64,000 nt of DNA from a virus. The stretch lies in IMG/VR virus record IMGVR_UViG_3300015263_000969, positions 1 through 64,000 of that record, one strand, 5' to 3'. The translations under genes and the position numbers were made by a program. The notes beneath the pieces are model-generated. The model saw nothing but the letters and a program-made list of their open reading frames with translations, was not told the origin of the DNA and made no database searches. Shown in pieces: positions 1-64,000 of this stretch. How positions within the stretch are numbered: the first letter of the stretch is position 1; every line of letters begins with the position of its first letter.

Positions 1-6
1 GCCGTC

Positions 7-1317
7 GTGACGACCGAACACGACAAGGCCGGCCTTGCCAGCGTGGAGGAGGTCTCCGACGCAGCCCTCGAGTCCGCCGAGGACGCGCTGTTCCGGCGCG
101 CGGTCGAACTGGCGCACCCGGCCTACGCGTCGAACGCCGGACGCATCCCGGGCGAGATCTCTGACGCCGACGCGATGCCCGTGGCGTTCCTGCGGTTCGT
201 CGACGCGATCGCAGACCGCCGGCTGCAGGACAAGCCGCAGGCGTGCGGGTGGTGTATCCGCGCTGCCGGCGATGACGAACTGGCGCGTGCGAACGCCAAG
301 ATCTTCACGCTCGCAGAGATTTGCGAGCACATAGTGACATGCCCGAACAACCCGCTCGTCGAGGTACTCGAGGATGCGCAGACGATGCTCGATGAGGTCG
401 CGGCAGAGCGGGATCTCTGCACCGCCCGCGTCGACGCTCACACCGAACGGATCGCGGAGCTGCTCGCCGACGTCGCCGCCTGGCGCGCGATCGCAGAGGT
501 CGGCTGGGAGCAGCGCGCCGAGCTCAAGCGCCAGCTCCAGCATGCCGCCGCCCGCGAGGAGTTCCTGCTCCTAGATCGCGCCGCGGCCGATGCGGCGATC
601 GAGACGCTGACGCGCCAGAATGCCAGGTGCGGAACCGTTTGCGAGGAGCTGATGGAACAGCTTGATCTCGCCAACAAGAACAGCAACGCCTACCGCGACG
701 CGCACATGGCCTACCAGCGGTGGGCATCGAAGCTCGCGCCCGAAGCCGTCGGCGACGCCGAGAAGCGTGAGGCGATCGGGGCGACAAACGCCGAGGTGCA
801 GCGGCTGACGACGCGGCGCGATGAACTGCTCGCGCTGGTCGCGCGGATCTCGCAGGAGGAGCCGCTGCCCGACGAGGTGCAGAACGCGCTTGACCAGCGC
901 GGCGCGCTGCTCGCCGAGGTTGGGACGCTGCGGGCTAAGGTGGCAGCGACCCATCGCGAGGCGAACATGCTCATCGAAGGGCTGTACGACGTTACCGCCG
1001 ACCGCGACCACCTCCGCGCCGCGCTGGACGTCGAGATCGATGGCCGGGCCGAAGCGATTCTCGAGCTGCACCTCGCGCAGAACGAGGCAGCGGTGGCGCG
1101 CCGAGTCCTCGCGCGGCTCATGGAGCCGGAGCGGTGTGCCCACTCCGTCACCGCGCGCGGGAAGAACGCCCCGCGGCGTTACGGCTCGTGGGCTACCGAG
1201 GTCTGTCAGGCGTGCGGCGCGTTCCGGACGCATGGCCACGACGTCGGTCGCTCGCAGATGAGCGAGTGGCGACCCGCGAGCGAGTACGCCGAGGCGACGA
1301 ACGCCGAGGAGGACTGA
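7..1317 (+). CDS. Large coiled-coil hypothetical protein with C-terminal Cys/His cluster
   Basis: The 436-residue protein is rich in Ala, Glu, Arg and Leu, with long heptad-like stretches over about residues 110-370, so it is probably a coiled-coil helical protein. Near the C-terminus a Cys-Ala-His stretch and a CQAC pair followed by HGH (about residues 378-412) could bind zinc. I used GTG at 7, the first start in the window; the true start may lie upstream. The stop is followed two bases later by the ATG of the deaminase-like gene, so the two are probably cotranscribed. I do not recognise the family. It resembles the other Ala/Glu-rich coiled-coil protein at 9576-11372 in composition only. 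Confidence 0.7.
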   Translation: MTTEHDKAGLASVEEVSDAALESAEDALFRRAVELAHPAYASNAGRIPGEISDADAMPVAFLRFVDAIADRRLQDKPQACGWCIRAAGDDELARANAKIFTLAEICEHIVTCPNNPLVEVLEDAQTMLDEVAAERDLCTARVDAHTERIAELLADVAAWRAIAEVGWEQRAELKRQLQHAAAREEFLLLDRAAADAAIETLTRQNARCGTVCEELMEQLDLANKNSNAYRDAHMAYQRWASKLAPEAVGDAEKREAIGATNAEVQRLTTRRDELLALVARISQEEPLPDEVQNALDQRGALLAEVGTLRAKVAATHREANMLIEGLYDVTADRDHLRAALDVEIDGRAEAILELHLAQNEAAVARRVLARLMEPERCAHSVTARGKNAPRRYGSWATEVCQACGAFRTHGHDVGRSQMSEWRPASEYAEATNAEED

Positions 1318-1319
1318 GC

Positions 1320-1871
1320 ATGTCGAACGCACCGCCCGATCATGTCATCCGCCATGCCGTCGCCATCGGCGCCGGCTCTCCTTGCGCCAAGAGCAAGCGT
1401 GGCGCTGCGGTGTTCGACCCGGCGAGCGGCGCCGTGCTCGGCCTCGGCCACAACGGCCAGCCCGCGCCGCTCGGCTGCACCGGCTCGGTCGCGTGCCGCG
1501 AGGCGTGCGGCAAGCTGTGCGTGCACGCCGAGGTGCGGGCGATCCGCGACGCGCTGCTGACGTGCGATGTTGATGACCCGGATGTCACCGCGTCGCTTCC
1601 CGGCCTCGAGCTGGTGCATGCCAAGGTTGTCAACGGGCTCCTCGTGCCCGGCGGCGGTCCGTCGTGCTGGCAGTGCTCACGAGAGGTACTGGACGTGCGG
1701 CTCGCGGCGGTATGGCTGTACGAGCAGCCGGTTGTCCGCTTCCGGCCGACTCAGGGATTCTTCCCGCAGGAAGAGGTGTTCCCGGACGGCGAACCACGAT
1801 GGGTCCGCTACACCGCCGAGGAGTTCCACCGCGTGACGCTCGCAGCGTGCGGGCTCGAGGTGCCGCGATGA
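1320..1871 (+). CDS. Cytidine/deoxycytidylate deaminase-like zinc enzyme
   Basis: The 183-residue protein carries the deaminase signature: His-Ala-Glu at residues 69-71 (HAEVRAI), with a zinc ligand and proton-shuttle glutamate, followed by PSCWQC, whose Cys106 and Cys109 supply the other ligands. Family members hydrolyse the amino group of cytidine, dCMP or related bases. The extra cysteines before HAE (residues 53-67) are common in dCMP-deaminase-like proteins. Phages often use such enzymes to feed dTMP synthesis, but substrate cannot be told from sequence, and a base-modifying or defence-related role is possible. The ATG is two bases after the previous stop, and the TGA overlaps the next ATG. 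Confidence 0.85.
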   Translation: MSNAPPDHVIRHAVAIGAGSPCAKSKRGAAVFDPASGAVLGLGHNGQPAPLGCTGSVACREACGKLCVHAEVRAIRDALLTCDVDDPDVTASLPGLELVHAKVVNGLLVPGGGPSCWQCSREVLDVRLAAVWLYEQPVVRFRPTQGFFPQEEVFPDGEPRWVRYTAEEFHRVTLAACGLEVPR

Positions 1872-2551
1872 CGGCGGCATCGGCAGCGCGCGCCGAGCCT
1901 CGCGAGCGTGGCATCATCTTCACGGACACCGTGTCGGCGCTCCTCGACGGCACGAAGACGCAGACCCGCAGGATCGTGAAGCTGCCGGCTGGCCACACCG
2001 AGTTCTACGTCGATCCGGGCGGCACGGTGTTCGGGCCGGGTCCGTACCTCAAGTTCCCAGCGACCGATATGCAGATCGGCCACGGCCGGATCCGCTGCCC
2101 GTACGGCTACCCCGGCGATCGCTTCTACGTGAAGGAGCGCTGGGACTACTTCGGCGGCGACGAGTACATCTACCAGCGCGAGCCCGGCGCGGTGCTCTAC
2201 GAGGCCGGCTGCGACCTGACGCAGATCGGCCGGCGATGGCGGAACCCGATGTTCATGCCGCGATGGGCCGCTCGGCTCCGCTTCGAGCTGACCGAGGTGC
2301 GCGTGCAGCGCGTACAGGAGATCACCGAGGAGGACGCGCGTGCCGAGATCGGCGACTCGCTCCACGGCGTCCTCGACGACACCGAGATCTGCCGCCTGGC
2401 GAAGCTCGCCGGCTGCATGGCCACGGATACCCGCGCGTGGTTCGCGGCGGCGTGGGACATGATCCACGGGCGCGGCGCGTGGGAGCGCAACGATCACGTC
2501 TGGGCGCTGACGTTCAAGCCAGCAGCGCCGGCGGAAGGAGCGACGAGGTGA
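1868..2551 (+). CDS. Phage ASCH-like protein (KTQTRR family)
   Basis: The 227-residue protein begins with a segment ending KTQTRR, followed by a VKERW element and by FMPRWAARLRFELTEVRV about 105 residues in. These are hallmarks of a widespread phage family related to ASCH domains, which have a PUA-like fold predicted to bind RNA. The biochemical role is unknown; these genes sit in accessory regions of many tailed phages. The ATG overlaps the stop of the deaminase gene (ATGA), with a GAGGTG ribosome site about seven bases upstream, and it precedes the next gene by another four-base overlap. Confidence 0.8.
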   Translation: MTAASAARAEPRERGIIFTDTVSALLDGTKTQTRRIVKLPAGHTEFYVDPGGTVFGPGPYLKFPATDMQIGHGRIRCPYGYPGDRFYVKERWDYFGGDEYIYQREPGAVLYEAGCDLTQIGRRWRNPMFMPRWAARLRFELTEVRVQRVQEITEEDARAEIGDSLHGVLDDTEICRLAKLAGCMATDTRAWFAAAWDMIHGRGAWERNDHVWALTFKPAAPAEGATR

Positions 2552-2778
2552 CGGGCATCGAGCACATGGCCGCCAGGAAGGAGACGCGCCGGCTCCGCGC
2601 GCTCCACCGGCTGGTCGTGGCGGCGGTCAAGCACGCCGACGCGATCGAGGAGCCCAAGGCTGTGACCGGGCCGGACAAGTACGACCGGTCCATGTCGACG
2701 GGCGCCGCGGTCTCCGCGGCCGCGATCGACTTCGCCCGCTCGCTCAGCAAGACCGACAGGGAGCGGTTCGGGCGATGA
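2548..2778 (+). CDS. Small basic hypothetical protein
   Basis: The 76-residue, Arg/Lys/Ala-rich protein is not recognised. GTG at 2548 overlaps the previous stop and lies eight bases after a strong GGAAGGAG ribosome site, which favours it over the internal ATG at 2566. It is part of the tightly overlapping rightward string and overlaps the next gene by four bases. No motif or membrane segment is visible. Confidence 0.65.
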   Translation: MTGIEHMAARKETRRLRALHRLVVAAVKHADAIEEPKAVTGPDKYDRSMSTGAAVSAAAIDFARSLSKTDRERFGR

Positions 2779-3020
2779 CGGAGTCCGACGTCGACAAGCT
2801 CCGCCAGCTTCTCGATGCTGCGCGTTGGGCTGCTCGATCGTACGATCGGCGTGGCAGGCCCAAGACGCCGTGCACTTGGTCGCATCCGCTCTGCATGGGC
2901 AGGGCGATGGACACCGGCTGCACATGCAAGGCACCCGGCCGCGACGATCGCGATCGTATGCTCGGCGAGTGCGCCGATCTGCTCGAGCGCGTGCTCGCGG
3001 ATGCCGAGGTCACCCCATGA
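2775..3020 (+). CDS. Small hypothetical protein with cysteine pairs
   Basis: The 81-residue protein starts with a helical MTESDVDKLRQLL segment, has a central part with four cysteines (CTW, CMG and CTC) that may coordinate a metal, and ends with a second amphipathic helix. The family is not recognised. ATG at 2775 overlaps the preceding stop. It is the last convincing gene before the promoter at 3101-3129. Confidence 0.6.
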   Translation: MTESDVDKLRQLLDAARWAARSYDRRGRPKTPCTWSHPLCMGRAMDTGCTCKAPGRDDRDRMLGECADLLERVLADAEVTP

Positions 3021-3097
3021 GCCTCGCCTGCGGAGCGGCGTCGCGGCCGACGAGTACCAGCGCGGCGCCGCGCACGCGGAAGCGTGACACGAAATAG
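3017..3097 (+). CDS. Possible 26-residue peptide
   Basis: An ATG overlapping the previous stop in the ATGA style of this region opens a 26-codon frame of basic, serine/threonine-rich residues. It ends just before the promoter at 3101. The overlap is the only support, so this may simply be the tail of the transcript. Confidence 0.25.
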   Translation: MSLACGAASRPTSTSAAPRTRKRDTK

Positions 3098-3129
3098 CAG
3101 TTGACAAGTCGTGGGGCGCTGGGCATGAT
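3088..3129 (+). promoter_or_regulatory. Promoter with class II operator; start on the start codon
   Basis: TTGACA (3101-3106), 17 bp, CATGAT (3124-3129), then six bases to the GTG at 3136, so transcription is predicted to begin on or next to the start codon. An inverted repeat CACGA (3088-3092) / TCGTG (3109-3113) with 16 bp between is centred on the -35 box. The same repeat with the same spacing lies at 8182-8207. Confidence 0.7.
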
Positions 3130-3135
3130 GGGGGC

Positions 3136-3312
3136 GTGACCACCCCAGATCTCATCGCCGCCTACGCCCGTTGCGAGGCTCGCCGTGCCATCTCGGTCCG
3201 CCGGGTCGACCCCGATGGCGCCGAGCGCATCGTGCAGGCGGCCCGCGCCGAGTGCGAGAGGATGAGGGCAGCGGCGGGGCTGGGGACGATGGGAGCGACG
3301 TTCGTTGGTTGA
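3136..3312 (+). CDS. Small hypothetical protein, probably leaderless
   Basis: The 58-residue Ala/Arg-rich helical protein starts with GTG at 3136. The start is set by the promoter at 3101-3129, whose predicted transcription start falls on this codon. It is the first gene of a new transcription unit that continues into the TITD-family gene at 3347. Function unknown. Confidence 0.6.
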   Translation: MTTPDLIAAYARCEARRAISVRRVDPDGAERIVQAARAECERMRAAAGLGTMGATFVG

Positions 3313-3346
3313 GCGCAGGCCGCCTCACGGGCGGCGAGGAGGTACC

Positions 3347-3616
3347 ATGTCGAACACCGTCACCGTCACCGGCGCGACGATCACGGACGAGCAGATCCGA
3401 GAACTGCGGCTCTCGTGCGCTCGCATCCTTGCGAACGAGGAAATGCTCGGTCACGTTCAGAGCAAGGACTGGGAGCGCGTCCTTGCGGACTTCAACGCGT
3501 GTGATGCCGCGCTCGGCCGCGTGCGCAACTCTAGGCGTGCCCCGGGATACAGGGCCGAGGCACGTGCCCGCTGCGCCGCCGCCTGGAACGCGCGGCATGG
3601 CAAGGAGGGGCGGTGA
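3347..3616 (+). CDS. TITD-QIREL / ARARCAAAWNARHG family protein
   Basis: The 89-residue helical protein starts at an ATG four bases after AGGAGG. Its N-terminal ITDEQIREL and C-terminal ARARCAAAWNARHG recur in the product at 17529-17726, and the last 15 residues recur in degenerate form at the end of the product at 3885-4016, so this is a small paralogous family. I know of similar short proteins in phages and GC-rich genomes but of no function. The stop overlaps the next GTG. Confidence 0.7.
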   Translation: MSNTVTVTGATITDEQIRELRLSCARILANEEMLGHVQSKDWERVLADFNACDAALGRVRNSRRAPGYRAEARARCAAAWNARHGKEGR

Positions 3617-3888
3617 GCAAGCACGTCGGACCGGTCCATTGGCGGTGCGACCGCTGCGGCCATCTCGGCCCAGAGGTCGACGCAAACGAGGTGCTTCCGT
3701 ACCAGTGGCTCTCGCTGGACGTTCTCCCCGGCATCCCGCAGCTCCGATCCGAGGCGGCGCGCCGGTCGACCGTCCACCTCTGCGAGGGATGCGCGAGGGA
3801 CTGGCTGTTCTCGGTGCTCACCGTCGCGTCGGATGACGTGGAGCGACTGCGTTCGCTCTGGCAACGCCTGCCGGAGCCGCGACCATGA
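3613..3888 (+). CDS. Zinc-ribbon hypothetical protein
   Basis: The 91-residue protein has CDRC near residue 12 and CEGC near residue 58, a spaced pair of CxxC knuckles expected to hold one zinc ion. The GTG overlaps the previous stop. Zinc ribbons are frequent among the small genes here; this one has no detectable sequence link to the paralogous pair at 18.4 and 29.2 kb. A nucleic-acid or protein-binding role is plausible but unproven. Confidence 0.65.
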   Translation: MSKHVGPVHWRCDRCGHLGPEVDANEVLPYQWLSLDVLPGIPQLRSEAARRSTVHLCEGCARDWLFSVLTVASDDVERLRSLWQRLPEPRP

Positions 3889-4016
3889 GCGCCCGGGCCG
3901 GAGTGGCGAGGGCGCCGAGGAAGCAGCAGGCGCCGCCGCACGAAGCGCGTGTCTCTCGAGCTCGCGATCGCTGCGCCGCCGTCTTGAACGCGCGGCATGG
4001 CAAGGAGAGGCGGTGA
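3885..4016 (+). CDS. 43-residue protein with duplicated C-terminal tail
   Basis: ATG at 3885 overlaps the previous stop. The last 15 codons (RCAAVLNARHGKERR) are a near copy of the end of the gene at 3347-3616, and at the DNA level about 45 bp at 3571-3615 match 3971-4016. The rest is a basic linker. It may be a truncated duplicate kept for translational coupling. The next GTG overlaps its stop. Confidence 0.5.
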   Translation: MSARAGVARAPRKQQAPPHEARVSRARDRCAAVLNARHGKERR

Positions 4017-4225
4017 CCCGCGCGCGCAGAGCCGCCATCGTGCGGCGAACACGGCTCTACCTGGCGACCCTGATCGAGGTTGTCCACACGCACGCGGACG
4101 GCCTCTACGAGGGCTGCGAGTCGGACGAGGAGTGCGCTCTCGCGAAGTCAACGGCGCTGCGTCTCGCCGAGGAGATTCGAGCTCGGACCGGCAGGCCATC
4201 AAGCCCCACCCCGGAGCCTCGCTGA
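4013..4225 (+). CDS. Small hypothetical protein
   Basis: The 70-residue protein begins with a very basic helix (VTRARRAAIVRRTR) followed by an acidic loop with two cysteines (CESDEEC). The family is not recognised. GTG at 4013 overlaps the preceding stop, and its end lies in the 21-bp sequence CACCCCGGAGCCTCGCTGATG that is repeated at 5245-5265. Confidence 0.55.
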   Translation: MTRARRAAIVRRTRLYLATLIEVVHTHADGLYEGCESDEECALAKSTALRLAEEIRARTGRPSSPTPEPR

Positions 4226-4227
4226 TG
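4207..4227 (+). repeat. 21-bp direct repeat, left copy
   Basis: CACCCCGGAGCCTCGCTGATG is identical to 5245-5265. Both copies end on the start codon of a gene. They bracket the lipoprotein gene and may mark a recombination scar. Confidence 0.8.
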
Positions 4228-4428
4228 CCACCCACACCGTTCGAGATCCGTGCCGCCGAGATCGCCGAGTGCGGCAGCGGCTCGCCGATGACGCCAGATG
4301 AGCGCGAGGGCTGGCGCGGGTTCCCGGCCGTCGACCAGGAGCGAGCGACGATGACGAGACGCCCCGTGGACGCCGATGACACCGGCGCCGACGGGACAGC
4401 TTGTCTGTCCAGAAAGGTACTGACATGA
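4225..4428 (+). CDS. Small hypothetical protein
   Basis: The 67-residue polar protein has no recognised motif. ATG at 4225 overlaps the stop of the previous gene within the left copy of the 21-bp direct repeat. The stop overlaps the ATG of the lipoprotein gene, suggesting coupled translation. Confidence 0.5.
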   Translation: MPPTPFEIRAAEIAECGSGSPMTPDEREGWRGFPAVDQERATMTRRPVDADDTGADGTACLSRKVLT

Positions 4429-5168
4429 GACGACTAATGATCCTGGTCTTGATTCTGATGGGCGGATGCGTGGAGGACCCCGGCATTGGGGTCTTGGCGC
4501 AGGCCGAGCGGAACGACAACCCGAACCCCCAGGACCGGGCGGGCTGCGACGAAAAGCCCGGCGGCGGGTGCCCGCTGCCGGATCCGCAGCAGACGTTCGA
4601 CGCCAACCAGTGCCACAACGTCGAGTACTACTGGGATCACATGCTCGAGTGCTGGGCGGCCGGCATGGAGGTGTGGGACGGGCTGTGCGATACCACGACG
4701 CCTCCATCCCGACCGTGGGATGTCCCCGGAGAGGAGGTGATCGATTGGTCGACGTGCAGCGGCGATCGACTGCCGCCGTACACCTGCAAGTCGTGCGGGC
4801 TGTTCGACGGCAGGTCGCCGGACGATCCGGGGAGACCCAACCCCTCCTGTACGGAGGTGGAGGGCGCAGGGCACCCGAACCCGGGGTTCTGGCCCCCGCA
4901 GGGGATCGACTTCAACCGCTGCTGGTGGGGCGACACGCGGTATCGCGATGGGTCGGTGATCTTCCCAGGCGGAGGACCGCGCCCTGGTCCACTTGACGAG
5001 CATCCGCAGGTGCCGTGGTTTGCGCCCTGGACCGAGCGCCAGATCGAGGCGGCAGATGCGCCGGCGCCGGTGCTCTGTGTCGAATGGTCTGGAGTCAACC
5101 TCTGCGTCTCACGACAGCGAGTAGGTGACATCGAGTCGTTGCGGATGTACTCGTTCCCGCGAGAGTAG
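4425..5168 (+). CDS. Cysteine- and tryptophan-rich phage lipoprotein
   Basis: The 247-residue protein starts with a type II signal peptide: MRRLMILVLILMGGC, with basic residues, a hydrophobic run and the lipobox LMGG before Cys15. It should be exported and lipid-anchored. The mature part is rich in Cys, Trp, Pro and Gly, suggesting a small disulfide-linked extracytoplasmic domain. Phage lipoproteins made outside the lysis cassette are often morons that change the host envelope, for example by blocking superinfection; that role is inference. It is flanked by the two copies of a 21-bp direct repeat. An alternative in-frame start at 4401 would spoil the signal peptide. Confidence 0.8.
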   Translation: MRRLMILVLILMGGCVEDPGIGVLAQAERNDNPNPQDRAGCDEKPGGGCPLPDPQQTFDANQCHNVEYYWDHMLECWAAGMEVWDGLCDTTTPPSRPWDVPGEEVIDWSTCSGDRLPPYTCKSCGLFDGRSPDDPGRPNPSCTEVEGAGHPNPGFWPPQGIDFNRCWWGDTRYRDGSVIFPGGGPRPGPLDEHPQVPWFAPWTERQIEAADAPAPVLCVEWSGVNLCVSRQRVGDIESLRMYSFPRE

Positions 5169-5244
5169 CCGTTCCAGCTGCCGCGGTCCCCGTCTGACGC
5201 TACACCCGCGACTACGAGCGCATGCCTCGCTCGGCTGACACCGA

Positions 5245-5265
5245 CACCCCGGAGCCTCGCTGATG
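5245..5265 (+). repeat. 21-bp direct repeat, right copy
   Basis: Identical to 4207-4227. It supplies the ribosome site and start codon of the next gene. The preceding bases 5169-5244 hold no gene or clear terminator. Confidence 0.8.
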
Positions 5266-5577
5266 CGCCAGCCCAGCGCCCCATTCCTCCCCATCACCGC
5301 GATCCGCGCGCACCTCCCCGAGATGGAGGGCCGCGACGTCTCGCGCATCTGCCGCGGCCCTGGTGGGTTCCTCGAAGCGTACGAGGACGCCGACGGCAAC
5401 CCGGCCCGACTTCCGCCGTGGTGGCACGCGAGGCGCGCGGCCTTCATCGCGCGGATGCACGGGCAGGCGGTGCGCAGGGGCGAGCCTCCGCGCGACGCCC
5501 AGGGTCGGCTCACGCGGAGATCGTTCGCGCTGTTTGCGTGGGCGTTCGACTGTGAGGCCCAGGAGACCAGCCGATGA
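5263..5577 (+). CDS. Hypothetical protein
   Basis: The 104-residue basic protein is rich in Arg and aromatic residues, with PPWWHARRAAFIARMHGQA in the middle. The family is not recognised. Its start lies in the right copy of the 21-bp repeat (CGGAG ribosome site about nine bases upstream). The stop overlaps the next ATG. Confidence 0.6.
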   Translation: MRQPSAPFLPITAIRAHLPEMEGRDVSRICRGPGGFLEAYEDADGNPARLPPWWHARRAAFIARMHGQAVRRGEPPRDAQGRLTRRSFALFAWAFDCEAQETSR

Positions 5578-5762
5578 CCCTCGACGAGCTCTACGCGTCC
5601 ATCATGCCGCCACTCGTGGTGCACCGCGCAGTGCTCTCGCAGCGCACGGCTCCGTGCGGCGCACTGCTCGTGACGCGGGATGCGCCGCCCCTCGGTACGC
5701 TGCACCCCGAGCGGGTGACGTGCCCGGACTGCTCCGAGCGGATGACCGAGGAAGAGCGCTGA
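5574..5762 (+). CDS. Small CxxC protein
   Basis: The 62-residue protein has a single C-terminal CPDC knuckle and an earlier cysteine. Function unknown. ATG at 5574 overlaps the previous stop (ATGA) and the gene ends by overlapping the ATG of the XF1762-like gene. Confidence 0.55.
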   Translation: MTLDELYASIMPPLVVHRAVLSQRTAPCGALLVTRDAPPLGTLHPERVTCPDCSERMTEEER

Positions 5763-6250
5763 TGCCATCCGCCGCCACTCTTACGCTCGTCCCGCTGACG
5801 CTCCGCGAGGCCAACGCCTTCGTGTCGCGACACCACCGCCACCACCGAGCGGCTCGCGGGTGTCGGTTCTGCGTCGGCGCGAGGCGCGGAACCGAGTTGG
5901 TCGCCGTTGCGATCGTCGGACGGCCGGTCGCTCGCCGTCTGGACGACGGCACGACAGCCGAGGTGATCCGGCTGGCGTCGATCGACGGGCCACAGGAGAA
6001 CGGGCACGCGAGCGGTGCGTGCTCGAAATTGTACGCCGCTTGCTGGCGCGCCTGTCAGGCAATCGGCTACCGCCGGATCGTCACCTACACGCTGACAGGA
6101 GAGAACGGGGCGAGCCTGCGTGCAGTGGGGTGGCTTCGCATCGGAGAGGCGGGCGGTGGTTCATGGTCACGCGACGAACGGTTGCGCGAGGACAGCCACC
6201 CGCTCGAGCGCAAGGTTCGATGGGAGATGTCCACGAAGGGGCAACGCTGA
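5762..6250 (+). CDS. XF1762-like (GNAT-like) phage protein
   Basis: The 162-residue protein matches the XF1762 family in its ordered motifs: LTLREANAFVSRHHRHH at the start, VAVAIVGRPVARRLDDGT, then a Cys-containing SGACSKLYAACWRA helix and YTLTGENGASLRAVGW. The family is common in phages and shows GNAT-like features, but no reaction is established. ATG at 5762 overlaps the previous stop; longer upstream in-frame codons run through the real genes at 5263-5762 and are rejected. Confidence 0.8.
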   Translation: MPSAATLTLVPLTLREANAFVSRHHRHHRAARGCRFCVGARRGTELVAVAIVGRPVARRLDDGTTAEVIRLASIDGPQENGHASGACSKLYAACWRACQAIGYRRIVTYTLTGENGASLRAVGWLRIGEAGGGSWSRDERLREDSHPLERKVRWEMSTKGQR

Positions 6251-6555
6251 TGCCGTCAACCACCGCACCACCGGAACTGACCTGGCGCGACGTCTCCTCC
6301 TACGAGCGCGGCGAGCGCGGAACCGTCGAGTCGTGGGCCTGGTCGCTCGACCTCGCCGACGGTGTGCAGGTCACCGTCCATCGCTGGCGCGGCCTCGGCG
6401 GCTGGTATGTCACCTGCCATGTTCTCAAGGTCGACACCGAGGCGTTGTCCGCCACGACGCCGGCCGCGGCGCGCAAGCAAGCGATGATGGTCCTGCGCAA
6501 GCGAGCCCGGCGGATCCTGGCCGCGCTGTCCGTGTCGCCAGAGGAGCCACGCTGA
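6250..6555 (+). CDS. Hypothetical protein
   Basis: The 101-residue protein has an N-terminal half predicted to be beta-rich (WSLDLADGVQVTVHRW, GGWYVTCHVL) and a C-terminal basic helix. Not recognised. ATG at 6250 overlaps the previous stop in the CGCTGATG junction typical of this cluster. Confidence 0.6.
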   Translation: MPSTTAPPELTWRDVSSYERGERGTVESWAWSLDLADGVQVTVHRWRGLGGWYVTCHVLKVDTEALSATTPAAARKQAMMVLRKRARRILAALSVSPEEPR

Positions 6556-6935
6556 TGCGCGACCCCATCGACATCTCAGCACGCCGTTACCGCCTGCTCC
6601 GCGACGCGCGGATCCGCCAGATCGCAGACGCCTTCGCCAGCTCGCCGGCGATCATCACGACGGACACCGCCAGTCGCCGCGAGCTCGTCCTCATGACCGA
6701 CGACCCGCTCGAGCGCGGCAGCCGCCGCGTGACGTACCTGGCCAAGGACGGTCCGCGCGGGCACTTCACGAGCGCAAGCCACCGAGCCCTCATCGAGCAC
6801 GTCGCCGACGGGTATCCGGTTCACGCGAGGCCGGCCACCGATGCCGACGTGATCGTGTGGACCTCCACGCCGGAGTACGCGGACGGCGCCCGCCGCGTGC
6901 TCGAGGTTCAGCGGGCGAACGAGGCAAGACGATGA
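6555..6935 (+). CDS. Hypothetical protein
   Basis: The 126-residue Arg/Ala-rich mixed alpha/beta protein has no motif I recognise. ATG at 6555 overlaps the previous stop, and the stop overlaps the ATG of the DUF1643 gene, so it lies inside a translationally coupled run. Confidence 0.6.
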   Translation: MRDPIDISARRYRLLRDARIRQIADAFASSPAIITTDTASRRELVLMTDDPLERGSRRVTYLAKDGPRGHFTSASHRALIEHVADGYPVHARPATDADVIVWTSTPEYADGARRVLEVQRANEARR

Positions 6936-7522
6936 CCTCGCTCATTCCATGCGAGCGAGTGGTCGACGATCTCATCTTCGCGGAGTCGCCGCGTGGCCAG
7001 GCCGTGTTCTCCATGGACCGCGCCTACCGCTACCTCCTGCGCCGCTGGCTCTCATCGCGCGTCGACCGTCCAGCGGACGACCTCGGGCGTGTCCTGGCAG
7101 TCTGCATGGTCAACCCGAGCGACGCCGACGCATTCGAGGACGATCCGACGATCAACGAGCTGATCCGACGCTCCTCGCCGATCGGCGCCGACACGCTCGA
7201 GGTGGTCAACCTGTTCGCGCTCCGATCGTCGAACCCGAGCGCGCTGCGCGCTGCCGGGCCGGCGCAGTACGCCGGCCATAACGCGATCAACGATCGCTTC
7301 ATCCGCGCCGCTGCGGCGCGCGGGTTCATGACGATCGCCGCCTGGGGTAACAACGGAGTCCACTACGACCGTGCCGCGCTCGTGCGGAGAGCGGGAGGCG
7401 CGCTGCACGGCGTCGAGCTGCACTGCCTCGGCCTCACCTCCGATGGCTACCCGAAGCACCCGCTTGCGCGCGGCAAGCACCGCATCCCGCGGAACCTCGA
7501 GCCTGCGAGGCGGTCGCCGTGA
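6932..7522 (+). CDS. DUF1643 family protein
   Basis: The 196-residue protein shows the DUF1643 order of motifs: VNPSDADAFEDDPTI near residue 60, VVNLFALRSSNPSALR near 93, AAWGNNG near 141 and LGLTSDGYPKHPL near 172. The family is widespread in phages and mobile DNA; its biochemical function is unknown. The start at 6932 has a GAGG ribosome site and overlaps the previous stop. Confidence 0.85.
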   Translation: MTSLIPCERVVDDLIFAESPRGQAVFSMDRAYRYLLRRWLSSRVDRPADDLGRVLAVCMVNPSDADAFEDDPTINELIRRSSPIGADTLEVVNLFALRSSNPSALRAAGPAQYAGHNAINDRFIRAAAARGFMTIAAWGNNGVHYDRAALVRRAGGALHGVELHCLGLTSDGYPKHPLARGKHRIPRNLEPARRSP

Positions 7523-7716
7523 GCGATGACTACGTCCGCCAGCTCCTCGAGGTGCAGGACGCCTACCAGAACGCCGCCGAGATGCTCGCCCGCGTGGCCG
7601 CGGAGCGCGACCGGCTCGAGGCCGAGCGTGATGAGGCGCGTGCCGAGGCGGCCCGGCTGCGGCGGCTGGCTCGCGACGTTGCCGGCCTGAAGGACCCATA
7701 CCAGGAGATACCATGA
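7519..7716 (+). CDS. Short coiled-coil protein
   Basis: The 65-residue protein is almost entirely a predicted coiled coil (AAERDRLEAERDEARAEAAR). GTG at 7519 overlaps the DUF1643 stop. Probably an oligomerisation or adaptor peptide; function unknown. Confidence 0.55.
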   Translation: MSDDYVRQLLEVQDAYQNAAEMLARVAAERDRLEAERDEARAEAARLRRLARDVAGLKDPYQEIP

Positions 7717-8144
7717 CCACCTTCCACCCCACCCACCGTGCTACCATATGGGCCTCGCCGTCCTCGGAGCCGCGAGTGATCGACCTGGCACTCGCCGACG
7801 GCAAGTACCGCGACCGCCGGGGCCGCGTCATGGCCACCGAGGACGACGACGGACGCCGGTTCTGGCGCGGCCCCTACGCTTCGAGCTGGCAGCTCCGCGG
7901 CATCCCCGGCCGCCGAGTTCGAGCACCAGGCTCGCGGCATTGGGTCACGGTCCGGCTCGGCGCGCAGCGGATCTCTGTCCCGGTAACCGCCGACGAGCGG
8001 AAGGCGTTCCGAGCCGCGGCCAGGCGCGCCGGTGCTCGCGGTGTCAGCGGCTGGCTCGCCTCGCTGGTCGGAGGATCGGCCGATGGCGGCGCGGCAAGGA
8101 TCCGGGAGGCCGGGATCGCGGCGGCTGGATTCCGCCGGAGGTGA
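7713..8144 (+). CDS. Basic protein with RHH-like C-terminal segment
   Basis: The 143-residue protein has a polar N-terminal half and a C-terminal VTADERKAFRAAARRAGARGVSGWLASL segment. That segment resembles the strand-helix-helix of ribbon-helix-helix-like proteins and the C-terminal parts of the products at 21465 and 29585. DNA binding is plausible. ATG at 7713 has AGGAG six bases upstream and overlaps the previous stop. It is the last gene before the promoter at 8194-8221. Confidence 0.6.
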   Translation: MTTFHPTHRATIWASPSSEPRVIDLALADGKYRDRRGRVMATEDDDGRRFWRGPYASSWQLRGIPGRRVRAPGSRHWVTVRLGAQRISVPVTADERKAFRAAARRAGARGVSGWLASLVGGSADGGAARIREAGIAAAGFRRR

Positions 8145-8181
8145 CGCGAGGTTACGAGAATACAAGAATCGACACGAGTCA

Positions 8182-8221
8182 CACGATTTCCTCTTGCGGT
8201 TTTCGTGGGACTGAGTAGAGT
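8182..8221 (+). promoter_or_regulatory. Promoter with class II operator; start on the start codon
   Basis: TTGCGG (8194-8199), 16 bp, TAGAGT (8216-8221), then six bases to ATG 8228. The inverted repeat CACGA (8182-8186) / TCGTG (8203-8207) with 16 bp between matches the one at 3088-3113, including flanking ACACGA and TCGTGGG, and again lies over the -35 box. Confidence 0.65.
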
Positions 8222-8227
8222 AGGGGC

Positions 8228-8422
8228 ATGGAGAACACGACGAACGACAAGCTGGCGGCCGGCACCCGGATCATGCTCCCCGACGGCCAGCTCGGCGAAG
8301 CGTACCCCACCGGCGGCGACACCTACCGGACGGTCTGCTGGACCGGAACCGGCTGGCGCGAGGATCTCGGCTGGCGCCGCTGGCAGCTCAGGCCGGTCGA
8401 GGTGGTTCGGGTGGTCGGGTAG
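8228..8422 (+). CDS. Small hypothetical protein, probably leaderless
   Basis: The 64-residue protein is predicted beta-rich (RIMLPDGQLGEAY, WREDLGWRRWQLRPVEVVRVV), perhaps a small barrel. The start codon falls where the promoter at 8194-8221 predicts transcription to begin, and no ribosome site precedes it. Function unknown. A 66-bp gap with no gene follows. Confidence 0.65.
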   Translation: MENTTNDKLAAGTRIMLPDGQLGEAYPTGGDTYRTVCWTGTGWREDLGWRRWQLRPVEVVRVVG

Positions 8423-8488
8423 GGGGGCGCCCTGGCGGGGGCATAAAACCGGGTTAGGCCGCCAGCGTCGCGCGAGAGCGCGGGTCCC

Positions 8489-8662
8489 ATGAGCACGAAC
8501 ATCCGACCCATGACCAAAGACGAGTCGAATCAAATCGCTGGTCGCATCGCCGCCGAGCACGGCTGCGAGATCCAGCCGGGGGCATTTCGCCGCACGGCGC
8601 TGGTCGTGCAGCGCAGGTACCAGCGGGGCGACATCCAGGACCGCCGCCGGTGGGTGTCGTGA
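8489..8662 (+). CDS. Small hypothetical protein
   Basis: The 57-residue basic protein starts at ATG 8489, or the in-frame ATG seven codons later. It was missed by long-ORF criteria but fits the packed layout: its TGA overlaps the next GTG. Not recognised. Confidence 0.5.
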   Translation: MSTNIRPMTKDESNQIAGRIAAEHGCEIQPGAFRRTALVVQRRYQRGDIQDRRRWVS

Positions 8663-8787
8663 TCGCCGTCCTAGACACCCGCGAGGGCAGCGCGACCTGG
8701 GCACGCATCGTCTCGCTGCACGATACCGGCAGCGAGGCCGGGCAGCGAGGCCGGTGGTCGCGGGTGGCGCAGGAGGGGCGGTCGTGA
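8659..8787 (+). CDS. 42-residue hypothetical protein
   Basis: GTG at 8659 overlaps the preceding stop, and the TGA at 8785-8787 overlaps the next GTG. The overlaps on both sides are the main support. No motif is visible. Confidence 0.4.
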   Translation: MIAVLDTREGSATWARIVSLHDTGSEAGQRGRWSRVAQEGRS

Positions 8788-8987
8788 GTCCCGCGGCCCT
8801 GCACGATCGGCTCGTCATCGCCGAGCTGGATAGCGCTCTCGACCCCGACTGCCGCCGAGTCATCGGCGCCGAGCGGATGACGCTTGGGCTCGCCATCGAG
8901 TCCGGTGACGAGGAGCGCATCGAGGCCGCCGCCAGCGAGGCGGTCCGAGTCGCCGAGATGTGGGGCGTCGACCTCGGCGCTGAGTAG
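8784..8987 (+). CDS. Small acidic helical protein
   Basis: The 67-residue acidic protein is mostly helical and not recognised. GTG at 8784 overlaps the previous stop. It is followed by a 119-bp gap with a DnaA-box-like sequence and a palindrome. Confidence 0.5.
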   Translation: MSPAALHDRLVIAELDSALDPDCRRVIGAERMTLGLAIESGDEERIEAAASEAVRVAEMWGVDLGAE

Positions 8988-8990
8988 CTG

Positions 8991-9014
8991 TTATCCACTC
9001 CGGGCCGCGGCCCG
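8991..9014. promoter_or_regulatory. DnaA-box-like sequence next to a 14-bp palindrome
   Basis: TTATCCACT (8991-8999) differs by one base from the DnaA consensus TTATCCACA. One base later CGGGCCGCGGCCCG (9001-9014) is a perfect palindrome. The rest of the gap (9015-9106) has only a GAGGAG ribosome site for the next gene. Possible regulatory site. Confidence 0.35.
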
Positions 9015-9106
9015 GCCCCATTGAAACGCGCCGGCCGGTGTTCGGTCGCCGCAGCAAGAAACGTCTACGAGGCGTGGCTTCGATCCACGCGAGGAGAGCA
9101 GATCCG

Positions 9107-9529
9107 ATGACCAGCATCCTGAGCACCGCGACCACCACCGCGACCACCACCGTCTACACGCTGATCCCGCTCTCGCGGGCGCCGAGCGCGTCCCGCCTCC
9201 ACGAGGAGGCAATGTCGTCTGTTCGCGTCGAGCGGATACCTGCGCCGCTCGGACTCGTGCCGGCGCTTCCGCTCGCGATGTCCGCGGCGCCCCTCGGCGA
9301 GCGCCTGCGACCGGCCGCGGTCTACCTCTGCACCGACTCGGCGCCGATGCCGGCGGGACGGGCCGATGCGGCGGCCCGTGAACGAGCGCGCGAGTACATC
9401 GATGCCGCGGTCTGGACCGTCGCCGACGGCGTGGTCACGCCGTACTCGCTCGCGGATGGCGGCGGCTGGCCGCAGCCGTCGATCTGCACGGAGCTCGTCG
9501 ACGCCCGGTTCGTCGGCGGCTGCCCGTGA
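9107..9529 (+). CDS. Hypothetical protein
   Basis: The 140-residue protein starts with a Thr/Ala-rich stretch (STATTTATTTVYTLIPLS) and has no recognised domain. ATG at 9107 follows GAGGAG by ten bases. The product looks soluble; the hydrophobic patches are too short for membrane spans. Confidence 0.55.
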   Translation: MTSILSTATTTATTTVYTLIPLSRAPSASRLHEEAMSSVRVERIPAPLGLVPALPLAMSAAPLGERLRPAAVYLCTDSAPMPAGRADAAARERAREYIDAAVWTVADGVVTPYSLADGGGWPQPSICTELVDARFVGGCP

Positions 9530-9579
9530 CCTTCACGGAGGCCGTCGCCGAGATCCGTTACGCCAAGGAGACCCCATGA
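9526..9579 (+). CDS. Possible 17-residue coupling peptide
   Basis: GTG at 9526 overlaps the previous stop and the frame ends in a TGA that overlaps the ATG of the next gene. It contains that gene's AAGGAG ribosome site. It may be a short coupling peptide or chance. Confidence 0.25.
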   Translation: MTFTEAVAEIRYAKETP

Positions 9580-11372
9580 CCACCGATAACCCCGACCCGC
9601 ACGACGGGCCGACGCTCGATCTCAGGCCGGCATCGATGCTGCCGCCAGAGGACCACAGCGACTGCGCAGAGTGCGACGCGATCGAGGCCGAGCCCGGCCC
9701 CCCTGCCGAGATGATCGCTGCCCTGGTGACGGAGGCGCTCGATCCGTCAACCCCGAGGACGCGGCTCTCGCGCGGCGATGTCGGTGCGTGGATCGCGGGC
9801 CTGCCGGCCCACGGCGAGGCCGACACGATGACGGCGCTGCCTGAGCAGCTAGGCGAGCACGCGCAGCCCCTGCCGACGCCGAGCAGCCCGGCCATCGTCG
9901 ATCTCGTGCTGGCCCGGATCCTGTCGGCGAAGGCCCGCGGCGTCATCCAGGCGCGCGACAAGATCGGGGTGTCGCGCTACGGCACGCGTCTCCGTCCCCA
10001 CAACGGCCGCGACGTCCAGCGCGACTTCACCGACGAGGTGGCAGATGCGGTGAACTACGCGATGCAGGGTCTCGTGGAGGCTGAGGATGACGCTGCACGA
10101 GCAGCGTGGGAGCACCGGTTCGCGATGGCCGTGGCGATGCTCGAGGAGGCGGTGGGTGAGGCGCCCCGGCGAGCGGGCGGGCTCGTGCTGGCCGGTGACG
10201 AGATCGACGCGCTGGCGTCGCTCGACCGCGCCCTGTCTCGGGAGGCGTACGACGGCAGCATCAGCGATGAGATGAGGCCGCTTCTCGCGCTGATCCCGAG
10301 GCTGCTGAATCGGCCCGAGCCCGCCGCCGAACCGGCGCAGCCGCTCATTCCCGGCTCCACCTGGACCGGTCCCGACGGCACGGTCTACGACGTGGTGCGG
10401 CCGGAGGACGTGGGCGACAGGCCGAGGTGGGGGCTTACAGAGTGTATGGCGAGGATATGTGTCGGCGGTGGTCCCCCCTCCGCCCCCCTCCTCGGCCTGC
10501 CAGCGGACGCCGATGACGAGGCGGTGCGGGCGGCGGTGGAGGGACTGCGCAGCGAGCACGACAGGTGGCGCGGGCTGGCCCTCGCGACGGAGAAGTACGA
10601 GCGCGAGCATCACGAGGCACAGGCCAGTTTCATCGCCGAGGAGTCTGCTCACCTCGAGACACTGGCCACGCTGGCCGAGACCCGCTCCAAGCTCGCCGCC
10701 GCTGACCGGGCGTGTGAGGCGAGCGGAACGGCGCTTCGCAACCTGAGCGCCGCCTACGACTCCCTCCGTGATCGCGTGGTGACCGTTGCCGACGAGGCGT
10801 TCGGGCCGTTCCCGGTGCAGACCGCCGAAGAAGCGTTGACGGCGATCGAGGGCGGGGTCACCGCGTTGCGCCAGCGCTTCAACGCCGAGGAGGCGGCGCA
10901 CCTGGAGACGCTGAGCAAGATGAGCGATCTGGCCTCTGCCAACGCGGCTGTCGCCCGAGACCTCGCCGACATCATCGATGACCACGACGAATCTGACGCT
11001 TCCGCCATGCCGATGGCGCGTAAGCTCCTGCGCATCCAGAGGCTCGTTATGGAGGGCGCGCGCGCAAAGGAGACTGCGGATCGGCAGCGCAAGGCGCAGG
11101 CGAGGCGCGTCGTCAAGACGACCAAGGGCGCCAAAACGATCGATGCCGACGCGGTGGCCGGAGCCCTGCGCGCGCTCGCCAAGGCGGGCACCAAGAGCGC
11201 GACTGCCGCCGAGATCTGCGAGCAGATCGGCTGCTACCGAAGCGCGCGCGGCTGGAGCAGGCGTGCCATGCGAGGATACAGCCTGGTTGGCCAGATGCTC
11301 CAGAAGCTCAAGCGCGACGGCAAGGTCACGCTGCGCGGCAAGCGATGGGCGCTCACGAGGAGCGGACGATGA
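9576..11372 (+). CDS. Large coiled-coil protein with C-terminal winged-helix-like segment
   Basis: The 598-residue protein begins acidic with a CAEC knuckle near residue 28. It has long Ala/Glu/Arg-rich coiled coils over about residues 320-510 and a basic C-terminal domain (about 525-598), where an ICEQIG helix, a VGQMLQKLKRDG helix and a VTLRGKRWALTR hairpin look like a winged helix. DNA binding is therefore plausible. ATG at 9576 has AAGGAG five bases upstream. The family is not recognised; a structural or anti-host role cannot be told apart. Confidence 0.65.
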   Translation: MTTDNPDPHDGPTLDLRPASMLPPEDHSDCAECDAIEAEPGPPAEMIAALVTEALDPSTPRTRLSRGDVGAWIAGLPAHGEADTMTALPEQLGEHAQPLPTPSSPAIVDLVLARILSAKARGVIQARDKIGVSRYGTRLRPHNGRDVQRDFTDEVADAVNYAMQGLVEAEDDAARAAWEHRFAMAVAMLEEAVGEAPRRAGGLVLAGDEIDALASLDRALSREAYDGSISDEMRPLLALIPRLLNRPEPAAEPAQPLIPGSTWTGPDGTVYDVVRPEDVGDRPRWGLTECMARICVGGGPPSAPLLGLPADADDEAVRAAVEGLRSEHDRWRGLALATEKYEREHHEAQASFIAEESAHLETLATLAETRSKLAAADRACEASGTALRNLSAAYDSLRDRVVTVADEAFGPFPVQTAEEALTAIEGGVTALRQRFNAEEAAHLETLSKMSDLASANAAVARDLADIIDDHDESDASAMPMARKLLRIQRLVMEGARAKETADRQRKAQARRVVKTTKGAKTIDADAVAGALRALAKAGTKSATAAEICEQIGCYRSARGWSRRAMRGYSLVGQMLQKLKRDGKVTLRGKRWALTRSGR

Positions 11373-11824
11373 GCGCGGCCCACCGCGGCGAAGGCGCCTC
11401 GCCGCTCTGGATCGCTCAGGCACTGCACCACGCGGCTCAGGAAATGCCAGCGCTCGACGTGCTCGAACACGAGCAGATCGCAGCGATCGTCGCTCGCCAC
11501 ATGCTCGAGCGCCTACCCATGCCCGCGATCCAGGCGGTCATCGAGCAGGCCGCCGCCGGCCCGGGCATGACGTCGCCGCTCGCGCAGGCGATCGCCGAGC
11601 GCGCCTGCTCCGCCATCCTCGCGCTGCTCTCGGACGGGGAGGCCGGCGACCCCGCGAACGACCGCGAGACGTATCTCGAGGTCAGCCGCGCACTCGACGC
11701 CGTGGGGGCGCCGCGGATCGCGGAGCCGGCTGCGAAGATACCGGGAGCGCGGCCCCGGCCATACTCGCTCGCCGAGCGGGTGCGGTGGCTGGGGACGCGG
11801 GTGCACGGCGGAGGGGAGCGGTGA
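11369..11824 (+). CDS. Helical hypothetical protein
   Basis: The 151-residue protein is mostly helical (HHAAQEMPALDVLEHEQIAAI and similar) and not recognised. ATG at 11369 overlaps the previous stop, and the gene ends overlapping the next GTG. Neither signal peptide nor membrane segment is seen. Confidence 0.6.
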   Translation: MSAAHRGEGASPLWIAQALHHAAQEMPALDVLEHEQIAAIVARHMLERLPMPAIQAVIEQAAAGPGMTSPLAQAIAERACSAILALLSDGEAGDPANDRETYLEVSRALDAVGAPRIAEPAAKIPGARPRPYSLAERVRWLGTRVHGGGER

Positions 11825-12567
11825 CCCACGTCAGTTCTCATCGCGTCGAGGCACTGCTCCTGCTGGCCGTCGACATGATCGAGGACGGCGCCATCTCGGG
11901 CGGGATCCTGGCGGCGGCCGTGCGCCATCTCGGGCTGGATCCGTTGCCGGGTCGAAGCCACGACTGGAAGGGCGATGGACGATCGCTGTGGTACGCCGCG
12001 TGCGATGCAGAGAAAGCTGCCGAGGATGGCCAGCATGTGCACCTCGAGTCCCGCGCCCGGCGCATCGCCACGCTGCAGCAAGCGGCCGGTCGAATCCATC
12101 GCGAGATCCTCTCCGTCGCCGTCTTCTGCGCCTCCCTGGCCGGCGTGCGAGACGAGTGCCTCCTTCGCCTCAGCGCCGCTGCCCCGGCCGACGCGATGAT
12201 TCTGCTCGACCACTTCGAGGAGCCTGGCGCGAACCAGCCCTGGTTCCGCTGGCCGGCGCAGGATCCGAGGGAGTGGAAGGAGGTGGAGCGGCACGGGCAT
12301 AGATGGCTGCCGTGGACGGCCGGTGATCTTGAGCGCGCTGTTCGGTGTCAGGCCGACATGGTCGGGCCGGGCGTCGTGCGTGTGGCTCGCCGCTGCACGT
12401 GCGGCGTGTTCGAGCACGAGGACCTGGCGCGGCGGCGTGAATTGCGAAGGTCGCGAGAGATACCGTTCGGCGTGGACGAGACCGCGTGGTCCGACGATGA
12501 CATCGACCGCGTTACGCGCTGGGGCAACGAGATCCAGATGCCGCGCGGTCCGATTGACCCGGTCTAG
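11821..12567 (+). CDS. Hypothetical protein
   Basis: The 248-residue protein has a helical N-terminal half with FHEE-like acidic patches and a CTCGVFEHED element near residue 192 that could bind metal. The family is not recognised. GTG at 11821 overlaps the previous stop; a much longer in-frame reading upstream runs across real genes and is rejected. Confidence 0.6.
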   Translation: MTHVSSHRVEALLLLAVDMIEDGAISGGILAAAVRHLGLDPLPGRSHDWKGDGRSLWYAACDAEKAAEDGQHVHLESRARRIATLQQAAGRIHREILSVAVFCASLAGVRDECLLRLSAAAPADAMILLDHFEEPGANQPWFRWPAQDPREWKEVERHGHRWLPWTAGDLERAVRCQADMVGPGVVRVARRCTCGVFEHEDLARRRELRRSREIPFGVDETAWSDDDIDRVTRWGNEIQMPRGPIDPV

Positions 12568-12588
12568 ACCAACAGAACAGGAGGACCG

Positions 12589-12816
12589 ATGTCCAACGAA
12601 TTGAACCGCGGCCTGCGCTGGGGCCAACTTCTCGCTGGTATCGAAGGCGCTCGAGCGCAGCTCGACCTGGCCGCGCGCGCCATTGATCTGTTGAGCAAGG
12701 ATGACCAGGAGCGCCTCCGCAATGCTCGCGACCTGCTCGCGGCAGTGGAGCAGCGTGCCTGGAGTCGAAAGGATGCAGAGGCACGAGACGGCAAAGGAGG
12801 TCGCCGTGAGCGATAG
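12589..12816 (+). CDS. Small helical protein
   Basis: The 75-residue protein is helical with a basic C-terminus. ATG at 12589 lies six bases after AGGAGG, a strong site. Its last codons overlap the next gene by 11 bases. Function unknown. Confidence 0.6.
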   Translation: MSNELNRGLRWGQLLAGIEGARAQLDLAARAIDLLSKDDQERLRNARDLLAAVEQRAWSRKDAEARDGKGGRRER

Positions 12817-13192
12817 TGGGTCACGTTTGCGCTGCCCCGACTGCGACCGCCCGATGGCCACTGGTCGAGACCTGCGCGCTGATGATAGACCGCTGCCAGA
12901 AGACGCGGAGCTGTGCTGGCGCGAGTTCAATGCCGAGTGCTACGGCGAGCGCGTTGACTGGCGGGCGCGATGCCTCGTGATTCAGGCGGAGGTCGACCGC
13001 CAACGGGAACGCGCGCTGGCCGCCGAGGAAGCCTACGACGCGATCCTGGACGCGGTCGAGCAGCTTCCGGTGTACCTGCTCGACGATGGCTCAGGATCGG
13101 AGGCGGGCGCGGTCGAACGTATCGAGTACGCCGCTGATGAACTGCGGAGACAGGGGTGCGTCGTACGCTGGCGCAGGACCGGGCGTCGCTAG
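12806..13192 (+). CDS. Small zinc-knuckle, coiled-coil protein
   Basis: The 128-residue protein opens with a CPDC knuckle followed by a helical region (RQRERALAAEEAYDAILDAVEQL). GTG at 12806 is chosen because AAAGGAGG lies five bases upstream; longer in-frame starts overlap the previous gene. Not recognised. Confidence 0.6.
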   Translation: MSDSGSRLRCPDCDRPMATGRDLRADDRPLPEDAELCWREFNAECYGERVDWRARCLVIQAEVDRQRERALAAEEAYDAILDAVEQLPVYLLDDGSGSEAGAVERIEYAADELRRQGCVVRWRRTGRR

Positions 13193-13244
13193 CCAGGCCG
13201 CTCTGCCGGTGACTTCCGACGACGAATGGATACAGGAGGAGACG

Positions 13245-13499
13245 ATGGCGAAGCGAGTTGCGAAAGTCGTCGGGCGAGCGCTCATCTACCGCGTGATCGT
13301 GTGCCCGTTCTGCGACAAGCAGACGACCGAGAACCCGGTGATGCCGTGGTGCGTGAATTGCCGCGTCGAGTATTACGAGTCAGAGGACCGCGAGACCGGC
13401 GAGACACGTCTCATGTTCGACGACAAGCGCAAGACGCCGCGCTTCGCCTGGGGCAAGGCGCTGAACGCGGCCGGCGGGTTCCGCATCGGCAAGGGCTAG
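13245..13499 (+). CDS. Double-CxxC zinc-ribbon protein
   Basis: The 84-residue protein has CPFC (about residues 20-23) and CVNC (about 36-39), a compact zinc ribbon, followed by a short beta-rich tail. ATG at 13245 follows CAGGAGG. It is the last gene of the rightward block and its stop overlaps the end of the convergent endolysin gene by four bases. Confidence 0.65.
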   Translation: MAKRVAKVVGRALIYRVIVCPFCDKQTTENPVMPWCVNCRVEYYESEDRETGETRLMFDDKRKTPRFAWGKALNAAGGFRIGKG

Positions 13500-14215
13500 A
13501 CCGGCCGCTCCGCCCACAGAAGCGACCGCATCCGTTCGATCCCGCCCGGCAGCGTCAACGCGCTGATGTCCGCGTCGCCCACGGGCGTCGTGTGCGGGTA
13601 GCCCTCGAGCTCGGCGAGCATGTTCCCGGCATGGCCCGCGTACTGCCAGGCCCATAGCTCGACGAACCCCAGGTCGCGCCACCACGCGGCCGGCAGGGTC
13701 GGCGTGTACGCGGCGATCCATCCGTAGCGACACCCGAGCGTCGAACGGAGTCCGAGCGACCGGAGCCAGCCGCCGAAGTACAGCACGACCTCGCGCCCGG
13801 TCCGCTGGCGCACCCGCTCGACGAACGCATGCGCGACATCCGAGACGACGCCGGCCCCGCGGCGCGACACGATCGCGTCATTACCGGAACCCTCCTCGAT
13901 GTCCACGATCGGCCACAGGTCGCCGACGTCCCAGCCGCCCGCGCGCTCGATCGTGTCGAGGTAGTGGTCGGCCTGCGCTGCGCCTGGACAGTCGAGGCGC
14001 AGGAAATGATACCCGCCGCGGAAGAAGTCGACGCCGTAGCGAGCGCCGCCGGCATCACGGATCGCCGCCCAGTGCGGCTCGAGATGGCGGTGCGGCCGGA
14101 GCCCTTCGCTGGCCTTCAGGATGGCGCCGTGCCATGGGGCGCCTGCCGCGGCGAGGTCGGCCCAGCACGATGGCGATGGAGGGTAGGCGTGATCGACGAG
14201 GAGAGGGGATGTCAC
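13496..14215 (-). CDS. Endolysin, glycoside hydrolase family 25
   Basis: The 239-residue GH25-type muramidase should cleave peptidoglycan between MurNAc and GlcNAc to release virions. The family pattern is visible: LVDHAYP at the start, ILKASEG, GGYHFLR, the catalytic Asp105-Ile-Glu107 (WPIVDIEEG) and a C-terminal GDADIS. No signal peptide is seen, so export would need a holin. Start is GTG at 14215 with no Shine-Dalgarno; a TACATC hexamer six bases upstream suggests another leaderless message. Neighbours are a transglycosylase and membrane proteins. Confidence 0.88.
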   Translation of the reverse strand: MTSPLLVDHAYPPSPSCWADLAAAGAPWHGAILKASEGLRPHRHLEPHWAAIRDAGGARYGVDFFRGGYHFLRLDCPGAAQADHYLDTIERAGGWDVGDLWPIVDIEEGSGNDAIVSRRGAGVVSDVAHAFVERVRQRTGREVVLYFGGWLRSLGLRSTLGCRYGWIAAYTPTLPAAWWRDLGFVELWAWQYAGHAGNMLAELEGYPHTTPVGDADISALTLPGGIERMRSLLWAERPV

Positions 14216-14260
14216 GCAAGAGATGTACCACGCCCAGGCGAACCGGGCGCGCCGATTTTC

Positions 14261-14301
14261 GTGTTACGGCCGTTGACGGAGCCTGATATCGGTGTTACAG
14301 G
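14261..14301 (+). promoter_or_regulatory. Promoter with direct-repeat operator
   Basis: TTGACG (14273-14278), 17 bp, TACAGG (14296-14301), then seven bases to ATG 14309. GTGTTAC occurs at 14261-14267 and again at 14292-14298, 31 bp apart (about three helical turns), flanking the -35 box. The -10 is weak, so activation or looping is possible. Confidence 0.5.
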
Positions 14302-14308
14302 TATTGTC

Positions 14309-14536
14309 ATGATGAACACGGCGAACGGTAAGACGATGTGGAAGTTCCAGACGGTCGACGCAATCGACGCCTCCGGGATGCACGAAGGCTCGCCCACCGA
14401 TGCCCGCGGGTTGAGGCTCCGCGCTGAGAGCGGGTACGGCTGGGTCAACATGGGTGACGGCTGGCTCCAGATCTCGGTCGCCATTCGCAAGGTGGATGTC
14501 GCCGAGCAAATGGCGGCGCTCGTGAGGGCCGCCTGA
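14309..14536 (+). CDS. Small hypothetical protein, probably leaderless
   Basis: The 75-residue protein is mixed alpha/beta. The ATG-ATG start coincides with the transcription start predicted from the promoter at 14273-14301. It lies directly upstream of, and overlaps by one base, the ribbon-helix-helix gene, so the two form a short rightward operon inside the leftward lysis region. Function unknown. Confidence 0.6.
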   Translation: MMNTANGKTMWKFQTVDAIDASGMHEGSPTDARGLRLRAESGYGWVNMGDGWLQISVAIRKVDVAEQMAALVRAA

Positions 14537-14751
14537 TGCCCCGCCGCGCCGGCAAGCGCGGCCCCGGTCGCCCACCCCTCGGCGCGCTTGCGCGCTCGCG
14601 CTACGTCCCGATCAAGGTCACGGAGGCCGAGTACGAGCGCATCAAGTCTGCCGCTGACGCCGCCGGGATCAGCGTCTCGGGGTACGTGCGCCGCAAGCTG
14701 CTCGGGGATGTCGCCAGCCTCCCCGCCGTCCGCAGCACGATCCTCGCGTAG
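14536..14751 (+). CDS. Ribbon-helix-helix DNA-binding protein
   Basis: The 71-residue protein has a basic Gly/Pro/Arg N-terminal arm, then a strand (VPIKVTEAEYERIKSAA) and the helix-turn-helix of an Arc/CopG-type fold (GISVSGYVRRKLL). Such dimeric proteins are typical small repressors. Its likely target is its own promoter with the GTGTTAC repeats, but that is inference. The last 151 bp are antisense to the 3' end of the transglycosylase gene; both reading frames look real. Confidence 0.7.
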   Translation: MPRRAGKRGPGRPPLGALARSRYVPIKVTEAEYERIKSAADAAGISVSGYVRRKLLGDVASLPAVRSTILA

Positions 14752-15140
14752 CCGCGCCCAAGCCCGTCCGGGCAGTCGCCAGCGCGCCAGCCGACCCATC
14801 CGCATCGGTACCCGGACAGCGTCTGGAGCCACGTGCCGCCGTGTCGTCGCCATGCTCGCAGCGCCTCGGCACCGGCTGCGTACCCGACCGGGAACGCCCG
14901 CATCGCCTGACACCGGCCGGGGCGCGGGATCACCTGCATCACGCCGCAGTGCCACGGCTCGCCCGAGCGCCCCTCGGTGAGCCCGCTCTCGTGCCACGCC
15001 ACCGCAAGCACGATCTCCGGCGGCAGGTCGGCGCCGGCCGCGTCGATGGCGTACCGCGCGTGAGCCAGCGAGGCGGGCACCGTCGGCGCGAATAGCGCGA
15101 GGCGCCAGGCGAGGAGGAGCGCGGCGAAGAGGGCGGTCAC
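14601..15140 (-). CDS. Lytic transglycosylase (SLT-like)
   Basis: The 179-residue protein starts with a hydrophobic segment (residues 1-25) that could be a signal peptide or anchor. It carries the SLT catalytic region around Glu51 (AWHESG) and a following GVMQVIP that matches the family's GxMQV(I/M)P. Lytic transglycosylases cut the glycan strand to anhydro-MurNAc. Cys residues in the rest suggest an exported fold. It belongs to the lysis cassette. Its last 50 codons are antisense to the RHH gene and may be dispensable. Confidence 0.75.
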   Translation of the reverse strand: MTALFAALLLAWRLALFAPTVPASLAHARYAIDAAGADLPPEIVLAVAWHESGLTEGRSGEPWHCGVMQVIPRPGRCQAMRAFPVGYAAGAEALRAWRRHGGTWLQTLSGYRCGWVGWRAGDCPDGLGRGYARIVLRTAGRLATSPSSLRRTYPETLIPAASAADLMRSYSASVTLIGT

Positions 15141-15370
15141 GGCAGCTCGCGCTCAAACCGTCGCCACGGACCATCGTCGATGCGATAGCGAGCCAGGCGC
15201 CACGAGCCGGCCTCGGCCCACGCGAACGCCATCCGCTCGTCGACGAGCCATCGTAGCGCGCGGCACGCGTGAACCCACGCGACGGCAGCGCGCGTGCGAA
15301 CCTCGACGCGCACCTGGTAGACCATGCCGTGAGCCTGGGCCTCGCGGACAGTTGTGAACTTCACGCTCAC
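15137..15370 (-). CDS. Small lysis-module protein
   Basis: The 77-residue basic protein is predicted to be compact and mixed alpha/beta. GTG at 15370 is chosen because it overlaps the stop of the lipoprotein gene (GTGA); the longer frame is the shadow of that gene. Its stop overlaps the transglycosylase start. Function unknown, possibly accessory to lysis. Confidence 0.55.
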   Translation of the reverse strand: MSVKFTTVREAQAHGMVYQVRVEVRTRAAVAWVHACRALRWLVDERMAFAWAEAGSWRLARYRIDDGPWRRFERELP

Positions 15371-15630
15371 GGCCCGAAGCACTCCACGACGACGTCCTGC
15401 GTCGCCACGGTCAGCGGGTCGACCAACGCCCGCACCGTGCACGCGCACACCGCCGGCGTGGTCGGCGTCGCTACCGTGCAGTCGGCGATAGCCACGCACG
15501 GCAGACCCTGGCAGGGGTAGCGCACCGGGCACGACTGCGCCGGCGGGCACTCGGCCGCGTCGCGGTACGGAGCCACGGGCGGCGAGGAGGTGCAGGCGAG
15601 GAGGAAGGAGATGAGGATGGGGCGGATCAT
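15367..15630 (-). CDS. Small proline-rich lipoprotein (possible Rz1-like spanin)
   Basis: The 87-residue protein has a lipoprotein signal (MIRPILISFLLAC, lipobox LLA-Cys13), then a Pro/Ser-rich stretch and seven more cysteines. ATG at 15630 has CGGAG upstream; the longer frame adds a non-signal region. In a lysis cassette, a small outer-membrane lipoprotein of this kind suggests an Rz1-like o-spanin, but the cysteine richness is unusual and no clear partner is proven. The best candidate partner is the TM/coiled-coil protein at 16758-17258. Confidence 0.6.
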   Translation of the reverse strand: MIRPILISFLLACTSSPPVAPYRDAAECPPAQSCPVRYPCQGLPCVAIADCTVATPTTPAVCACTVRALVDPLTVATQDVVVECFGP

Positions 15631-15640
15631 GGGGTCTCCG

Positions 15641-15669
15641 TTGACGGGCTGGCCGTCGTGCCTTACGAT
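15641..15669 (+). promoter_or_regulatory. Candidate rightward promoter in the lysis region
   Basis: TTGACG (15641-15646), 17 bp, TACGAT (15664-15669). It faces right between two leftward genes, and the predicted start is about six bases before ATG 15682. Confidence 0.4.
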
Positions 15670-15681
15670 ATCAGGGCGCGG

Positions 15682-15798
15682 ATGGTCGTCTGCTCGTGGC
15701 AACGCGAGCACCCGGGCGACCGGCGGAAGCCGACCGACGCGCAGCCCTTCGGGTCGGCTCGGAATCGACTCGCGATGCTGCGGCGGGGCTCCAACTAG
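15682..15798 (+). CDS. Possible 38-residue basic peptide
   Basis: A 38-codon frame begins at ATG 15682, just after the candidate promoter at 15641-15669, and fills the 190-bp gap between leftward genes at 15630 and 15823. The product is very basic (RRKPTDAQPFGSARNRLAMLRR). Only position and promoter support it; it could also be a small antisense transcript. Confidence 0.3.
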   Translation: MVVCSWQREHPGDRRKPTDAQPFGSARNRLAMLRRGSN

Positions 15799-15822
15799 AA
15801 CTTGGGGCAGGGCAACCCGTGA

Positions 15823-16761
15823 TCACAGCGCTCCCACCTGCACCTGGAACCTCCGCCCGCCCAGCATCTCCGCCCGGGTCGCGTCCCAGCCATCGCGAAC
15901 CTGAGCAGCGCTCGGCTCCGGCGCGGGCACGAGGCCGCGCGGTCGGTCCGCGGTCGGGTACAGGATGCGCGCCACGGCGAGCCCGGCGGCGCACCCGGCG
16001 ACTTCGAGCCCGGCGTCGGCGAGGATGCCGCCGATCTCGCGCTTCGCTGGGCCCCACGACACCTCACCGTTGGCTGCCGTCCCGGCGATAATCGCGGCCT
16101 CGACGCGGTCCGCGTACTCGTCGGCACGCTGCTCGACGGTAAGCTTCGCGCAGTCGATGACCGCGTCCTTCACCGCCGAGGCGGTGCGCTTGGCGCCGGC
16201 GCAGCTCCAGGCGCCCATCGCGCCCACGGTCAGCGCGGCCCCGGCGAGGATCGCGAGGAGCGACGGGACGGCAGATCCGCGCTCGGCCTGGCGGGTGGCT
16301 GGCGGCAGCGGGCTGCGCGTCACCAGCGCGGCGAACACCGCGACCGCGCCGACCAGCATCCCGCCATTCGGTGTCTGTCCATTTGCCACGAGATCGACGC
16401 ATCCTCCGAGCGCCGTGACGCCGGCCGTGTAGTAGAGGGCGCGCTTGGGATCGACGCGCAGCGCGATCACGAGCAGTCCGAACACGACGAGCACACCGGC
16501 CCCAAGGAACTCCCCGCGGCGCCAGAGCTGGCGGACCTCGTCCACGGTCGGCTCGGCGGCAGGTGGCGCGGACATGATCGCGGGCGCGGGCGTTGCGGAA
16601 TCGCCAGCAGCAGGCACGGCAAGCGCCGACGGATCGGTAGCGCCTGCCGTGTCGGCCCCCGCCGCCGCGGTCAGCGCCAGCACGATAGCGGCCACGGCGA
16701 TCGAGGCCAGGAGGATGCCGCCGGGGTAGCGCGCGGCGTGAACGATGGAGCGGGCGGTCAT
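15823..16761 (-). CDS. Multi-pass membrane protein, holin candidate
   Basis: The 312-residue protein has about five hydrophobic segments: residues 14-34, 85-103, 110-127, 132-147 and 168-186. A short Pro/Ala-rich periplasmic or linker region follows the first, and the C-terminal half is soluble (about 125 residues) and contains several Cys. Location between the endolysin/transglycosylase genes and a TM/coiled-coil protein suggests a holin or lysis regulator, although it is larger than most holins. The start overlaps the stop of the upstream gene. Confidence 0.6.
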   Translation of the reverse strand: MTARSIVHAARYPGGILLASIAVAAIVLALTAAAGADTAGATDPSALAVPAAGDSATPAPAIMSAPPAAEPTVDEVRQLWRRGEFLGAGVLVVFGLLVIALRVDPKRALYYTAGVTALGGCVDLVANGQTPNGGMLVGAVAVFAALVTRSPLPPATRQAERGSAVPSLLAILAGAALTVGAMGAWSCAGAKRTASAVKDAVIDCAKLTVEQRADEYADRVEAAIIAGTAANGEVSWGPAKREIGGILADAGLEVAGCAAGLAVARILYPTADRPRGLVPAPEPSAAQVRDGWDATRAEMLGGRRFQVQVGAL

Positions 16762-17258
16762 GGTGTCGGTCCTTTCGTGTCGGCGGCCGGCGTGCGGCCC
16801 TGGAGTCGGTAGACGATGCTTTGGAGCTCGCGGACGTCGATCCGGAGCTGGCGGACTTCCTCGGCCTGGATTCGGGCGCGCTCTGCCGCTGCCCCGTCGT
16901 CGCGCGCCGCGGACAGCAGCTTGGCCACGAGCGCCAGCAGTGCGCCGAGGCCGGGCACGAGGGCGGCGGCGGCGCGGCGTTTCGCGGATGCCACGGCCGA
17001 CTCGAGTGCGCGCATCCGCTTGTCAGCGCCGGCCGCGACCTCGGCCGCGTCCTCGGCCGCAGCTTGCGCGGCATCAGCGCGCTCGCCCGTGTCGGGGATG
17101 GTCCGGCGCCGGCGACGGCTCACCTCGTCGACCACGCTCACCGGGATCCCGTTCGGGTCCGTATACCGCGGCGCGCTCGGCCGCAGGTCCAGCGTCTCCC
17201 TGTCGAGGGTCAGCGGGGCATGGTTGCCCAGCCGAGGAGTCGGATCGGAGTCTGCCAC
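16758..17258 (-). CDS. Single-TM coiled-coil protein, i-spanin or lysis accessory candidate
   Basis: The 166-residue protein has an N-terminal polar region, a central helix with one hydrophobic span (about residues 98-118, VPGLGALLALVAKLL) and a C-terminal coiled coil (ERARIQAEEVRQLRIDVRELQSIVYRLQG). An inner-membrane anchor plus coiled coil is the layout of an Rz-type i-spanin, but here a long region precedes the membrane span. It directly precedes the holin-like gene. Confidence 0.5.
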   Translation of the reverse strand: MADSDPTPRLGNHAPLTLDRETLDLRPSAPRYTDPNGIPVSVVDEVSRRRRRTIPDTGERADAAQAAAEDAAEVAAGADKRMRALESAVASAKRRAAAALVPGLGALLALVAKLLSAARDDGAAAERARIQAEEVRQLRIDVRELQSIVYRLQGRTPAADTKGPTP

Positions 17259-17313
17259 CGCAGGTTAGACTTGCACGCCTCATCGCGAGGGTCGAATTCT
17301 CGTTCGGGCAAGG

Positions 17314-17532
17314 CTAGCGAGAGCCTGGGCACCACCGCCATCGATCGCCGATGTGCCTCTCGAGCGCGGTCAGGCACCGATCGCGGTCGCCTGCGAGGCG
17401 GTGGATCTCGAGCTGGCGCCTGTACTCGCGCTCGCCGCGCTCGAGCAGTTCCTGCACAGTGCAGCCGGCTGCAACTGCCTTCCTCTCGAGCATGGCCCGT
17501 CGGTAGATGGCGAGACGCTCGGATGCGGTCAT
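17314..17532 (-). CDS. Small helical basic protein
   Basis: The 72-residue Arg/Glu-rich protein is helical, with CTVQELLERGEREYRRQLEIHRL in the middle. ATG at 17532 overlaps the previous stop, so the much longer in-frame extension is rejected. It is the last gene of the leftward operon that begins at 18878. Confidence 0.55.
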   Translation of the reverse strand: MTASERLAIYRRAMLERKAVAAGCTVQELLERGEREYRRQLEIHRLAGDRDRCLTALERHIGDRWRWCPGSR

Positions 17533-17726
17533 CGGCCGTGACCATGCCGGGCGTTCCAGGCGGCGGCACAGCGGGCGCGGGCCTTCGCCCGCGTATCGAA
17601 CGCCGGCGGGATCGCGCGGGAGAGCGCCGTCAGGCACGCCGCGGCTGTGCCATCGTTCCAGTTGCGCGATATCGCAAGAAGCTCGCGGATCTGATCGTCG
17701 GTGATCGTGTCGGCGGTGACCTTCAC
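17529..17726 (-). CDS. TITD-QIREL / ARARCAAAWNARHG family protein (paralog)
   Basis: The 65-residue protein shares the N-terminal TITDDQIRELL and the C-terminal KARARCAAAWNARHG with the product at 3347-3616; the middle differs. GTG at 17726 overlaps the previous stop. The presence of two family members in separately controlled operons suggests a recurring module, but no function is known. Confidence 0.65.
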   Translation of the reverse strand: MKVTADTITDDQIRELLAISRNWNDGTAAACLTALSRAIPPAFDTRAKARARCAAAWNARHGHGR

Positions 17727-17995
17727 GACGCCACCTCGCACATCTCCAGAAGATCCCGTAGCAGGTCGATGCGCTCCGGCCCGCACACGATCGGTCGGTC
17801 CGAGCATGCCTCCCGGAGCATCTTGCGCAGCATCTCGATCTGCGGCTCCGGGAGGTCGCGAAGGCGGCGGATCTGAAGCTCCAGCGCCATCGAGAGCGCA
17901 TCCTCTCTGGTCACGTCAGCCCCGACCATGAGCCTCGTCGGCCGCTCCAGCGTGATTCGGATGCTCTCCAGGACCGCGCCCGACAGGCGTTTCAT
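17723..17995 (-). CDS. Helical hypothetical protein
   Basis: The 90-residue protein is mostly helical (SMALELQIRRLRDLPEPQ) and not recognised. ATG at 17995 overlaps the stop of the upstream gene; the stop overlaps the next GTG. Confidence 0.55.
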   Translation of the reverse strand: MKRLSGAVLESIRITLERPTRLMVGADVTREDALSMALELQIRRLRDLPEPQIEMLRKMLREACSDRPIVCGPERIDLLRDLLEMCEVAS

Positions 17996-18417
17996 GGGGC
18001 AGCCTCCGCAAGCGCAAGAATCCGGGTCGCCACGGTCTTGGCCGACGTGGACTCCATGGCCTTGCGAACCTTCCCGATGAACCATTCGATCGACTCGATC
18101 TGAATGCCGGACCCGGCGGCCTCGAGTACGGAGATCAGCGCCCACTGCTCCACAGATCCCGGATCGACACCGCACTTGGCCGCCACCAACTGCTCCACCG
18201 CGCGAGCATAGACCTCGTGATGGACCAGCACCGACCGCTCTCCGAGCACCCGCTCACGGCGAGCCTGGCGGCGCACGGCATCGTGGATCCTGGCGCGCGT
18301 CCACTTTCCGCGAAGCCGCGATTGCAGCGCGTGATACGCCTCGTGAGCAGCGTCACGAACGTCCGACGCGTCGGATCCGCGAGCGCGAACTGCCGCGATA
18401 ACAGCGCTGGCCTTCAC
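17992..18417 (-). CDS. Helical hypothetical protein
   Basis: The 141-residue protein carries RDAAHEAYHALQSRL and an RIHDAVRRQARRERV helix, then a VEQLVAAKCGV region. Similar short proteins occur in phage accessory regions, but I know of no function. ATG at 18417 overlaps the stop of the zinc-ribbon gene. Second gene of the leftward operon. Confidence 0.6.
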   Translation of the reverse strand: MKASAVIAAVRARGSDASDVRDAAHEAYHALQSRLRGKWTRARIHDAVRRQARRERVLGERSVLVHHEVYARAVEQLVAAKCGVDPGSVEQWALISVLEAAGSGIQIESIEWFIGKVRKAMESTSAKTVATRILALAEAAP

Positions 18418-18878
18418 AGCACCACCTCCGCCCCGCGCAGCCTGACCATCGCCGCGTCGAGACGCCGCTGCAACTCACTCGCGCGGCGCCGCTCGTAGTC
18501 GAGCATGCCCTGGAGGCACTGCGCACGCGCCTCGGCATCGCTCGGGTGTGACGGGACGATCGGTGCCGGCGGCTCCGTGTCGTACACGATGTGCACGGGG
18601 AGCAGTTCGGCCGGCAGGATCGGAGCGCCGGGGTGGTCCTCGCAGCCGTCAGCATCGTAGGCGATCTCGGAGCCGCAGACCTGACAGAGATCGACGTGGC
18701 GGGTCTCGATCCCGGCCTGCCCGAGGCACGTCTCGCAGGTCACCCGGGCGAGGTCTCCGGTCGCCCCACCGGAGCGAGTCTGCACCTGGTGCTCGGAGAC
18801 ACCGCACATGTGGAGGCCATCGGCGGTGAGGTGGTGCACGGCGGAGCGGCTGGTTCGGCTGTGGGTCCGTCGGGTCAT
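18414..18878 (-). CDS. Zinc-ribbon protein, paralog of the 29.2-kb gene; leaderless
   Basis: The 154-residue protein has CETC near residue 48 and CQVCGSEIAYDADGCEDHPGAP near 65, then a C-terminal coiled coil (DYERRRASELQRRLDAAMVRL). The zinc segment and the LPAEL that follows closely match the product at 29222-29575. ATG at 18878 is chosen over the in-frame ATG at 18893 because the promoter at 18885-18912 would otherwise lie inside the gene; its predicted transcription start is exactly 18878. Confidence 0.65.
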   Translation of the reverse strand: MTRRTHSRTSRSAVHHLTADGLHMCGVSEHQVQTRSGGATGDLARVTCETCLGQAGIETRHVDLCQVCGSEIAYDADGCEDHPGAPILPAELLPVHIVYDTEPPAPIVPSHPSDAEARAQCLQGMLDYERRRASELQRRLDAAMVRLRGAEVVL

Positions 18879-18884
18879 GGGCTC

Positions 18885-18921
18885 ATTATGCATCGGATGA
18901 CGAACTTGTCAAACGTCCGAT
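18885..18921 (-). promoter_or_regulatory. Leftward promoter with class III operator
   Basis: On the minus strand TTGACA (18912-18907), 16 bp, CATAAT (18890-18885), then six bases to ATG 18878. ATCGGA (18892-18897) and TCCGAT (18916-18921) form an inverted repeat with 18 bp between, centred on the -35 box. Confidence 0.7.
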
Positions 18922-18955
18922 CGAACAATCCTGCAAGTGCGCATGACGACGATGG

Positions 18956-18984
18956 TTGACAGGCTGGCGGACGATGTGTATGGT
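18956..18984 (+). promoter_or_regulatory. Rightward promoter, divergent partner
   Basis: TTGACA (18956-18961), 17 bp, TATGGT (18979-18984), then seven bases to ATG 18992. GACGATG is repeated at 18948-18954 and 18970-18976, on either side of the -35 box. Confidence 0.7.
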
Positions 18985-18991
18985 TGGCAGG

Positions 18992-19180
18992 ATGCGAAGG
19001 ATTCCACCACTCTTCTTCTGCCCCGTCTGCGAACCGGGTGCCTTCATGCATATCGGTACCGCCATCCCGAAGGTGTGCTCGTCATGTCGGCATGACATGC
19101 AGCACGCGAAGACCGGCGCGGATCGAGATCATCTGCCGGCGTTCGCGCGTAGGCACCGCGTGGCTACGGAGCGACCGTGA
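18992..19180 (+). CDS. Small zinc-ribbon protein, leaderless
   Basis: The 62-residue protein has CPVC near residue 10 and CSSC near 29, a likely zinc ribbon with a basic tail. ATG at 18992 is the predicted transcription start of the promoter at 18956-18984; a longer in-frame reading would start inside the -35 box. First gene of the rightward accessory operon that runs to 22884. Confidence 0.65.
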   Translation: MRRIPPLFFCPVCEPGAFMHIGTAIPKVCSSCRHDMQHAKTGADRDHLPAFARRHRVATERP

Positions 19181-19425
19181 AGATCAACGCCTGGGTCACG
19201 AAGTACGCCCTGACCAAGGGCGTGTGTGAGGTTGAGGTCGAGCTGCGCGGTGGCTACGCATACTCGACCTGCCGATTCAGGACGCAGTTTCGGCCGGAAC
19301 ACTGGTACCGCTTGAGAGCGAACGCTCAGGCCAAGGCCGAGGATATGCGGATCGCGAAGATCGCGAGTCTGCGGAAGCAGATCGCCAAGCTGGAGAAGCT
19401 GCGGTTTGATGGGAGGCGGCCGTGA
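19177..19425 (+). CDS. Small basic hypothetical protein
   Basis: The 82-residue protein has an N-terminal beta-rich half and a C-terminal helix (RIAKIASLRKQIAKLEKLRF). GTG at 19177 overlaps the previous stop. Not recognised; the helix could be a dimerising coiled coil. Confidence 0.6.
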   Translation: MKINAWVTKYALTKGVCEVEVELRGGYAYSTCRFRTQFRPEHWYRLRANAQAKAEDMRIAKIASLRKQIAKLEKLRFDGRRP

Positions 19426-19646
19426 AGATCTATACGCTCTGGCACGAGCCCATCGAGCCCGGAGGACTCCCATGGATCGTGGACGCGGTCGACCAGTCCA
19501 TTGTCGACGAGAACAACGGGTTCCCCGAAAACTACGCCGACCTTCGCGCCCGCTCGTACCACCGCGAGATCATCATCGAGGTTCCGGGTCGCGCCATCCT
19601 GGCGGCATTCGAGTCGCCGCAGATCAAGGGGACGGTGAAGCCATGA
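19422..19646 (+). CDS. Small hypothetical protein
   Basis: The 74-residue protein is mixed alpha/beta with several Trp/Tyr. GTG at 19422 overlaps the previous stop. The stop overlaps the next ATG. No family recognised. Confidence 0.55.
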   Translation: MKIYTLWHEPIEPGGLPWIVDAVDQSIVDENNGFPENYADLRARSYHREIIIEVPGRAILAAFESPQIKGTVKP

Positions 19647-19999
19647 GCGACGACCTTGCACGCAAGCTGCACGACGAGTTCATCGAGGCACCGGCAGACG
19701 CATGGGAGCGCGCGAATCCTGCGACTGTTGCGCGCTGGGAGCGCGTCGCCGAACTGGCGCGCGAGGTCACGTCGCAGACCACGCTGCACAACCTCGAGAT
19801 GCTGATCCGTGTAAGCGAGACGGATCCGGAGGCTGCCCCGTTCCTGCCTGGCCTGAAAATGCTGGCAGAGAGCTGGCGTCGGGCGCGCGCGTATCCGAAG
19901 GCTCTCAGCTATGCCGAGGCGCGTCGGGCGCGCGCGTATCCGAAGGCTCTCAGCTATGCCGAGGCGCGTCGGGCGCGCGCACAGAAAGGAAGGCGATGA
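19643..19999 (+). CDS. Helical protein with internal 15-residue tandem repeat
   Basis: The 118-residue protein is helical. Its C-terminus contains RRARAYPKALSYAEA twice in tandem plus the first five residues of a third copy, from a 45-bp tandem duplication (19876-19965) with identical units. ATG at 19643 overlaps the previous stop. The identical copies indicate a recent duplication; function unknown. Confidence 0.6.
   Translation: MSDDLARKLHDEFIEAPADAWERANPATVARWERVAELAREVTSQTTLHNLEMLIRVSETDPEAAPFLPGLKMLAESWRRARAYPKALSYAEARRARAYPKALSYAEARRARAQKGRR
19876..19979 (+). repeat. 45-bp tandem duplication
   Basis: Two identical 45-bp units (19876-19920 and 19921-19965) and a partial third (19966-19979) lie inside the gene above, keeping frame. 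Confidence 0.9.
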
Positions 20000-20316
20000 T
20001 CGACGCGAATCGATACCGCGTGTGGTGCCTCTCCTGGGAGGATACCGAGGAAGACGGCTGCGACGTGGTCGAGCGATGGATCGACGGCGCGCCGCTGCCA
20101 CGGGACACGATCGCGGCGACCTACAGCATCGACGCCGAGGACGCGGCCGAGCTATATGCCGAGTATGCTCACAACAACCGCGACGGCTGGGAGTGCACGT
20201 GGCCGCTGCGGTTTCGCGTGCGCAAGCCGGACGGCACCACCGAGGACTTCCGGGTCGAGCGAGACTACGACCCGACGTTCGCGGCGCGAGCGGTCACAAA
20301 GGAGGCGAAGCCATGA
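19996..20316 (+). CDS. Hypothetical protein
   Basis: The 106-residue acidic protein begins with YRVWCLSWEDTEEDG, which resembles the start of the product at 22669-22884 (WWLSWEQDGDDG). ATG at 19996 follows AAAGGAAGG. Likely mixed alpha/beta; function unknown. Confidence 0.6.
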   Translation: MIDANRYRVWCLSWEDTEEDGCDVVERWIDGAPLPRDTIAATYSIDAEDAAELYAEYAHNNRDGWECTWPLRFRVRKPDGTTEDFRVERDYDPTFAARAVTKEAKP

Positions 20317-20573
20317 ACCCCGTCGAAGCCATCATCAAGCTCGGCGCCCAGCTTGACGAAGAGCGCAACGCGGCGAGCGACCTGTGGACATGGCTGCCGT
20401 CGTATAAGGTAGCGGAGCGCTACCACGGTGACTACGCAACGGAGTTCATGCCGTCGGTCTCTGACGTGATGCGCGAGGCTGCGGCATGGTTCGCCGCGCG
20501 CCAGTACCCCGCCACCGACCGGGAGCGCGGCATGTTCGAGACGTGCCCATGCGGCGAGGAGCACGATCAATGA
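20313..20573 (+). CDS. Small hypothetical protein
   Basis: The 86-residue protein ends with a CPCG pair next to the C-terminus and has an amphipathic helix (MREAAAWFAAR). ATG at 20313 follows AAAGGAGG, a strong ribosome site, and overlaps the previous stop. Confidence 0.6.
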   Translation: MNPVEAIIKLGAQLDEERNAASDLWTWLPSYKVAERYHGDYATEFMPSVSDVMREAAAWFAARQYPATDRERGMFETCPCGEEHDQ

Positions 20574-21298
20574 ACTATCAACTCCCGAAATGGCCACAGA
20601 TGTTCACCTCTGGTGCACGTGTCACCATGGATCAGGCGTGCGAGATCATCCGGCGAACCGACTCGTTCTTTCGTGGCTATGGCGGCAACGATGTCGCGTT
20701 CGACGAACGCCTCGGGGCTCGCCTGCGGATGCCGCATCGGTTTCGCTGGGACGGCTCCATGGATTCGGACGTCCATGGGCAATGGGAGCGCTCCCGAGCG
20801 TGGGAGCGCCGATGGGGTCTCATTGAGACGTCGTACGTTAGCAACGACTGGATCAGTTGCTGCTTCATCTTCGGTGCGCACGGATGGTGCCACCCAGACG
20901 GTGTCATCGCCTACGTTGACAACGTCGGTAAGTGGCCGACGATTGATGAAATCGCGCAGGACTGGACAGCCGTCGCCGTCGAGTTTCCCTTCCTGGACCT
21001 CGCCGCGACCTTAATGTCCGGCGAGGCGTGCGAGGACGGAACTGCGCCCGTGGCGACCATTCTCGTGTGTGACGGATACGTCGAGGTCGTCGACGGCGAC
21101 ATGCGGCATCACGATCGGTTCCCGTCGGTCTCCATCGATAGAGGGATGGAATCATACGCTATAACTGGACGCAGCGAGCACGGACCGATTCCCGAGACGT
21201 GGTACGCGGCATGGGAGAGTTTGGCTGCGGAGAAGCTCGAGGCGGCGGACCGACTGCGCAAGTTCTCGCAGGCGATCAGCGGGGAGCGTGAGTCGTGA
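20570..21298 (+). CDS. Hypothetical protein
   Basis: The 242-residue aromatic-rich, acidic protein is not recognised. Composition (more Ile, Phe and Asn than its neighbours) is a little different from the rest of the operon, possibly reflecting separate acquisition. ATG at 20570 follows GAGGAG. The stop overlaps the next GTG. Confidence 0.6.
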   Translation: MNYQLPKWPQMFTSGARVTMDQACEIIRRTDSFFRGYGGNDVAFDERLGARLRMPHRFRWDGSMDSDVHGQWERSRAWERRWGLIETSYVSNDWISCCFIFGAHGWCHPDGVIAYVDNVGKWPTIDEIAQDWTAVAVEFPFLDLAATLMSGEACEDGTAPVATILVCDGYVEVVDGDMRHHDRFPSVSIDRGMESYAITGRSEHGPIPETWYAAWESLAAEKLEAADRLRKFSQAISGERES

Positions 21299-21468
21299 GC
21301 CGCACCATCCACGAGCTGCGCTGCGCTGCTTGGTGGGGAAGGTGGGCGCGGATGTTTCACCTCGACAACCGAGATCTTCGTCGCGTGACGCGTCGAAGGA
21401 AGGATGCGGACGACCGCCGGTTACTGCGCGACGACTTGCTGCGCGCTACGGAGGACAGGGACCAATGA
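21295..21468 (+). CDS. Small very basic protein
   Basis: The 57-residue, Arg-rich helical protein is not in a long frame but is bracketed by four-base overlaps: GTG at 21295 with the previous stop, TGA at 21466 with the next ATG. Nucleic-acid binding is plausible from charge alone. Confidence 0.45.
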   Translation: MSRTIHELRCAAWWGRWARMFHLDNRDLRRVTRRRKDADDRRLLRDDLLRATEDRDQ

Positions 21469-21830
21469 AGCTCTACAACGCACCCGTCGCCCCCAATAGC
21501 TGGATCGGAGAGGACGAGCACGGCATGCTCATGGTTTGGCCACGTGAGGCTAACGGATGGGCACGGCGTACCACGTGGCTCGGCGGCAGGCGCCACCTCA
21601 CCGAGGTCGAGCCGGCGCTCGCCCGTGGAACCCGCTGGCCCGGGGCAGGACGCTCGCGCAGGCCGCGCGCTGCATCCGGCGAGGCGAGCCACGAACGGAT
21701 CACGCTGCGGGCCACCGCCGGCGAGCGCGCGGCGTGGGAGCAGGCGGCGAAGGCATGCGAGGCTGGGCTCACGGTGTGGGCGCGGGACGTGCTGAACGCC
21801 GAGGTCGCCGGGAAGCGGGGCGGACGATGA
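21465..21830 (+). CDS. Protein with RHH-like C-terminal segment
   Basis: The 121-residue protein has a short Trp-rich N-terminal half, a basic linker and a C-terminal ITLRATAGERAAWEQAAKACEAGLTVWARDVLNAEV. That is a strand-helix-helix pattern related to the C-termini of the products at 7713 and 29585. DNA binding is plausible. Confidence 0.55.
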   Translation: MKLYNAPVAPNSWIGEDEHGMLMVWPREANGWARRTTWLGGRRHLTEVEPALARGTRWPGAGRSRRPRAASGEASHERITLRATAGERAAWEQAAKACEAGLTVWARDVLNAEVAGKRGGR

Positions 21831-21919
21831 CCGCGACACAGGTCCTGGCTGGCTTTCTGTGGTCCGCGATCTGCTCGACGAGGGATGGAACGACCTCGCC
21901 GACGCCTTGCGGTTCCTGA
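21827..21919 (+). CDS. Possible 30-residue peptide
   Basis: ATG at 21827 overlaps the previous stop and gives a 30-codon frame. It covers the short gap before the next ATG at 21933. Support is only the overlap. Confidence 0.25.
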   Translation: MTATQVLAGFLWSAICSTRDGTTSPTPCGS

Positions 21920-21932
21920 CCACGGGGCGGAC

Positions 21933-22259
21933 ATGACCGCTCGCCCCGTCACGCTTCGCCCGGGATACGCCCCGCTGCTATCCGGCTCGTCGCACCCGAT
22001 CGTGCACGTCATCGACGCGGCGGGCGCCGAGCTGGCCACCGTGTGTGGCTACTCGTGGTGCGACGGATCTTGCGGCTTCCCCGTCGCTGTCATGCCCGGT
22101 CCGCGCGCTGGCGAGGAGCTGCGGATGTACGGGATCATGGTCGCGTGCGGCGAGGTCATGCAGCGCTGGCGCGACGGCCTCGGCGAGCGCTGGTCCGGCG
22201 AGCGCTGGGAGATCCCGGAGGCGCTGCGCGAGTATCTGATGAGGAGGATCTGGCTATGA
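21933..22259 (+). CDS. Hypothetical protein
   Basis: The 108-residue protein has a beta-rich N-terminal half with CGYSWCDGSCGF, a possible metal or disulfide cluster, and a helical C-terminus. ATG at 21933 is the first start after the previous stop in a proper position. Not recognised. Confidence 0.55.
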   Translation: MTARPVTLRPGYAPLLSGSSHPIVHVIDAAGAELATVCGYSWCDGSCGFPVAVMPGPRAGEELRMYGIMVACGEVMQRWRDGLGERWSGERWEIPEALREYLMRRIWL

Positions 22260-22669
22260 ACGACGAGCACGACAACTTTGCTGTCGGAGATCGCGTGATG
22301 TGCCCGCAGGGGTTCGCCGACCCGATCAGCGGCACCGTCACGAAGGTCACGCCGGCCACCGTCACGGTGCAGATGGAGGACGGACGATCCGAGCGGTTCC
22401 GCCGGCGGAAATGGGGCCGCGCGTTCGAGTGTCGCAAGGTGACGGAAGCCGACCTCGCGCGTGAGGCATGGATCCGCGCTCTGGAGGAGTGGGAGAAGAT
22501 GCGCCCGCCGATGAGACGGATCGGGCTGTCGAAGTGGTACCGTCACGGCGACTACAGGATGTCGCTCGCGGGTGACGGATCGATGGGGTCGGACGTGCTC
22601 GATCAGATCATCGAGGAGGTCACCGCATTGCGCGAATGGCTGAGCAAGCGGCCAGAGGAGCCGAAGTGA
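22256..22669 (+). CDS. SH3/KOW-like hypothetical protein
   Basis: The 137-residue protein begins with VGDRVMCPQGFADPISGTVTKVTPATVTVQM, a pattern typical of small SH3/KOW-like beta barrels, followed by a helical part. ATG at 22256 has GAGGAGG about ten bases upstream. Function unknown. Confidence 0.6.
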   Translation: MNDEHDNFAVGDRVMCPQGFADPISGTVTKVTPATVTVQMEDGRSERFRRRKWGRAFECRKVTEADLAREAWIRALEEWEKMRPPMRRIGLSKWYRHGDYRMSLAGDGSMGSDVLDQIIEEVTALREWLSKRPEEPK

Positions 22670-22884
22670 TGCTCTGGTGGCTATCCTGGGAGCAGGACGG
22701 CGATGACGGCAGACCGATGGAATGGCCACCGCCGGAATCCGTGCTTGCGTTCTGGGAGACCGGCATTGGCGCCGGATTCGTCTCGGTAGTTGCTCTCGTT
22801 CGAGCCGAATCTACAAAGGAAGCCGCCGAAGCAATCCGCCGCGCGTGCCCCATGCAGTGCTCAATGCTGTGCTCGTTCCCTTGA
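22669..22884 (+). CDS. Small hypothetical protein
   Basis: The 71-residue protein starts MLWWLSWEQDGDD, similar to the product at 19996, then has a helix with VSVVALVRAESTKEAAEAIRRA. ATG at 22669 overlaps the previous stop by one base. It ends four bases before the convergent end of the tail-tip gene, closing the rightward operon. Confidence 0.55.
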   Translation: MLWWLSWEQDGDDGRPMEWPPPESVLAFWETGIGAGFVSVVALVRAESTKEAAEAIRRACPMQCSMLCSFP

Positions 22885-22888
22885 TCTG

Positions 22889-25800
22889 TTACGGGATGCT
22901 GTCCAGCTTGGGATCACGGGACCGGATTCGTACCCGGGAGATGATCGCGTTGGGCGGCGCTCCGATGGCCGGGTCCCCGCCGATCCAGATCTCGTTCAGC
23001 GTGGTCGCTCCGACGTCGAACGCTAGCGGGTCGTAGTCCGAGCTCTCGACATTCCCAAGGGAGACCAGTCCGATCTGGTTGCTGCCAGATTCCGGCAGCG
23101 CCAGAGTGTTCCACCGCCCCCGCAGAGTCCATGGCTGAGACCAGTCCAGCGCCATTGCAGTCTGCGTTGTCGCCGTATCACTGTCGTCGGTGAGCGTGAA
23201 CTTCGGGGCGCCCGCAGAACCGGTGTACAGTGCCCTGGATCCAGGGGTGCCGCCGTCGACCTCCGCGGCGACAATCGATTGATCGACCGGCGGCGTGCTG
23301 GTCGATAACACGCCATCAGCGTATATCTCGCCCTCAAAGTTCGCCTGTAGCTCGAGATCTCCGTCTCGACGTGCCGACGTTCCGCTATGCGTCGTCGCGG
23401 CATCCCAGATCAGGAACGGCACGTCCTCTGTGATGTCCAGCCACATCGCATGCGCCAGGTCAAATGAACCCACTGCGCCATCTCCGAGCGCTATACGGAT
23501 ATAGGCGTTTGGCGTGCTGCCAACCCACCCCTCCAGGGTCACCGCACATCGTTGCCAGATCGATGTGATCTGAACTGTTGCGATGTCGATCGTCAAGTCG
23601 TCGGTATCTCGCAACTCGATCGCCAGGTCGTAGCTCGTCACGCTGTCCTGCGTGCGCGCGTAGAACACTGCGCTGACAGTCCCGTTCGTGCCCATGACGA
23701 TATCGAGATTGCGAATCGCCACATCGGCCGACTCCGTAGTGACGGTGATACCGCGCGGGAGGCCGGTTGGATCGACGACCCCGTGCGTCAGCGTCACGTC
23801 GGTCTCCGCCTCCCACTTGGCTCCGTTGGTGAAGTCATGCGATGAGATGCGATTGGAGCCCCCTGGGCTAGTCACCAGTCCGTACCCGCGATCGGCATGA
23901 TGCCCGACGGGAATATGGCTCGCCGAGCACCGGATGAGCGTGGCGCCCGCAGTCCCGTCCGGGCCATGGACCCACGCCGCCTTGCTTCCGTCCCACGCGG
24001 TCAGCTCGCCGCTCGGGTCTCCGCCGAGCGACATCAACTCACCGACCTCCCCGGCCGATAGCGCAACGTTCCACAGCATCGCGCGTGCGATCTGGTTGCC
24101 GCCGGTCTGGCTGGCCGGTCCATCGCGACCGATGCGCAGCGGTGTGTTAACGGACGTGATGTCGCCGATGCCGCTCGTCGAACTGGCGGACGCCGACCCG
24201 AGGTCATCGTAGAGCCGCAACATACTCGCAACAGGATCATTGACCAGCACAGCCCAGTGGGGCGCCCTGTCGGTGACTGCGACGTCACCAGTTGCGGACG
24301 CGCTTGACGAGTCGCCCTGAAGCGCGACCTCGAGCTTGCCAGCGGCGTCGATCCGGATCCCCCAGCCAATGCCAGAATCGTCGCGGCGACCGATGAGCCC
24401 GCACGCAATCCCGAGACCACTCGGGACCGGCTCGTCGGTCCTGAATAGGATCGCTACGGTGAACGGCTCGGACAGGTCGAAGTTGCCATACTCGTCACCG
24501 TCGTCCGCGGCGCCGGTCGTCTGGAGATCGACAGCCGACCCCGCAGCCGTGCGCACAAACTGGTACGCGCTCGTAGAGAGCACGCGCTCGAGGTCCGCCC
24601 CGACGAGCAGGCGGTTGGGCCCGACGTCCCAGTAGCCGACGAACTGAGCCGCCGCATGGGTCAGCGCATCGCTCCACGCATGCAGCGGGCCGCTCAGACG
24701 ATAAGTCGGTTGAACCACCGGCGCCTCGTCAGACCCGTTCCACACCGCGAACGGGATCGGCAGCGCCGGGTATTGGAGGTGGAAACGTTGCCAGGAGTCC
24801 GGTGCTGGCTGCCATATCGGCTGCCCGAAGTTCAGGTCGATATCGAGCGCTGGATCCTGATCCTTGAAGATCCGCAAGCTGAAATCGTCGAATGCCGCCC
24901 CGCTGTTGCCGGACCCGGCGGCGCGTTCGGCGAGCAGTCGCACGTTGAGGTACGCGGCCCCATCGGGGAGCTGCACGTAGAGCGTGCGCCGGAACCACTG
25001 CGCCGTCGGTGAGGTCGTCTCAGATCCGGTCGTCGCGGTTGCTAGGACCGAAAGCGAGACGTCCTCGACGACGAGCTGCACCTCGCCAATGTCGTCGGCG
25101 ATCTCGGTCGCTCGCGCGAAGGTCAGGACAGCGACACCATGCTCGTAGCCGGCCGGGATCGCGACGGACTGTGCGATCTCCGAGGTGGCGAATGGGCCGC
25201 CCTGCGCAGATCGCGGCGCCGTTCCGTTGCGCGAAACGCCGACGTTCGTGGTGTTTTCGACGAAGTTGTCGTCGACATTGGTCCACCCGGTGAACGCACT
25301 TCCGGTTCCGGTATCAAACGCCGGATTCGTCAGCAGTTCACTCGAAAACTGACCGATCTGGAGTCGGTGCCGCGTGGTCCCGATCTCGCTCGGGGTGGGC
25401 CCGTCCTCGCCGAACCGGGTAAGTACGATTTCGAGGCGCACGCTCGCCGTGTCGGCTGGTAACGCCAGGGCGTGATCGGCACGTCGCCAATGTGTTGAGG
25501 CCGCAGTAATGTTGGATGACGTCGACGTTGCTAGCGTTGAGCCAGTGTCGTCCAGTGCCGTCAGGATCGCATTGGACCAATCCGGCGCACCGCCGTTGAA
25601 CTCACGGGAATACCACGTCACGAGCGCAGTGAGCCCGATCGGACGATATCCGCTCACGTCGACCGTTTGGCGAACATTGGTCGCACCGGATGCAGCGGTC
25701 ACGGCCTCGATCCAGGCTCCATCGGAGCGCCTGGACAGAGACTGAGTGCCGGTCGCCACGTCTGCGGTGCCAGCGATCACGGCCCATCCGGGATCGAGAT

Positions 25801-28336
25801 CGCCGTATTCCAGAGAATCGTTGACGAGCAAGTTGCGCCAGTGCGGAGCCGTGACGCGCATCCGGGCATCCTGCCAATTGTCGAGCCCGCCGCGCGACGA
25901 GCGCATGAGGACATCGATGTCACCATGCCCAACCTGGCCGATCAGGACCCCGATCGCCGATGGCGCTGACAGCGCTTCAAATCCCGTGATCGCGACCGGA
26001 TCGCCGCCGTCGGCATCGATTTTCTGTCCGTAGACGGACCACGTTGTTCCGGCTTCCGCCGTGTACCCGGTTGCGTCGCCGCGCACGACGGCAGGAGTCT
26101 CGCGCGCTCGCTGTCGCCCGGTCACGTCCAGTCCGCCGTCGAGCCGTGTCACCTCGCGAAAATCGCCCAGGAGAGGAAACGTCTGCACGTTCGTCGGCGT
26201 ACCTGCGGTGCCCTCGAGATCGTAACCGGCTCCCCGCAGGTCTGCTGCCCGTGGGGGGAGTAGCGCGCGTCCACGGACCTCTATATCGTCCGATCCGTCT
26301 ACCCCACCGCTGCCCAGGATCGCCCCGTATGACGGGATCGCGTAGCCGCGCAGAGAAAACCCGACTGGCCATGCGCGCCGTCCGACGTCGAACGTTCGCG
26401 CCAAGTAGAGCCGCTCTCCGACGGCGTGGTCCACGGGCGCGGTGTCGAGCAGTTCTCGCCACACGTTGACGAGCCTGTACTGTCCAGCGCCGAGATCGGT
26501 CACGCTCTCGAACCCGAGGATCTCTTCGCCTAGCATCGCCAGGACGCACGTAGAGCCCCCGGAGAGCGCCGCGAACGACGAGGCGAACTGACCCGACACG
26601 TCCTCGACGACGACGCCCTCCGTCGTATCGTATGGCCCCGCGACGGCAGGGTATGCAACCGCGAGGACGGCCGTGGTCACAAAGCTATCGGGCCCCTGAT
26701 CCGCGAGCGAGCTGGACAGCGCAGCTCCGAACCCGGCGCTTGCGGTGTTGCGCCGGAGCACGTTCGCCTGACCCTCGGCAACCGCGCACGAGAGGATCCG
26801 CTGATCGGTGAGCGAGGAGACGAGCCCATCGACGAACGCGCTGTACTGGAGATACCAGGGCGCCTCGGTCAGGAGTCTTGCCGTCAACGGAGGGAGAGTA
26901 ATCACAGTGGTGTCCTCTGGGTTCGATGGGAACTGGCCCTTCACGCTGTCGAAGACATCTTCGACCAGCGAGAGCCTGATGGCGTCCTCGGCAAGCTGGC
27001 CCAGATCAACCTCCAGCACACGGAATACGCGATCCACGACCGAAACCCGCGGCAGGTTGACGCGGACTGCATCGCCGACCAGCACCGAGAAAAACTCGCG
27101 GTTCACGCGACACCTGATCACCGTCAGCGGTCGACTGTGCACATTGATCTCTCGCGCCGCAATGCGCGCGGCGAGCTCCGGGGTTGCGCACCCGGGCGCG
27201 TCGAAATCAAGGGTTCGCGTGCGGAAGCTACGCGCGGCACTGTTGCCGAGCCGTTGCGCGGTCCGGCTGTCCGGCTTGTACTCGCGGGCGCGATTGTTGA
27301 ACTTGACGTTGACCTCGTTGATCGTGTCGCGCCATCCGATGATGTCAACCTGGAGTCCTTGCGCCATGCAGTTGTCTTCGTTGATCTCGAGCAGGTCGTC
27401 GAAGACGTAATCGTTGCGGATCAGCTTGAGGTACAGCTTCCCGGTCGCCGGGTTCTCGGCGATGATCCCGTCGATCTGCGAAAGCAACGCCCGAAACACC
27501 GTCGGCGCATCCTGGGCCTGCTGGACGACCACGGAGCAGCCGTGATCCTCGGACACCAGGGCCGCCGCAGCCGCCTCGAACGAGGGCAGATCAACGTCGT
27601 CGACGTCGTAGCCGAGACCGAATACCGGACGGCATAGGATGTCATAGAGCACCCAGGCCGGGTTAGCCTCGGTGCCGCCGATCGAGTCAGGGCCGAGCGC
27701 GCGAACTTCGACGCCGATGGACGCCATGCGCGGGTTGCGACCGATTGCGACCTGCGCCCCGCACACGAGAAGCTTGTGCCTGTATCCAGGAACAAGAGAC
27801 GCGCTGATGCCGGCTGCGAGGAACCTGTTTCCGGTCAGCGTACCGGATAGAGACTGGTCTGCCCGGCCGTCGAAAAACTGGATGAAGCCAGAGAGCTGCC
27901 CATCGCCAGACAGGTCGATGATGGCCACCTGCTGCCCGCCATGGGAGAGCTTCGGAAAGAACTCATATGGCTTGTCCCCGTACCACAGGCGCCGCAGTTG
28001 CGGCGGCGATGTCGACCTCCACGAGCTCCATGGCGCAGATGCCTCGTCCCACATTGGGACGCCCGCTGCGATCACGAAATCGACGAAGTAGATGAACAGG
28101 CCCGGGATCGCCCCGACCGGGTTCGAGTTGTGGTTTCCGTGCCACGCCATGACACCGTTGTCGACGCGTATCGTGCCGGCGACGTACGGGATGGGGTCGC
28201 CGATCGATGCCTGCGCAAACTCGATCCCTTCGGGCCGCGATTTTGGCAGCTTCCTGGAGTCATCGAGAACCCATTTGTTGAGCGCCCAGAGTCCGACTTC
28301 GAGCCCTGCTTCAATTGCAAATACCCAGAGCGCCAT
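22889..28336 (-). CDS. Phage tail-tip / host-specificity protein with LamG-like modules
   Basis: At 1,815 residues this is the largest gene. The N-terminal 550 residues look like the tail-hub part of J/GTA-type tail-tip proteins (ASIGDPIPYVAGTIRV, a central INEVNVKFNNRAREY, then VRVNLPRVSVVDRVFRVLEVDL). The middle has several beta-sandwich carbohydrate-binding-like repeats. About residues 1250-1500 resemble a LamG/ConA-like lectin domain (FTVAILFRTDE, PLRIGRDG, IARAMLWNVALS). It probably closes the tail tube and contacts the cell surface. ATG at 28336 lies two bases after the stop of the hub gene upstream. Its end converges on the accessory operon. Confidence 0.85.
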   Translation of the reverse strand: MALWVFAIEAGLEVGLWALNKWVLDDSRKLPKSRPEGIEFAQASIGDPIPYVAGTIRVDNGVMAWHGNHNSNPVGAIPGLFIYFVDFVIAAGVPMWDEASAPWSSWRSTSPPQLRRLWYGDKPYEFFPKLSHGGQQVAIIDLSGDGQLSGFIQFFDGRADQSLSGTLTGNRFLAAGISASLVPGYRHKLLVCGAQVAIGRNPRMASIGVEVRALGPDSIGGTEANPAWVLYDILCRPVFGLGYDVDDVDLPSFEAAAAALVSEDHGCSVVVQQAQDAPTVFRALLSQIDGIIAENPATGKLYLKLIRNDYVFDDLLEINEDNCMAQGLQVDIIGWRDTINEVNVKFNNRAREYKPDSRTAQRLGNSAARSFRTRTLDFDAPGCATPELAARIAAREINVHSRPLTVIRCRVNREFFSVLVGDAVRVNLPRVSVVDRVFRVLEVDLGQLAEDAIRLSLVEDVFDSVKGQFPSNPEDTTVITLPPLTARLLTEAPWYLQYSAFVDGLVSSLTDQRILSCAVAEGQANVLRRNTASAGFGAALSSSLADQGPDSFVTTAVLAVAYPAVAGPYDTTEGVVVEDVSGQFASSFAALSGGSTCVLAMLGEEILGFESVTDLGAGQYRLVNVWRELLDTAPVDHAVGERLYLARTFDVGRRAWPVGFSLRGYAIPSYGAILGSGGVDGSDDIEVRGRALLPPRAADLRGAGYDLEGTAGTPTNVQTFPLLGDFREVTRLDGGLDVTGRQRARETPAVVRGDATGYTAEAGTTWSVYGQKIDADGGDPVAITGFEALSAPSAIGVLIGQVGHGDIDVLMRSSRGGLDNWQDARMRVTAPHWRNLLVNDSLEYGDLDPGWAVIAGTADVATGTQSLSRRSDGAWIEAVTAASGATNVRQTVDVSGYRPIGLTALVTWYSREFNGGAPDWSNAILTALDDTGSTLATSTSSNITAASTHWRRADHALALPADTASVRLEIVLTRFGEDGPTPSEIGTTRHRLQIGQFSSELLTNPAFDTGTGSAFTGWTNVDDNFVENTTNVGVSRNGTAPRSAQGGPFATSEIAQSVAIPAGYEHGVAVLTFARATEIADDIGEVQLVVEDVSLSVLATATTGSETTSPTAQWFRRTLYVQLPDGAAYLNVRLLAERAAGSGNSGAAFDDFSLRIFKDQDPALDIDLNFGQPIWQPAPDSWQRFHLQYPALPIPFAVWNGSDEAPVVQPTYRLSGPLHAWSDALTHAAAQFVGYWDVGPNRLLVGADLERVLSTSAYQFVRTAAGSAVDLQTTGAADDGDEYGNFDLSEPFTVAILFRTDEPVPSGLGIACGLIGRRDDSGIGWGIRIDAAGKLEVALQGDSSSASATGDVAVTDRAPHWAVLVNDPVASMLRLYDDLGSASASSTSGIGDITSVNTPLRIGRDGPASQTGGNQIARAMLWNVALSAGEVGELMSLGGDPSGELTAWDGSKAAWVHGPDGTAGATLIRCSASHIPVGHHADRGYGLVTSPGGSNRISSHDFTNGAKWEAETDVTLTHGVVDPTGLPRGITVTTESADVAIRNLDIVMGTNGTVSAVFYARTQDSVTSYDLAIELRDTDDLTIDIATVQITSIWQRCAVTLEGWVGSTPNAYIRIALGDGAVGSFDLAHAMWLDITEDVPFLIWDAATTHSGTSARRDGDLELQANFEGEIYADGVLSTSTPPVDQSIVAAEVDGGTPGSRALYTGSAGAPKFTLTDDSDTATTQTAMALDWSQPWTLRGRWNTLALPESGSNQIGLVSLGNVESSDYDPLAFDVGATTLNEIWIGGDPAIGAPPNAIISRVRIRSRDPKLDSIP

Positions 28337-28338
28337 AG

Positions 28339-29175
28339 CTACACCTGCACCACGACGCCGTATCCGGTCGGCGCGGATGGGTTGCTGGTTGGAAGTGCCT
28401 CATGACCGCCGAAATTCGCGACGTTGTTGAACAATTCAAGACATCCTCGCTGACCATCAAGCGTGTGGTCGCATCCTGCGAAGACGTCGACGGCATCGCT
28501 CGTAGCCAGCAACCTGAACGGGACGTCGATCGTGATGGTCGTGCCGCTCTGAGTGATCACGGTTCGCGCGTCGCCGTCAGACGTCCGCGTGATCTTGCCA
28601 TCCCGAGCCCAACTATCCGGCTTGCCGCTGATCGACGACACCGTGATCGTGAGCCCATCAGACGAGATTGCTGTCACGGTCGGCGAGATCTTGAACGAGT
28701 CCTCATCGACGCCGCACCCGGGACTGTATAACTGATGCGGACAGTTTCGTTGCGCGACCAGCACGGGGAACTGACGGTCGAATACTTCGTCGCTGCGATT
28801 GGGTACGCGCAGACGCACGAGCACGTCCTCGGTGGACAAGCTGCCGATGTACCCCTTCCAGAGCTGCCGAGCCTCTGGGTCGTCTTCGTGGAAGGCGCGC
28901 AGCGTGACAAGCGCGTCGATCGGCGGAATGCCGTTTGCGCGCAGAGATTCGGCAAGCGCGTTGTCGCGCGCGATCGTGATGGTGACTTCGCGGACCTTTC
29001 CGACCTGCGCCAGGGTCCGCGGCCCGCAACTGATCGCGACAGCGGCATACGTCTGCCCACCGAACACGACGTCCTCATCGTGAGACGTGAAGCGATACGT
29101 CTCGGTCGGCAGTTCGATGTCGTAGATCTCGATCGGGCGTTGGTCGGTGCCGGTCTCACGGGCCGCGAAGGACAT
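28339..29175 (-). CDS. BR0599/DUF2163-like tail hub protein
   Basis: The 278-residue protein matches the phage BR0599 family: CPHQLYSPGCGVDEDSF near residue 144 and a C-terminal FAGCDHTLDGQRGC...NNVANFGGHEALPTSNP. The conserved cysteines probably hold metal or disulfides. It lies between the tail-tip gene and the upstream tail genes, as in GTA-like tails. ATG at 29175 is preceded by late promoter 1 (29181-29213). Confidence 0.85.
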   Translation of the reverse strand: MSFAARETGTDQRPIEIYDIELPTETYRFTSHDEDVVFGGQTYAAVAISCGPRTLAQVGKVREVTITIARDNALAESLRANGIPPIDALVTLRAFHEDDPEARQLWKGYIGSLSTEDVLVRLRVPNRSDEVFDRQFPVLVAQRNCPHQLYSPGCGVDEDSFKISPTVTAISSDGLTITVSSISGKPDSWARDGKITRTSDGDARTVITQSGTTITIDVPFRLLATSDAVDVFAGCDHTLDGQRGCLELFNNVANFGGHEALPTSNPSAPTGYGVVVQV

Positions 29176-29180
29176 ACCTC

Positions 29181-29213
29181 ACGGTCGCCCGCGGTGCCGT
29201 GGTGGGGCGATTT
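29181..29213 (-). promoter_or_regulatory. Late promoter 1
   Basis: On the minus strand AAATCGCCCC (29213-29204), 17 bp, GACCGT (29186-29181), then five bases to ATG 29175. Conserved with six other sites before structural genes. Confidence 0.7.
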
Positions 29214-29221
29214 GTCGCCGG

Positions 29222-29575
29222 TTACGCAGTGCGGATCGACCCGGTCCGCACGAGCGCATTCCACGCCTCAGCCACATCGCGGCGCGCGGCGCGGCACCCG
29301 GCCTCGAGCGCGAGGCGGCAGCGCCACGCGAGATCGCGCTCCTCCTGCGTCATGCTCGGCAGCGCGGTGAGCCACGCCTGCACTTGGCGGTTCTGGGCGG
29401 GGGTGAGCGTGTCGGCGTCCGTACTCGGGAGGCCGAGGAGCGCGGCGGCGCGGAGGCGCTCGGCCGGGAGGACCGGCGCGCTGGGGTGGTCATCGCAGCC
29501 ATCGGCGGGATCGGCGTCGTAGCCGCAAACCTGGCAGACGTGGACCGTGCGGGTGAGCGGGGCAGCGGTCGGCAT
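29222..29575 (-). CDS. Zinc-ribbon protein, paralog of the 18.4-kb gene; leaderless
   Basis: The 117-residue protein opens with VCQVCGYDADPADGCDDHP and LPAERL, closely matching the product at 18414-18878. The rest is helical, with SMTQEERDLAWRCRLALEAGC. ATG at 29575, two codons after the first in-frame ATG, is the predicted transcription start of the class I promoter at 29582-29610. It stands alone as a single-gene unit between the hub gene and the accessory genes. Confidence 0.65.
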   Translation of the reverse strand: MPTAAPLTRTVHVCQVCGYDADPADGCDDHPSAPVLPAERLRAAALLGLPSTDADTLTPAQNRQVQAWLTALPSMTQEERDLAWRCRLALEAGCRAARRDVAEAWNALVRTGSIRTA

Positions 29576-29581
29576 GAGCAC

Positions 29582-29626
29582 AGACTAACGCCGTACCTCC
29601 GAATCGTCAAGATATTCGTGAGGCAC
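29582..29626 (-). promoter_or_regulatory. Promoter with class I operator (site B)
   Basis: On the minus strand TTGACG (29610-29605), 17 bp, TAGTCT (29587-29582), then six bases to ATG 29575. GTACCTC (29593-29599) and GAGGCAC (29620-29626) form the outer inverted repeat; CGAAT and ATTCG form an inner one. Related sites are at 31206 and 37428. It overlaps the end of the upstream regulator gene. Confidence 0.7.
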
Positions 29627-30088
29627 GATGTCGATCCGCCTAACCTTGCGGCACTCCTCGGACATCCCGGCCGCGCGCCGGGCGATCCGCCGCAGGTGCG
29701 AGAGCAGCGGCACGCCCTCTGGGCATGGATCGGCGGTCAGGAGCGACCGAACCCACGCCGAGATCCCGCCCTCGCTTGCGACACGCTCGTACGCAGCGCG
29801 CTCCTCGTCGGACGCTCGCAGGCTCACCGCATGGCCCGGGGCGAGCCGCACGGAGAGGAAGTGCGGGCGCTGTACCGCGGCGCGGGGGCGCCCGGGCTTT
29901 CGCCGCGCGCCGCCGGCTACGAGCTTGCCGCGCGCCTGGCGCACCGCCTCACGCGTCACCTTGTACTGGCGCCCGGCCTCGGCGTCGGAGATGTCGGCGC
30001 CGATCGCGAGGAGCGCGGCGGCTCGCGCGCGCTCGGCTGGCGCGGCGGGGCGGAGGAGCGGGTCGAGCGGGAACTTCGGGCTGGTCAT
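29585..30088 (-). CDS. HTH plus RHH-like regulator candidate
   Basis: The 167-residue protein has an N-terminal HTH-like segment (AIGADISDAEAGRQYKVTREAVRQARGKL), a basic linker, then a VSLRASDEERAAYERVASEGGISAWVRSLL strand-helix-helix segment. It could be a DNA-binding protein acting on the class I operators that surround it; this is inference. ATG at 30088 has GGGGAG upstream and overlaps the previous stop; the longer frame is rejected. Last gene of the unit beginning at 31187. Confidence 0.6.
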   Translation of the reverse strand: MTSPKFPLDPLLRPAAPAERARAAALLAIGADISDAEAGRQYKVTREAVRQARGKLVAGGARRKPGRPRAAVQRPHFLSVRLAPGHAVSLRASDEERAAYERVASEGGISAWVRSLLTADPCPEGVPLLSHLRRIARRAAGMSEECRKVRRIDIVPHEYLDDSEVRR

Positions 30089-30348
30089 GGGTAGCTCCCC
30101 GGTCGCCCGACATGGATCGCAGTAGCGATGCCGCGCTCCTCGGTCATGAGGTAATCGAGGCCGGCGCGCTTGAACGCGCAGCGGCCCAGCTCGTAGGCGC
30201 CGTATGTGCCGACCGCGGACGGGATCGACGCCGTGAGCCAGCCCGGGCGATCGGGACACGGGCACCACACAAGTGGGATTGGCCAGTCGATAGCCGGCGG
30301 GCTGGCTGCGTAGCTGGCGATGAGGCTGTTCAGGTACTCGGGTGTCAT
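30085..30348 (-). CDS. Small hypothetical protein
   Basis: The 87-residue protein has a CPCPDRPGW loop and a C-terminal IATAIHVGRPGS. ATG at 30348 follows AGGAT and the stop overlaps the next ATG. Not recognised. Confidence 0.55.
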   Translation of the reverse strand: MTPEYLNSLIASYAASPPAIDWPIPLVWCPCPDRPGWLTASIPSAVGTYGAYELGRCAFKRAGLDYLMTEERGIATAIHVGRPGSYP

Positions 30349-30385
30349 GTCGGTCCATCCTGCGCCATCGGGCGCGGTTGCAAGG

Positions 30386-30634
30386 TCACGCGGTCTTCGC
30401 GGACGCGATCCGGGCGGCAACCTCTGCGGTCCACGCCTCCCAGTTCGTGTGCGCGGCGCGCCGGGTCGCGGGGCCGAGGCCGCCTCCGACACCGGCGGAC
30501 GCGTCGATGTCTACGGCGGTCATCCCGTCTCGGGCTGCGTTGTCGGGCGTGGTTAGCCCGTCGGCGAGCATCCACACCGCCCGGCGCGCGGCACGAGCGA
30601 TCCAGCGCTCCTTGGCGATGTCGGGGCGGCGCAT
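30386..30634 (-). CDS. Small helical protein
   Basis: The 82-residue Ala/Arg-rich protein is helical and not recognised. ATG at 30634 overlaps the stop of the upstream gene and is preferred to the in-frame ATG four codons earlier. A 37-bp gap follows before the next start. Confidence 0.55.
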   Translation of the reverse strand: MRRPDIAKERWIARAARRAVWMLADGLTTPDNAARDGMTAVDIDASAGVGGGLGPATRRAAHTNWEAWTAEVAARIASAKTA

Positions 30635-30882
30635 CACCGACCCCACGCCGTGCGCTTGTGGCGCGCGAGCTCGGCGCGGTCCCGATCGGTGATCGCGCGA
30701 ACCTCAACGCGTCGCAGACCTGTCGCGTAGTCGCAGCACACGCGCTCGGTGCCATAGCAGTAGATCGCCGGGCCAGTAGCGGCGACGTGGGTCGCGACGT
30801 CGATGCGCGCCAGCTCGCGGGGGAGGAGCTGGCGGTCGACCTCGCGAACCGCGAGGCGGTGGAGCGCGGCGTAGGTCGGCAT
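30634..30882 (-). CDS. Small hypothetical protein
   Basis: The 82-residue protein has a CYGTERVCCDYATGLRRVEV beta-rich centre. ATG at 30882 follows CGGAG by eight bases. It lies 23 bases downstream of the 30906 gene, in the same unit. Confidence 0.55.
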   Translation of the reverse strand: MPTYAALHRLAVREVDRQLLPRELARIDVATHVAATGPAIYCYGTERVCCDYATGLRRVEVRAITDRDRAELARHKRTAWGR

Positions 30883-30905
30883 GGGGGGCTCCGTAATGGG
30901 GTGGG

Positions 30906-31187
30906 TTAGGCGGCGGCGAGCCACTCGAGCATCGCGGCCATCTTGGCATCCGCGAGGCGGCGGGCGGCGGCCTCGCCGGTCACGCTCTTGCCGGTGGACG
31001 CCCATCGACCGCCCTTGCTGCCCGCCCACGAGACGCGGAAGGTCTTGGCGCCGGTGATGACGATGACGACCTCCACCGCGCCGCTGCCGAGCGACGCGTA
31101 GCGCTTCTCGCGGACCACCGAGTCGGAGCGGTCGGCGGTGACGATGGTGACCGTCGTTCCGTTCGTCAGCGTTTCCGTGTTCGTCAT
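30906..31187 (-). CDS. Small beta-rich protein, leaderless
   Basis: The 93-residue protein is Thr/Val-rich and beta-rich in its first 60 residues, then basic and helical. ATG at 31187 is the predicted transcription start of the class I promoter at 31195-31223; a longer reading would begin inside the -35 box. First gene of a five-gene unit to 29585. Function unknown. Confidence 0.65.
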   Translation of the reverse strand: MTNTETLTNGTTVTIVTADRSDSVVREKRYASLGSGAVEVVIVITGAKTFRVSWAGSKGGRWASTGKSVTGEAAARRLADAKMAAMLEWLAAA

Positions 31188-31194
31188 GTGTCTA

Positions 31195-31240
31195 TTGATA
31201 GCAACGTACCTCGCAAACGTCAAGCATGAATCTGAGGTAC
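31195..31240 (-). promoter_or_regulatory. Promoter with class I operator (site A)
   Basis: On the minus strand TTGACG (31223-31218), 17 bp, TATCAA (31200-31195), then seven bases to ATG 31187. GTACCTC (31206-31212) and GAGGTAC (31234-31240) are a perfect inverted repeat with 21 bp between. Confidence 0.75.
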
Positions 31241-31257
31241 GCGAGAAGTGAGGCTAA

Positions 31258-31750
31258 CTACGCGCAACATCCGGCGATCCGGCGAGCCTTCGGGTCACAC
31301 CCGACGAGGCCGCACGCGGTTTCGCAGTCCCGGTGCTCGTCGTCGGGGTCGGTGCAACCGTCGGCGGCCAACCCAGCACCGGCCTCGCGCCGGCCGGCCT
31401 CGATGCTCCGCCGATTTACGTATGCCTGCCAGCATCCGATCGACGGCGCCCACCGGAACCCGCAGCCCTTGAGCCGCTCGCACGTCTCCGCGTCGGGCTT
31501 GCCCGGGAAGAACAGCCGCACCCGGTTGTCGGCCTGGCTAACCTCGAGCCACGCGCGCTCTCCTTGGATCGTCTCGTCGGGCGCAGCCTTGGCGGCGCCA
31601 ACGGCCTCGATGCGGGCGCGGATCCGGCGGATGTTCGCGCCGTTGTTCTTGAGCTCGAAGTCCGCGAACCCGATTCGGCCGGCGAAATCCGGCGCGAGCA
31701 GATCGCGGGCGACGCGCTCCGGGAGACCGAGGGCGGCAAGTGCGGCCACC
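31258..31750 (-). pseudogene. C-terminal part of a phage gene split by the transposon
   Basis: This is the downstream half (about 162 codons, ending TAG) of a gene whose N-terminal half is at 36340-36883. It contains FAGRIGFADFELKNNGANIRRI and a C-terminal CGFRWAPSIGCWQAYVN, which I recognise from intact phage proteins of unknown function. It has no ribosome site or promoter of its own at the junction. Joining 36340 to 31742 after removing the insert and one duplication copy gives an in-frame 342-codon gene, with QVA followed by ALAALGL. Confidence 0.85.
31743..31750. repeat. Target-site duplication, left copy
   Basis: CGGCCACC, identical to 36340-36347, immediately outside the left inverted repeat of the transposon. 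Confidence 0.85.
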
Positions 31751-31755
31751 GGCTT

Positions 31756-31805
31756 TGCCTCTAAAGTGCCAGTTGCCTCAATAGTCCTCAGCGCTGCCTC
31801 AAAAG
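31756..31805 (+). repeat. Subterminal repeats, left end
   Basis: TGCCTC-type 11-mers start at 31756 (TGCCTCTAAAG), 31774 (TGCCTCAATAG) and 31795 (TGCCTCAAAAG). They are probably transposase-binding sites. An inverted pair AAAGTGCCAGT (31763-31773) / ACTGGCACTTT (31909-31919) overlaps the first. The remaining left end to 31977 holds no gene. Confidence 0.7.
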
Positions 31806-31941
31806 GTCGCGGGAGTGACCTGGCCGCGGTTCTCCGACGAGGATCGAGCCGCGCGCGTTCCGCTTCCCACTGTCGGACTGACCGAGTAGCGTAATCGGCT
31901 CACGCGCCACTGGCACTTTCGCCACGGCGCAAGCGGCCCGA

Positions 31942-31959
31942 CCGGTGCGTCAACACCGG
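31942..31959 (+). promoter_or_regulatory. Hairpin before the first transposon gene
   Basis: CCGGTG (31942-31947), a six-base loop and CACCGG (31954-31959) precede the AGGAG ribosome site of the first cargo gene. Possible operator or RNA hairpin. Confidence 0.4.
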
Positions 31960-31977
31960 CCGAGCCTAGGAGCCACG

Positions 31978-32151
31978 ATGCGTAGAGCACATCGTAACCC
32001 CCGGCAGAGGCTACAGAAGTCCCGCACCACCTACCACCCCTCCATCGACGTCATCCTGGACGTCCTGCGCCGGATGGACCGCCGGCAGGCCATGCGCCTG
32101 ATCGAGGCCGTCGCTGCGCTGGTGAGCGCCACGGCGAAGGGAGGGCGGTAG
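31978..32151 (+). CDS. Small basic transposon protein
   Basis: The 57-residue protein has a basic N-terminal arm (MRRAHRNPRQRLQKSR) and a helical remainder (VILDVLRRMDRRQAMRLIEAVAALVSA). ATG at 31978 follows AGGAG by five bases. It overlaps no known family and lies two bases before the next gene, so is probably coupled to it. Confidence 0.6.
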   Translation: MRRAHRNPRQRLQKSRTTYHPSIDVILDVLRRMDRRQAMRLIEAVAALVSATAKGGR

Positions 32152-32153
32152 CC

Positions 32154-32936
32154 ATGCTCGACGAGACCGCCCTGCGCGCCTACCTCGAGCGCATCCTCGG
32201 CTGGTCTGCCGGGCAGGCAGCGGCCGTCGAGAGCGCGCTCGGGGCGCTCCGGCTGGCCCTCCTCCACGGCGTGACCATCGTCCTCCTCGGGGAGTCGGAC
32301 CTGGCGCCCATCGCCCGCGAGCTGCACCGGCGGGCGTTCGGCGCGGGCCAGCCCTTCGTCGTCGCGGACCCGCGGCGCGGCGACGTGCCGGCCACCGCCC
32401 GGACGCCCGCGAGCCGGGCCACCGGGCTCGGCGCCCTCCACGCGGCCCGGGGCGGCACCCTCGCCCTGCGCCTGCGGCGCCTGCCCGAGGACGTCTCGAT
32501 GACGATCGGCCTGGCGCGCGAGCCCGGGGCCGACGTGCGCGTGATGCTCCTCGGGGACTCGCGGCGCGACCGGCACCCGTTCGTGAGCCCGGCGCCGATC
32601 ATGGTCCCCTCGCTGGACACGCGCGCCGACGAGCTGGGGCGCATCGTCGACGAGTACGCGGCTGACGCTACGCGGGCGCTCGGCGTGGGGCCGGAGCGCT
32701 TCACCGCCTCCGATCGCGCCTGGGTCCTCCAGCACGCGGCCGAGAGCCTGCCCGTCATCGAAGCGGCGACCCAGCGGCTCGTCGCCCTGAACATGTCGCG
32801 GACCACCGACGAAGCCTCCGCCGCCCTCGGCCTCCGCGGGTCCACGCTCCGGCGCTGGCGGATCCAGCGCATCCGGCGCAGCAAGGGCGGCGGCGGCGTG
32901 CGGAGCGCCGGGCGCTGGATGCGGAGGGCGTCGTGA
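32154..32936 (+). CDS. Degenerate sigma-54-activator-like protein lacking Walker A
   Basis: The 260-residue protein follows the layout of a bacterial enhancer-binding AAA+ domain: LLGES near 44-48, FVVADP near 70, AARGGTLALRLRRLPED near 100-118, VRVMLLGDSRRD near 130, PSLDTRADELGRIVDEY near 160 and a C-terminal helix-turn-helix ending LRRWRIQRIRR. But the GESGTGKE nucleotide loop is replaced by GESDLAPI and the GAFTGA segment is missing, so ATP hydrolysis and sigma-54 contact are unlikely. It may be a DNA-binding scaffold or regulator of the element. Assignment is by motif order only. Confidence 0.55.
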   Translation: MLDETALRAYLERILGWSAGQAAAVESALGALRLALLHGVTIVLLGESDLAPIARELHRRAFGAGQPFVVADPRRGDVPATARTPASRATGLGALHAARGGTLALRLRRLPEDVSMTIGLAREPGADVRVMLLGDSRRDRHPFVSPAPIMVPSLDTRADELGRIVDEYAADATRALGVGPERFTASDRAWVLQHAAESLPVIEAATQRLVALNMSRTTDEASAALGLRGSTLRRWRIQRIRRSKGGGGVRSAGRWMRRAS

Positions 32937-33256
32937 ACGAGCGCGCTCGCGAGTTCTGCGCCGCCATGACCCGGTGGCTCGACGCATGCGGCTCGGGCGT
33001 GGTCCGCTCGGTGAGCGTCCAACGCGTCGGCACCTGGACCGTCATCAAGGTCGGCGCCACGAGCGACGAGACCGCGCGGCTCATCGCGGCCGAGATGGGG
33101 CTCACCCAGGCGCGCACGCCGCAGAAGGGCCGCGTCTGGTGGAGGGAGTACGTCGCCACCACCGAGGGCGCCACGATCCTCGTTGCCGGGCCGACGCACA
33201 GCTTCGAGGAGCCGGAGGACTGGCCGGGGCGGCGAGTGGGGACGTTTCCGAGCTAA
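32933..33256 (+). CDS. Transposon hypothetical protein
   Basis: The 107-residue protein is mixed alpha/beta, with VQRVGTWTVIKVGATSDETARLIAAEMGL in the middle. GTG at 32933 overlaps the preceding stop. It ends about 70 bp before the repeat array. Not recognised. Confidence 0.6.
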   Translation: MNERAREFCAAMTRWLDACGSGVVRSVSVQRVGTWTVIKVGATSDETARLIAAEMGLTQARTPQKGRVWWREYVATTEGATILVAGPTHSFEEPEDWPGRRVGTFPS

Positions 33257-33328
33257 AACGAAGAACGGCGCGCTCGTCGTCGCGGCCAGGTCGGTGCATG
33301 ACGTCGGTGCTGCTCGCTGCCGATCTGG

Positions 33329-33486
33329 TTCTGCACCACCTGCGGAGCTTGGCTCGGCCTGCACCTGCTGCGCACTCCGGTTGTACCTGCATGTACTGCA
33401 TGTTGGAGGTGGTCCTGCACCTCCTGCGGATGTCGCTTGATCCTGCACGTCCTGCCGTGTAATGTTCCTCCTGCACCTCCTGCAGG
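33329..33486 (+). repeat. Six 18-bp repeats at exact 28-bp period
   Basis: Repeats near TCCTGCACCTCCTGCGGA start at 33329, 33357, 33385, 33413, 33441 and 33469, exactly 28 bp apart; the third is the most divergent (ACCTGCATGTACTGCATG). The last overlaps the leader and ribosome site of the ParA-like gene. This is the arrangement of a centromere, iteron or operator array rather than of CRISPR. The rest of the 33257-33495 gap holds no gene. Confidence 0.9.
33437..33463 (+). promoter_or_regulatory. Candidate promoter of the ParA-like gene inside the repeat array
   Basis: TTGATC (33437-33442), 15 bp, TGTAAT (33458-33463). It is interleaved with repeats 5 and 6, so a protein bound to the repeats would control it. 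Confidence 0.45.
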
Positions 33487-33495
33487 AGTTACCGA

Positions 33496-34539
33496 ATGTC
33501 GACAGGTTTGCAAAAGATCATGGATACTTACGATCGCGTAATCGAAGAGGGGCACGTTCAGGACAAGGGGCAGGGGTTCCGGTCCTATGCGATCTCCAAC
33601 CTCCGCGGCGGCGTGGGCAAGTCGTCAATCGCCTTCAACCTGGCGTACGAGGTCTCTCGCACGAACTCGCTGCTCACGGCAGATGTCTGCCCTCAGACGA
33701 ACTTCACCGAGATGCTACTCGGTGGCTACAAGACGACGGCGAACATCTACGACGCGCTGAAGCCGGTCATCCTCGGACCGGCCTTCGGCGAGGAGCCGGA
33801 GGATATCTCCTACCGGATCAGCCAGCACTGTGATCCGTTCAAGGGCGGACGGGCCGCGTTCGCGATCCCCGGCAACGCGGAGCTGTTCGCCTTCCCGTCG
33901 ACGCTCTACGCGCAGCTCGACAAGGCGTGGGGAATGAACAACCGGACCGCGGTTGCCAAGCTCCTCCGCGGTCTGAAACAGATCCTGGACAGGGAAGCCA
34001 AGGACAAGGACGTGAGAGCCGAGAAGATCTTGATCGACACTTCGCCCTTCTATGCCGGAGGCACGCATCTCGCGTGGTGTGCCGTCGAAGCGCTCATCGT
34101 GCCCGTGCGCGTCGACGAGCATTCGGTCGAGTCGCTGGGCCTCCTCTTCAAGATGCTCTCGGACCCGGAACGCGACTTCCTGCAGTGGAACGAACGGGCC
34201 GGTGACCTGCCAGGCCCGAAGATCGCCGCGATCGTGATGACGATGGTCGGCGCGAAGAACCAGAGAAAGAACACGCCAGACCGCGCCTCCACCATGTACA
34301 TCGAGCGCGCCCTCGAACTGGCGGAGGCGCACGCGGATCTCTTTGCGGTGGATCCCAGCGATGCCTTCGTGATCACCGACGACTTCCATTCGGCGGGCCG
34401 CATCAGCGGCGCGAAGCGGAAACCGATCTCGATGCTGGAGGTCGGCAGCTTTCATACCGTCGAGAACAGGCGCTTGCAGGTGAACCGCTCGGTGACGAGG
34501 TACCAGAAGGAGCTGCAGTACCTCGCCAGCGTGATCTGA
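33496..34539 (+). CDS. ParA/MinD-like ATPase
   Basis: The 347-residue protein has a deviant Walker A at residues 37-44 (RGGVGKSS), ADVCPQ at 62-67 in the place of the usual DxDPQ switch, and Walker B ILIDTSPF near 180. ParA proteins bind DNA non-specifically as ATP dimers and move cargo. Two signature residues differ: Arg replaces the first Lys of KGG, and the second Asp of DxDPQ is Cys. ATG at 33496 follows AGGAG by six bases. The six-repeat array lies directly upstream, as in par loci, but no ParB is visible; a regulator at 35835 or another protein could act as adaptor. Confidence 0.8.
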   Translation: MSTGLQKIMDTYDRVIEEGHVQDKGQGFRSYAISNLRGGVGKSSIAFNLAYEVSRTNSLLTADVCPQTNFTEMLLGGYKTTANIYDALKPVILGPAFGEEPEDISYRISQHCDPFKGGRAAFAIPGNAELFAFPSTLYAQLDKAWGMNNRTAVAKLLRGLKQILDREAKDKDVRAEKILIDTSPFYAGGTHLAWCAVEALIVPVRVDEHSVESLGLLFKMLSDPERDFLQWNERAGDLPGPKIAAIVMTMVGAKNQRKNTPDRASTMYIERALELAEAHADLFAVDPSDAFVITDDFHSAGRISGAKRKPISMLEVGSFHTVENRRLQVNRSVTRYQKELQYLASVI

Positions 34540-34566
34540 TCTCCCTTCACGAGAGGAATCGCCACC

Positions 34567-35832
34567 ATGGACGCTGCTCTCGACGCTCGCCATCAGCGCG
34601 CTCTTGCTCTCGTCGCCAGCAAGCGCGCCAGCATCAAGCACATGGCGGGCGCGCGGTGGCTGGTCCCGTCGCAGTCCAGCGCGAGCGGCGGCTACGTCGT
34701 CGATGCAGACGCGAACACGTGCTCCTGCCCGGACCACGAGGAGCGGGGCGTGCGCTGCAAGCATATCTGGACCGTGGCCATCATCCGGCAGGAGATCTCC
34801 ATGCCCGACGGGTCGGTCGTGATGACCGAGACCACGGTCGCCGCGGCGGTCACCGCGACGGTTACCACGCCGCCCCGCGTCACCTACAAGCAGGCGTGGC
34901 CGGCGTACAACCGCGCCCAGGCCGAGGAGGGCGCGCGCGTCCAGCTTCTCCTACGCGCGCTCTGCGATGGGATCGTCGAGCCCCCGCAGGCGAAGGGCCG
35001 GCCCCGTCTGCCGCTCGCTGACGTCGTCTACAGCGCCACGATGCAGGTGTTCGGCGGCATGAGCGGGCGCCGGTCCACGAGCGACACGCGCGCGCTGGCC
35101 GAGCGGGGTCTCGTGCGGCGGGCGCCGAGCTACAACTCCACGTTCCGCTACCTCGCGGGCGCCGAGCTGGCGCCGCTCCTCAAGACGCTGGTCCACGAGG
35201 CGGCGGCCCCGCTCCGGGCCGTGGAGACCACGTTCGCGACCGACTCCACCGGGTTCGCCATGAACACCTACGCGCGCTGGTTCGACGAGAAGCACGGGGG
35301 CGAGAAGCGGTGCCAGCGCTGGATCAAGCTCCACGCGCAGGTGGGCACGGTGACGAACGTGATCGCGTCCGTCGAGGCGACCGAGAGCAACGTGGGGGAC
35401 GTCGTGATGCTCGCCCCGCTCCTCGCGTCTGCGGTGGAGCGCGGGTTCACCGTGCGCGAGCTGAGCGCCGACAAGGCGTACCTCGCGAACGACGTGCTCA
35501 CGGCCATCGAGGCCGCGGGCGCGGTCCCTTACATCCCCCTGAATGCCAACAGCCGGCCGACGGGCAAGAGCGCGGCGTGGCGCCGCCTGTACCACATGTT
35601 CGAGGCGCGGAACGACGAGTTCCTGGCTCACTACCACCGGCGCTCGAACGCCGAGAGCACGTTCAGCATGGTCAAGCGCAAGTTCGGCCCATCGGTGCGC
35701 GCCAAGACCCCGCCCGCGCAGATCAACGAGGTGCTGCTCAAGTGCATCTGCCACAACCTCTCCGTCCTCGTGCACGCGATCCACGAGTTGGGGATCGAGC
35801 CCTCCTTCTGGTCGCGCCTGGAGGCCGCGTAG
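34567..35832 (+). CDS. DDE transposase with N-terminal SWIM zinc finger
   Basis: The 421-residue protein has a SWIM finger at residues 52-66 (Cys52, Cys54, Cys64, His66, CxCx9CxH) and a C-terminal RNase H-like transposase domain of IS4/IS5 type, with Asp226 (ATDSTG), Asp302 (LSADKAY) and Glu363 (RRSNAESTFSMVKRK). All three catalytic residues are present, so it may be active. The SWIM finger probably binds the ends. ATG at 34567 follows GAGAGGA. It lies between the ParA-like and regulator genes of the element. Confidence 0.88.
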   Translation: MDAALDARHQRALALVASKRASIKHMAGARWLVPSQSSASGGYVVDADANTCSCPDHEERGVRCKHIWTVAIIRQEISMPDGSVVMTETTVAAAVTATVTTPPRVTYKQAWPAYNRAQAEEGARVQLLLRALCDGIVEPPQAKGRPRLPLADVVYSATMQVFGGMSGRRSTSDTRALAERGLVRRAPSYNSTFRYLAGAELAPLLKTLVHEAAAPLRAVETTFATDSTGFAMNTYARWFDEKHGGEKRCQRWIKLHAQVGTVTNVIASVEATESNVGDVVMLAPLLASAVERGFTVRELSADKAYLANDVLTAIEAAGAVPYIPLNANSRPTGKSAAWRRLYHMFEARNDEFLAHYHRRSNAESTFSMVKRKFGPSVRAKTPPAQINEVLLKCICHNLSVLVHAIHELGIEPSFWSRLEAA

Positions 35833-35834
35833 CG

Positions 35835-36131
35835 ATGCCCCGTCGTGACCTGTCCCTCGACGAGCAAGCGAACGTCCTCGCGGCCCTGCGCATGCTGCGC
35901 GTCAAGCTCGGCGGAGCCAACTGGCTCAACGTGGAGCGCGCGCTTCCCATCGCGCACAGCACGCTCGCCGAGATCCTCGCCGGGCGCTCCGAGGTGAGCG
36001 CCGCCGTGGCGTTCCGCGTTGCCAAGGTGCTCGACGTGTCCCTCTACCACGTGCTCTCGGGCGAGGCGCTGGGGGACGTCTGCAAGCACTGCGGACGGTC
36101 TGCGTCCGAGCCATCATCGCGGATGGGCTGA
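35835..36131 (+). CDS. XRE-like helix-turn-helix regulator
   Basis: The 98-residue protein contains an XRE-type HTH over about residues 12-70 (WLNVERALPIAHSTLAEILAGR, FRVAKVLDVSLYHVLSGE) and a C-terminal CKHC knuckle. It begins two bases after the transposase stop, so the two are cotranslated. Likely a repressor of the element or the adaptor that recognises its repeats; both are inference. Confidence 0.7.
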   Translation: MPRRDLSLDEQANVLAALRMLRVKLGGANWLNVERALPIAHSTLAEILAGRSEVSAAVAFRVAKVLDVSLYHVLSGEALGDVCKHCGRSASEPSSRMG

Positions 36132-36275
36132 GCGCTGCTCTCGCCTGCGCCGCTCGTACCGCTCTCGCATCGCGATGAGCCACGCGGGCACCGGCGGCGG
36201 GGGCGACGGCGGGTCGCGATACGGGTCGGCCACCGAAAGATGATGCCCGGGCCGATCCCGGGCCGATCCCAACGC

Positions 36276-36306
36276 TGCCTCAAAAGTCGGGCCGCTGCCT
36301 CAAAAG
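36276..36306 (+). repeat. Subterminal repeats, right end
   Basis: TGCCTCAAAAG occurs at 36276-36286 and 36296-36306, each followed by TCGG, in the same orientation as the left-end copies. The remaining bases 36132-36327 hold no gene; GGCCGATCCCGGGCCGATCCC at about 36250 is a short direct repeat. Confidence 0.75.
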
Positions 36307-36339
36307 TCGGCGCTCCGACGGGGTTCTGAGGCAAAGCCA

Positions 36340-36347
36340 CGGCCACC
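36340..36347. repeat. Target-site duplication, right copy
   Basis: CGGCCACC, identical to 31743-31750. Confidence 0.85.
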
Positions 36348-36883
36348 TGCGCATCGGCACCGGCTCGGGCATGCTTGCGGATCGCGGCGTTCGCGGCCGT
36401 CATCTGCGCTTGCTTCGCCTCTGCCACGGCGAGATTGGCGCGCAGCCGCTTGACCGCGTCCGCATCGCCGGACATGATCGGGCGCAGCTCCGGGCACAGT
36501 GTCTTGCGGATCGCGTCGAGCGCGCGCTCGCGGTACTCAAGCAGGTCTTTCGTGCATCTGTCAGCCGCCACGCCGCGCTTCGCCTGGCGACGCGCCGGAA
36601 AGTTGCTCGGCCCGGCGATCACGGTCGACATCGTGCGCGACTTGGCGCCGAGCATCGCGACGTAGCGCTCCCGGTAGCCGGCGCGGTAGCGCGCAAACTC
36701 GGTCTCCAGCGTCGCACGCTTCTCGTCGGTGTTCGCCAGCTTGGCGAGCGTGTCGCGGTCGCGCGAAAGCGTGCTCGCGTAGCTGGCGAGCTCCTGATCG
36801 GCGCGCTGCTCAGGGACGAACGAGGCTCCGGCGTGTGCGGCACGAGCGAGATCGAGCGGGATGTCGTCGGCGAAGTTGTGCAT
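36340..36883 (-). pseudogene. N-terminal part of the phage gene split by the transposon
   Basis: ATG at 36883 follows GGAGG. This half encodes about 181 residues: an acidic start (MHNFADDIPLDLARAA), a helical region with YRERYVAMLGAKSRTMSTVIAGPSNFPARRQ, and KRLRANLAVAEAKQAQMTAANAAIRK. The reading frame runs into the transposon after QVA. The intact gene would encode about 342 residues and belongs to a phage family of unknown function whose C-terminal half is at 31258. As found, the product is truncated and fused to transposon-encoded residues down to 36044. Confidence 0.85.
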
Positions 36884-36921
36884 GGTGGTCCTCCGTGATG
36901 AATGGTTGCGGGCTGCTGGGT

Positions 36922-37410
36922 TCACGCGTATGTCGCCGCGGCCTCGCCCTTGCGCAGATCCTCGGCGCGGGCCTCGACGAGCGCCGCGGCGATTCCGGCG
37001 TATGGGCCGCACTGATCGAGCGCCGCCGCGGCTTTGCGCTTGTCGCCGGAGAGTGCCGCGTCCGTGGCGACCGCGACCGCGACGGGATCGATCGAGCCGG
37101 CCGGGATCACGATCTCGATCCCCATGTCCTGACCCATAAAGCGCGAGAGAATCACGAAAGCCGAGCCGGAGGCCGTGCGGCGCATGACGGCCGGGCCGCC
37201 GTAGCGGGGATGCTCGCAGCCGGCGACCTTACCACTGATCAGATCGACGACGACGACGTTCATGATGTCGCCGACGTAATGCGCGCGGACCCACTCCGGG
37301 CCCGCCTCGATCACGGTGACCCTGCGGCCCGTCCACTCGCGGAAGCAACCAAGCAACGCCTTGATGCCCTTGGAAGTCTTGCTGACCTGCGTGCGCGTCG
37401 TCTTCGTCAT
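36922..37410 (-). CDS. Hypothetical protein, leaderless
   Basis: The 162-residue protein starts basic and Thr/Lys-rich, has a beta-rich centre (RVTVIEAGPEWVRAHYVG, MNVVVVDLISG) and an Ala-rich helical end. ATG at 37410 is the predicted transcription start of class I promoter C. The split gene follows 39 bp downstream, so the transposon interrupted the second gene of this unit. Not recognised. Confidence 0.65.
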   Translation of the reverse strand: MTKTTRTQVSKTSKGIKALLGCFREWTGRRVTVIEAGPEWVRAHYVGDIMNVVVVDLISGKVAGCEHPRYGGPAVMRRTASGSAFVILSRFMGQDMGIEIVIPAGSIDPVAVAVATDAALSGDKRKAAAALDQCGPYAGIAAALVEARAEDLRKGEAAATYA

Positions 37411-37416
37411 GCCCTC

Positions 37417-37461
37417 AATCTACGTCTGTACCTCTCAATCGTCAAGCGATATTCGAGGCAC
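37417..37461 (-). promoter_or_regulatory. Promoter with class I operator (site C)
   Basis: On the minus strand TTGACG (37445-37440), 17 bp, TAGATT (37422-37417), then six bases to ATG 37410. GTACCTC (37428-37434) and GAGGCAC (37455-37461) form an inverted repeat with 20 bp between. Confidence 0.75.
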
Positions 37462-37500
37462 TTGCGCAGGTGAGCGTAACTGCGTGCAACAGCGCCGGAT

Positions 37501-38730
37501 TTACCCCTGCACCACGCGCGCGGCCAACGACGCCTCGAACCCGACGCCCCTCCACTGCACCTGCACCTCATCGCTCGCGAGCCGGCACGTCTCGAGAAAC
37601 TCCACGCGAGCGAGTGTCCCGGTGAACGATGAGTCGAGCGCGAGATCTTGCGTCGCGCCGCCATCCGAGCAGCTCTGCACCTCGCGATACGCGACGGCCC
37701 CGTCCGTCTTCACGAGCTTGATCCGTCGGTGCGCCAGCGAAGGGAACCACGCGTTGACGTAGTCGACGGTGCTGCTCGCTGTGCTGATCGTCAGCGTGCC
37801 GCTCGACGCGTCGCCGACGGGCACGAGGTCGGGTCGCCCAGTCGGGAGCAGGAACGTGCCCCACGATCCACGGATCTCGTGGAGCATCGCTTTGAGCCAC
37901 TGCCAGTCCGCGCGCTTCGAGCTCGAGACGCGGATCGCCCGGCCCCAATCCGCGACGTCGTATGCCTGGAGCGATGAAAGGCGCGCGCCGAGGTCAACAA
38001 CCGCTCCGCCAGCATACAGCGGCTGGCTCGGTTGCTCGGCAGCGTTGCCCCAGTCCCATACCGGCAGCGAGTCGTAGGTGGTTACGGACGATCCAGTTCC
38101 AGGGACAGACCCTAGAGCGAAACCGTTGCGCTGAGCGCGGGCCGCAACCTGCCACCGGCCGGCGCCGACGCGCCAGCGCGATAGTCCCTGCTCCGGCTCG
38201 AGCAGCACGCCGACGGTTGGCATGATGCGCGCGCCGTCGATCGCGACGGCGGTCAGGTCCTCGTCAACGCTGATCGAGTTGCCGCTGGCGTTCTGCACGA
38301 CCGCCTCGCCGGTGGTGCCGTCCGGCGCTACTACGACGACTCGCTGGCCGGCGATTGCCCAGTCGCAGAGCGATAGGTCGTGCACGGTTACGGCGCCGGC
38401 CGTCGATGATGCGACCGTCAGATCCTCGTACGGCAGCGCGAGCTGAAACAGCGGAGCAGCGGCAGTCTCCTCGGCGAGCGTCGTCAGGATCCTCCGGTGC
38501 TGCGCATCAGAGAGGAGCGTTGAGAACGTGTAGCTCTGGCGCGGCTTGCCGAGGATCGCCGCGCGCGTCTCGATGCCGGACCACGCCTTGCGGACCGTGG
38601 TCTTCCACGCGTAGGTCACCGTTGCGCCGGCTTCGACGTCTATCGCGAACGTGGCCGCACCGGCGCCCTCCGCGGCGGGAAGGATCAACTGGAACGCGTC
38701 GGCCTGAAAAGCGTCCGCCTGGAACGCCAT
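37501..38730 (-). CDS. Minor/distal tail protein
   Basis: The 409-residue protein begins with the repeated AFQADAFQADAFQ seen at the start of phage tail proteins and ends in LETCRLASDEVQVQWRGVGFEASLAARVV. It is beta-rich with domains typical of distal-tail or hub proteins, but I cannot fix the family. ATG at 38730 lies three bases after the stop of the fibre-like gene. It is separated from the remaining hub genes (28339 and below) by the non-structural island. Confidence 0.65.
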   Translation of the reverse strand: MAFQADAFQADAFQLILPAAEGAGAATFAIDVEAGATVTYAWKTTVRKAWSGIETRAAILGKPRQSYTFSTLLSDAQHRRILTTLAEETAAAPLFQLALPYEDLTVASSTAGAVTVHDLSLCDWAIAGQRVVVVAPDGTTGEAVVQNASGNSISVDEDLTAVAIDGARIMPTVGVLLEPEQGLSRWRVGAGRWQVAARAQRNGFALGSVPGTGSSVTTYDSLPVWDWGNAAEQPSQPLYAGGAVVDLGARLSSLQAYDVADWGRAIRVSSSKRADWQWLKAMLHEIRGSWGTFLLPTGRPDLVPVGDASSGTLTISTASSTVDYVNAWFPSLAHRRIKLVKTDGAVAYREVQSCSDGGATQDLALDSSFTGTLARVEFLETCRLASDEVQVQWRGVGFEASLAARVVQG

Positions 38731-38733
38731 GGC

Positions 38734-40077
38734 CTACGCCACCGTCTCGACGTAGAAGTTATGGAGATCGAGCGCGCACGCGGCCACCGTGGCGTTATTG
38801 GTGCGCCAGGCCTGGGCCGTGAGGAGCGTCGTCGACGACGGCAGGTTTGCCGCGTTCGTGATCGTGCCACTCGCCGGCGCCACGCCGCCCCCGACGCGAA
38901 TGAGCGTGTAGCCGACGCTAGATGCGTTCGGCGCGCAGTAGAGGTGCAGTTCGTAGATGTCCGCGTTCGTCGTGTTGATCGGGAAGTTCGCGCCAAGATT
39001 GGAGCGTGCCTGCGCCGAGCCGCCCGCGGCGTAGAGTTGCATTGTGGTGTCGCCGCCGTTGCAGCCGACGCCGATCAGATTCGTGAGCGTGCTCGGCTCG
39101 ACATTGGTAGGCGCGCTGGCCGTGCCGATGATGCCGATGAACATGCGCGCGTCGGCGACGAGGACAGCGTCGGCGACGTTGAATCGCCACACCAGGTGAA
39201 AGCCGCCGCGCCCCGCCGCGTCGCCGCGCCACCATGTGAGGACGCCGTGCCGGGCGCCGGCGATGGATCCGGCAGATACACCGCTCACGAGACCGAGCCT
39301 TCGCGATCCCGTCACCGTGCCGGTGGCGGCCGGTGCGCGGGCTGTCGCGGTACCGACGTATGAAAATGCGGCGAGGCCCATCAGCGAAGTGTTCGTCGAG
39401 TTAGGCAGCGGCTGCCACCACACGACCTTACGCGCCCCGAGGCATGCCTGAACCGGCGCGGTGAACCCGTCGGGGTCCGTCATCGCGAGCATCTGCCGCC
39501 CGCCGAGCGCGTAGCCACTCGCCTTCACGGTGCCGGCGCTCGGAGTTGTCGGCGTGCCCGACGTGAACACGAGGTCTCCGCCGTTGGTGCCGACGTTCGC
39601 CAGTGCGGCCCACGAGCCGCCGGTGCGCGTCAGGAGAACGCCGTCCGTGCTGGACACCCAGTCGAATAGCTGTGAGGCGGTGACCGCCTCTGGCGCACCG
39701 GTTCCCGCCGTGTTGCGACCGATCACGCGTTGTGTGGCGAGGTTAGCGAGGGCGGCGAGTGCAACGGTCCCCGCCCCGAGGTCCGCGCCGGATCCGCTGG
39801 CCGCTATGGCAGCGAGCCCGAGCGCAGTGCGCTGATCGGCCGTAGTCGAGGCGCCGATTACGGAACGCCCGGCAGCCGTGCACGCAATCTCCTCGATGTC
39901 GCCGGCGCCGGAGCTCGAGCGACCGAGCACCTTGTCCGTCGCCGAGACGTTCTGGATCTGGGCATAGGTGACCGTGTCGTTGTCGATCACATGCGCCGCG
40001 TTCCAGTCGCTCGGCTTGACAAGTGTATTGTCCGGGCCGTCGCCGATCGCAGATGTGAACGCATGCGTGATCGTCAT
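38734..40077 (-). CDS. Tail fibre or receptor-binding-like protein
   Basis: The 447-residue Ala/Gly/Thr/Ser-rich protein has an N-terminal half with repeating beta segments (YAQIQNVSATDKVLGRSSSG, QRVIGRNTAG) found in phage fibres, and a C-terminal beta-rich domain with AAGGSAQARSNLGANFPIN. It probably adorns the tail. ATG at 40077 follows closely after the small gene at 40089-40355. Confidence 0.65.
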   Translation of the reverse strand: MTITHAFTSAIGDGPDNTLVKPSDWNAAHVIDNDTVTYAQIQNVSATDKVLGRSSSGAGDIEEIACTAAGRSVIGASTTADQRTALGLAAIAASGSGADLGAGTVALAALANLATQRVIGRNTAGTGAPEAVTASQLFDWVSSTDGVLLTRTGGSWAALANVGTNGGDLVFTSGTPTTPSAGTVKASGYALGGRQMLAMTDPDGFTAPVQACLGARKVVWWQPLPNSTNTSLMGLAAFSYVGTATARAPAATGTVTGSRRLGLVSGVSAGSIAGARHGVLTWWRGDAAGRGGFHLVWRFNVADAVLVADARMFIGIIGTASAPTNVEPSTLTNLIGVGCNGGDTTMQLYAAGGSAQARSNLGANFPINTTNADIYELHLYCAPNASSVGYTLIRVGGGVAPASGTITNAANLPSSTTLLTAQAWRTNNATVAACALDLHNFYVETVA

Positions 40078-40088
40078 CGGTCAGCGCC

Positions 40089-40355
40089 TCAGAGCTCGAC
40101 AGCGCCGCCGAACAGCGTCACCTTGTCGAGGACGCCACCGGTCGTGCCCTCGCCATACGCCGCGTTGATGGCGGCAACGGCGGCATCGCGGATCGCTTCG
40201 TTGATCGTCGCGGCAAGCGCCCCCATCGAGAAGGTGACAGTCCAGTTCGCGAAGTTGCTGTCCGGAAGATGGGCCGACCCACTGAGGCTGACGTTGCCGC
40301 CGCCAGGGAAGCCGAGCGCGTTGCTGTCCGTGGTGAAAACGATGATGTTCGCCAT
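40089..40355 (-). CDS. Small tail-module protein, leaderless
   Basis: The 88-residue protein is beta-rich at first (MANIIVFTTDSNALGFPGGGNVSLSG) and helical later. ATG at 40355 is chosen because late promoter 2 ends 29 nt upstream, the same distance as at the other late genes; GTG at 40373 with GAGG upstream is an alternative. Possibly a minor tail component. Confidence 0.55.
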   Translation of the reverse strand: MANIIVFTTDSNALGFPGGGNVSLSGSAHLPDSNFANWTVTFSMGALAATINEAIRDAAVAAINAAYGEGTTGGVLDKVTLFGGAVEL

Positions 40356-40361
40356 GCGGTC

Positions 40362-40394
40362 ACGATCGCTCACAGCGCCACCTCGGGGCGATTT
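40362..40394 (-). promoter_or_regulatory. Late promoter 2
   Basis: On the minus strand AAATCGCCCC (40394-40385), 17 bp, GATCGT (40367-40362), then six bases to ATG 40355. It overlaps the last codon of the tape-measure gene. Confidence 0.65.
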
Positions 40395-43300
40395 ACCGCC
40401 CGGTTGTCCGTCCGCGCACCGACGGATCGTTCCGTCGGCGGTGGACCTGGTAGTAGGTCTCGCCGTCATTCTCCATGGCGCGGCGCGCGGCTGCGGTAGC
40501 GTCGTCGACGATCACCACGTTCACCCGCGGCGCTGGGGCCGGAGCACTTGCTTGCGAGGCTGGAGCCTGGCCGGGCGGCGTGAACTGTACGTGCTCGCGA
40601 GGCGAGAGGAGGAACGTCACGGGCACGCTGTCCGGGGGGCCAGACCCGGGCACAACATACTCGCCGCCGGAGGCATGAGCGCCGCCGTAAATGCCAAGGG
40701 CTTCGAGCCCGGCGGTGAGCCCGCCGATGACGCCTGGTCCGCCTCCACCCGCCCGTTTGAACAACGCGGTCAACGCTTGATGTAGGAGCAAGCGAGTCAG
40801 TTCCCGCAGTACAAAGTCAACGAATCCGCGAAGACTCTCTTTCCCAGCCTTCGCAAATTCGTCCCATCCATGGGACATCGCAACGGTTATATCGAGAAAC
40901 GAATCCTCAAGCATGCGATAGCCTGACAGCAGGTCACGCTCCATGAGCGCGCCAATATTAGTGATCTCTTCCTCGATGGATTTGCCAGCTCGCTTTACTC
41001 CATCGGCCATGGAGCGTCCGGCGATAGTCGCGTCTTCGTAGGCGCTCTCGATTTTACGAATCTCTTCCTCGAACTGCTTGGCCGTGATGACTCCAAACTG
41101 GAGCTGCTTGATAGCCTCATCGACGCCCTGATTCAGTGTCGCGCGCGCGCCGGTTTCGCGGTATTTCGCGGCCTCTTCCGCGTACCTTCGCGCCTCGAGT
41201 TTTGAGGTGATGTCGGATTGCACTTCGGGCGTGATCGTGACGCCCTTTCGCCGAAGATCCGCGGTCGCCTCGAGCAGGTCGTTGTACTTCTCGCGTTCCT
41301 TGCTGGATAGCGACAGCGACGCGACCTCCTTGTCGACCTCGCGTATCCACGCTTCGAGTGGGAAGCGCGCATCAGCCAGGCGCGCCGCGGTTTCGAGGAT
41401 GATGTCCTGCCCGTCCTCGAGCGAGAGCATGAACTCGCCGGTCTTCGGGTTCACCGCCTGCGTCGCCCTCGTGACGATATCGACAGCCTTCTCGTACTTG
41501 GTGAGCGCCTCGGTCGCCGGGTTCGAGGCGCGCTCGATGCCTTCGAGCTGGCGAGCGAGCTTGTCGTACTCGCTTTGGGCCTTCTTGAGGGCCTTCTCGT
41601 CGACGTGCGGAGCCGCGTGTCCGGTTCCTGTCGACTTCACGTACGCTCCGGTATCACCGAGGCCGAACCCGCCCAGTCCGCCCAGGATGTCCCGCTCGAG
41701 CGCATTGCGCTGCCGGGTCGCGGTCGCCGAACGCTCGTAGATGCTATCGACGTAGTCACGCGCGAAGCTCGTGTTGCGCCATTCGTCGAAGTTGTTCGCG
41801 AGATTCCGACCAAGATCACGCGGGGCGTTCGCGAGCGGGTTCTTGAAGCTGAGGTCGACGGCTGGGATCTGGAATCCGCTGCTCTGCGCGCGCTCCTTGG
41901 CGAACTGCATCAGCGCGTCGCCGGTTAACCCCTTGGCTTGTCCCTCCTTGAGGGCCGCCGCGATGCCGGCGCTGTCGATCTTGCTGGTCACGAGCTGCAC
42001 CGCAGCGAGGACGCCGTTCACCGCGCCGATCAGCCCGTTCACGATCATCTCGATGCCGCCGACGAGCACACGCGCCATCTCGATGAGCACTGCACCGACG
42101 GTTTTCGGAATGCCGATAAACACGTCGATGATCGACTTGCCCAGGAATCGGAACATCCCGATGGCCGAGTCAACGAACGCCGCGATGCCGGTAAGCACGG
42201 TCCGCAGCGAGAAGTCGATGCCGGTGCCATCAAGCCCATCGGAGAATGCACCGGTCAAGCGAGCCCAGGCTCCGCCCAGGAAGTCGAGCACGGCGCTGCC
42301 GAGATCTTTGATGTCGCTCCACAGCTCGCGGAGCACATCTGAGACCTTCACGATGCTACCGGCGTCGGCGTTCAGTTCGTCGCCAAACTGCCGGAGCAAC
42401 GACACCGCCGTCGCCAGCGCGACTGCGAACGCGATGATCGGATGCGCGAGCACCGCCGCGCCGAGCGCCTTCACGAGCCAGACGATCTTCTCGAGGACGA
42501 GTAGTCCGAGGAGCACCTCGCCAACGCCGATGATCACTCGCCCAAAGGTCTCGAAGTGATCGGCAACGTATGCCAGCGAGCGCGCGAGCCCCTGCAACAC
42601 ACCGCTGCCGGACCCGGTCTCGCCAAAGAACTTTGCCGCGGCGTTCTTGATCCGGAGGAGGCTCTGCTCCGTAGTGGGGAGCATCTTGTTGAACTTCTCC
42701 TCGAGCGCCGGTCCAGCCTTTCTGAACGCGTCGATCAGGATGTCAGCGGTGAGCTTGCCGTGCTTGCCCATGGAGATGAACTCGGCGCGCGTGTGCCCGC
42801 TTGCGTCCGCCAGCGCGCCGACGAGCTGCGTCGCATCCTTGAGCACGACCCGGAACTCGCGCCCGGTCAGCGCGCCGAGCTCGAACGCATGGGTCAGCTC
42901 CATCATCGTCATCCGCGCTTCCTGCGCGGTGGAGCCGGATACTACGAGCCCCTGCGCGATCTGCTTCGTGAGATCGACGACCTCCTGCTGCGACACGCCG
43001 AGATGCGCGGTGGCCGCGGCGACCTTTTGATACGTGGCCGCGGTCTCCTCCCATTCCGAACGCGTATCCTGCGCGACCTTGAAGGTTGCCTCGAGCACGC
43101 CGCGGAGGTTGTCCTCGTCGTCAGTGACCGAGCGGATGCGGTTCGAGATCGCCGTGTACTCGTCGGCTAGGTGCCCGATCTTCGCCACCGTATGAATCCC
43201 GGCGTAAGCTGCGATCAGCCCATGAACCTCCGAGGCAAGAGCCGATGTCGATGCCGCGGCACGATGCATCGATGACGAACCAGCCCGGCCGGCGGCATCC

Positions 43301-43539
43301 GCAGCGGTCCCGGCCTGCTTCGCCGCCCCAGCGAACCGATCTGCCTCGACGCGCACCCGACTAGTTGCCCTGGCGGCGGCGTCGGCTGCAATGGATACGT
43401 CACGCATGCCGCGAGCGCCGGCGGCCCCAGCCCGAGAAGCTGAGCCCTCTGCCCGCTCGAGCTGAGAGGTAAACCGTCCGAGAGCATCACGCGCCTGTCC
43501 AGTACGGACTTCCACCTCAATGGCGTAAGTGTCGCTCAT
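40393..43539 (-). CDS. Tail tape measure protein
   Basis: The 1,048-residue protein starts with a long helical region (RDALGRFTSQLERAEG) and has the tape-measure domain at about residues 90-320 (EYTAISNRIRSVTDDEDNL, SMGKHGKLTADILIDAFRKAGPALEEKFNKMLPT). Hydrophobic helices follow at about 325-375 (VLLGLLVLEKIVWLVKAL) and long coiled coils. It sets tail length and may help membrane passage. ATG at 43539 overlaps the stop of the upstream tail-assembly frame, as usual. Confidence 0.92.
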   Translation of the reverse strand: MSDTYAIEVEVRTGQARDALGRFTSQLERAEGSASRAGAAGARGMRDVSIAADAAARATSRVRVEADRFAGAAKQAGTAADAAGRAGSSSMHRAAASTSALASEVHGLIAAYAGIHTVAKIGHLADEYTAISNRIRSVTDDEDNLRGVLEATFKVAQDTRSEWEETAATYQKVAAATAHLGVSQQEVVDLTKQIAQGLVVSGSTAQEARMTMMELTHAFELGALTGREFRVVLKDATQLVGALADASGHTRAEFISMGKHGKLTADILIDAFRKAGPALEEKFNKMLPTTEQSLLRIKNAAAKFFGETGSGSGVLQGLARSLAYVADHFETFGRVIIGVGEVLLGLLVLEKIVWLVKALGAAVLAHPIIAFAVALATAVSLLRQFGDELNADAGSIVKVSDVLRELWSDIKDLGSAVLDFLGGAWARLTGAFSDGLDGTGIDFSLRTVLTGIAAFVDSAIGMFRFLGKSIIDVFIGIPKTVGAVLIEMARVLVGGIEMIVNGLIGAVNGVLAAVQLVTSKIDSAGIAAALKEGQAKGLTGDALMQFAKERAQSSGFQIPAVDLSFKNPLANAPRDLGRNLANNFDEWRNTSFARDYVDSIYERSATATRQRNALERDILGGLGGFGLGDTGAYVKSTGTGHAAPHVDEKALKKAQSEYDKLARQLEGIERASNPATEALTKYEKAVDIVTRATQAVNPKTGEFMLSLEDGQDIILETAARLADARFPLEAWIREVDKEVASLSLSSKEREKYNDLLEATADLRRKGVTITPEVQSDITSKLEARRYAEEAAKYRETGARATLNQGVDEAIKQLQFGVITAKQFEEEIRKIESAYEDATIAGRSMADGVKRAGKSIEEEITNIGALMERDLLSGYRMLEDSFLDITVAMSHGWDEFAKAGKESLRGFVDFVLRELTRLLLHQALTALFKRAGGGGPGVIGGLTAGLEALGIYGGAHASGGEYVVPGSGPPDSVPVTFLLSPREHVQFTPPGQAPASQASAPAPAPRVNVVIVDDATAAARRAMENDGETYYQVHRRRNDPSVRGRTTGR

Positions 43540-44323
43540 TGGCCGCCGTTCATTAGGGCTCGCGCAGCCGCTGCGCGTTCCATGCGATCAGCGTCTAACT
43601 TCTGGATGACCGCTTTCAGCAGCATGAACAAATCACGGTCCAGTCCCTCATCGCTGGCCCAGGCGCGAAGCGCATTGTATGGCGTGGACCCTTGCACACC
43701 GAACCCAATCTGCCGGTCTCCTTCTAGGTCACGCATGCATTGGATGACCATCGCCATTGCGCTGTCGGTATCTGGGGCCGCGGCGAGTATCTGCTGCTCG
43801 TGCCCAGGGAGGGCGGGGCGCGCGTGGATTCGCATCTGCCGACGGATCGGCGCGGCCTGCTCCTCCCAGCGCAGCCACGCCGCTACCCGTTTCCCAGGGC
43901 CTCGACAGAACCGACCGAATCGCGAAAGTGGGCCGCCGGCATCGCATAGGCAAACGCCCTATCGATGACGTCGGGATTGTCCTTCGCGATCTTCGTCAGC
44001 AGTTCCTCGCCAGCGCCCGGCGAGTATGGGACCGGCGTCTTGCGATCTGCCGCCAACACATTCTCCCAGCCCTCGATGACCGTCTCGGCGAACACCGGGA
44101 TCAAGTGACGGCGCAAGACTCCCAGCGGGATCTCATCGCCGTAGCTCTTGAGCACGTTGTCGATCTTCCGTCGCTTGTTCATGAACGCATGGTTGCTCTC
44201 GCCGGCGTGCCGCATGATCAGCACGATCGGCTCGGCGCCACGCGCGTAGAATCCGATGAGTGTGGCGCGAACAGTTCCATGAGGCTTCTGCGCCGAGAAA
44301 TCGAGATCGTCGAAGTTGGACAT
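43536..44323 (-). CDS. Tail assembly chaperone GT, made by -1 frameshift
   Basis: The upstream frame (43883-44323, 146 residues, MSNFDDLDFS) ends GAG GCC CTG GGA AAC GGG TAG. The heptamer G GGA AAC (43895-43889 on the minus strand) is a classic slippery site in the right phase, two codons before the stop. A -1 slip continues into the frame that ends at 43536, giving RVAAWLRWEEQAAPIRRQ and then MRIHARPALPGHEQQ. Lambda G and GT likewise guide tape-measure assembly. Late promoter 3 lies 28 nt before ATG 44323. Confidence 0.85.
43883..44323 (-). CDS. Tail assembly chaperone G-like product
   Basis: This is the 146-residue unshifted product of the gene above. It is the usual predominant partner of the frameshifted protein. 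It is acidic at the N-terminus and helical, with no membrane segment. Identity rests on the position between tail tube and tape measure, and on the shift site. Confidence 0.8.
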   Translation of the reverse strand: MSNFDDLDFSAQKPHGTVRATLIGFYARGAEPIVLIMRHAGESNHAFMNKRRKIDNVLKSYGDEIPLGVLRRHLIPVFAETVIEGWENVLAADRKTPVPYSPGAGEELLTKIAKDNPDVIDRAFAYAMPAAHFRDSVGSVEALGNG

Positions 44324-44329
44324 GCCTTC

Positions 44330-44361
44330 ATCATCCGTTGAGTTGCCCGTCGGGGCGATTT
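44330..44361 (-). promoter_or_regulatory. Late promoter 3
   Basis: On the minus strand AAATCGCCCC (44361-44352), 16 bp, GATGAT (44335-44330), then six bases to ATG 44323. The stretch 44362-44445 upstream holds no gene. Confidence 0.65.
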
Positions 44362-44445
44362 AGCGCCGGGTCTCGAGGCGCCGGCCCGGCCCGGCATGTC
44401 CGACTCTGGGCGCGGAGGGATGCGCTCGCAGCCTCGAGCCGTCCG

Positions 44446-45948
44446 CTACGACGCCGGGTGATATGCGAACACCGACAGCGACGAGACGATGTTGGTCGTC
44501 GGATCGCGGAACCCCGGAACGTCGAGCGAGCACATCACAGCGGTGTTTGCGGCGTACGTGCGCGCACCGCCGCGGGCCGCCACGAGCGGCATGTCGATGT
44601 GGAACGCGCCGTCCGCGTTGCGCATGCAGACATCGAACCAGCAGGAGTCATTGGCCCGCAGCGTCACCGGGATGCCAGAGGTGTTGTAGTAAACCTCCAT
44701 CGAGAGCGATGGCTGCACCTTGCCGTAGTCCATGTCCACGGCACCGAGCGTGCCCTGGATGTCGCGCGGCTTGATGTTGTGCTCCATCGTCCACTTCCAC
44801 GAGTTGACCTCGGTGGTGAGGTTCGTGGAAGACGAGTCGATCACGAAGCGGGGCGCGCCGACGAGTCCGCTCGAAGTCTGGTACAGGTTCGCGGCCATCG
44901 GTCGCCGCGGCGAGTCCGCCCCCGTCGCGCGCGACGCTGCGAGGACCGGATCGTCGATGTCCTGCGCGCAGAACGTCATCGTCGCGGTGATCTTGCTCTC
45001 GAGCGGGGCGTCGAGCTCCAGCGTCTTGAGCGCCATACCGCTCGCGTAGGTGTACGTGGCGACGCCGCCAGCGCCGGCGCCAAGCTCCTCGAGCTCTCCG
45101 TGCAGCGTCGGCTCGAGATAGTCGGCGTGGTCCAGCGACACGTTGCGGTACCAACGGCTGAAGAGGAGCCGGATCGTCTTGCCGGATCCGTTGTCCGCGG
45201 AGCCCGGCGTCCACGTGTGATGCTCGAGCGTGATCAGGTTCGCCGCGATCGACACGATGCGTGCGCGGCCGTTGTATGCCGTGGTCGCGAAGCTGTTGGC
45301 GGCATCGCCATCGCCGACCTTGATCGTCTGCCCGACGTTCAGGCCGAGCGTCGTGAAGTCCAGCGTCGTCGAGATCAGGTTGCCGCTGCTGTTGAACTGG
45401 ATATCGCCACTGTCACCCTGCACGCCGGCAACTTCGACGGTCGCACCGGTCGAGGTGGCGACGGTCTCGGCGGTGAGCCCCGAGGCCTTGATCTCGGTGG
45501 CCGTCGAGGCGGCGGCCACGACCTTCAGGCCATTGTTGGCCGCCGTCGCGAACCCCTTCGCATGAATCAGGAGCCCGGCGGTCAGATCGCCGAGCGCAGC
45601 GACGGTGTAGCCCGTGCTCGTGACCGCAGTCGGTCGGTACAACGACTGCCCCTTGTTGCCAGCGTGCTTGGCGGCCGACCGGAAGATCGACGTCGCGATG
45701 ATGTCGACGAGATCCTTCGTCAGGTCGTGCGTGATCTTGGGCGTACCGTCGAGCCCGACGACCTCACCCTTCTCCATCGTGGCGTACTTGCTCAGTGGGT
45801 CGCGCTCGACGGTCTGGAACTTCGATACCCAGTCCTGGATCCCGCCAGGGTTCGGCTGCACCTGGACCCAGCCGCTCGTGGGCTGCGTGCCGAACGACGA
45901 CTCGGGAGCGAGCAGAAGCGTGACCGCCTCGGAGAGAACCTTGGTCAT
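44446..45948 (-). CDS. Major tail tube protein
   Basis: The 500-residue, Thr/Ala/Gly-rich beta protein begins MTKVLSEAVTLLLAPESSFGT, a typical start of long tail-tube proteins, and contains Ig-like segments (VQGDSGDIQFNSSG, VKVGDG). Its length exceeds the core tube fold, so insertion domains on the surface are likely. ATG at 45948 is preceded by late promoter 4 at 29 nt and by GAGG. It is followed by the G/GT gene. Confidence 0.8.
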   Translation of the reverse strand: MTKVLSEAVTLLLAPESSFGTQPTSGWVQVQPNPGGIQDWVSKFQTVERDPLSKYATMEKGEVVGLDGTPKITHDLTKDLVDIIATSIFRSAAKHAGNKGQSLYRPTAVTSTGYTVAALGDLTAGLLIHAKGFATAANNGLKVVAAASTATEIKASGLTAETVATSTGATVEVAGVQGDSGDIQFNSSGNLISTTLDFTTLGLNVGQTIKVGDGDAANSFATTAYNGRARIVSIAANLITLEHHTWTPGSADNGSGKTIRLLFSRWYRNVSLDHADYLEPTLHGELEELGAGAGGVATYTYASGMALKTLELDAPLESKITATMTFCAQDIDDPVLAASRATGADSPRRPMAANLYQTSSGLVGAPRFVIDSSSTNLTTEVNSWKWTMEHNIKPRDIQGTLGAVDMDYGKVQPSLSMEVYYNTSGIPVTLRANDSCWFDVCMRNADGAFHIDMPLVAARGGARTYAANTAVMCSLDVPGFRDPTTNIVSSLSVFAYHPAS

Positions 45949-45954
45949 GTCCTC

Positions 45955-45987
45955 AGCGTCGGGCCAGATGGGCCGACGGGGCGATTT
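45955..45987 (-). promoter_or_regulatory. Late promoter 4
   Basis: On the minus strand AAATCGCCCC (45987-45978), 17 bp, GACGCT (45960-45955), then six bases to ATG 45948. Confidence 0.7.
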
Positions 45988-45999
45988 GCGGACTGCGCG

Positions 46000-46428
46000 C
46001 TACCGCGTCTCATCGAACCAGTACGGAATGCTCATCGTGCACATAACCCACCGGCCATCCTCGAACCCCTCGCGTTGCCCATCAGGAGCCATCCTGCGGG
46101 TCGCCGAGTAGGTGCGCAGCTCGACGTCGATCGTTCTGGACTCGAAGACGTTGCGCACGCTCTCGGCCAAGGAGAGCATCGTTGCTTCGCCGGCGCCGAT
46201 CGGCGTGAACAACTGGACGAAGATCCGGCCCCGGTCCTCGAAGCGCCGGCCGCCGGCAGGCCCGAGCGTGGCCTGAGCGCGCAGCGTCGGCCTGAACGTG
46301 ACGCGGACCCACGTGTCGGCGCTGTCGATGATCTCGCCCTCGAAGCAGTAGGGCACGGTCGGCTGCTCGGCCACCCACGCCGAGATCCAGCGCGCCTTCA
46401 TCACCTCGAACGCCTGCGCCTCGGTCAC
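46000..46428 (-). CDS. Tail terminator-like protein (DUF4128-like)
   Basis: The 142-residue protein has VMKARWISAW near the start, RFEDRGRIFVQLFTPIGAGEATMLSLAESVRNVFE in the middle and a beta-rich end. That pattern fits tail terminators or DUF4128 proteins that cap the tail tube. GTG at 46428 overlaps the previous stop. It lies directly upstream of the tail tube gene. Confidence 0.75.
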   Translation of the reverse strand: MTEAQAFEVMKARWISAWVAEQPTVPYCFEGEIIDSADTWVRVTFRPTLRAQATLGPAGGRRFEDRGRIFVQLFTPIGAGEATMLSLAESVRNVFESRTIDVELRTYSATRRMAPDGQREGFEDGRWVMCTMSIPYWFDETR

Positions 46429-46769
46429 GTGGACCCCGGGAAGTCGATGCGGACGTCGCGCTTGCGCACGCCCGCGCGCCCGCGCTCAGACTGGACGTCG
46501 GCGACAGCCTGCTCAAGAGCGGCTTCTACGAAGCCTGCCGGCGCCTGGCTAGACGACCCCTCGTTCAGGTATCGGACATACTCCTTGTCGTTTCCGACGA
46601 TGAGCGTGCCGGCGCTCCCAGGGCGGATCTCCCATGCATCCCGAGCGGCTCCGGTGTCGACTGGCGTGGTCTCGCGCAGAATCTCGACCAGCCGCGTCGC
46701 CACGGCAGCCTTGCGCGAGTCGACGTAGTGACCGAGGCGGTCACGCAGCGCGCTACCCTGGCGAGTCAC
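46425..46769 (-). CDS. HK97 gp10-like neck / tail-completion protein
   Basis: The 114-residue protein has TPVDTGAARDAW near residue 35 and a YVRYLNEGSSSQAPAGFVEAALEQA ending, the pattern of HK97 gp10-like head-tail proteins. GTG at 46769 is the chosen start. It overlaps the next gene by four bases. Role: joining the capsid connector to the tail. Confidence 0.85.
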   Translation of the reverse strand: MTRQGSALRDRLGHYVDSRKAAVATRLVEILRETTPVDTGAARDAWEIRPGSAGTLIVGNDKEYVRYLNEGSSSQAPAGFVEAALEQAVADVQSERGRAGVRKRDVRIDFPGST

Positions 46770-46772
46770 GGG

Positions 46773-47108
46773 CTACCGCCGATCGCGGCGTCGGCTGGCC
46801 TGGGGAATGTTCGAGGATCCGGCGCGCTGGGGCGCTGGGCTTTCTGGCAATCCGTGGTCGGCAGCGCGCGAGGGCGGCGCAGGAGCGGTCGCCCTCTCGA
46901 GCTCGTCTTCGGACATGGCATCCGGGTCAGGGGTCGATGCCGGCGTTGTGGAGTTGTCGATGTGGCGAGCTGCCCACAGGTTCCAGACTTGACGCTGCGA
47001 TGCCCCGAGGTCTCGCCATGGAAATGGCTGACCGGTCGTGTAGACCTTGCCGCCATAGTCGAATGTCGACCTGGCGACGAACGGGGCATCGTACGAGAAC
47101 CCCCGCAT
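46773..47108 (-). CDS. Small head-tail protein
   Basis: The 111-residue protein begins MRGFSYDAPFVARSTFDYGGKVYTTGQPFPW, a beta-rich segment, then becomes Pro/Ala-rich and disordered. ATG at 47108 overlaps the stop of the capsid gene (ATGA). Longer frames are shadows of the capsid gene. Probably a head or connector accessory. Confidence 0.6.
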   Translation of the reverse strand: MRGFSYDAPFVARSTFDYGGKVYTTGQPFPWRDLGASQRQVWNLWAARHIDNSTTPASTPDPDAMSEDELERATAPAPPSRAADHGLPESPAPQRAGSSNIPQASRRRDRR

Positions 47109-48142
47109 CACACCATTCCGAGGAACAGCGTCCCCATCTCCGGCGTCACGACGTGATAGCCGTTGAACGAGTCGATCTCCCAGTGATCGGATCCGCCGGG
47201 GCCGGCGAAGTCGTCGCGCAGTGCACGGATCCGAATCCCGAACTCGTTGCCGGCGCCATCCGGGTAGACGATACGCGCCAGCGCCGTTGGCTCGTCGTTG
47301 TTGTACATCCCCGGGTCGTCGCTGCCGGCTGCCATCGTCGGCCGGTAGTAAAGCAGCGCCGAATCGCCGGGGATCAGGTAGTCGTTGTCCGCGGCCTCGT
47401 TGAGTCCGGCGGTGTTCGAGATCGCCTTGCTGACACCGCACCACTCGAGCTCCAGCAGCCGTGCCATCTCCTCGAGCGAAGCCGGCCGGTTGCGAACCAC
47501 CGGACTGCCGCCGCTCTGGAGGGCGGCCCGGATCTCCGGGTGGTAGCGGAGAGCACGCCACGCCTGGCGACCGAAGATCATGCCGGTCGGCTCGATGCCG
47601 GTCAGCTTGCCTTGGTTCTCGATCTCCTGCGCGAGACGCGGCAGCGGATCGTACGCCGTGTCACTGAACTTCTTCAGCGCACCCGTCGCCCCGCCAGTTG
47701 TGCCTGACTCGGCGCCGGCGGTGCCAGTGACGGTGCGAAACCAGTTCGCCGACTGAAACAGCGAGGCGAGCTGGCCCTCGAGTGAGAGAGCCGCCTTGTA
47801 CGACAGCACCTTGGGCACCAGATCCTGCGGCTTGACCTGCACGTTCGAGTTCCTCTGGACGATGTCGTTCAGCTTGATCGCGAGCGACTTCGTCGGGATC
47901 TTGTACGTAGCATCGGTCTTGGAGAACTGCGTCTCCCTGGCCCGATCGTTATCGCCACGCGCATGCATGTCGTCGCGGTTGATCGCGGCCATGTTCCACT
48001 TGTAGTAGATGCCGGTGAGCGCGTTCACCGGCAGTCGGGCCGCCGCGAACGGCCCGACGAAGTTGGTCATCGACTGGAACCGAGAGACCGCCACGTTGGT
48101 CAGCGGGATGTCGGTGTGAAAGTCACTGCGATTGGCGGCCAT
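47108..48142 (-). CDS. Major capsid protein
   Basis: The 344-residue protein lies between the decoration/protease genes and the neck genes, as major capsid proteins do. Its sequence (DIPLTNVAVSRFQSMTNFVGPFAAARLPV, LYYRPTMAAGSDDPG, FGIRIRALRDDFAGPGGSDHWEIDSFNGYHVV) fits an HK97-fold protein of a family with N-terminal strand swap. ATG at 48142 has GGAGAAC upstream. It is presumably transcribed from late promoter 6. Confidence 0.85.
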   Translation of the reverse strand: MAANRSDFHTDIPLTNVAVSRFQSMTNFVGPFAAARLPVNALTGIYYKWNMAAINRDDMHARGDNDRARETQFSKTDATYKIPTKSLAIKLNDIVQRNSNVQVKPQDLVPKVLSYKAALSLEGQLASLFQSANWFRTVTGTAGAESGTTGGATGALKKFSDTAYDPLPRLAQEIENQGKLTGIEPTGMIFGRQAWRALRYHPEIRAALQSGGSPVVRNRPASLEEMARLLELEWCGVSKAISNTAGLNEAADNDYLIPGDSALLYYRPTMAAGSDDPGMYNNDEPTALARIVYPDGAGNEFGIRIRALRDDFAGPGGSDHWEIDSFNGYHVVTPEMGTLFLGMV

Positions 48143-48166
48143 CTGAGTTCTCCGAGGAGTTGCGGG

Positions 48167-49144
48167 TTACGAGAACGTGACCGAGTTGCTGAACAGCACG
48201 AGCCATGCGGCCCCGGTCCAGTGCCCGACGAAGTAGTCGCCGGTGTCGTTGATCGCGGCATTGGTGGTCGCCGCTGCGGCGAGCGACTTGAACACGCCGT
48301 CGATGTCACCGTCCGGCGTGCTTGCCGCCGTCGTGCAGCGCACCTCGATGACCTCACCTTCGATGAGCCCATTCGGCAGCGCCTTGGTGCCGTCACTGGA
48401 CACCGTTCCCGTGACCGAGAGGTTGTAGGTCTCGGCCAGATCGTATCCGGTCAGTACGTCGGTGCCGACGACGACCGTCAGGGCGCCTGCCCGCTTCTTG
48501 TCGATCAGCTTCCAGCCGTCCGGCGTCATGACCAGAGTGATGCGCTGCCCGACCGCGTGGAACACATGGGTCGCCGGTTGGCTGGTGTAGGGCGTCGCGA
48601 TCGTCAGGGTGCCCAGCGGCGTGTTGGTCGCCGCGACGCACTCGATCGTGATCTTGTGGCCCTCCTCGCCATCCGCGAGGGTGAACGCATCCGTGCCATC
48701 GACCGAGAGCAGCACATAGTCCGCCGTTGCCGGAAGCGCTCCGGGCGCGGCCACCTCGACGAGCGAGGCGACGCCGGCCGCCGGAAGCGTTCCGAGCACC
48801 GGAGTACAGGTCACGTAATGGCCGGAGCCGTTCGCCGGTTCGGCAGCGATGGCCATCACGTAATGCCCGGCAGAGGCAGCGACCGCGCGTCCGTTGGCAT
48901 CAGTCGTTAGCTGCGCGCCACCGTTGAACGAGGCGCCGGCCTCGATGGGCATGAGACGCTCGACGAACAGGTCCAGACCATCGCCGGCCGCCGTCGGGAC
49001 ACTGCCGATGATGCCGTCGGCGCGCTCGCCGAGCGTCGTGCACACGACGATCTCGCCGTCGGTCGCGCGCTTGCCGAACCGATAGAGCTTGCCCGTCAGG
49101 TCGGCTCCCGCCTGGGCATTGATGGGCTTGGACTCGAAAGACAT
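48167..49144 (-). CDS. Capsid decoration/accessory protein (DUF2190-like)
   Basis: The 325-residue beta-rich protein begins MSFESKPINAQAGADLTGKLYRFGKRATDGEIVVCTTLGERADGI, typical of DUF2190-like capsid accessory proteins encoded beside the major capsid gene. The C-terminal 190 residues are longer than the family core and contain beta repeats that could be a surface domain. ATG at 49144. Probable head decoration. Confidence 0.7.
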   Translation of the reverse strand: MSFESKPINAQAGADLTGKLYRFGKRATDGEIVVCTTLGERADGIIGSVPTAAGDGLDLFVERLMPIEAGASFNGGAQLTTDANGRAVAASAGHYVMAIAAEPANGSGHYVTCTPVLGTLPAAGVASLVEVAAPGALPATADYVLLSVDGTDAFTLADGEEGHKITIECVAATNTPLGTLTIATPYTSQPATHVFHAVGQRITLVMTPDGWKLIDKKRAGALTVVVGTDVLTGYDLAETYNLSVTGTVSSDGTKALPNGLIEGEVIEVRCTTAASTPDGDIDGVFKSLAAAATTNAAINDTGDYFVGHWTGAAWLVLFSNSVTFS

Positions 49145-49170
49145 CGCCTGATCTCCTGTTGGTTCTCGGT

Positions 49171-49875
49171 TCAGCGAGCGGTACGAGAGGAGCGGCGCTC
49201 CTGGTCATACGCGGTATAGAGCGCGTCGCCCTGTGCGGTTGCGAGGAACGCCTGGGTGGCCTGCGCCGGCGTCTGCCCCTTGGCCTGGGCGAACGCGGAA
49301 AGCGCGACGTTGAATGCCTCGAGCGCACTCTCGTTACCAGCGTCGGTGTCCTCGTTGATCCCGGGCGCTCGCCCAGCCGCCTGAACGAACGCGCTCGCGC
49401 CCTGGAGCGCCTTGAGCGACTCCTCGAGAAGCGCCGGATCGCCGGCACCGCGAAGCGCTCGGACGATGTTGGCGTGCACGAGCGCAGAGCCGGGAAGGTT
49501 CGGGATTCGCGTCGCGCAGATCGCAGCGATGTCGTTCTCGTCGTTCGTGGATCGCGCCTTGGCGAGCGCATCCTCCTGGAGAGCGAGCTGCTTGGCCTGC
49601 GCTTCCCCCTGCTCCGCGAGACGCCTGGCAAGATCGCCATGGCTCGCGCGAACCGTGACCCCGGTCAGTTCGCCCGTGAACACCACCGGGTCGGCGTCGA
49701 GCGCGGCGCGTACGGCCGCCTCGCGGACCGTCGCGCTCTCGAGACAGAAGCCCTCGGCGGCCTCGGCGTCGAGCTTGGCAGCGTGCGCCCGATGCGACTC
49801 GGGCAGGGTCAGCGCCGCCATAAGTGCCTTGCGCATGGTGGCGAGCTTTGGGGTCTGATCGGGCTGGTCGGCCAT
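49171..49875 (-). CDS. Internal in-frame scaffold protein
   Basis: ATG 49875 (MADQPDQTPKLATMRKALMAALTL) has CGGAGAG nine bases upstream and lies 25 bases after late promoter 5, inside the protease gene. It would make a 234-residue coiled-coil scaffold sharing the C-terminus of the fusion, as in lambda C/Nu3. Prediction from promoter, ribosome site and known phage practice. Confidence 0.6.
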   Translation of the reverse strand: MADQPDQTPKLATMRKALMAALTLPESHRAHAAKLDAEAAEGFCLESATVREAAVRAALDADPVVFTGELTGVTVRASHGDLARRLAEQGEAQAKQLALQEDALAKARSTNDENDIAAICATRIPNLPGSALVHANIVRALRGAGDPALLEESLKALQGASAFVQAAGRAPGINEDTDAGNESALEAFNVALSAFAQAKGQTPAQATQAFLATAQGDALYTAYDQERRSSRTAR

Positions 49876-50799
49876 CTGGGTACTCTCCGGTTGTGAGTCC
49901 ACGGTAGGCGTGGCGGGTGAGGGGGGCGATTTGTCGTTGTCATCCGCGAACGCGCGCACGGCCGCGGCCGATCCATCGTCGGTGTCATCGTCGATCGAGA
50001 ACGAAGCCGAGAGCGTCGCGCGTAGCTGGTCCATGCCAGCAGTCGGCACGCCGGGAACCGGGACGCATGAGGTCTCGATCAGCTCGGCAGCGGTGTAGAT
50101 CCAGCGGACCGTGAGCGTTCCGGTTCCGTCGCGGCGGCGCTCGTATCGCTTCTTCCCGGCGCCGTCGGTCAGTTCAACGAGCTGGTCCCCGGGCCAGTGG
50201 TAGCATTGCGACATGACCGGCGCATCGCACACCGAGCACAGCACCGGACCCGTCGGGATCCAGCCGATGCTCACGGTCGTCATGTTGCCGCGCAGGTACA
50301 TCGCGATCGCCCACGGCTCGGTGAGGCGCGCGACCTGACGGATCTCGTAGTGCCCATCGCTCGGCACCTCGGTCCCACTCTCGACGAGGGTCCCGCCACG
50401 CGCCATCGAGTCGCGCTGCTCGTGGTCCCGCAGGAACGGCTTGCCGGCGCCGGTCTTTCCGATCGCGCGCATCGAGGCATTGCGGAAGCCGACGTAGTTC
50501 CAGTTGTCGACGCCGGCTTGCTGCTCGTACGCCAGCATCGGCACGTCGACCTCGCAATAGCCAAGCTCGCCAGCGTCGATCATGCGGAGCAGCTCGTCGC
50601 GCAGTTCCGCGGTCATCGGCACGCGCTTGCCGTCGGTCAGCTTCGGACTGTGAACCAGAACCGACGAAGTCGCAGCCGGTCCCTGCGCGAGCAAGAGTGG
50701 CTCGAGCGTCCGCTCGGCGCGCGTCAGCATCGGCGCCGCCTTGAGGATCTGCTCGAGGGTTGGCTTCGCCTTACCGGCGCGTTCGATGGTGGTGGTCAC
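49171..50799 (-). CDS. Prohead protease-scaffold fusion
   Basis: The 542-residue protein has an N-terminal domain similar to prohead proteases (FLRDHEQRDSMARGGTLVESGTEV near 122-145 and MTTVSIGW near 174-181) with a CSVC/QCYHW zinc-like insertion. A C-terminal helical scaffold follows, with coiled coils (RLAEQGEAQAKQLALQEDALAKARS). GTG at 50799 has no Shine-Dalgarno and lies 28 nt after late promoter 6. An internal start at 49875 makes the scaffold alone. It directly precedes the decoration and capsid genes. Confidence 0.75.
   Translation of the reverse strand: MTTTIERAGKAKPTLEQILKAAPMLTRAERTLEPLLLAQGPAATSSVLVHSPKLTDGKRVPMTAELRDELLRMIDAGELGYCEVDVPMLAYEQQAGVDNWNYVGFRNASMRAIGKTGAGKPFLRDHEQRDSMARGGTLVESGTEVPSDGHYEIRQVARLTEPWAIAMYLRGNMTTVSIGWIPTGPVLCSVCDAPVMSQCYHWPGDQLVELTDGAGKKRYERRRDGTGTLTVRWIYTAAELIETSCVPVPGVPTAGMDQLRATLSASFSIDDDTDDGSAAAVRAFADDNDKSPPSPATPTVDSQPESTQMADQPDQTPKLATMRKALMAALTLPESHRAHAAKLDAEAAEGFCLESATVREAAVRAALDADPVVFTGELTGVTVRASHGDLARRLAEQGEAQAKQLALQEDALAKARSTNDENDIAAICATRIPNLPGSALVHANIVRALRGAGDPALLEESLKALQGASAFVQAAGRAPGINEDTDAGNESALEAFNVALSAFAQAKGQTPAQATQAFLATAQGDALYTAYDQERRSSRTAR
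49901..49932 (-). promoter_or_regulatory. Late promoter 5 (internal)
   Basis: On the minus strand AAATCGCCCC (49932-49923), 16 bp, TACCGT (49906-49901). It lies within the coding frame of the protease-scaffold gene (NDKSPPSP), so coding constraint alone could explain part of it, but the TACCGT hexamer at the right distance supports a promoter. Confidence 0.6.
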
Positions 50800-50805
50800 G
50801 CTCGC

Positions 50806-50837
50806 AGGATCGCGAGCGGAGGCGGGCGGGGCGATTT
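50806..50837 (-). promoter_or_regulatory. Late promoter 6
   Basis: On the minus strand AAATCGCCCC (50837-50828), 16 bp, GATCCT (50811-50806), then six bases to GTG 50799. No ribosome site precedes that GTG. Confidence 0.7.
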
Positions 50838-50869
50838 GCGGTGGGCGGAGGGCGTGTTACTGTCACCCT

Positions 50870-50943
50870 GCCTCCGCCGCCGGAGGATGCCGGGTGCTGC
50901 GCGTCGCGAGACGCCTCGGCACCAGGGCGCCGGCGGCGGAGGC
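50870..50943 (-). terminator. Nested hairpin after the head-tail connector gene
   Basis: A 14-bp perfect inverted repeat (50870-50883 and 50930-50943, GCCTCCGCCGCCGG) begins on the last base of the connector stop. Inside it GGTGC/GCACC and GCGTC-GCGA-GACGC form further stems. No T-run follows, so a Rho-independent terminator is not certain, but it insulates late promoter 6 from upstream reading. Confidence 0.5.
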
Positions 50944-51314
50944 TACCTGCGAACCTGGAGCTCGTATACCGCGGCGTCGGGGTCGCGCCCTGGCACGGCG
51001 ATCACGCGGTACGTCGTTCCCTCGATCGTGACCTTGTCGCCCTGTGCCGGCACCTGACCGCCGGCGATGGTCGAGCCGAGCAGCGACACCTTGCGGTCGC
51101 CCATCTTCACGGTCGTGTTGTCGACGAATTTCTCGTCGTAACCCTCGACCCACCCACGGGCCGCGTAGCTCGTCTCCGTCGGGTTCAGCCCCGCGCTCGC
51201 CTGCCCCGACGTGCGCGCGGTGTTCGCGACCTTGATCAGCGTCGCGGCCTTGACCTGTGGTCCGAGGTTCTTGGCGATCTGCTTGGCGATGAAGCCGGAG
51301 AGGAGCTTGGGCAT
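50943..51314 (-). CDS. Head-tail connector protein
   Basis: The 123-residue protein has a helical start (MPKLLSGFIAKQIAKNLGPQVKAATLIKVAN) and a beta-rich C-terminal half (VTIEGTTYRVIAVPGRDPDAAVYELQVR) resembling head-closure or adaptor proteins. ATG at 51314; the longer frame is a shadow. Family fixed only by context. Confidence 0.6.
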   Translation of the reverse strand: MPKLLSGFIAKQIAKNLGPQVKAATLIKVANTARTSGQASAGLNPTETSYAARGWVEGYDEKFVDNTTVKMGDRKVSLLGSTIAGGQVPAQGDKVTIEGTTYRVIAVPGRDPDAAVYELQVRR

Positions 51315-51318
51315 GGGC

Positions 51319-51555
51319 TCACATCGCGTAGGTGTGCAGTCGGGCGCACCGAATCCGCGGCGGATCTCCGGGGGCGGCGAAGTCGACGCCGCCCGGCGTC
51401 GTGCAGATGACGGCGTCGCGAACGCTACTCCCGTCAGTCTGATTCTCGAGCGGAGCGTGGCACCTCGAGCATACCTCGACGGGTCGGCGCGGCGTGCGGA
51501 ACCATGCCGCGATCCTGCCAAGCATCGAGACCGGCCGGCCGATCGTGATCCGCAT
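51319..51555 (-). CDS. Small zinc-knuckle protein in the head module
   Basis: The 78-residue protein has CSRC near residue 29 and two later cysteines. ATG at 51555. Function unknown; the location between connector genes suggests a minor head or assembly factor. Confidence 0.5.
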   Translation of the reverse strand: MRITIGRPVSMLGRIAAWFRTPRRPVEVCSRCHAPLENQTDGSSVRDAVICTTPGGVDFAAPGDPPRIRCARLHTYAM

Positions 51556-52158
51556 CTAGAACGCCTCGCTCCGCTCGTTCCGGTCGCACTCGTCGAAGAA
51601 CGAGTCGCTCTCCGTCCCCGTCGACACGCCGGCCACGCTCAACCCGACCGCACCGCCCGAGCCCGCGAGCCACTGCCCGATCAATTCGTGGACCGCCGTC
51701 GGCAGCTTCGTCGCCGTGCCCGCGCGTCGCGACGTCGAGCCGAAAAACTCCAGACGCGCCGAGCCGGCCCCCATGCTCTTGATGTTCTGGCCCTGGTCCG
51801 CCTGCGCCGCAGCGTCCGCGTCGGCAACCAGGATCGCGACCATCTCGAACGTTGCACGTGAAACGCGGTCGAGTTGGTACGCGTCGCTGGCATCATCGCC
51901 GTTCTCGTCCTCGAGGCCATCCCGCGGAAACACCAGCGTGGTCCCGTCGGCCCAGGCTGCCGTCCCCTGCCAGCGCTGGCGGTCGATGTAGCGTGTCGCT
52001 GCCACGAGGTACCTGGCGCGCGAGTTCGCCGACAGCGCGGCGTAGGCGTCCGGCCCGGCTCCGACGAGGCCGAGCAGGTAGTCGTCGCATGCGGATGTAC
52101 CGCCGTAGACCTCGACCGCAGCCGAGGACCCGGTGAGCGTGACACTGTAGAGCGTCAC
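51556..52158 (-). CDS. DnaT-like head-tail adaptor
   Basis: The 200-residue protein has a DDYL-type N-terminal domain, ARYLVAATRYIDRQRWQG near residue 48 and TLVFPRDGLEDENGDDASD near 74, which matches phage proteins annotated as DnaT-like ssDNA-binding/adaptor proteins between portal and neck. GTG at 52158 overlaps the previous stop. Probably the first ring below the portal. Confidence 0.7.
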   Translation of the reverse strand: MTLYSVTLTGSSAAVEVYGGTSACDDYLLGLVGAGPDAYAALSANSRARYLVAATRYIDRQRWQGTAAWADGTTLVFPRDGLEDENGDDASDAYQLDRVSRATFEMVAILVADADAAAQADQGQNIKSMGAGSARLEFFGSTSRRAGTATKLPTAVHELIGQWLAGSGGAVGLSVAGVSTGTESDSFFDECDRNERSEAF

Positions 52159-52325
52159 TGGACACGGCTCCTGGCGGGTCGATCAGATACCCGCTCATCC
52201 GCGCGGCCAAAGATGCCGACGAACGCATCGAGCGAGACCGGATCGGGGCCGGTTGGCGGCACGACCGCGACGTGCACGCCGAGACGAGCCCTGGTTGTCA
52301 CGCACCGGCTCTTGATGGCCCTCAT
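52155..52325 (-). CDS. Small hypothetical protein
   Basis: The 56-residue protein fills the gap between the portal and the adaptor gene. ATG 52325 overlaps the portal stop, and its TGA overlaps the next GTG. Too short for long-frame detection. No motif; function unknown. Confidence 0.5.
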   Translation of the reverse strand: MRAIKSRCVTTRARLGVHVAVVPPTGPDPVSLDAFVGIFGRADERVSDRPARSRVQ

Positions 52326-53803
52326 GACTCCGCGTCCTCTCCGGGCTCCTCGCCCTCGTCATCATCGGCCGGCTCCTCATTGGCCGGCTCGTCCTCGGAC
52401 TCCTCGCTCCGCACGTCAGGCACGCTCCCGCCGCCTTTGGCCGCCCGCCACGCCGCCAGATCCTCCTCGTCCGGTTCAGGGGCCGCCGGCAGTTCCTCGC
52501 GCGCGCGGAGGACGTTCTCGACCGGATCACCAGGCTTCAGCTTCGCGTCGGCGAGCAGCTTGAGCATCTCGGCCGCCGCCTTCGCGCTCGTCCGCGCGAC
52601 GCTCTGGTGCTGGAGCGCTGGCATGAGCCTCTCGTCGGCGTAGCCGTTTCGCGCGAGCAGGTCGGACACGATATCGCGCTCGGCGTCGTCGGTGAGGTCA
52701 TCCAGTGTGGCGTCGATTCGCGTCGTGAACAGGCTCGACTTGTCGGTGCTGGCGCCGTAGGCGCCGCTCGTGCCGGACTTGCCCATGAGCAGGAACTCAG
52801 CGGACAGGACGATCGCCAGCGCGTGGTTCAGCTCGTCGAGCGCCTTGCCAAGTTCCGGGATCGAGCCGATCTGCTGGCGCACGGTCTCGATCGACCACTC
52901 GAACGTTCCGGCCGCCGGCCGCCGGGATCCGTCAGGCTCCTCGGCGTAGTAGGGCAGGGAGTCGAGGAGCAGCGAACGATTCGAGGTGACGACGCGGTTC
53001 TCGATCAGATCGCGAATCGGAGCGGTCTGCGACAGGACGTAGGCGCGGATTCCGGACACATCGTCGGCTGACAGCCCCCCACCGCCCTCGCCGACCTGCA
53101 TCGTCGCCTGCTGCACGAGCTTGCTCAGCGGCGCGCGTCCGAGCGGGATCCCGTTGCAGTCCGTATCAAACGCGATGCCCTGGAGCTGGCGATAGCGCGC
53201 GTAGATGTCGGCGACCTCGACGAGATGACGGAGCAACCCGACGCCTCGCGGGTCATCGCCAAGTGCGCCCTCGACGCTGTAGAACAGGTCGTCGCGATCG
53301 ATCAGCCATTCCTTGCCGGTCCGCGTCCGCTGCGCAACGCTCGTCCACGGAGCAGACTCGTCGGGCTTGATCCAGCGCTCGATCGACCACTGCGGCCGGT
53401 GTGCCAGTTCGGCGAGGACAATCCGCCCCGCATAGTCGCGACGCCACCCCTTGGCGTGCATCGAGAACCCACGGATGCGCTTGACGGCTTGGCGCTTGAC
53501 GACCGACCTCCACCGAGTCGGCATGCGCGCGTCGAGGAGTCCGTCCTGCACGAGCTCGGCGGCGGCCACGGCGTCCAATCCACCCTTCGGATTCGGCGAC
53601 GCGCTCCACTTCGCGCTGCCGGCCAGGTCGAGCCATATCCCGACGGCCGCGGCTACGACGGTCACGTTTGCGAGCAGGTTGTCGTAGGTCACCCATCGCG
53701 TCGCACCGGTGAGCTGTGACTTCTTCTCGCCCGTGTCGAGCAGGAAGCCGCCATAGCTAACCTGTCCGTCGGAGCCAGGGGCCTTGGTCGCGCGTTCGGG
53801 CAC
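52322..53803 (-). CDS. Portal protein (DUF935-like)
   Basis: The 493-residue protein has the features of Mu-type/DUF935 portals: LVQDGLLDARMPTRWRS, YAGRIVLAELAHRPQWSIERWIK, DDLFYSVEGALGDDPRGVGLLRHLVEVADIYARYRQLQGIAFDT. It ends in an acidic, disordered tail (about the last 70 residues). It forms the dodecameric ring for DNA entry and exit. GTG at 53803 has no Shine-Dalgarno and lies 29 nt after late promoter 7. Confidence 0.85.
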   Translation of the reverse strand: MPERATKAPGSDGQVSYGGFLLDTGEKKSQLTGATRWVTYDNLLANVTVVAAAVGIWLDLAGSAKWSASPNPKGGLDAVAAAELVQDGLLDARMPTRWRSVVKRQAVKRIRGFSMHAKGWRRDYAGRIVLAELAHRPQWSIERWIKPDESAPWTSVAQRTRTGKEWLIDRDDLFYSVEGALGDDPRGVGLLRHLVEVADIYARYRQLQGIAFDTDCNGIPLGRAPLSKLVQQATMQVGEGGGGLSADDVSGIRAYVLSQTAPIRDLIENRVVTSNRSLLLDSLPYYAEEPDGSRRPAAGTFEWSIETVRQQIGSIPELGKALDELNHALAIVLSAEFLLMGKSGTSGAYGASTDKSSLFTTRIDATLDDLTDDAERDIVSDLLARNGYADERLMPALQHQSVARTSAKAAAEMLKLLADAKLKPGDPVENVLRAREELPAAPEPDEEDLAAWRAAKGGGSVPDVRSEESEDEPANEEPADDDEGEEPGEDAES

Positions 53804-53809
53804 GTGATG

Positions 53810-53842
53810 ACGGTAGGGCGCCGGGGAAGCACGGGGCGATTT
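53810..53842 (-). promoter_or_regulatory. Late promoter 7
   Basis: On the minus strand AAATCGCCCC (53842-53833), 17 bp, TACCGT (53815-53810), then six bases to GTG 53803. Divergent from the rightward promoter at 53858-53887. Confidence 0.75.
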
Positions 53843-53857
53843 CAGGCGCCGCGCAGG

Positions 53858-53887
53858 TCGACTCGAAACGTCGATCCGCGGTACAAC
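53858..53887 (+). promoter_or_regulatory. Rightward promoter in the head module
   Basis: TCGACT (53858-53863), 18 bp, TACAAC (53882-53887), then seven bases to GTG 53895. This is the same start-on-codon layout as the other early-type promoters, with a weaker -35. Confidence 0.45.
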
Positions 53888-53894
53888 CCGGACC

Positions 53895-54254
53895 GTGCAG
53901 ACCAACGACTACCTACGCCAGATCGACCTCAACCCCACCATCGGCGGCGTCGCCAACCCCATCGTGAACCCGCTCGATCCACGCGGCCTGTGCATGTTCG
54001 GCTTCGAGTCGACCGCGCAGGAGATCGTGAACCTCAGCGGTTCCACTGTCTTCGTCTCGTTCGACTACGAGTATGACCAGGGGATTCCCAGCGTCCCGCC
54101 GCCGACGGCGCCGAAGGCGCACGCGGTTCTGCTGGGCGGCGCGGCCGTCAGGCCCGAGCCGCACCGGCGCAGCCACTGCATCGTGTGGATGTACCCGGCC
54201 GGCGCCCCGGGCCAGGGCGTACCGGTCGAGGTTCGCGTTCACGCCTGGTCGTGA
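53895..54254 (+). CDS. Rightward gene inside the leftward head module
   Basis: The 119-residue protein is beta-rich (TVFVSFDYEYD, AVLLGGAAVRPEP, VPVEVRVHAWS), with repeated short strands like a virion surface or Ig-like domain. It runs opposite to all neighbours, from its own promoter, and overlaps the end of the convergent 569-residue gene by 16 bp. Function unknown; a decoration protein or a separately expressed moron are both possible. A long minus-strand frame over this area is Arg-rich and rejected. Confidence 0.6.
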   Translation: MQTNDYLRQIDLNPTIGGVANPIVNPLDPRGLCMFGFESTAQEIVNLSGSTVFVSFDYEYDQGIPSVPPPTAPKAHAVLLGGAAVRPEPHRRSHCIVWMYPAGAPGQGVPVEVRVHAWS

Positions 54255-55948
54255 TCGACGGGGCCGAACGCGCGGTCGTTTTCGTCGACGTCGTCGACGA
54301 ACGCCGTGGCAGAGTGTCCGGTTAGCGTAGCCGCGAACGCCCGAGCGTCGGCGAGGCGCGCCCTGTTCTCGCTCCGCTCGACCTCCTCGGCGGCCCGGAT
54401 GACGGTGCGACCGGCCGGTGTGGCTGCAAATGCTGTCGCCGCGGCGACGTTCGACATGATGGATGCGAGCGAAGGCGAACGCCGCACCACGGTGTCCGTC
54501 CCTGCCCGCACCATCCCGACCACGTGCCCCCCATCGGCGCGCCGCTCGAGGTCCACGGCTTGTTCCGGGTGCGTAAACTCGAAGCGCGTTGGCTGCCCGG
54601 ACGCCATACCGGTGAGGTTGACGCCGTGAGGCAGCCCCCGCGACCCGGGCTCGATGCGACGGTGCTCGCCGGTGACCGGGACGCCGAGCGGCGAATCCAG
54701 CGTGATGCCGTAGTCGATGCCGCTTAATCGTCGCATGAGATCTCGCGGATCGGACGGTTCGACGGTCGCCGCTCGCGATCTCATCTCGACCGGTTCCCAG
54801 TCCGCCAGCGTGACCGTTCCCGTCGGTGTACCAGACTCGGACTGCACCGTGATGGTGGCCGCCCCGGCGCGTGGACCAGCGAACGCGCTGGACAGCGTGC
54901 CAGTCACCGAGAGCGTCTGCATCCTCCGCTCGCCCGGCCGCTCCGTCAACCCAATCGCATCCTCGAGCCCGACCACCTCGCACAGCACCTCGACAGCGCG
55001 CAGGCGCGCCGAGCCGCGCCCAGTCAGCCGCTCCGGCGCGCCAGCCTCGATCTCTGCCACGCTCCGTGCATCCTCGACGCGGTCGCCCTCGAGCAGCGCG
55101 TCGCTCGCCCGCGCGACGACCTCGCGGAACGTCCGCATCCACCGCCGCGCGTCGTGCCGGTTGTACGAGCCATCGGGGCGGCGCGGGGTGTAGCGCGCGG
55201 CTAGGGTGCCGAGGGTGGCACGGTGGCAGCGAGGCTCAGGCGTTGCCCAACTACCGACGTCCTCGGTTCCGGTTCCGCGTACGAGGCCGTACCGCTCGCG
55301 CTCGCTGCAACGATCACGCGCCGCTACCCAGTCCCGCGGCAGCGCTCCCAGGTGCTTTGTCGCGGTTGAGAGCGTGATGGGCTGCGGCTTGAGCAGGAAC
55401 GCGACATTGCGCGCGAAGACGTCGAGGCTCGAGATCGCTGCCATGCGCCAGATCTGGTCGTCAGCGGCGCGCTTGCAGGCTTGGAGCGCCTCGTTGCCTG
55501 CATCACCCAAGCCGACCTTCGGCATGCCTGGCCAGGCGTCGATGTTCACATGGACGTGAGTGCCGCCATCCTCGAGTACGCACGCCGCCCTGATCGCCTC
55601 GTACGTCCGCCACCCCTCGACCTCTGGCTGCACAGTCTCCGCCGGCCAGCGCAGTACGACCGGGCCGACGCCGGCGATGGAGGGCATCCAGGAGCGCTGG
55701 AATCGGGCGTCAGGACGCTTCACTGCTCCGCCGGTCTCGGAAGCCGCCCACTGCCGGCCGGGCCGGCCTACGCGCAGCGGCCTCCAGCAGGCTCTCAGCA
55801 TTGAGCCCTCGGCAAGCATGTCATGGGGAGGTAACGCAAGCCGTCCTCGATCGCGCCGGCCCAAGAACAGCCGTCTCTCCGCGGGCCACGGCTCGCTCAG
55901 GCGCCGCGCCAGCGCGTGGAGGGCGGCGATTTCGGAGGCGACGGTCAT
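54239..55948 (-). CDS. 569-residue protein between portal and terminase
   Basis: The protein has an Arg-rich start, HVHVNIDAWPGMPKVG near residue 131, DVFARNVAFLLKPQPITLSTATK near 172 and a long mixed C-terminal half with beta segments (MQTLSVTGTLSSAFAG). It has no motif I can name. Position between terminase and portal suggests a head component, perhaps an injected protein, or a moron. ATG at 55948. The intergenic stretch 55949-56030 has no clear site. Confidence 0.65.
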   Translation of the reverse strand: MTVASEIAALHALARRLSEPWPAERRLFLGRRDRGRLALPPHDMLAEGSMLRACWRPLRVGRPGRQWAASETGGAVKRPDARFQRSWMPSIAGVGPVVLRWPAETVQPEVEGWRTYEAIRAACVLEDGGTHVHVNIDAWPGMPKVGLGDAGNEALQACKRAADDQIWRMAAISSLDVFARNVAFLLKPQPITLSTATKHLGALPRDWVAARDRCSERERYGLVRGTGTEDVGSWATPEPRCHRATLGTLAARYTPRRPDGSYNRHDARRWMRTFREVVARASDALLEGDRVEDARSVAEIEAGAPERLTGRGSARLRAVEVLCEVVGLEDAIGLTERPGERRMQTLSVTGTLSSAFAGPRAGAATITVQSESGTPTGTVTLADWEPVEMRSRAATVEPSDPRDLMRRLSGIDYGITLDSPLGVPVTGEHRRIEPGSRGLPHGVNLTGMASGQPTRFEFTHPEQAVDLERRADGGHVVGMVRAGTDTVVRRSPSLASIMSNVAAATAFAATPAGRTVIRAAEEVERSENRARLADARAFAATLTGHSATAFVDDVDENDRAFGPVDHDQA

Positions 55949-56030
55949 CGGCTACGGCTCCTCGATGGGCACGAGCAGGATCCCGGTGGCAGGTCACACG
56001 ATCGTCGGGCATCGCCGAGATCGTCGGCGC

Positions 56031-56279
56031 TCACAGGATGTGCCTTGCCAGGTGCTTCTCGACGACGTCCGCGAGATGCAGGCTGTCGGGCCAGTCGTTG
56101 TCACCGTGGCTATCGCAAACCCGACGCAGTGCCGCGCGCGTCTCTTCGCGTTCGCTGATCAGCCTAGCGATTGTGGACTGCGGATCGTCGCCATCGACGT
56201 CCAGGTTCCGCAGGCACTCGGTGAGCATCCGGCGCCACGCGGCGCGGTTGCCTTCGATGTAGCTTTTCTCGTCGGACAT
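56031..56279 (-). CDS. Small acidic helical protein, leaderless
   Basis: The 82-residue helical protein is acidic and not recognised. ATG 56279 is used rather than the in-frame ATG three codons upstream because it lies exactly seven bases after TAGAGT, the -10 of the promoter at 56287-56315. It is a single-gene unit between the terminase and the 569-residue gene. Confidence 0.6.
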   Translation of the reverse strand: MSDEKSYIEGNRAAWRRMLTECLRNLDVDGDDPQSTIARLISEREETRAALRRVCDSHGDNDWPDSLHLADVVEKHLARHIL

Positions 56280-56286
56280 GCTTGTC

Positions 56287-56315
56287 ACTCTACGCCTTCC
56301 GCACGCTTACGTCGA
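56287..56315 (-). promoter_or_regulatory. Promoter with start on the start codon
   Basis: On the minus strand TCGACG (56315-56310), 17 bp, TAGAGT (56292-56287), then seven bases to ATG 56279. Confidence 0.6.
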
Positions 56316-56333
56316 CGGGAAATCATCGGTGTA

Positions 56334-58277
56334 TCACCCAGCCCTCGTCAGCACGATGGGCGATGCGCTGGCTTTCGCTGTCACGACCACCCGGTGCCGC
56401 GCGACGTACTGCGAGAGCGAATCCATCCGATCGCCGCGCTGCGACCCGGGCCACGAGCACACCTCGCCGATGAAACCGTCGTCGAGCGTCTTGCGGCTCG
56501 TGTCTACCTGAGCGTACAGCCACGGCGCGCCGTCGTGTAGCAGAATGTCGCCGCGCTCCCACGGAGCCACGAGTCCCTGGTTGCGCGCGGCCTTGCCCTC
56601 CTTCGGGTTCGCCAGGTGGATCTCGGGGCAAGCCGGTCGGCCGCTGGGCCCGAGGAGCGGCACGCGCTGGTCGGTCTTCGGGTCCAGGTACCAGCCGCGG
56701 CGGATCGCGGCGCGCAGTTCTGTCACAACTCCGGGGCCGGCCGCCTTGAGTTCCACGAGGATCTCGTCGAGGTCCCACACGGCCATCGCCGCGTAGATCG
56801 CCTGGTAGGTGCCGCTGACGTCCGTGACGAGCGTCCGGTCGTCGAGCACAAGCGTTTTCCCGCCGATCATCGCGTCCACTGTAAGGCCAACCGCCGACGG
56901 CTTCGATCCGGGCTTGATCTCGAGCGTGTTGTTCGCGTCCACCGAGAGCGTGCGCTTCGTGAGCTGCTCGCGCTTCACGACGACCGGCGGCATCACGGCG
57001 CGTCGGGGGCATCCCTCCGGGCGCTCGGGCAGCAGCGCTGGATCCTCACCCTCAAACACGAAGAACCGCGCGTGGTGCCGCTTCAGGATTCCGGCCACGA
57101 CGCGCTGCGGGTTCTGGTTGTACTGGCTGTCGCGCAAGGTCTCGCCGCCGCCGGCCTGGAGCTTGTCCGCGAGCACGCCAGCCGTGATGTGCGGGTGAAT
57201 GAGCTGCCCGGGCTCGGTACGCCACTCGATGCGGCCCCACGGCGCGACCGCCGGCGCATCCTTCGGCCCGCGCCCGTACTCGGCCGGGATGCAGACCCAG
57301 ATCCAGCCCTTCGGGTTGTGCGGCGACCAGCGCTTGCGCGAAAGCAGGTAGGCCGTGAAGTCCTCGACGTGGACCCGCTGCTGCAACACGAGTCGGATGC
57401 ACCGCAGCTCGCTGTTGACGCGGTTCTCGATCGCCCTCGTGTAACGGTTCTGCGGCCGCAGCCGATCCGCCTCGCCCCACACCTTGTCGGCGTCATCGGG
57501 GTCGTCCAACGCGAACCCGTCGACGTGCGTTCCCGTGAAGCCGGCATTGATCGTCCGGCTCCGGCGCTTCCCGCCCGCGGTGGTCGCCCAGTCGCTGACT
57601 GCGTCGGTGTCGCGCTTCACGCCAAGGTCTGCGTCGGCCAGCCTGGCAGCCTCGCGCGCTGCGCGAGTACCATCGTCGTCGAGCGCCTCCATCTCCCAGG
57701 TGATCGAGAACGTCTCGCGGTACCACCTCGAGCGGACGAGGTCGCGCGTCGCCTTGGCGTCGCGGTCGACGTTGCTGTCCATCCCCGACGCGGCGCCGAA
57801 GCTGTAGGTCGGGCACCACAGCCAGATCCAGGCGTTCGCGATCACCATCGCGAGCGTGGACTTCCACGTCGACGGGGGGACGTTCCAGATCACGTTCTGC
57901 GCGAGCACATACCGGAACCATGGCTCCGGCTCGCCATCCTCCCAGGTGGCGCCCGTCGCCTCCCAGCACGCCGCCTGCCGCGCGATCATCGCCTGATGCT
58001 TGCGGAGCCACCGCTCACGCTCCTCCTCTGGCTCGTCCGCGCCGGGCCCGTTGGCCACGATCCAGCCCTCGAGCTGGAACTGAAGCGCGTCGCACAGCGC
58101 GTCTAGATGCGGGCCCCAGTCGAGTCGGCGCGTGCCGTCGACCACACCAGCGGCGACGGCCTGTTGCGCGAAGTCGGCGAGGGAGCAGCGGGCGATCTCT
58201 ACCTGTGCCGCCCGGTAGTCGAGCATCGCCTTGGTGCGGCGTGCTACTTCAGTGCACGTTTCCCTGAGCGTCGTCAT
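56334..58277 (-). CDS. Terminase large subunit
   Basis: The 647-residue packaging motor shows a Walker A-like PPSTWKST at 134-141 (the usual Gly of GK is Trp), Walker B FALDDP at 255-260, and C-terminal nuclease motifs (SVDANN near 444, VTDVSG near 484, GDRMDSLSQY near 622). It hydrolyses ATP to drive DNA into the prohead and cuts the concatemer. ATG at 58277 overlaps the end of the small subunit by 29 bases. The non-canonical Walker A is a notable but known type of variation. Confidence 0.9.
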   Translation of the reverse strand: MTTLRETCTEVARRTKAMLDYRAAQVEIARCSLADFAQQAVAAGVVDGTRRLDWGPHLDALCDALQFQLEGWIVANGPGADEPEEERERWLRKHQAMIARQAACWEATGATWEDGEPEPWFRYVLAQNVIWNVPPSTWKSTLAMVIANAWIWLWCPTYSFGAASGMDSNVDRDAKATRDLVRSRWYRETFSITWEMEALDDDGTRAAREAARLADADLGVKRDTDAVSDWATTAGGKRRSRTINAGFTGTHVDGFALDDPDDADKVWGEADRLRPQNRYTRAIENRVNSELRCIRLVLQQRVHVEDFTAYLLSRKRWSPHNPKGWIWVCIPAEYGRGPKDAPAVAPWGRIEWRTEPGQLIHPHITAGVLADKLQAGGGETLRDSQYNQNPQRVVAGILKRHHARFFVFEGEDPALLPERPEGCPRRAVMPPVVVKREQLTKRTLSVDANNTLEIKPGSKPSAVGLTVDAMIGGKTLVLDDRTLVTDVSGTYQAIYAAMAVWDLDEILVELKAAGPGVVTELRAAIRRGWYLDPKTDQRVPLLGPSGRPACPEIHLANPKEGKAARNQGLVAPWERGDILLHDGAPWLYAQVDTSRKTLDDGFIGEVCSWPGSQRGDRMDSLSQYVARHRVVVTAKASASPIVLTRAG

Positions 58278-58638
58278 CGAGCGGCACCTCTCCCTGCGCC
58301 TCGGCCGCCTTCTTCGCGGCGAAAGCGCGGAGTTCCATCAGCGACATGCCGCTGAGGTCCGGCAGTGGAGCGGCCTCGACGGTCTCGACGTCCACGACCA
58401 GCGGCGCCTTGCCCCAGAGCCGGTTCGCCAGGAAGTCGCAGGCCCACTGACGGCTCTTGGCATCGCCGCAGCCGGTTTCGGCGCCGCCCAGCACGCGTGC
58501 CGCGAACTCGATCAACTCGAGACCGCCGCGCGTCTCTTTGCTGACCATCTCGGCGGCGAGACGGCGCGCCCGAGCCTGGGCCTTTGTCTGGCCGCCTGGG
58601 TTGCCGGTCACGCCCTTCGGATAGCGATTGAGGCCCAT
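58249..58638 (-). CDS. Terminase small subunit
   Basis: The 129-residue protein starts RYPKGVTGNPGGQTKAQARARRLAAEM, a motif common in small terminase/DUF5681-like proteins, then has a helical body. It recognises the packaging site and precedes the large subunit. ATG at 58638. Confidence 0.8.
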   Translation of the reverse strand: MGLNRYPKGVTGNPGGQTKAQARARRLAAEMVSKETRGGLELIEFAARVLGGAETGCGDAKSRQWACDFLANRLWGKAPLVVDVETVEAAPLPDLSGMSLMELRAFAAKKAAEAQGEVPLDDDAQGNVH

Positions 58639-58670
58639 GCACCGAGTGTACTTCCTCCATGTGTTCTCGC

Positions 58671-59279
58671 CTACTTGGGGCGTGGCGCTGCGGCGTCAAG
58701 ATCCTCCTCGTATCGGTGGCGATCGAGCACCTCCTGCGCGAACCGGATCGCGTGCGCGATGCGGGCGAGGGCGGCGCGCTTGACCTCGTCGCGCTGTGCC
58801 TTCGGCCGCTGCTGGATCTCCGGCGAGGCAGCGTGCGTGAGGTCGTCGATGCCGCGCGTGAGCCCCTTGATCGCGTCGCCGAGATCCTGGGTGTCGAGCG
58901 AGAGGTTGCTCTGCCGGCCGCGCTGGAGCTGGCCGTGGAACCGCGTACGTCCATCCGCTTCCCTCCACGTCCGCTCGGCGATATTCACGCCGGATTTCAC
59001 ACCGGCGGCGCGACGATTTCCGACGAGCCTCGAGCATGCCGGGCAGCGGTATCGTCTGCTGTAGTTCGCGCACCCGGCCTCGGCGCACTTCCGCACACGG
59101 CGCCGCCGCCGGCGCAGGCGCCTCATGCTATCCCGCTGCCGCTCGAGCTGCTCCTCGCGGTGCCTTGCGCACCGATCGGCGCCATCGACCGGCGGCAAGC
59201 CACACTGGCCGTGGACGCACAGGTTCGCCTCGAGCCGAGCCTGGTAACCTCGGACGGGCGTGTTAGCGGGCTGGGTCAC
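58671..59279 (-). CDS. Zinc-binding hypothetical protein
   Basis: The 202-residue protein has an N-terminal Cys/His pair (CVHGQCG, CARH), a very basic helix (MRRLRRRRRRVRK), a second zinc-type cluster (CAEAGC, YRCPAC) and a helical C-terminus. The first half looks nucleic-acid binding. Function unknown; it immediately precedes the terminase genes and may help packaging or late gene control. Confidence 0.55.
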   Translation of the reverse strand: MTQPANTPVRGYQARLEANLCVHGQCGLPPVDGADRCARHREEQLERQRDSMRRLRRRRRRVRKCAEAGCANYSRRYRCPACSRLVGNRRAAGVKSGVNIAERTWREADGRTRFHGQLQRGRQSNLSLDTQDLGDAIKGLTRGIDDLTHAASPEIQQRPKAQRDEVKRAALARIAHAIRFAQEVLDRHRYEEDLDAAAPRPK

Positions 59280-59325
59280 AGCACCTCCTCATCAATCGGA
59301 GCTTCCGTTGATGCGCAAACATAGC

Positions 59326-59721
59326 TTACCTGTCTACGATCGGCCTGGTGCGCCCCGCCAACACCCCCCTCGCTTCCCGCAGCGCTGCCTGATCCTCTGG
59401 GGCCATATACCCGCCGGTCTCGGTGATGATGCGCTCGAGCTTGGCCAGGCTGGCAAGCGCGCGATGCGCATTGCCGGCTGGGCCGCCCACGAGGCCGCAA
59501 GCACTGCATCGCCACCATGGCGCGTGCTCCATCGCCGCGGTGCGCGCGAGACACGCGTCGCCGAGGCGGTCGCCTTCTGCGGCGAGTTCCGCCGCCTGAC
59601 ACCCCGCGCACGCCACATCGACCGGGCCGACAGTGCCGCAGCGGGCGCACTCCTCGCGCATCTCGGCCCGAGACGGCTCGCCGATGCGCGTCGCGCGCGG
59701 TACGGTGCAGGCGTCAGCCAT
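59326..59721 (-). CDS. Double zinc-ribbon protein
   Basis: The 131-residue protein has CARC/CAGC near residue 25 and CSAC near 71, followed by a helical region. ATG 59721 overlaps the previous gene by eight bases; a longer in-frame start at 59787 is less likely. Function unknown. Confidence 0.55.
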   Translation of the reverse strand: MADACTVPRATRIGEPSRAEMREECARCGTVGPVDVACAGCQAAELAAEGDRLGDACLARTAAMEHAPWWRCSACGLVGGPAGNAHRALASLAKLERIITETGGYMAPEDQAALREARGVLAGRTRPIVDR

Positions 59722-60058
59722 AGTAGCGATCCTCGCCGTCGACGAAGAACTCCGATCCATCCTCGATGGCCCGGCACATCGCGGCATCGAGCATGTCGGT
59801 CAGCAGCGAAGACCCGTCCTCGCGTTCGTCGAGCATCGCGCGTCTGACGTCGACGGAAAACCCGCGCGCCTTAGAGATCGAAAACCGCTCCTCAGGTCGC
59901 GCCACAACCTCAACGGCGAGTCTCTCATGACGATGCACCTCCCAAGCGCGCGGCATCGCGCATGCCAGCGTGTCGACGCCGATCTCGATGCGCAGAACGC
60001 CGTCGCGCGTAACCGTGCAAGTCAGCGGCCTATGCCGCGGCTTCTTTCTCTTGCTCAT
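59714..60058 (-). CDS. Hypothetical protein
   Basis: The 114-residue protein begins with a basic MSKRKKPRHR arm, then beta-rich VTRDGVLRIEIGVDTL, and ends acidic. ATG 60058 overlaps the previous stop (ATGA). Not recognised. Confidence 0.55.
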   Translation of the reverse strand: MSKRKKPRHRPLTCTVTRDGVLRIEIGVDTLACAMPRAWEVHRHERLAVEVVARPEERFSISKARGFSVDVRRAMLDEREDGSSLLTDMLDAAMCRAIEDGSEFFVDGEDRYYG

Positions 60059-60441
60059 CACCCTCTCGCTTCCTCGCCGCTCGGAGCGGCGGTTGGGGTC
60101 GGTTCGCATCCATCGCCACCGCACCGCGAGCAGTGGCCGCCTCCGAGGCAACCGAGACACCATGCCGCAGCCCACGGGCAGTCGGGCAGATGTTGTTCAG
60201 GCGCGACGTCTCCGCACTTGCAGAGGAGCGACGGGTGCAGTGGGTCGGCGGTGTGCCAGTCATTGGTTGACGATTGGCCGTCGCGATTCGGTGCAGCCAC
60301 ACCCTGCTCGTACACATCGTCGTACGGGCCGCCGTAAACCTTGACCATCTTGGGCCGGTCGCCGGTTACCACTTTGATGGCCAAGCGCATAGCCTGACGC
60401 AGGTGCCAGCGAATACGGAGCAGGTGCGACCGGCGGCTCAC
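60058..60441 (-). CDS. Cysteine-rich hypothetical protein
   Basis: The 127-residue protein has a basic helical start, a VKVYGGPYDDVYEQG beta segment and a C-terminal cluster of CKCG, CPW, CLGCLGGGHCSRCGGDGC resembling a DnaJ-type or rubredoxin-like zinc cluster. GTG at 60441 overlaps the previous stop. Function unknown. Confidence 0.55.
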   Translation of the reverse strand: MSRRSHLLRIRWHLRQAMRLAIKVVTGDRPKMVKVYGGPYDDVYEQGVAAPNRDGQSSTNDWHTADPLHPSLLCKCGDVAPEQHLPDCPWAAAWCLGCLGGGHCSRCGGDGCEPTPTAAPSGEEARG

Positions 60442-60821
60442 CGCGCACCTCGCCTTCCGTACACGCGCTCGTGCCTTTCGCGGATGGCTCCGACCGTGGC
60501 GCTCGCGATCTTGGCGCTACGTCGCCGCTGTTCGCGCATCGCCTCGCGCAATGCACGGTCACGGCGCCCCGTGGCCTCGCTCGCGCCTAGGCAGATGCGA
60601 TCGTTCACGGCTCGCTCGAAGGCATCGCGGATATCGCCCATGCGATCCTGCATTTCGCGTCTAACGAGGCTGTCGATCTGATCCCAGATGAGATGGCGAT
60701 GCCGCTTGCACATCGTGATTGCGATGTCGGCGAGCGTTCCGGTCACTGGCAGTTCCTGCGCTTTTCCCATCTCCTCACCATATCCATCCTCGTATGGGAT
60801 TCCACTGAGATTGGCTGTCAT
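60438..60821 (-). CDS. Helical hypothetical protein
   Basis: The 127-residue basic helical protein contains RHRHLIWDQIDSLVRREMQDRMGDI. ATG 60821 overlaps the methylase stop. Not recognised; may be a small DNA-associated protein. Confidence 0.55.
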   Translation of the reverse strand: MTANLSGIPYEDGYGEEMGKAQELPVTGTLADIAITMCKRHRHLIWDQIDSLVRREMQDRMGDIRDAFERAVNDRICLGASEATGRRDRALREAMREQRRRSAKIASATVGAIRERHERVYGRRGAR

Positions 60822-61726
60822 GACACCGCCGTTAGCAGATCCATCTGCTCCCTCGCGTGCGACCTGGCCCGTCGCGGCGCTGGCGTACCTACGATGATCA
60901 CCTCGTCAACCTTGCCCCGCTTCGCCCCCTTGCTGCTCACCGTACCCGGCCGCTGCACCACATCGATGCGCGCCCAGTTGTAGATCTGCCGCACGAGCGG
61001 CGTGTCGCTGTTCGACAGCAGGACGTTAACCCCGCGCTCCACGAGCGAGCGTGCCAGCTCGGCCAGCGAGCGCTGGTCATCCGACCCGAACCCGCCGGCG
61101 GTGTAGCTCGTGAAGCTCGCCGTCGTGCTCGCGGGTACGTACGGAGGATCGAAGTACACGAGGTCGCCGGGCTCAGCGTCGGCCACGGCGGAGGCGTAGG
61201 AGCCGCAGCGGATCTCGGCGCGCTCGAGGGCGGCGGACGCGGTTCGCAGGTTGTCGATGTCGAAGTCCATCGCGTTGAGCGAGCCATCGGCACGCCGACC
61301 GAGCGGCGCGTTCATCTCGCCCTTGGAGTTCACGCGCCACAGTCCGTTGAAGCAGGCGCGGTTCAGGTAGAGGAACATCGCGGCCCGCTCGAACGGCCGC
61401 GGCGGGTGAGTCTCGCGCTCGTCGTTCCACCGCGCCCTGATGCGCGCGTAGTGGCCCTCGTCATGGTACGCCGCGAGTAGCTGAGACTCACGGATCACCG
61501 CCTCCACGTCGACCGCGAGCGCCCGATACATCCCGATCAGGTCCGCGTTCAGGTCGTTCAGCACGGCGCGCTCGGGCGCGAGCCAGAAGAACAGCGCGGC
61601 GCCGCCGGCGAACGGCTCGTAGTAGCGGCCGTACGTGGCAGGCAGGCGCGCGAGCAGCTCGGGCAGGAGCTTCGTCTTGCCGCCGACCCACTTGACGATC
61701 GGGCGTGCGGTCACGACGGTGTCCAT
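60818..61726 (-). CDS. DNA adenine methyltransferase (Dam/D12 class)
   Basis: The 302-residue D12-class N6-adenine methyltransferase has the AdoMet motif FAGGAALFF (43-51), the conserved KWVGGK start (12-17) and the catalytic DPPY near residue 200 (YFDPPYVPAS). Such enzymes methylate adenine in GATC-like sites; phages use them to avoid restriction or mark DNA for packaging. ATG at 61726; a long upstream extension overlaps other genes and is rejected. Within the leftward early operon. Confidence 0.9.
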   Translation of the reverse strand: MDTVVTARPIVKWVGGKTKLLPELLARLPATYGRYYEPFAGGAALFFWLAPERAVLNDLNADLIGMYRALAVDVEAVIRESQLLAAYHDEGHYARIRARWNDERETHPPRPFERAAMFLYLNRACFNGLWRVNSKGEMNAPLGRRADGSLNAMDFDIDNLRTASAALERAEIRCGSYASAVADAEPGDLVYFDPPYVPASTTASFTSYTAGGFGSDDQRSLAELARSLVERGVNVLLSNSDTPLVRQIYNWARIDVVQRPGTVSSKGAKRGKVDEVIIVGTPAPRRARSHAREQMDLLTAVS

Positions 61727-61965
61727 CCTGTGCGAAGCATCGCTTCCGCTTCGGCACACGAGATGCGGTAGCGCTCCTCGTCGGTCACCCTGCCTCGAAG
61801 TTGCTCGGCCGCATAGAGTCGCGCGCCCAGAGCAAGAGACCACGTAGCGCCGATTCCAAGTTCCACATGCGCGTCTGCTAGCGAGCATGGTGTGCTCGCT
61901 GCCAGCGCGCAGATGCGCGCAGCCTGTTCGCGTGTACGCTTGCTGATCTTGCTGCGACTCATCAT
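61711..61965 (-). CDS. Small helical protein, HTH-like
   Basis: The 84-residue protein has a basic start (MMSRSKISKRTREQAARI) and helical content that could form an HTH (LADAHVELGIGATWSLAL). ATG-ATG at 61965/61962 overlaps the previous stop. Its end overlaps the methylase start by 16 bases. Confidence 0.5.
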   Translation of the reverse strand: MMSRSKISKRTREQAARICALAASTPCSLADAHVELGIGATWSLALGARLYAAEQLRGRVTDEERYRISCAEAEAMLRTGWTPS

Positions 61966-62459
61966 GCGCCTGCTCCTGGCTCGTACTCGGTGAATGCGAC
62001 GTGGAAGTACGGCAGGCTCGTCCACTGTCTCGGACGGCGGCCACTGATCCGGCTGTCCTGGTAGCGGTACCAGATTGTCGTGTGCGCCGCATCCGGTCCG
62101 CCACGGATCTCCTCGACGACGCACACGCGGCTCGTCCTGCGGTTCTGGTAGCGGTCGCCCTTGGCTGGTCGCTTCATCGCTCGGGCTCCCCGCATACTAA
62201 ACAGGTCTGAGCCCAAGCGACGCGCCGAAGTCGAAGTGCGTGAGCGGTCGTTGCCTTTCGCGTTCTCCCACGCTCGCGCCGCGCTCGCCGCCACCAGCCC
62301 GGCGAAGCTCGCGCGATCCTCGACGCTCACATCCATATCCCCGGTGTGCACCCACACGGGATCGAACTGGCCGTTATCGTCAGGCGAGTTCAGGCGGCGG
62401 TCACTGGCCCAAGCGACGCCGAGGTGCTTCGCCTTGATCTTCTGCTCGCGTGTCAACAT
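61962..62459 (-). CDS. Hypothetical protein, possibly two fused segments
   Basis: The 165-residue protein has an N-terminal part (MLTREQKIKAKHLGVAWASDRRL) and, after a central Arg/Ser-rich linker, MKRPAKGDRYQNRRTSRVCVVEEI, which looks like the start of a separate small beta protein. ATG at 62459 has AAGGAGG upstream. An internal start near residue 95 could give a shorter product. Not recognised. Confidence 0.5.
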   Translation of the reverse strand: MLTREQKIKAKHLGVAWASDRRLNSPDDNGQFDPVWVHTGDMDVSVEDRASFAGLVAASAARAWENAKGNDRSRTSTSARRLGSDLFSMRGARAMKRPAKGDRYQNRRTSRVCVVEEIRGGPDAAHTTIWYRYQDSRISGRRPRQWTSLPYFHVAFTEYEPGAGA

Positions 62460-62496
62460 GAGCCCTCCTTGACCACCTGCTCGCTCTCCTCGCTCG

Positions 62497-62727
62497 TCAT
62501 CGCTTCCCCCGTCGCGTGCGCCAGCGCTTGCGGTTGAGCATCCTCGCCATGTCGGCGGCCATCGCCTTCGTGGAGCACCGAGCGACGATGCTGTAGGTGC
62601 TCCCTGTTTCCATCACATGCACCTCAACCCCATCGGCGAACGCCTCTCCCTTGCGCACGCCGCGAGGCGGGTTGGCCGTCCAGCCCCAGCCGAGGTTCCT
62701 CACCTCCCACCTCCCATCCCCAGACAT
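62497..62727 (-). CDS. Small basic hypothetical protein
   Basis: The 76-residue protein has a Trp-rich start (WEVRNLGWGWTANPPRG), a VHVMETGSTYSIVARCS beta part and a basic tail (RKRWRTRRGKR), suggesting nucleic-acid binding. ATG at 62727 is the first after the origin-like region, whose promoter is not clear. Confidence 0.5.
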   Translation of the reverse strand: MSGDGRWEVRNLGWGWTANPPRGVRKGEAFADGVEVHVMETGSTYSIVARCSTKAMAADMARMLNRKRWRTRRGKR

Positions 62728-62871
62728 CGCTGGTAGCCTTCAGCTCGCCCAGGAACGCGTTTCGCTGCCCTGGCGCCGTGCACGCTGACCCCGGCTGTCG
62801 AGCGCGCTACGGGCTCATGGGCGATGGTCTGAGCGGCCATAAGCAAACATCGTGCCGATCGGATGCTGTAG

Positions 62872-63156
62872 CCGTCACCGCCGTCACCACCGGATCCGGA
62901 GACTTCCGGAAAAACATCCGACACTGTTTTGCTCCTTACTATTATTCTTCTTCTCTGAGAGAGAGAGAGAGAGTAGTGGTGACGGCGGTGACGGTGCCGG
63001 ATGGTTACCTGATTACGCAAGGTTACTGCCGTCACCGTTCCCCGTCACCAAGTTCAGATGTCACCAGATCGAATCGGTGACGCCTCACGTAGACCCAGAC
63101 GCGAGGCGTGCCGTCCCTGGTGACGGTTTGGCTCGATGTGACGGCCGATGTGACGG
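62872..63156. promoter_or_regulatory. Origin-like region with GGTGACGG iterons and 19-bp inverted repeat
   Basis: CCGTCACC or its complement occurs exactly at 62872, 62881, 62978, 62987, 63029, 63042 and 63119, and TGTGACGG at 63137 and 63149. Two copies on each side form a perfect 19-bp inverted repeat (62872-62890 / 62976-62994) around an 85-bp spacer that holds a T-rich stretch and a (GA)8 run (62957-62973). Beside the VapE-like gene this resembles a replication origin. The rest of the gap 62728-62871 holds nothing I can identify. Confidence 0.6.
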
Positions 63157-64000
63157 CGCGCTTGCCGATTCGGCGCTGCACCCGCTCCCACCCGAGCTCG
63201 CCCAGGATGCGCGCAACACGCGCCTTCGCGCGCAGGTCCTGGTGCGGCGTCTCGACCTTCAGAACCGTATTCAGCAGGTCTGCGCACGACACCTCGGACA
63301 CGTTCGGGTGGGAGATCCAGTCGGCGATCGGCTGCGTCCAGGGGTCATCCTCTGCGAACTCGCGGTTCGCCTCCTCGCGCTCGCGGTCCGCATCGCCAGC
63401 CAGCCACCACGACTCGCCGGCCTCGGCCGCGCACAGCGCCTCGGCCCAGAGCTGATCGCGCATCTCAGCGAGCAGCTCGCGCGGGATCGGCCGGCAGACC
63501 CGGATCACGTGGTAGCGGCGGCTTCCGGTGTCGTCCGTGAGGAACTGCCGGAGGTTTGTGGTCCCGCAGATGACGCACGAGCGCGGCTTCTTGATCGCCG
63601 CGCGCTGGTACGGCGGGCGGAACGTGTCGTGGCTCGAGGACATCCACGCCTTCGTGCGGCTGTTGGCCTTGCCGGTGAAGACGTTCTCGAGCTCGGCGAA
63701 CTCGTAGATCCACGCGGCATGGAGCTGGAGGATCGAATCCTTGTTCGTGATGTCGATGAAGCTGTCGACGAACCACTCGCCGCCGAGGATCGAGAAGAAC
63801 GTCGACTTGAACAGGCCCTGATCGCCCTGGAGCATCAGCGCCGTGTCGAGCTTGCAGCCCGGCCACAGCACGCGCGCCGCGGCGCCGATCATGAACTTCC
63901 GCACCATGTCGGCGTGGAGCTCGCCGTCGGAGCCGAGATAATCGCGCGCCATGCTCGCGAGGCGCGGCACGCCGTCCCAGTCGAGGCCGCGGAGGTACTG
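63032..64000 (-). CDS. VapE-type replicative ATPase, N-terminus beyond the window
   Basis: The 322 codons visible end in a basic domain and carry the VapE (DUF/PF05272) core: DYLGSD, Walker A GDQGLFKST, Walker B-like IYEFAELENV, and AWMSSSHDTFRPPYQRAAIKKPRSCVICGTTN. The frame continues past 64000 (QYLRGLDWDGVPRL upstream), so the start lies outside. VapE-like proteins pair with primase domains in phage and satellite replication. The C-terminal codons contain three of the origin iterons. Confidence 0.88.
   Translation of the reverse strand, partial: QYLRGLDWDGVPRLASMARDYLGSDGELHADMVRKFMIGAAARVLWPGCKLDTALMLQGDQGLFKSTFFSILGGEWFVDSFIDITNKDSILQLHAAWIYEFAELENVFTGKANSRTKAWMSSSHDTFRPPYQRAAIKKPRSCVICGTTNLRQFLTDDTGSRRYHVIRVCRPIPRELLAEMRDQLWAEALCAAEAGESWWLAGDADREREEANREFAEDDPWTQPIADWISHPNVSEVSCADLLNTVLKVETPHQDLRAKARVARILGELGWERVQRRIGKRAVTSAVTSSQTVTRDGTPRVWVYVRRHRFDLVTSELGDGER

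What the first reader, a model, noticed from the sequence alone, without database searches (positions are those of the whole stretch)
28339..53842. Seven copies of a late-promoter-like motif, six placed 28-29 nt before start codons
AAATCGCCCC is followed after 16-17 bp by GACCGT, GATCGT, GATGAT, GACGCT, TACCGT, GATCCT or TACCGT. In six sites the start codon begins 5-6 bases later: the genes at 29175, 40355, 44323, 45948, 50799 and 53803; the seventh is internal to the protease-scaffold gene. The spacing to the start codon is more constant than the sequence between, and two of the genes lack a ribosome site. This looks like a phage-specific promoter class for leaderless structural mRNAs.
Basis: partly seen in the sequence, partly recalled or inferred. 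Interest (0 to 1): 0.92.

Follow-up and report, generated by a model that had tools for sequence, protein, structure and literature searches.

The report
Leaderless late promoters of uncultivated phages
A group of uncultivated, probably myxobacterial tailed phages places the same two-part DNA signal exactly where RNA polymerase would have to bind for the messages of their particle-building genes to begin on the start codon, which points to an undescribed phage late-promoter class and to a small zinc-finger protein that may switch it on.

Summary
AAATCGCCCC occurs seven times, all on the minus strand, and is the most over-represented 10-mer of the 65-kb record (0.03 expected). It is half of a two-part signal: [A/T/G]AATCG[A/C]CCC, 16-17 bp, xAnnnT. 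In six related phages 41 of 43 copies have the second half (chance 5%), and the start codon usually follows about 6 bases later. Such genes rarely have a Shine-Dalgarno (2 of 27, against 125 of 248 others). The seventh site is an internal promoter for the scaffold protein nested in the protease gene, kept at that place in relatives. The sites are conserved at matching genes in phages only 25-65% identical in protein, and in phage contigs of a soil 'Deltaproteobacteria' MAG whose genome otherwise nearly lacks the signal. I read it as a phage-specific, leaderless late-promoter class: a host sigma touches the -10, a phage factor reads the upstream box. No sigma factor was found. The best candidate is an undescribed double zinc-finger protein upstream of terS, present in every motif phage that covers that region and in no motif-less relative examined. 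Transcription was not measured.

The parts
53833..53842 (-). -35-like box AAATCGCCCC of the portal promoter
   Evidence: counterpart in G001 (GAATCGCCCC), L052, G005, G008, G009 and MAG contig C119
53810..53815 (-). -10-like TACCGT; GTG start of portal follows 6 nt later at 53803
52322..53803 (-). portal protein gene (Portal_Mu), predicted leaderless
   Evidence: Pfam PF06074 1.7e-07; phrog_113
50828..50837 (-). -35-like box of the protease-scaffold promoter
   Evidence: G001 40312, G005 20160, G008 7505, MAG C303
50806..50811 (-). -10-like GATCCT; GTG start 6 nt later at 50799
49171..50799 (-). protease-scaffold fusion gene, predicted leaderless
   Evidence: ORF 542 aa; no Pfam/PHROG name; role inferred from position and nested start
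   Evidence: same nested place in G001 39462, G005 20976, G006 19864, G008 8381 and, weaker, L055/G009 14299
49901..49906 (-). -10-like TACCGT of the scaffold promoter
49171..49875 (-). nested in-frame scaffold gene, ATG 49875, SD GGAG at 49885-49888
45978..45987 (-). -35-like box of the tail-tube promoter
   Evidence: G001 35106, G005 28779, G006 12938, G009 18059
45955..45960 (-). -10-like GACGCT; ATG 45948 6 nt later
44446..45948 (-). tail tube gene (Phage_tube_2), predicted leaderless
   Evidence: PF18906 3.6e-15
44352..44361 (-). -35-like box of the tail-assembly-chaperone promoter
   Evidence: G001 33471, G005 31338, G008 14876, G009 19598
44330..44335 (-). -10-like GATGAT; ATG 44323 6 nt later
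43883..44323 (-). tail assembly chaperone gene, predicted leaderless
   Evidence: phrog_313 3.6e-10
40385..40394 (-). -35-like box of a promoter at the end of the tape-measure gene
   Evidence: similar place in G005 34465 and G008 18151
40362..40367 (-). -10-like GATCGT; ATG 40355 6 nt later
40089..40355 (-). 88-aa gene after the tape measure, predicted leaderless
29204..29213 (-). -35-like box of the distal tail (BR0599/phiJL001 gp84) promoter
   Evidence: MAG C491 has a site before the homologous gene
29181..29186 (-). -10-like GACCGT; ATG 29175 5 nt later
28339..29175 (-). distal tail gene, predicted leaderless, followed by the J-like gene 22889-28336
   Evidence: PF09931, PF09356
58671..59279 (-). 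candidate regulator: double zinc-finger protein upstream of the terS/terL region, not behind any copy of the motif
   Evidence: seven invariant Cys and an R.R..G...RG patch; in every motif phage that covers the region, in no motif-less relative

Best explanation
The seven sites are members of a phage-specific late-promoter class. Each has an upstream box [A/T/G]AATCG[A/C]CCC at about -38 to -29 and a -10 box xAnnnT (A at -11, T at -7), 16-17 bp apart. Transcription most likely starts at or next to the A or G of the start codon, so most of these mRNAs are leaderless; where the start codon lies further down (chiefly the scaffold gene nested inside the protease gene) the mRNA carries a leader with an SD. 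Several promoters on one strand let portal, protease, scaffold plus decoration plus capsid, tail tube, chaperone plus tape measure, and distal tail units be expressed in separate amounts. How it is read (inferred): A-11 and T-7 are contacted by a host sigma of the sigma70 family, while a phage-specified protein, perhaps the double zinc-finger protein encoded upstream of terS, replaces the normal -35 contact. Shown: the motif, its two halves, placement, conservation and near restriction to these phages. Inferred: promoter function, start-site position, reading factor.
For: Seven copies against 0.029 expected, all on one strand. In six phages 41 of 43 copies of the 10-mer have xAnnnT at spacer 16 or 17, against 5.4% at random positions; the hexamer was not used to choose copies within a genome. 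Start codon 4-9 nt after the hexamer in 35 of 41, exactly 6 in 22; with spacer 16 or 17 the commonest distance stays 6, so the start codon tracks the -10 and not the upstream box. Pyrimidine at -1 in 51 of 58 leaderless sites. SD-like sequence in 2 of 27 motif genes against 125 of 248 other genes, p = 8e-6. Distal-start sites in G000, G001, G005, G008, L173, L177 and L207 have an SD. Syntenic conservation where proteins are 25-65% identical. Internal scaffold promoter in five of six phages with the 10-mer, and in the sixth (G009 = L055, 14299) with a weaker box. Same sites before portal, protease, chaperone and distal tail genes in phage contigs of MAG DP_38, with only two other hits, on one contig, in 12.2 Mb. 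Scans of ~85,000 species genomes and of 379 genomes of that phylum gave only scattered single hits. No sigma70 consensus promoter in 39.5-59.4 kb.
Against: No RNA data. The G+C-rich -10 boxes (GACGCT, CACCGT) are poor by usual standards. A few copies have no xAnnnT or no good downstream gene (G008 4132 and 8381, G006 8599 and 11363, L054; G005 4593 precedes only a 37-codon ORF). Portal-type relatives chosen by protein alone mostly lack the motif, so it belongs to one clade. Several relatives were found by a pattern that includes a start codon, which favours leaderless sites among the first hit of each contig, though not among the others. L052, L163, L173, L177, L199 and L207 are fragments. The zinc protein is linked by co-occurrence only, and shared ancestry alone could give that.
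Confidence: 0.82

Rival explanations
1. The box is the -35 element of a host alternative sigma factor (for example an ECF sigma with a very small regulon) that these phages exploit, with no phage factor needed.
For: Spacing 16-17 bp and position -38 to -29 are those of an ordinary sigma -35/-10 promoter, unlike the T4 MotA box, which lies 12 +/- 1 bp from the -10 (PMC2988021). No phage sigma was found.
Against: In the MAG that carries these phages the signal is almost confined to phage contigs; in 379 genomes of its phylum only 4 have one strict hit each; the scan of species genomes shows no clade with enrichment. The ACCC form was searched only in the phylum set and a few genomes.
Confidence: 0.22
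2. A phage-encoded sigma-like factor not recognisable by sequence reads both boxes.
For: The two-part motif looks like a complete sigma promoter, and several phages encode divergent sigma factors (general knowledge).
Against: No match to Sigma70_r2; for Sigma70_r4_2 one sub-threshold hit (E 0.005) in a small Cro-like protein of G005. Only two sigma families were tested, and no shared unknown gene of suitable size other than the zinc protein was seen.
Confidence: 0.12
3. The motif acts in RNA as a translation signal or leader element, not as a promoter.
For: Strong preference for a position before start codons, and absence of SD.
Against: The xAnnnT half-site stays at 16-17 bp from the box even where the start codon is 25-37 nt further down behind an SD. 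A motif at -38 would lie outside a leaderless mRNA. Divergent back-to-back copies occur (G005 28755/28779, L163 2469/2487).
Confidence: 0.04
4. Repressor operators, packaging or replication repeats, or remnants of a mobile repeat that happen to lie near genes.
For: Phages carry such repeats, and exact 10-mer identity within one genome is striking.
Against: Flanks and spacers are not conserved, positions are gene-specific across genomes, and the orientation follows the downstream gene.
Confidence: 0.04
5. Chance plus sampling.
For: Single hits in unrelated contigs and genomes occur at about chance level.
Against: 7 against 0.029 expected in this record and 41 of 43 with the second half-site.
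Confidence: 0.01

Closest known systems
T4 middle promoters (MotA box plus sigma70 -10; sigma appropriation by AsiA/MotA)
   Same: A phage-specific box replaces the -35 element while an xAnnnT -10 is kept; a class of promoters is switched on together (PMC2988021).
   Different: The T4 box is centred at -30 and 12 +/- 1 bp from the -10, sequence (a/t)3TGCTTtA; here AATCGMCCC centred near -33.5 and 16-17 bp from the -10; here structural genes and mostly leaderless; no MotA or AsiA homologue was looked for specifically or noticed.
sigma54-dependent promoters of Pseudomonas phage YuA
   Same: The capsid and portal kin of the window phage include YuA-like phages such as KPP23 (26% capsid identity). 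In YuA promoters for particle and lysis genes were reported to be sigma54-dependent (from memory; paper not held).
   Different: The motif is not a -24/-12 element; the KPP23, RDJL6 and RHph_Y5A segments have no copy of it.
P2-type late activators (Ogr/Delta zinc-finger proteins)
   Same: A small phage zinc protein activating late promoters would be the same idea (from memory).
   Different: The candidate has two Cys clusters of other spacing, no Pfam match to the Ogr/Delta family, and the box lies at -38 to -29 rather than about -55.
Middle and late promoters of Thermus phage P23-45
   Same: Phage promoters read by host RNAP after phage proteins change it (PMC7403470); leaderless transcripts as I recall.
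   Different: Those are extended -10 promoters without a conserved upstream box.
Start-associated sequences of cluster K mycobacteriophages
   Same: A conserved phage sequence at a fixed place before many start codons (from memory).
   Different: Those overlap the ribosome site a few bases before the start codon; here the box is 28-29 nt away and an SD is absent.

Membership tests
Phage late promoter class (two-part, start-associated) | Recurrent motif at a fixed place before structural genes, in gene orientation | tested here: met
Phage late promoter class (two-part, start-associated) | -10-like element at fixed spacing | tested here: met
   41 of 43 against 5.4%
Phage late promoter class (two-part, start-associated) | Conserved at the same genes in relatives | tested here: met
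Phage late promoter class (two-part, start-associated) | RNA 5' ends at the site, late timing | not testable with these tools
   no RNA data
Leaderless genes | Start codon within a few nt of the predicted +1, no SD | tested here: met
   35 of 41 starts 4-9 nt after the -10; SD-like in 2 of 27
sigma54 promoters | TGGCAC-N5-TTGCW at -24/-12 | tested here: not met
   sequence of all sites
T4 middle (MotA) promoters | Box centred at -30, 12 +/- 1 bp from -10, TGCTT core | tested here: not met
   box 16-17 bp from -10 and a different sequence (PMC2988021)
sigma70 housekeeping promoters | TTGACA/TATAAT-like hexamers | tested here: not met
   none found in 39.5-59.4 kb
Promoters of a host alternative sigma | Same motif before many host genes | tested here: not met
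   MAG DP_38: two non-phage hits, both on one contig; scattered single hits elsewhere. A very small regulon cannot be excluded
Phage-encoded sigma70-family factor | Sigma70_r2 or r4 domain in the phage | tested here: not met
   (fragments; two families only)
Ogr/Delta late activators | Match to the Ogr/Delta zinc-finger family | tested here: not met
   no Pfam match to it up to E = 1 for six homologues

The most novel reading that the evidence does not exclude
The double zinc-finger protein upstream of terS is the founding member of a new family of phage transcription factors. It binds AATCG[A/C]CCC in place of sigma region 4 and redirects the RNA polymerase of (probably) myxobacteria to leaderless late promoters, including a promoter nested inside the protease gene that sets the scaffold and capsid supply.
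Probability: 0.35. Interest if true: 0.78.

Novelty: new variant of a known kind. Interest (0 to 1): 0.66.

Why it matters
It would give a readable late-transcription code for a phage group known only from metagenomes, with a probable link to large-genome soil 'Deltaproteobacteria' whose phages are hardly studied. It shows structural genes placed systematically behind promoters whose start site is the start codon, which makes leaderless translation of a virion module directly testable. The nested scaffold promoter, kept across deep divergence, suggests that promoter dosage and not only internal translation starts sets scaffold levels. The motif can also serve to recognise and link fragments of such phages and to assign them to hosts, as it did here for MAG DP_38. 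No paper in the held library mentions such a phage motif.

Tried and rejected
Capsid protein as bait in viral contigs found nothing. The BR0599 gene found distant contigs without the motif. The first motif scan gave nine contigs, of which only L011 (G001) proved a relative (L010, L014 and L015 are from records without enrichment). Portal bait in species genomes found nothing. The strict motif in species genomes gave 74 scattered single hits, judged chance, except that one of those genomes turned out to be MAG DP_38. The two hits on its contig C729 lie within an unrelated proline-rich reading frame and are put down to chance. Myxococcus phage Mx4 has no motif. Other early genes as regulators: a weak HTH at 29585-30088, an HTH_3 at 35835-36131 and a possible Fis-like end of 32154-32936, none shared by the other phages. 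Folding the zinc protein gave a middling model (pLDDT 70) and no structural match below E = 0.9. The zinc alignment itself was too diverged for a peptide search; a two-sequence version refound only L052. Terminator-like sites are at shuffle level, so transcript ends could not be drawn.
Full report
What the record is. The window is 64 kb of a 65,439-bp IMG/VR virus record, about 68% G+C. The right-hand minus strand encodes a siphophage-like late module: terminase 58277-56334, portal, protease-scaffold, decoration or scaffold-like protein, capsid (phrog_1005), tail tube, chaperone, tape measure (PF20155), distal tail and a J-like protein. Capsid and portal kin among isolates are 21-34% identical and include YuA-like Pseudomonas phages (KPP23, RSP), Roseobacter, Rhizobium and Arthrobacter phages; the terminase also resembles that of Myxococcus phage Mx4.

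The observation. AAATCGCCCC occurs exactly seven times, all on the minus strand. Among all 10-mers it is the most over-represented: 7 found, 0.029 expected.

Relatives. A scan of viral contigs for the whole pattern found G001 (44 kb), whose late proteins are mostly 34-71% identical to those of the window by blastp. It has seven copies of the motif (five exact), all on one strand, before portal, protease, scaffold, tail tube and chaperone genes and two more. Widening box position 7 to A or C found more phages: G005 with nine copies in 55.6 kb, G006 seven, G008 nine in my count (ten in the tool's, with one more mismatch allowed), G009 four, and fragments L052, L054, L163, L173, L177, L199 and L207. 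The reversed control pattern gave one hit each in G006 and G009 and none in G005, G007, G008 and G010. Late proteins of G005, G006, G008 and G009 are roughly 23-47% identical to those of the window. Spacers and flanks share no sequence, so conservation is of the boxes, not of the surroundings.

Anatomy. Copies of the 10-mer in six phages were taken without regard to what follows: 41 of 43 have xAnnnT after 16 or 17 bp, where random positions do so in 5.4%. The start codon follows the hexamer by 4-9 nt in 35 of the 41, by exactly 6 in 22, and 6 is the commonest distance for either spacer. In the larger set 58 of 70 copies have ATG or GTG at 37-42 nt; the base before it is a pyrimidine in 51 of 58. 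A pyrimidine at -1 and a purine at +1 are the usual initiation bases (general knowledge). Genes behind the motif rarely have an SD-like tetramer (2 of 27, against 125 of 248 other predicted genes of the same phages, p = 8e-6; gene starts are my own predictions).

The seventh site. It lies inside the protease-scaffold gene, 57 nt before an in-frame ATG (49875) preceded by GGAG. G001, G005, L173, L177 and L207 have the same kind of arrangement with an SD; G006 and G008 have an in-frame start at the leaderless distance. G009 (L055) has a weaker box at 14299 with an SD before the ATG. So the rule seems to be: start codon at the start site, no SD; start codon further down, SD. This is hard to explain by a translation signal and natural for a promoter.

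Host and specificity. The strict motif in one genome per species for about 85,000 species gave 74 single hits spread over all phyla, near my rough estimate of about 60 by chance. One of these genomes, MAG 'Deltaproteobacteria bacterium DP_38' (12.2 Mb), proved to carry phage contigs of this group: portal 59% identical to G009, capsid 59%, tail tube 68%, and two copies of the zinc protein. Four of its phage contigs have the motif before portal, protease, chaperone and distal tail genes. With the -10 loosened, the only other hits in that genome are two on contig C729. NCBI places the name 'Deltaproteobacteria bacterium' under Myxococcota; I did not verify that for this MAG, and binning errors are possible. 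In 379 genomes of the same phylum only four have one strict hit. The signal is therefore not a common host promoter type there, though a host sigma with a tiny regulon is not excluded.

Who reads it. Sigma70_r2 finds nothing in six phages; Sigma70_r4_2 gives one sub-threshold hit in a small Cro-like protein of G005. The non-structural gene shared by all motif phages that reach that far is a 202-246 aa protein upstream of terS/terL: 58671-59279 here and its counterparts in G005, G006, G008, G009, L052 and L207, plus two copies in the DP_38 MAG. It has seven invariant cysteines in two clusters and an invariant R.R..G...RG patch, and no Pfam family above cut-off; one homologue matches phrog_144, HNH endonuclease, at 4e-5. 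Among 20 portal-bearing contigs with at least 3.5 kb upstream, the four with clear motif sites (three phages) have it and the 16 others do not. Mx4, KPP23, RDJL6 and RHph_Y5A segments have neither motif nor zinc protein. In none of the phages does the gene sit directly behind a copy of the motif, as expected for a factor made before the late genes. This is association, not proof.

Mechanism proposed. Shown: motif, two-part structure, spacing, placement, conservation, near restriction to these phages. Inferred: promoter function, start site at the start codon, contact of A-11 and T-7 by a sigma of the sigma70 family, replacement of the -35 contact by a phage protein. The arrangement works like T4 middle promoters, in which a phage box replaces the -35 (PMC2988021), but the box is 4-5 bp further from the -10 and unrelated in sequence, so it is not a member of that class. 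The normal -35 distance leaves a host alternative sigma as the main rival.

Novelty. A search of the held literature for the sequence found no phage paper, and searches on leaderless phage late promoters gave nothing of this kind. Phage-specific late promoters and leaderless phage mRNAs are both known kinds; the motif, its systematic coupling to leaderless virion genes, the nested scaffold promoter and the candidate zinc factor are new as far as I can tell.

Noticed in passing
window 31795-36308: GCTGCCTCAAAAG occurs three times (31795, 36276, 36296) at the two edges of a plus-strand module with a possible Fis-like HTH protein, a ParA-like ATPase and a SWIM/DDE transposase, set into the late region; it looks like an inserted mobile or partition module.
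   Followed up: partly
window 32154-32936: Plus-strand 260-aa protein whose sequence looks by eye like a worn-down NtrC-type AAA domain with a Fis-like C-terminal helix-turn-helix; no Pfam hit.
   Followed up: no
window 15237, 32644, 38829, 40502, 54291, 64452: Palindrome TCGTCGACGA six times (12 counted on both strands against 1.2 expected); no obvious placement.
   Followed up: partly
L163 2469/2487 and G005 28755/28779 (L217): Back-to-back divergent copies of the motif before tail-tube-region genes; in G005 the leftward set is a block of about six genes on the opposite strand.
   Followed up: partly
window 53895-54254 (+) and L052 6118 (-): A small conserved gene divergent from portal; in L052 it has its own near-motif (AGATCGCCCC) at the leaderless distance, in the window none was seen.
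   Followed up: partly
MAG DP_38 contigs C641, C540, C119, C95, C303, C491 (L239, L240, L249-L252): At least one phage of this group split over several contigs of a soil 'Deltaproteobacteria' MAG, with two copies of the zinc protein, so probably two related phages; lead for the host.
   Followed up: partly
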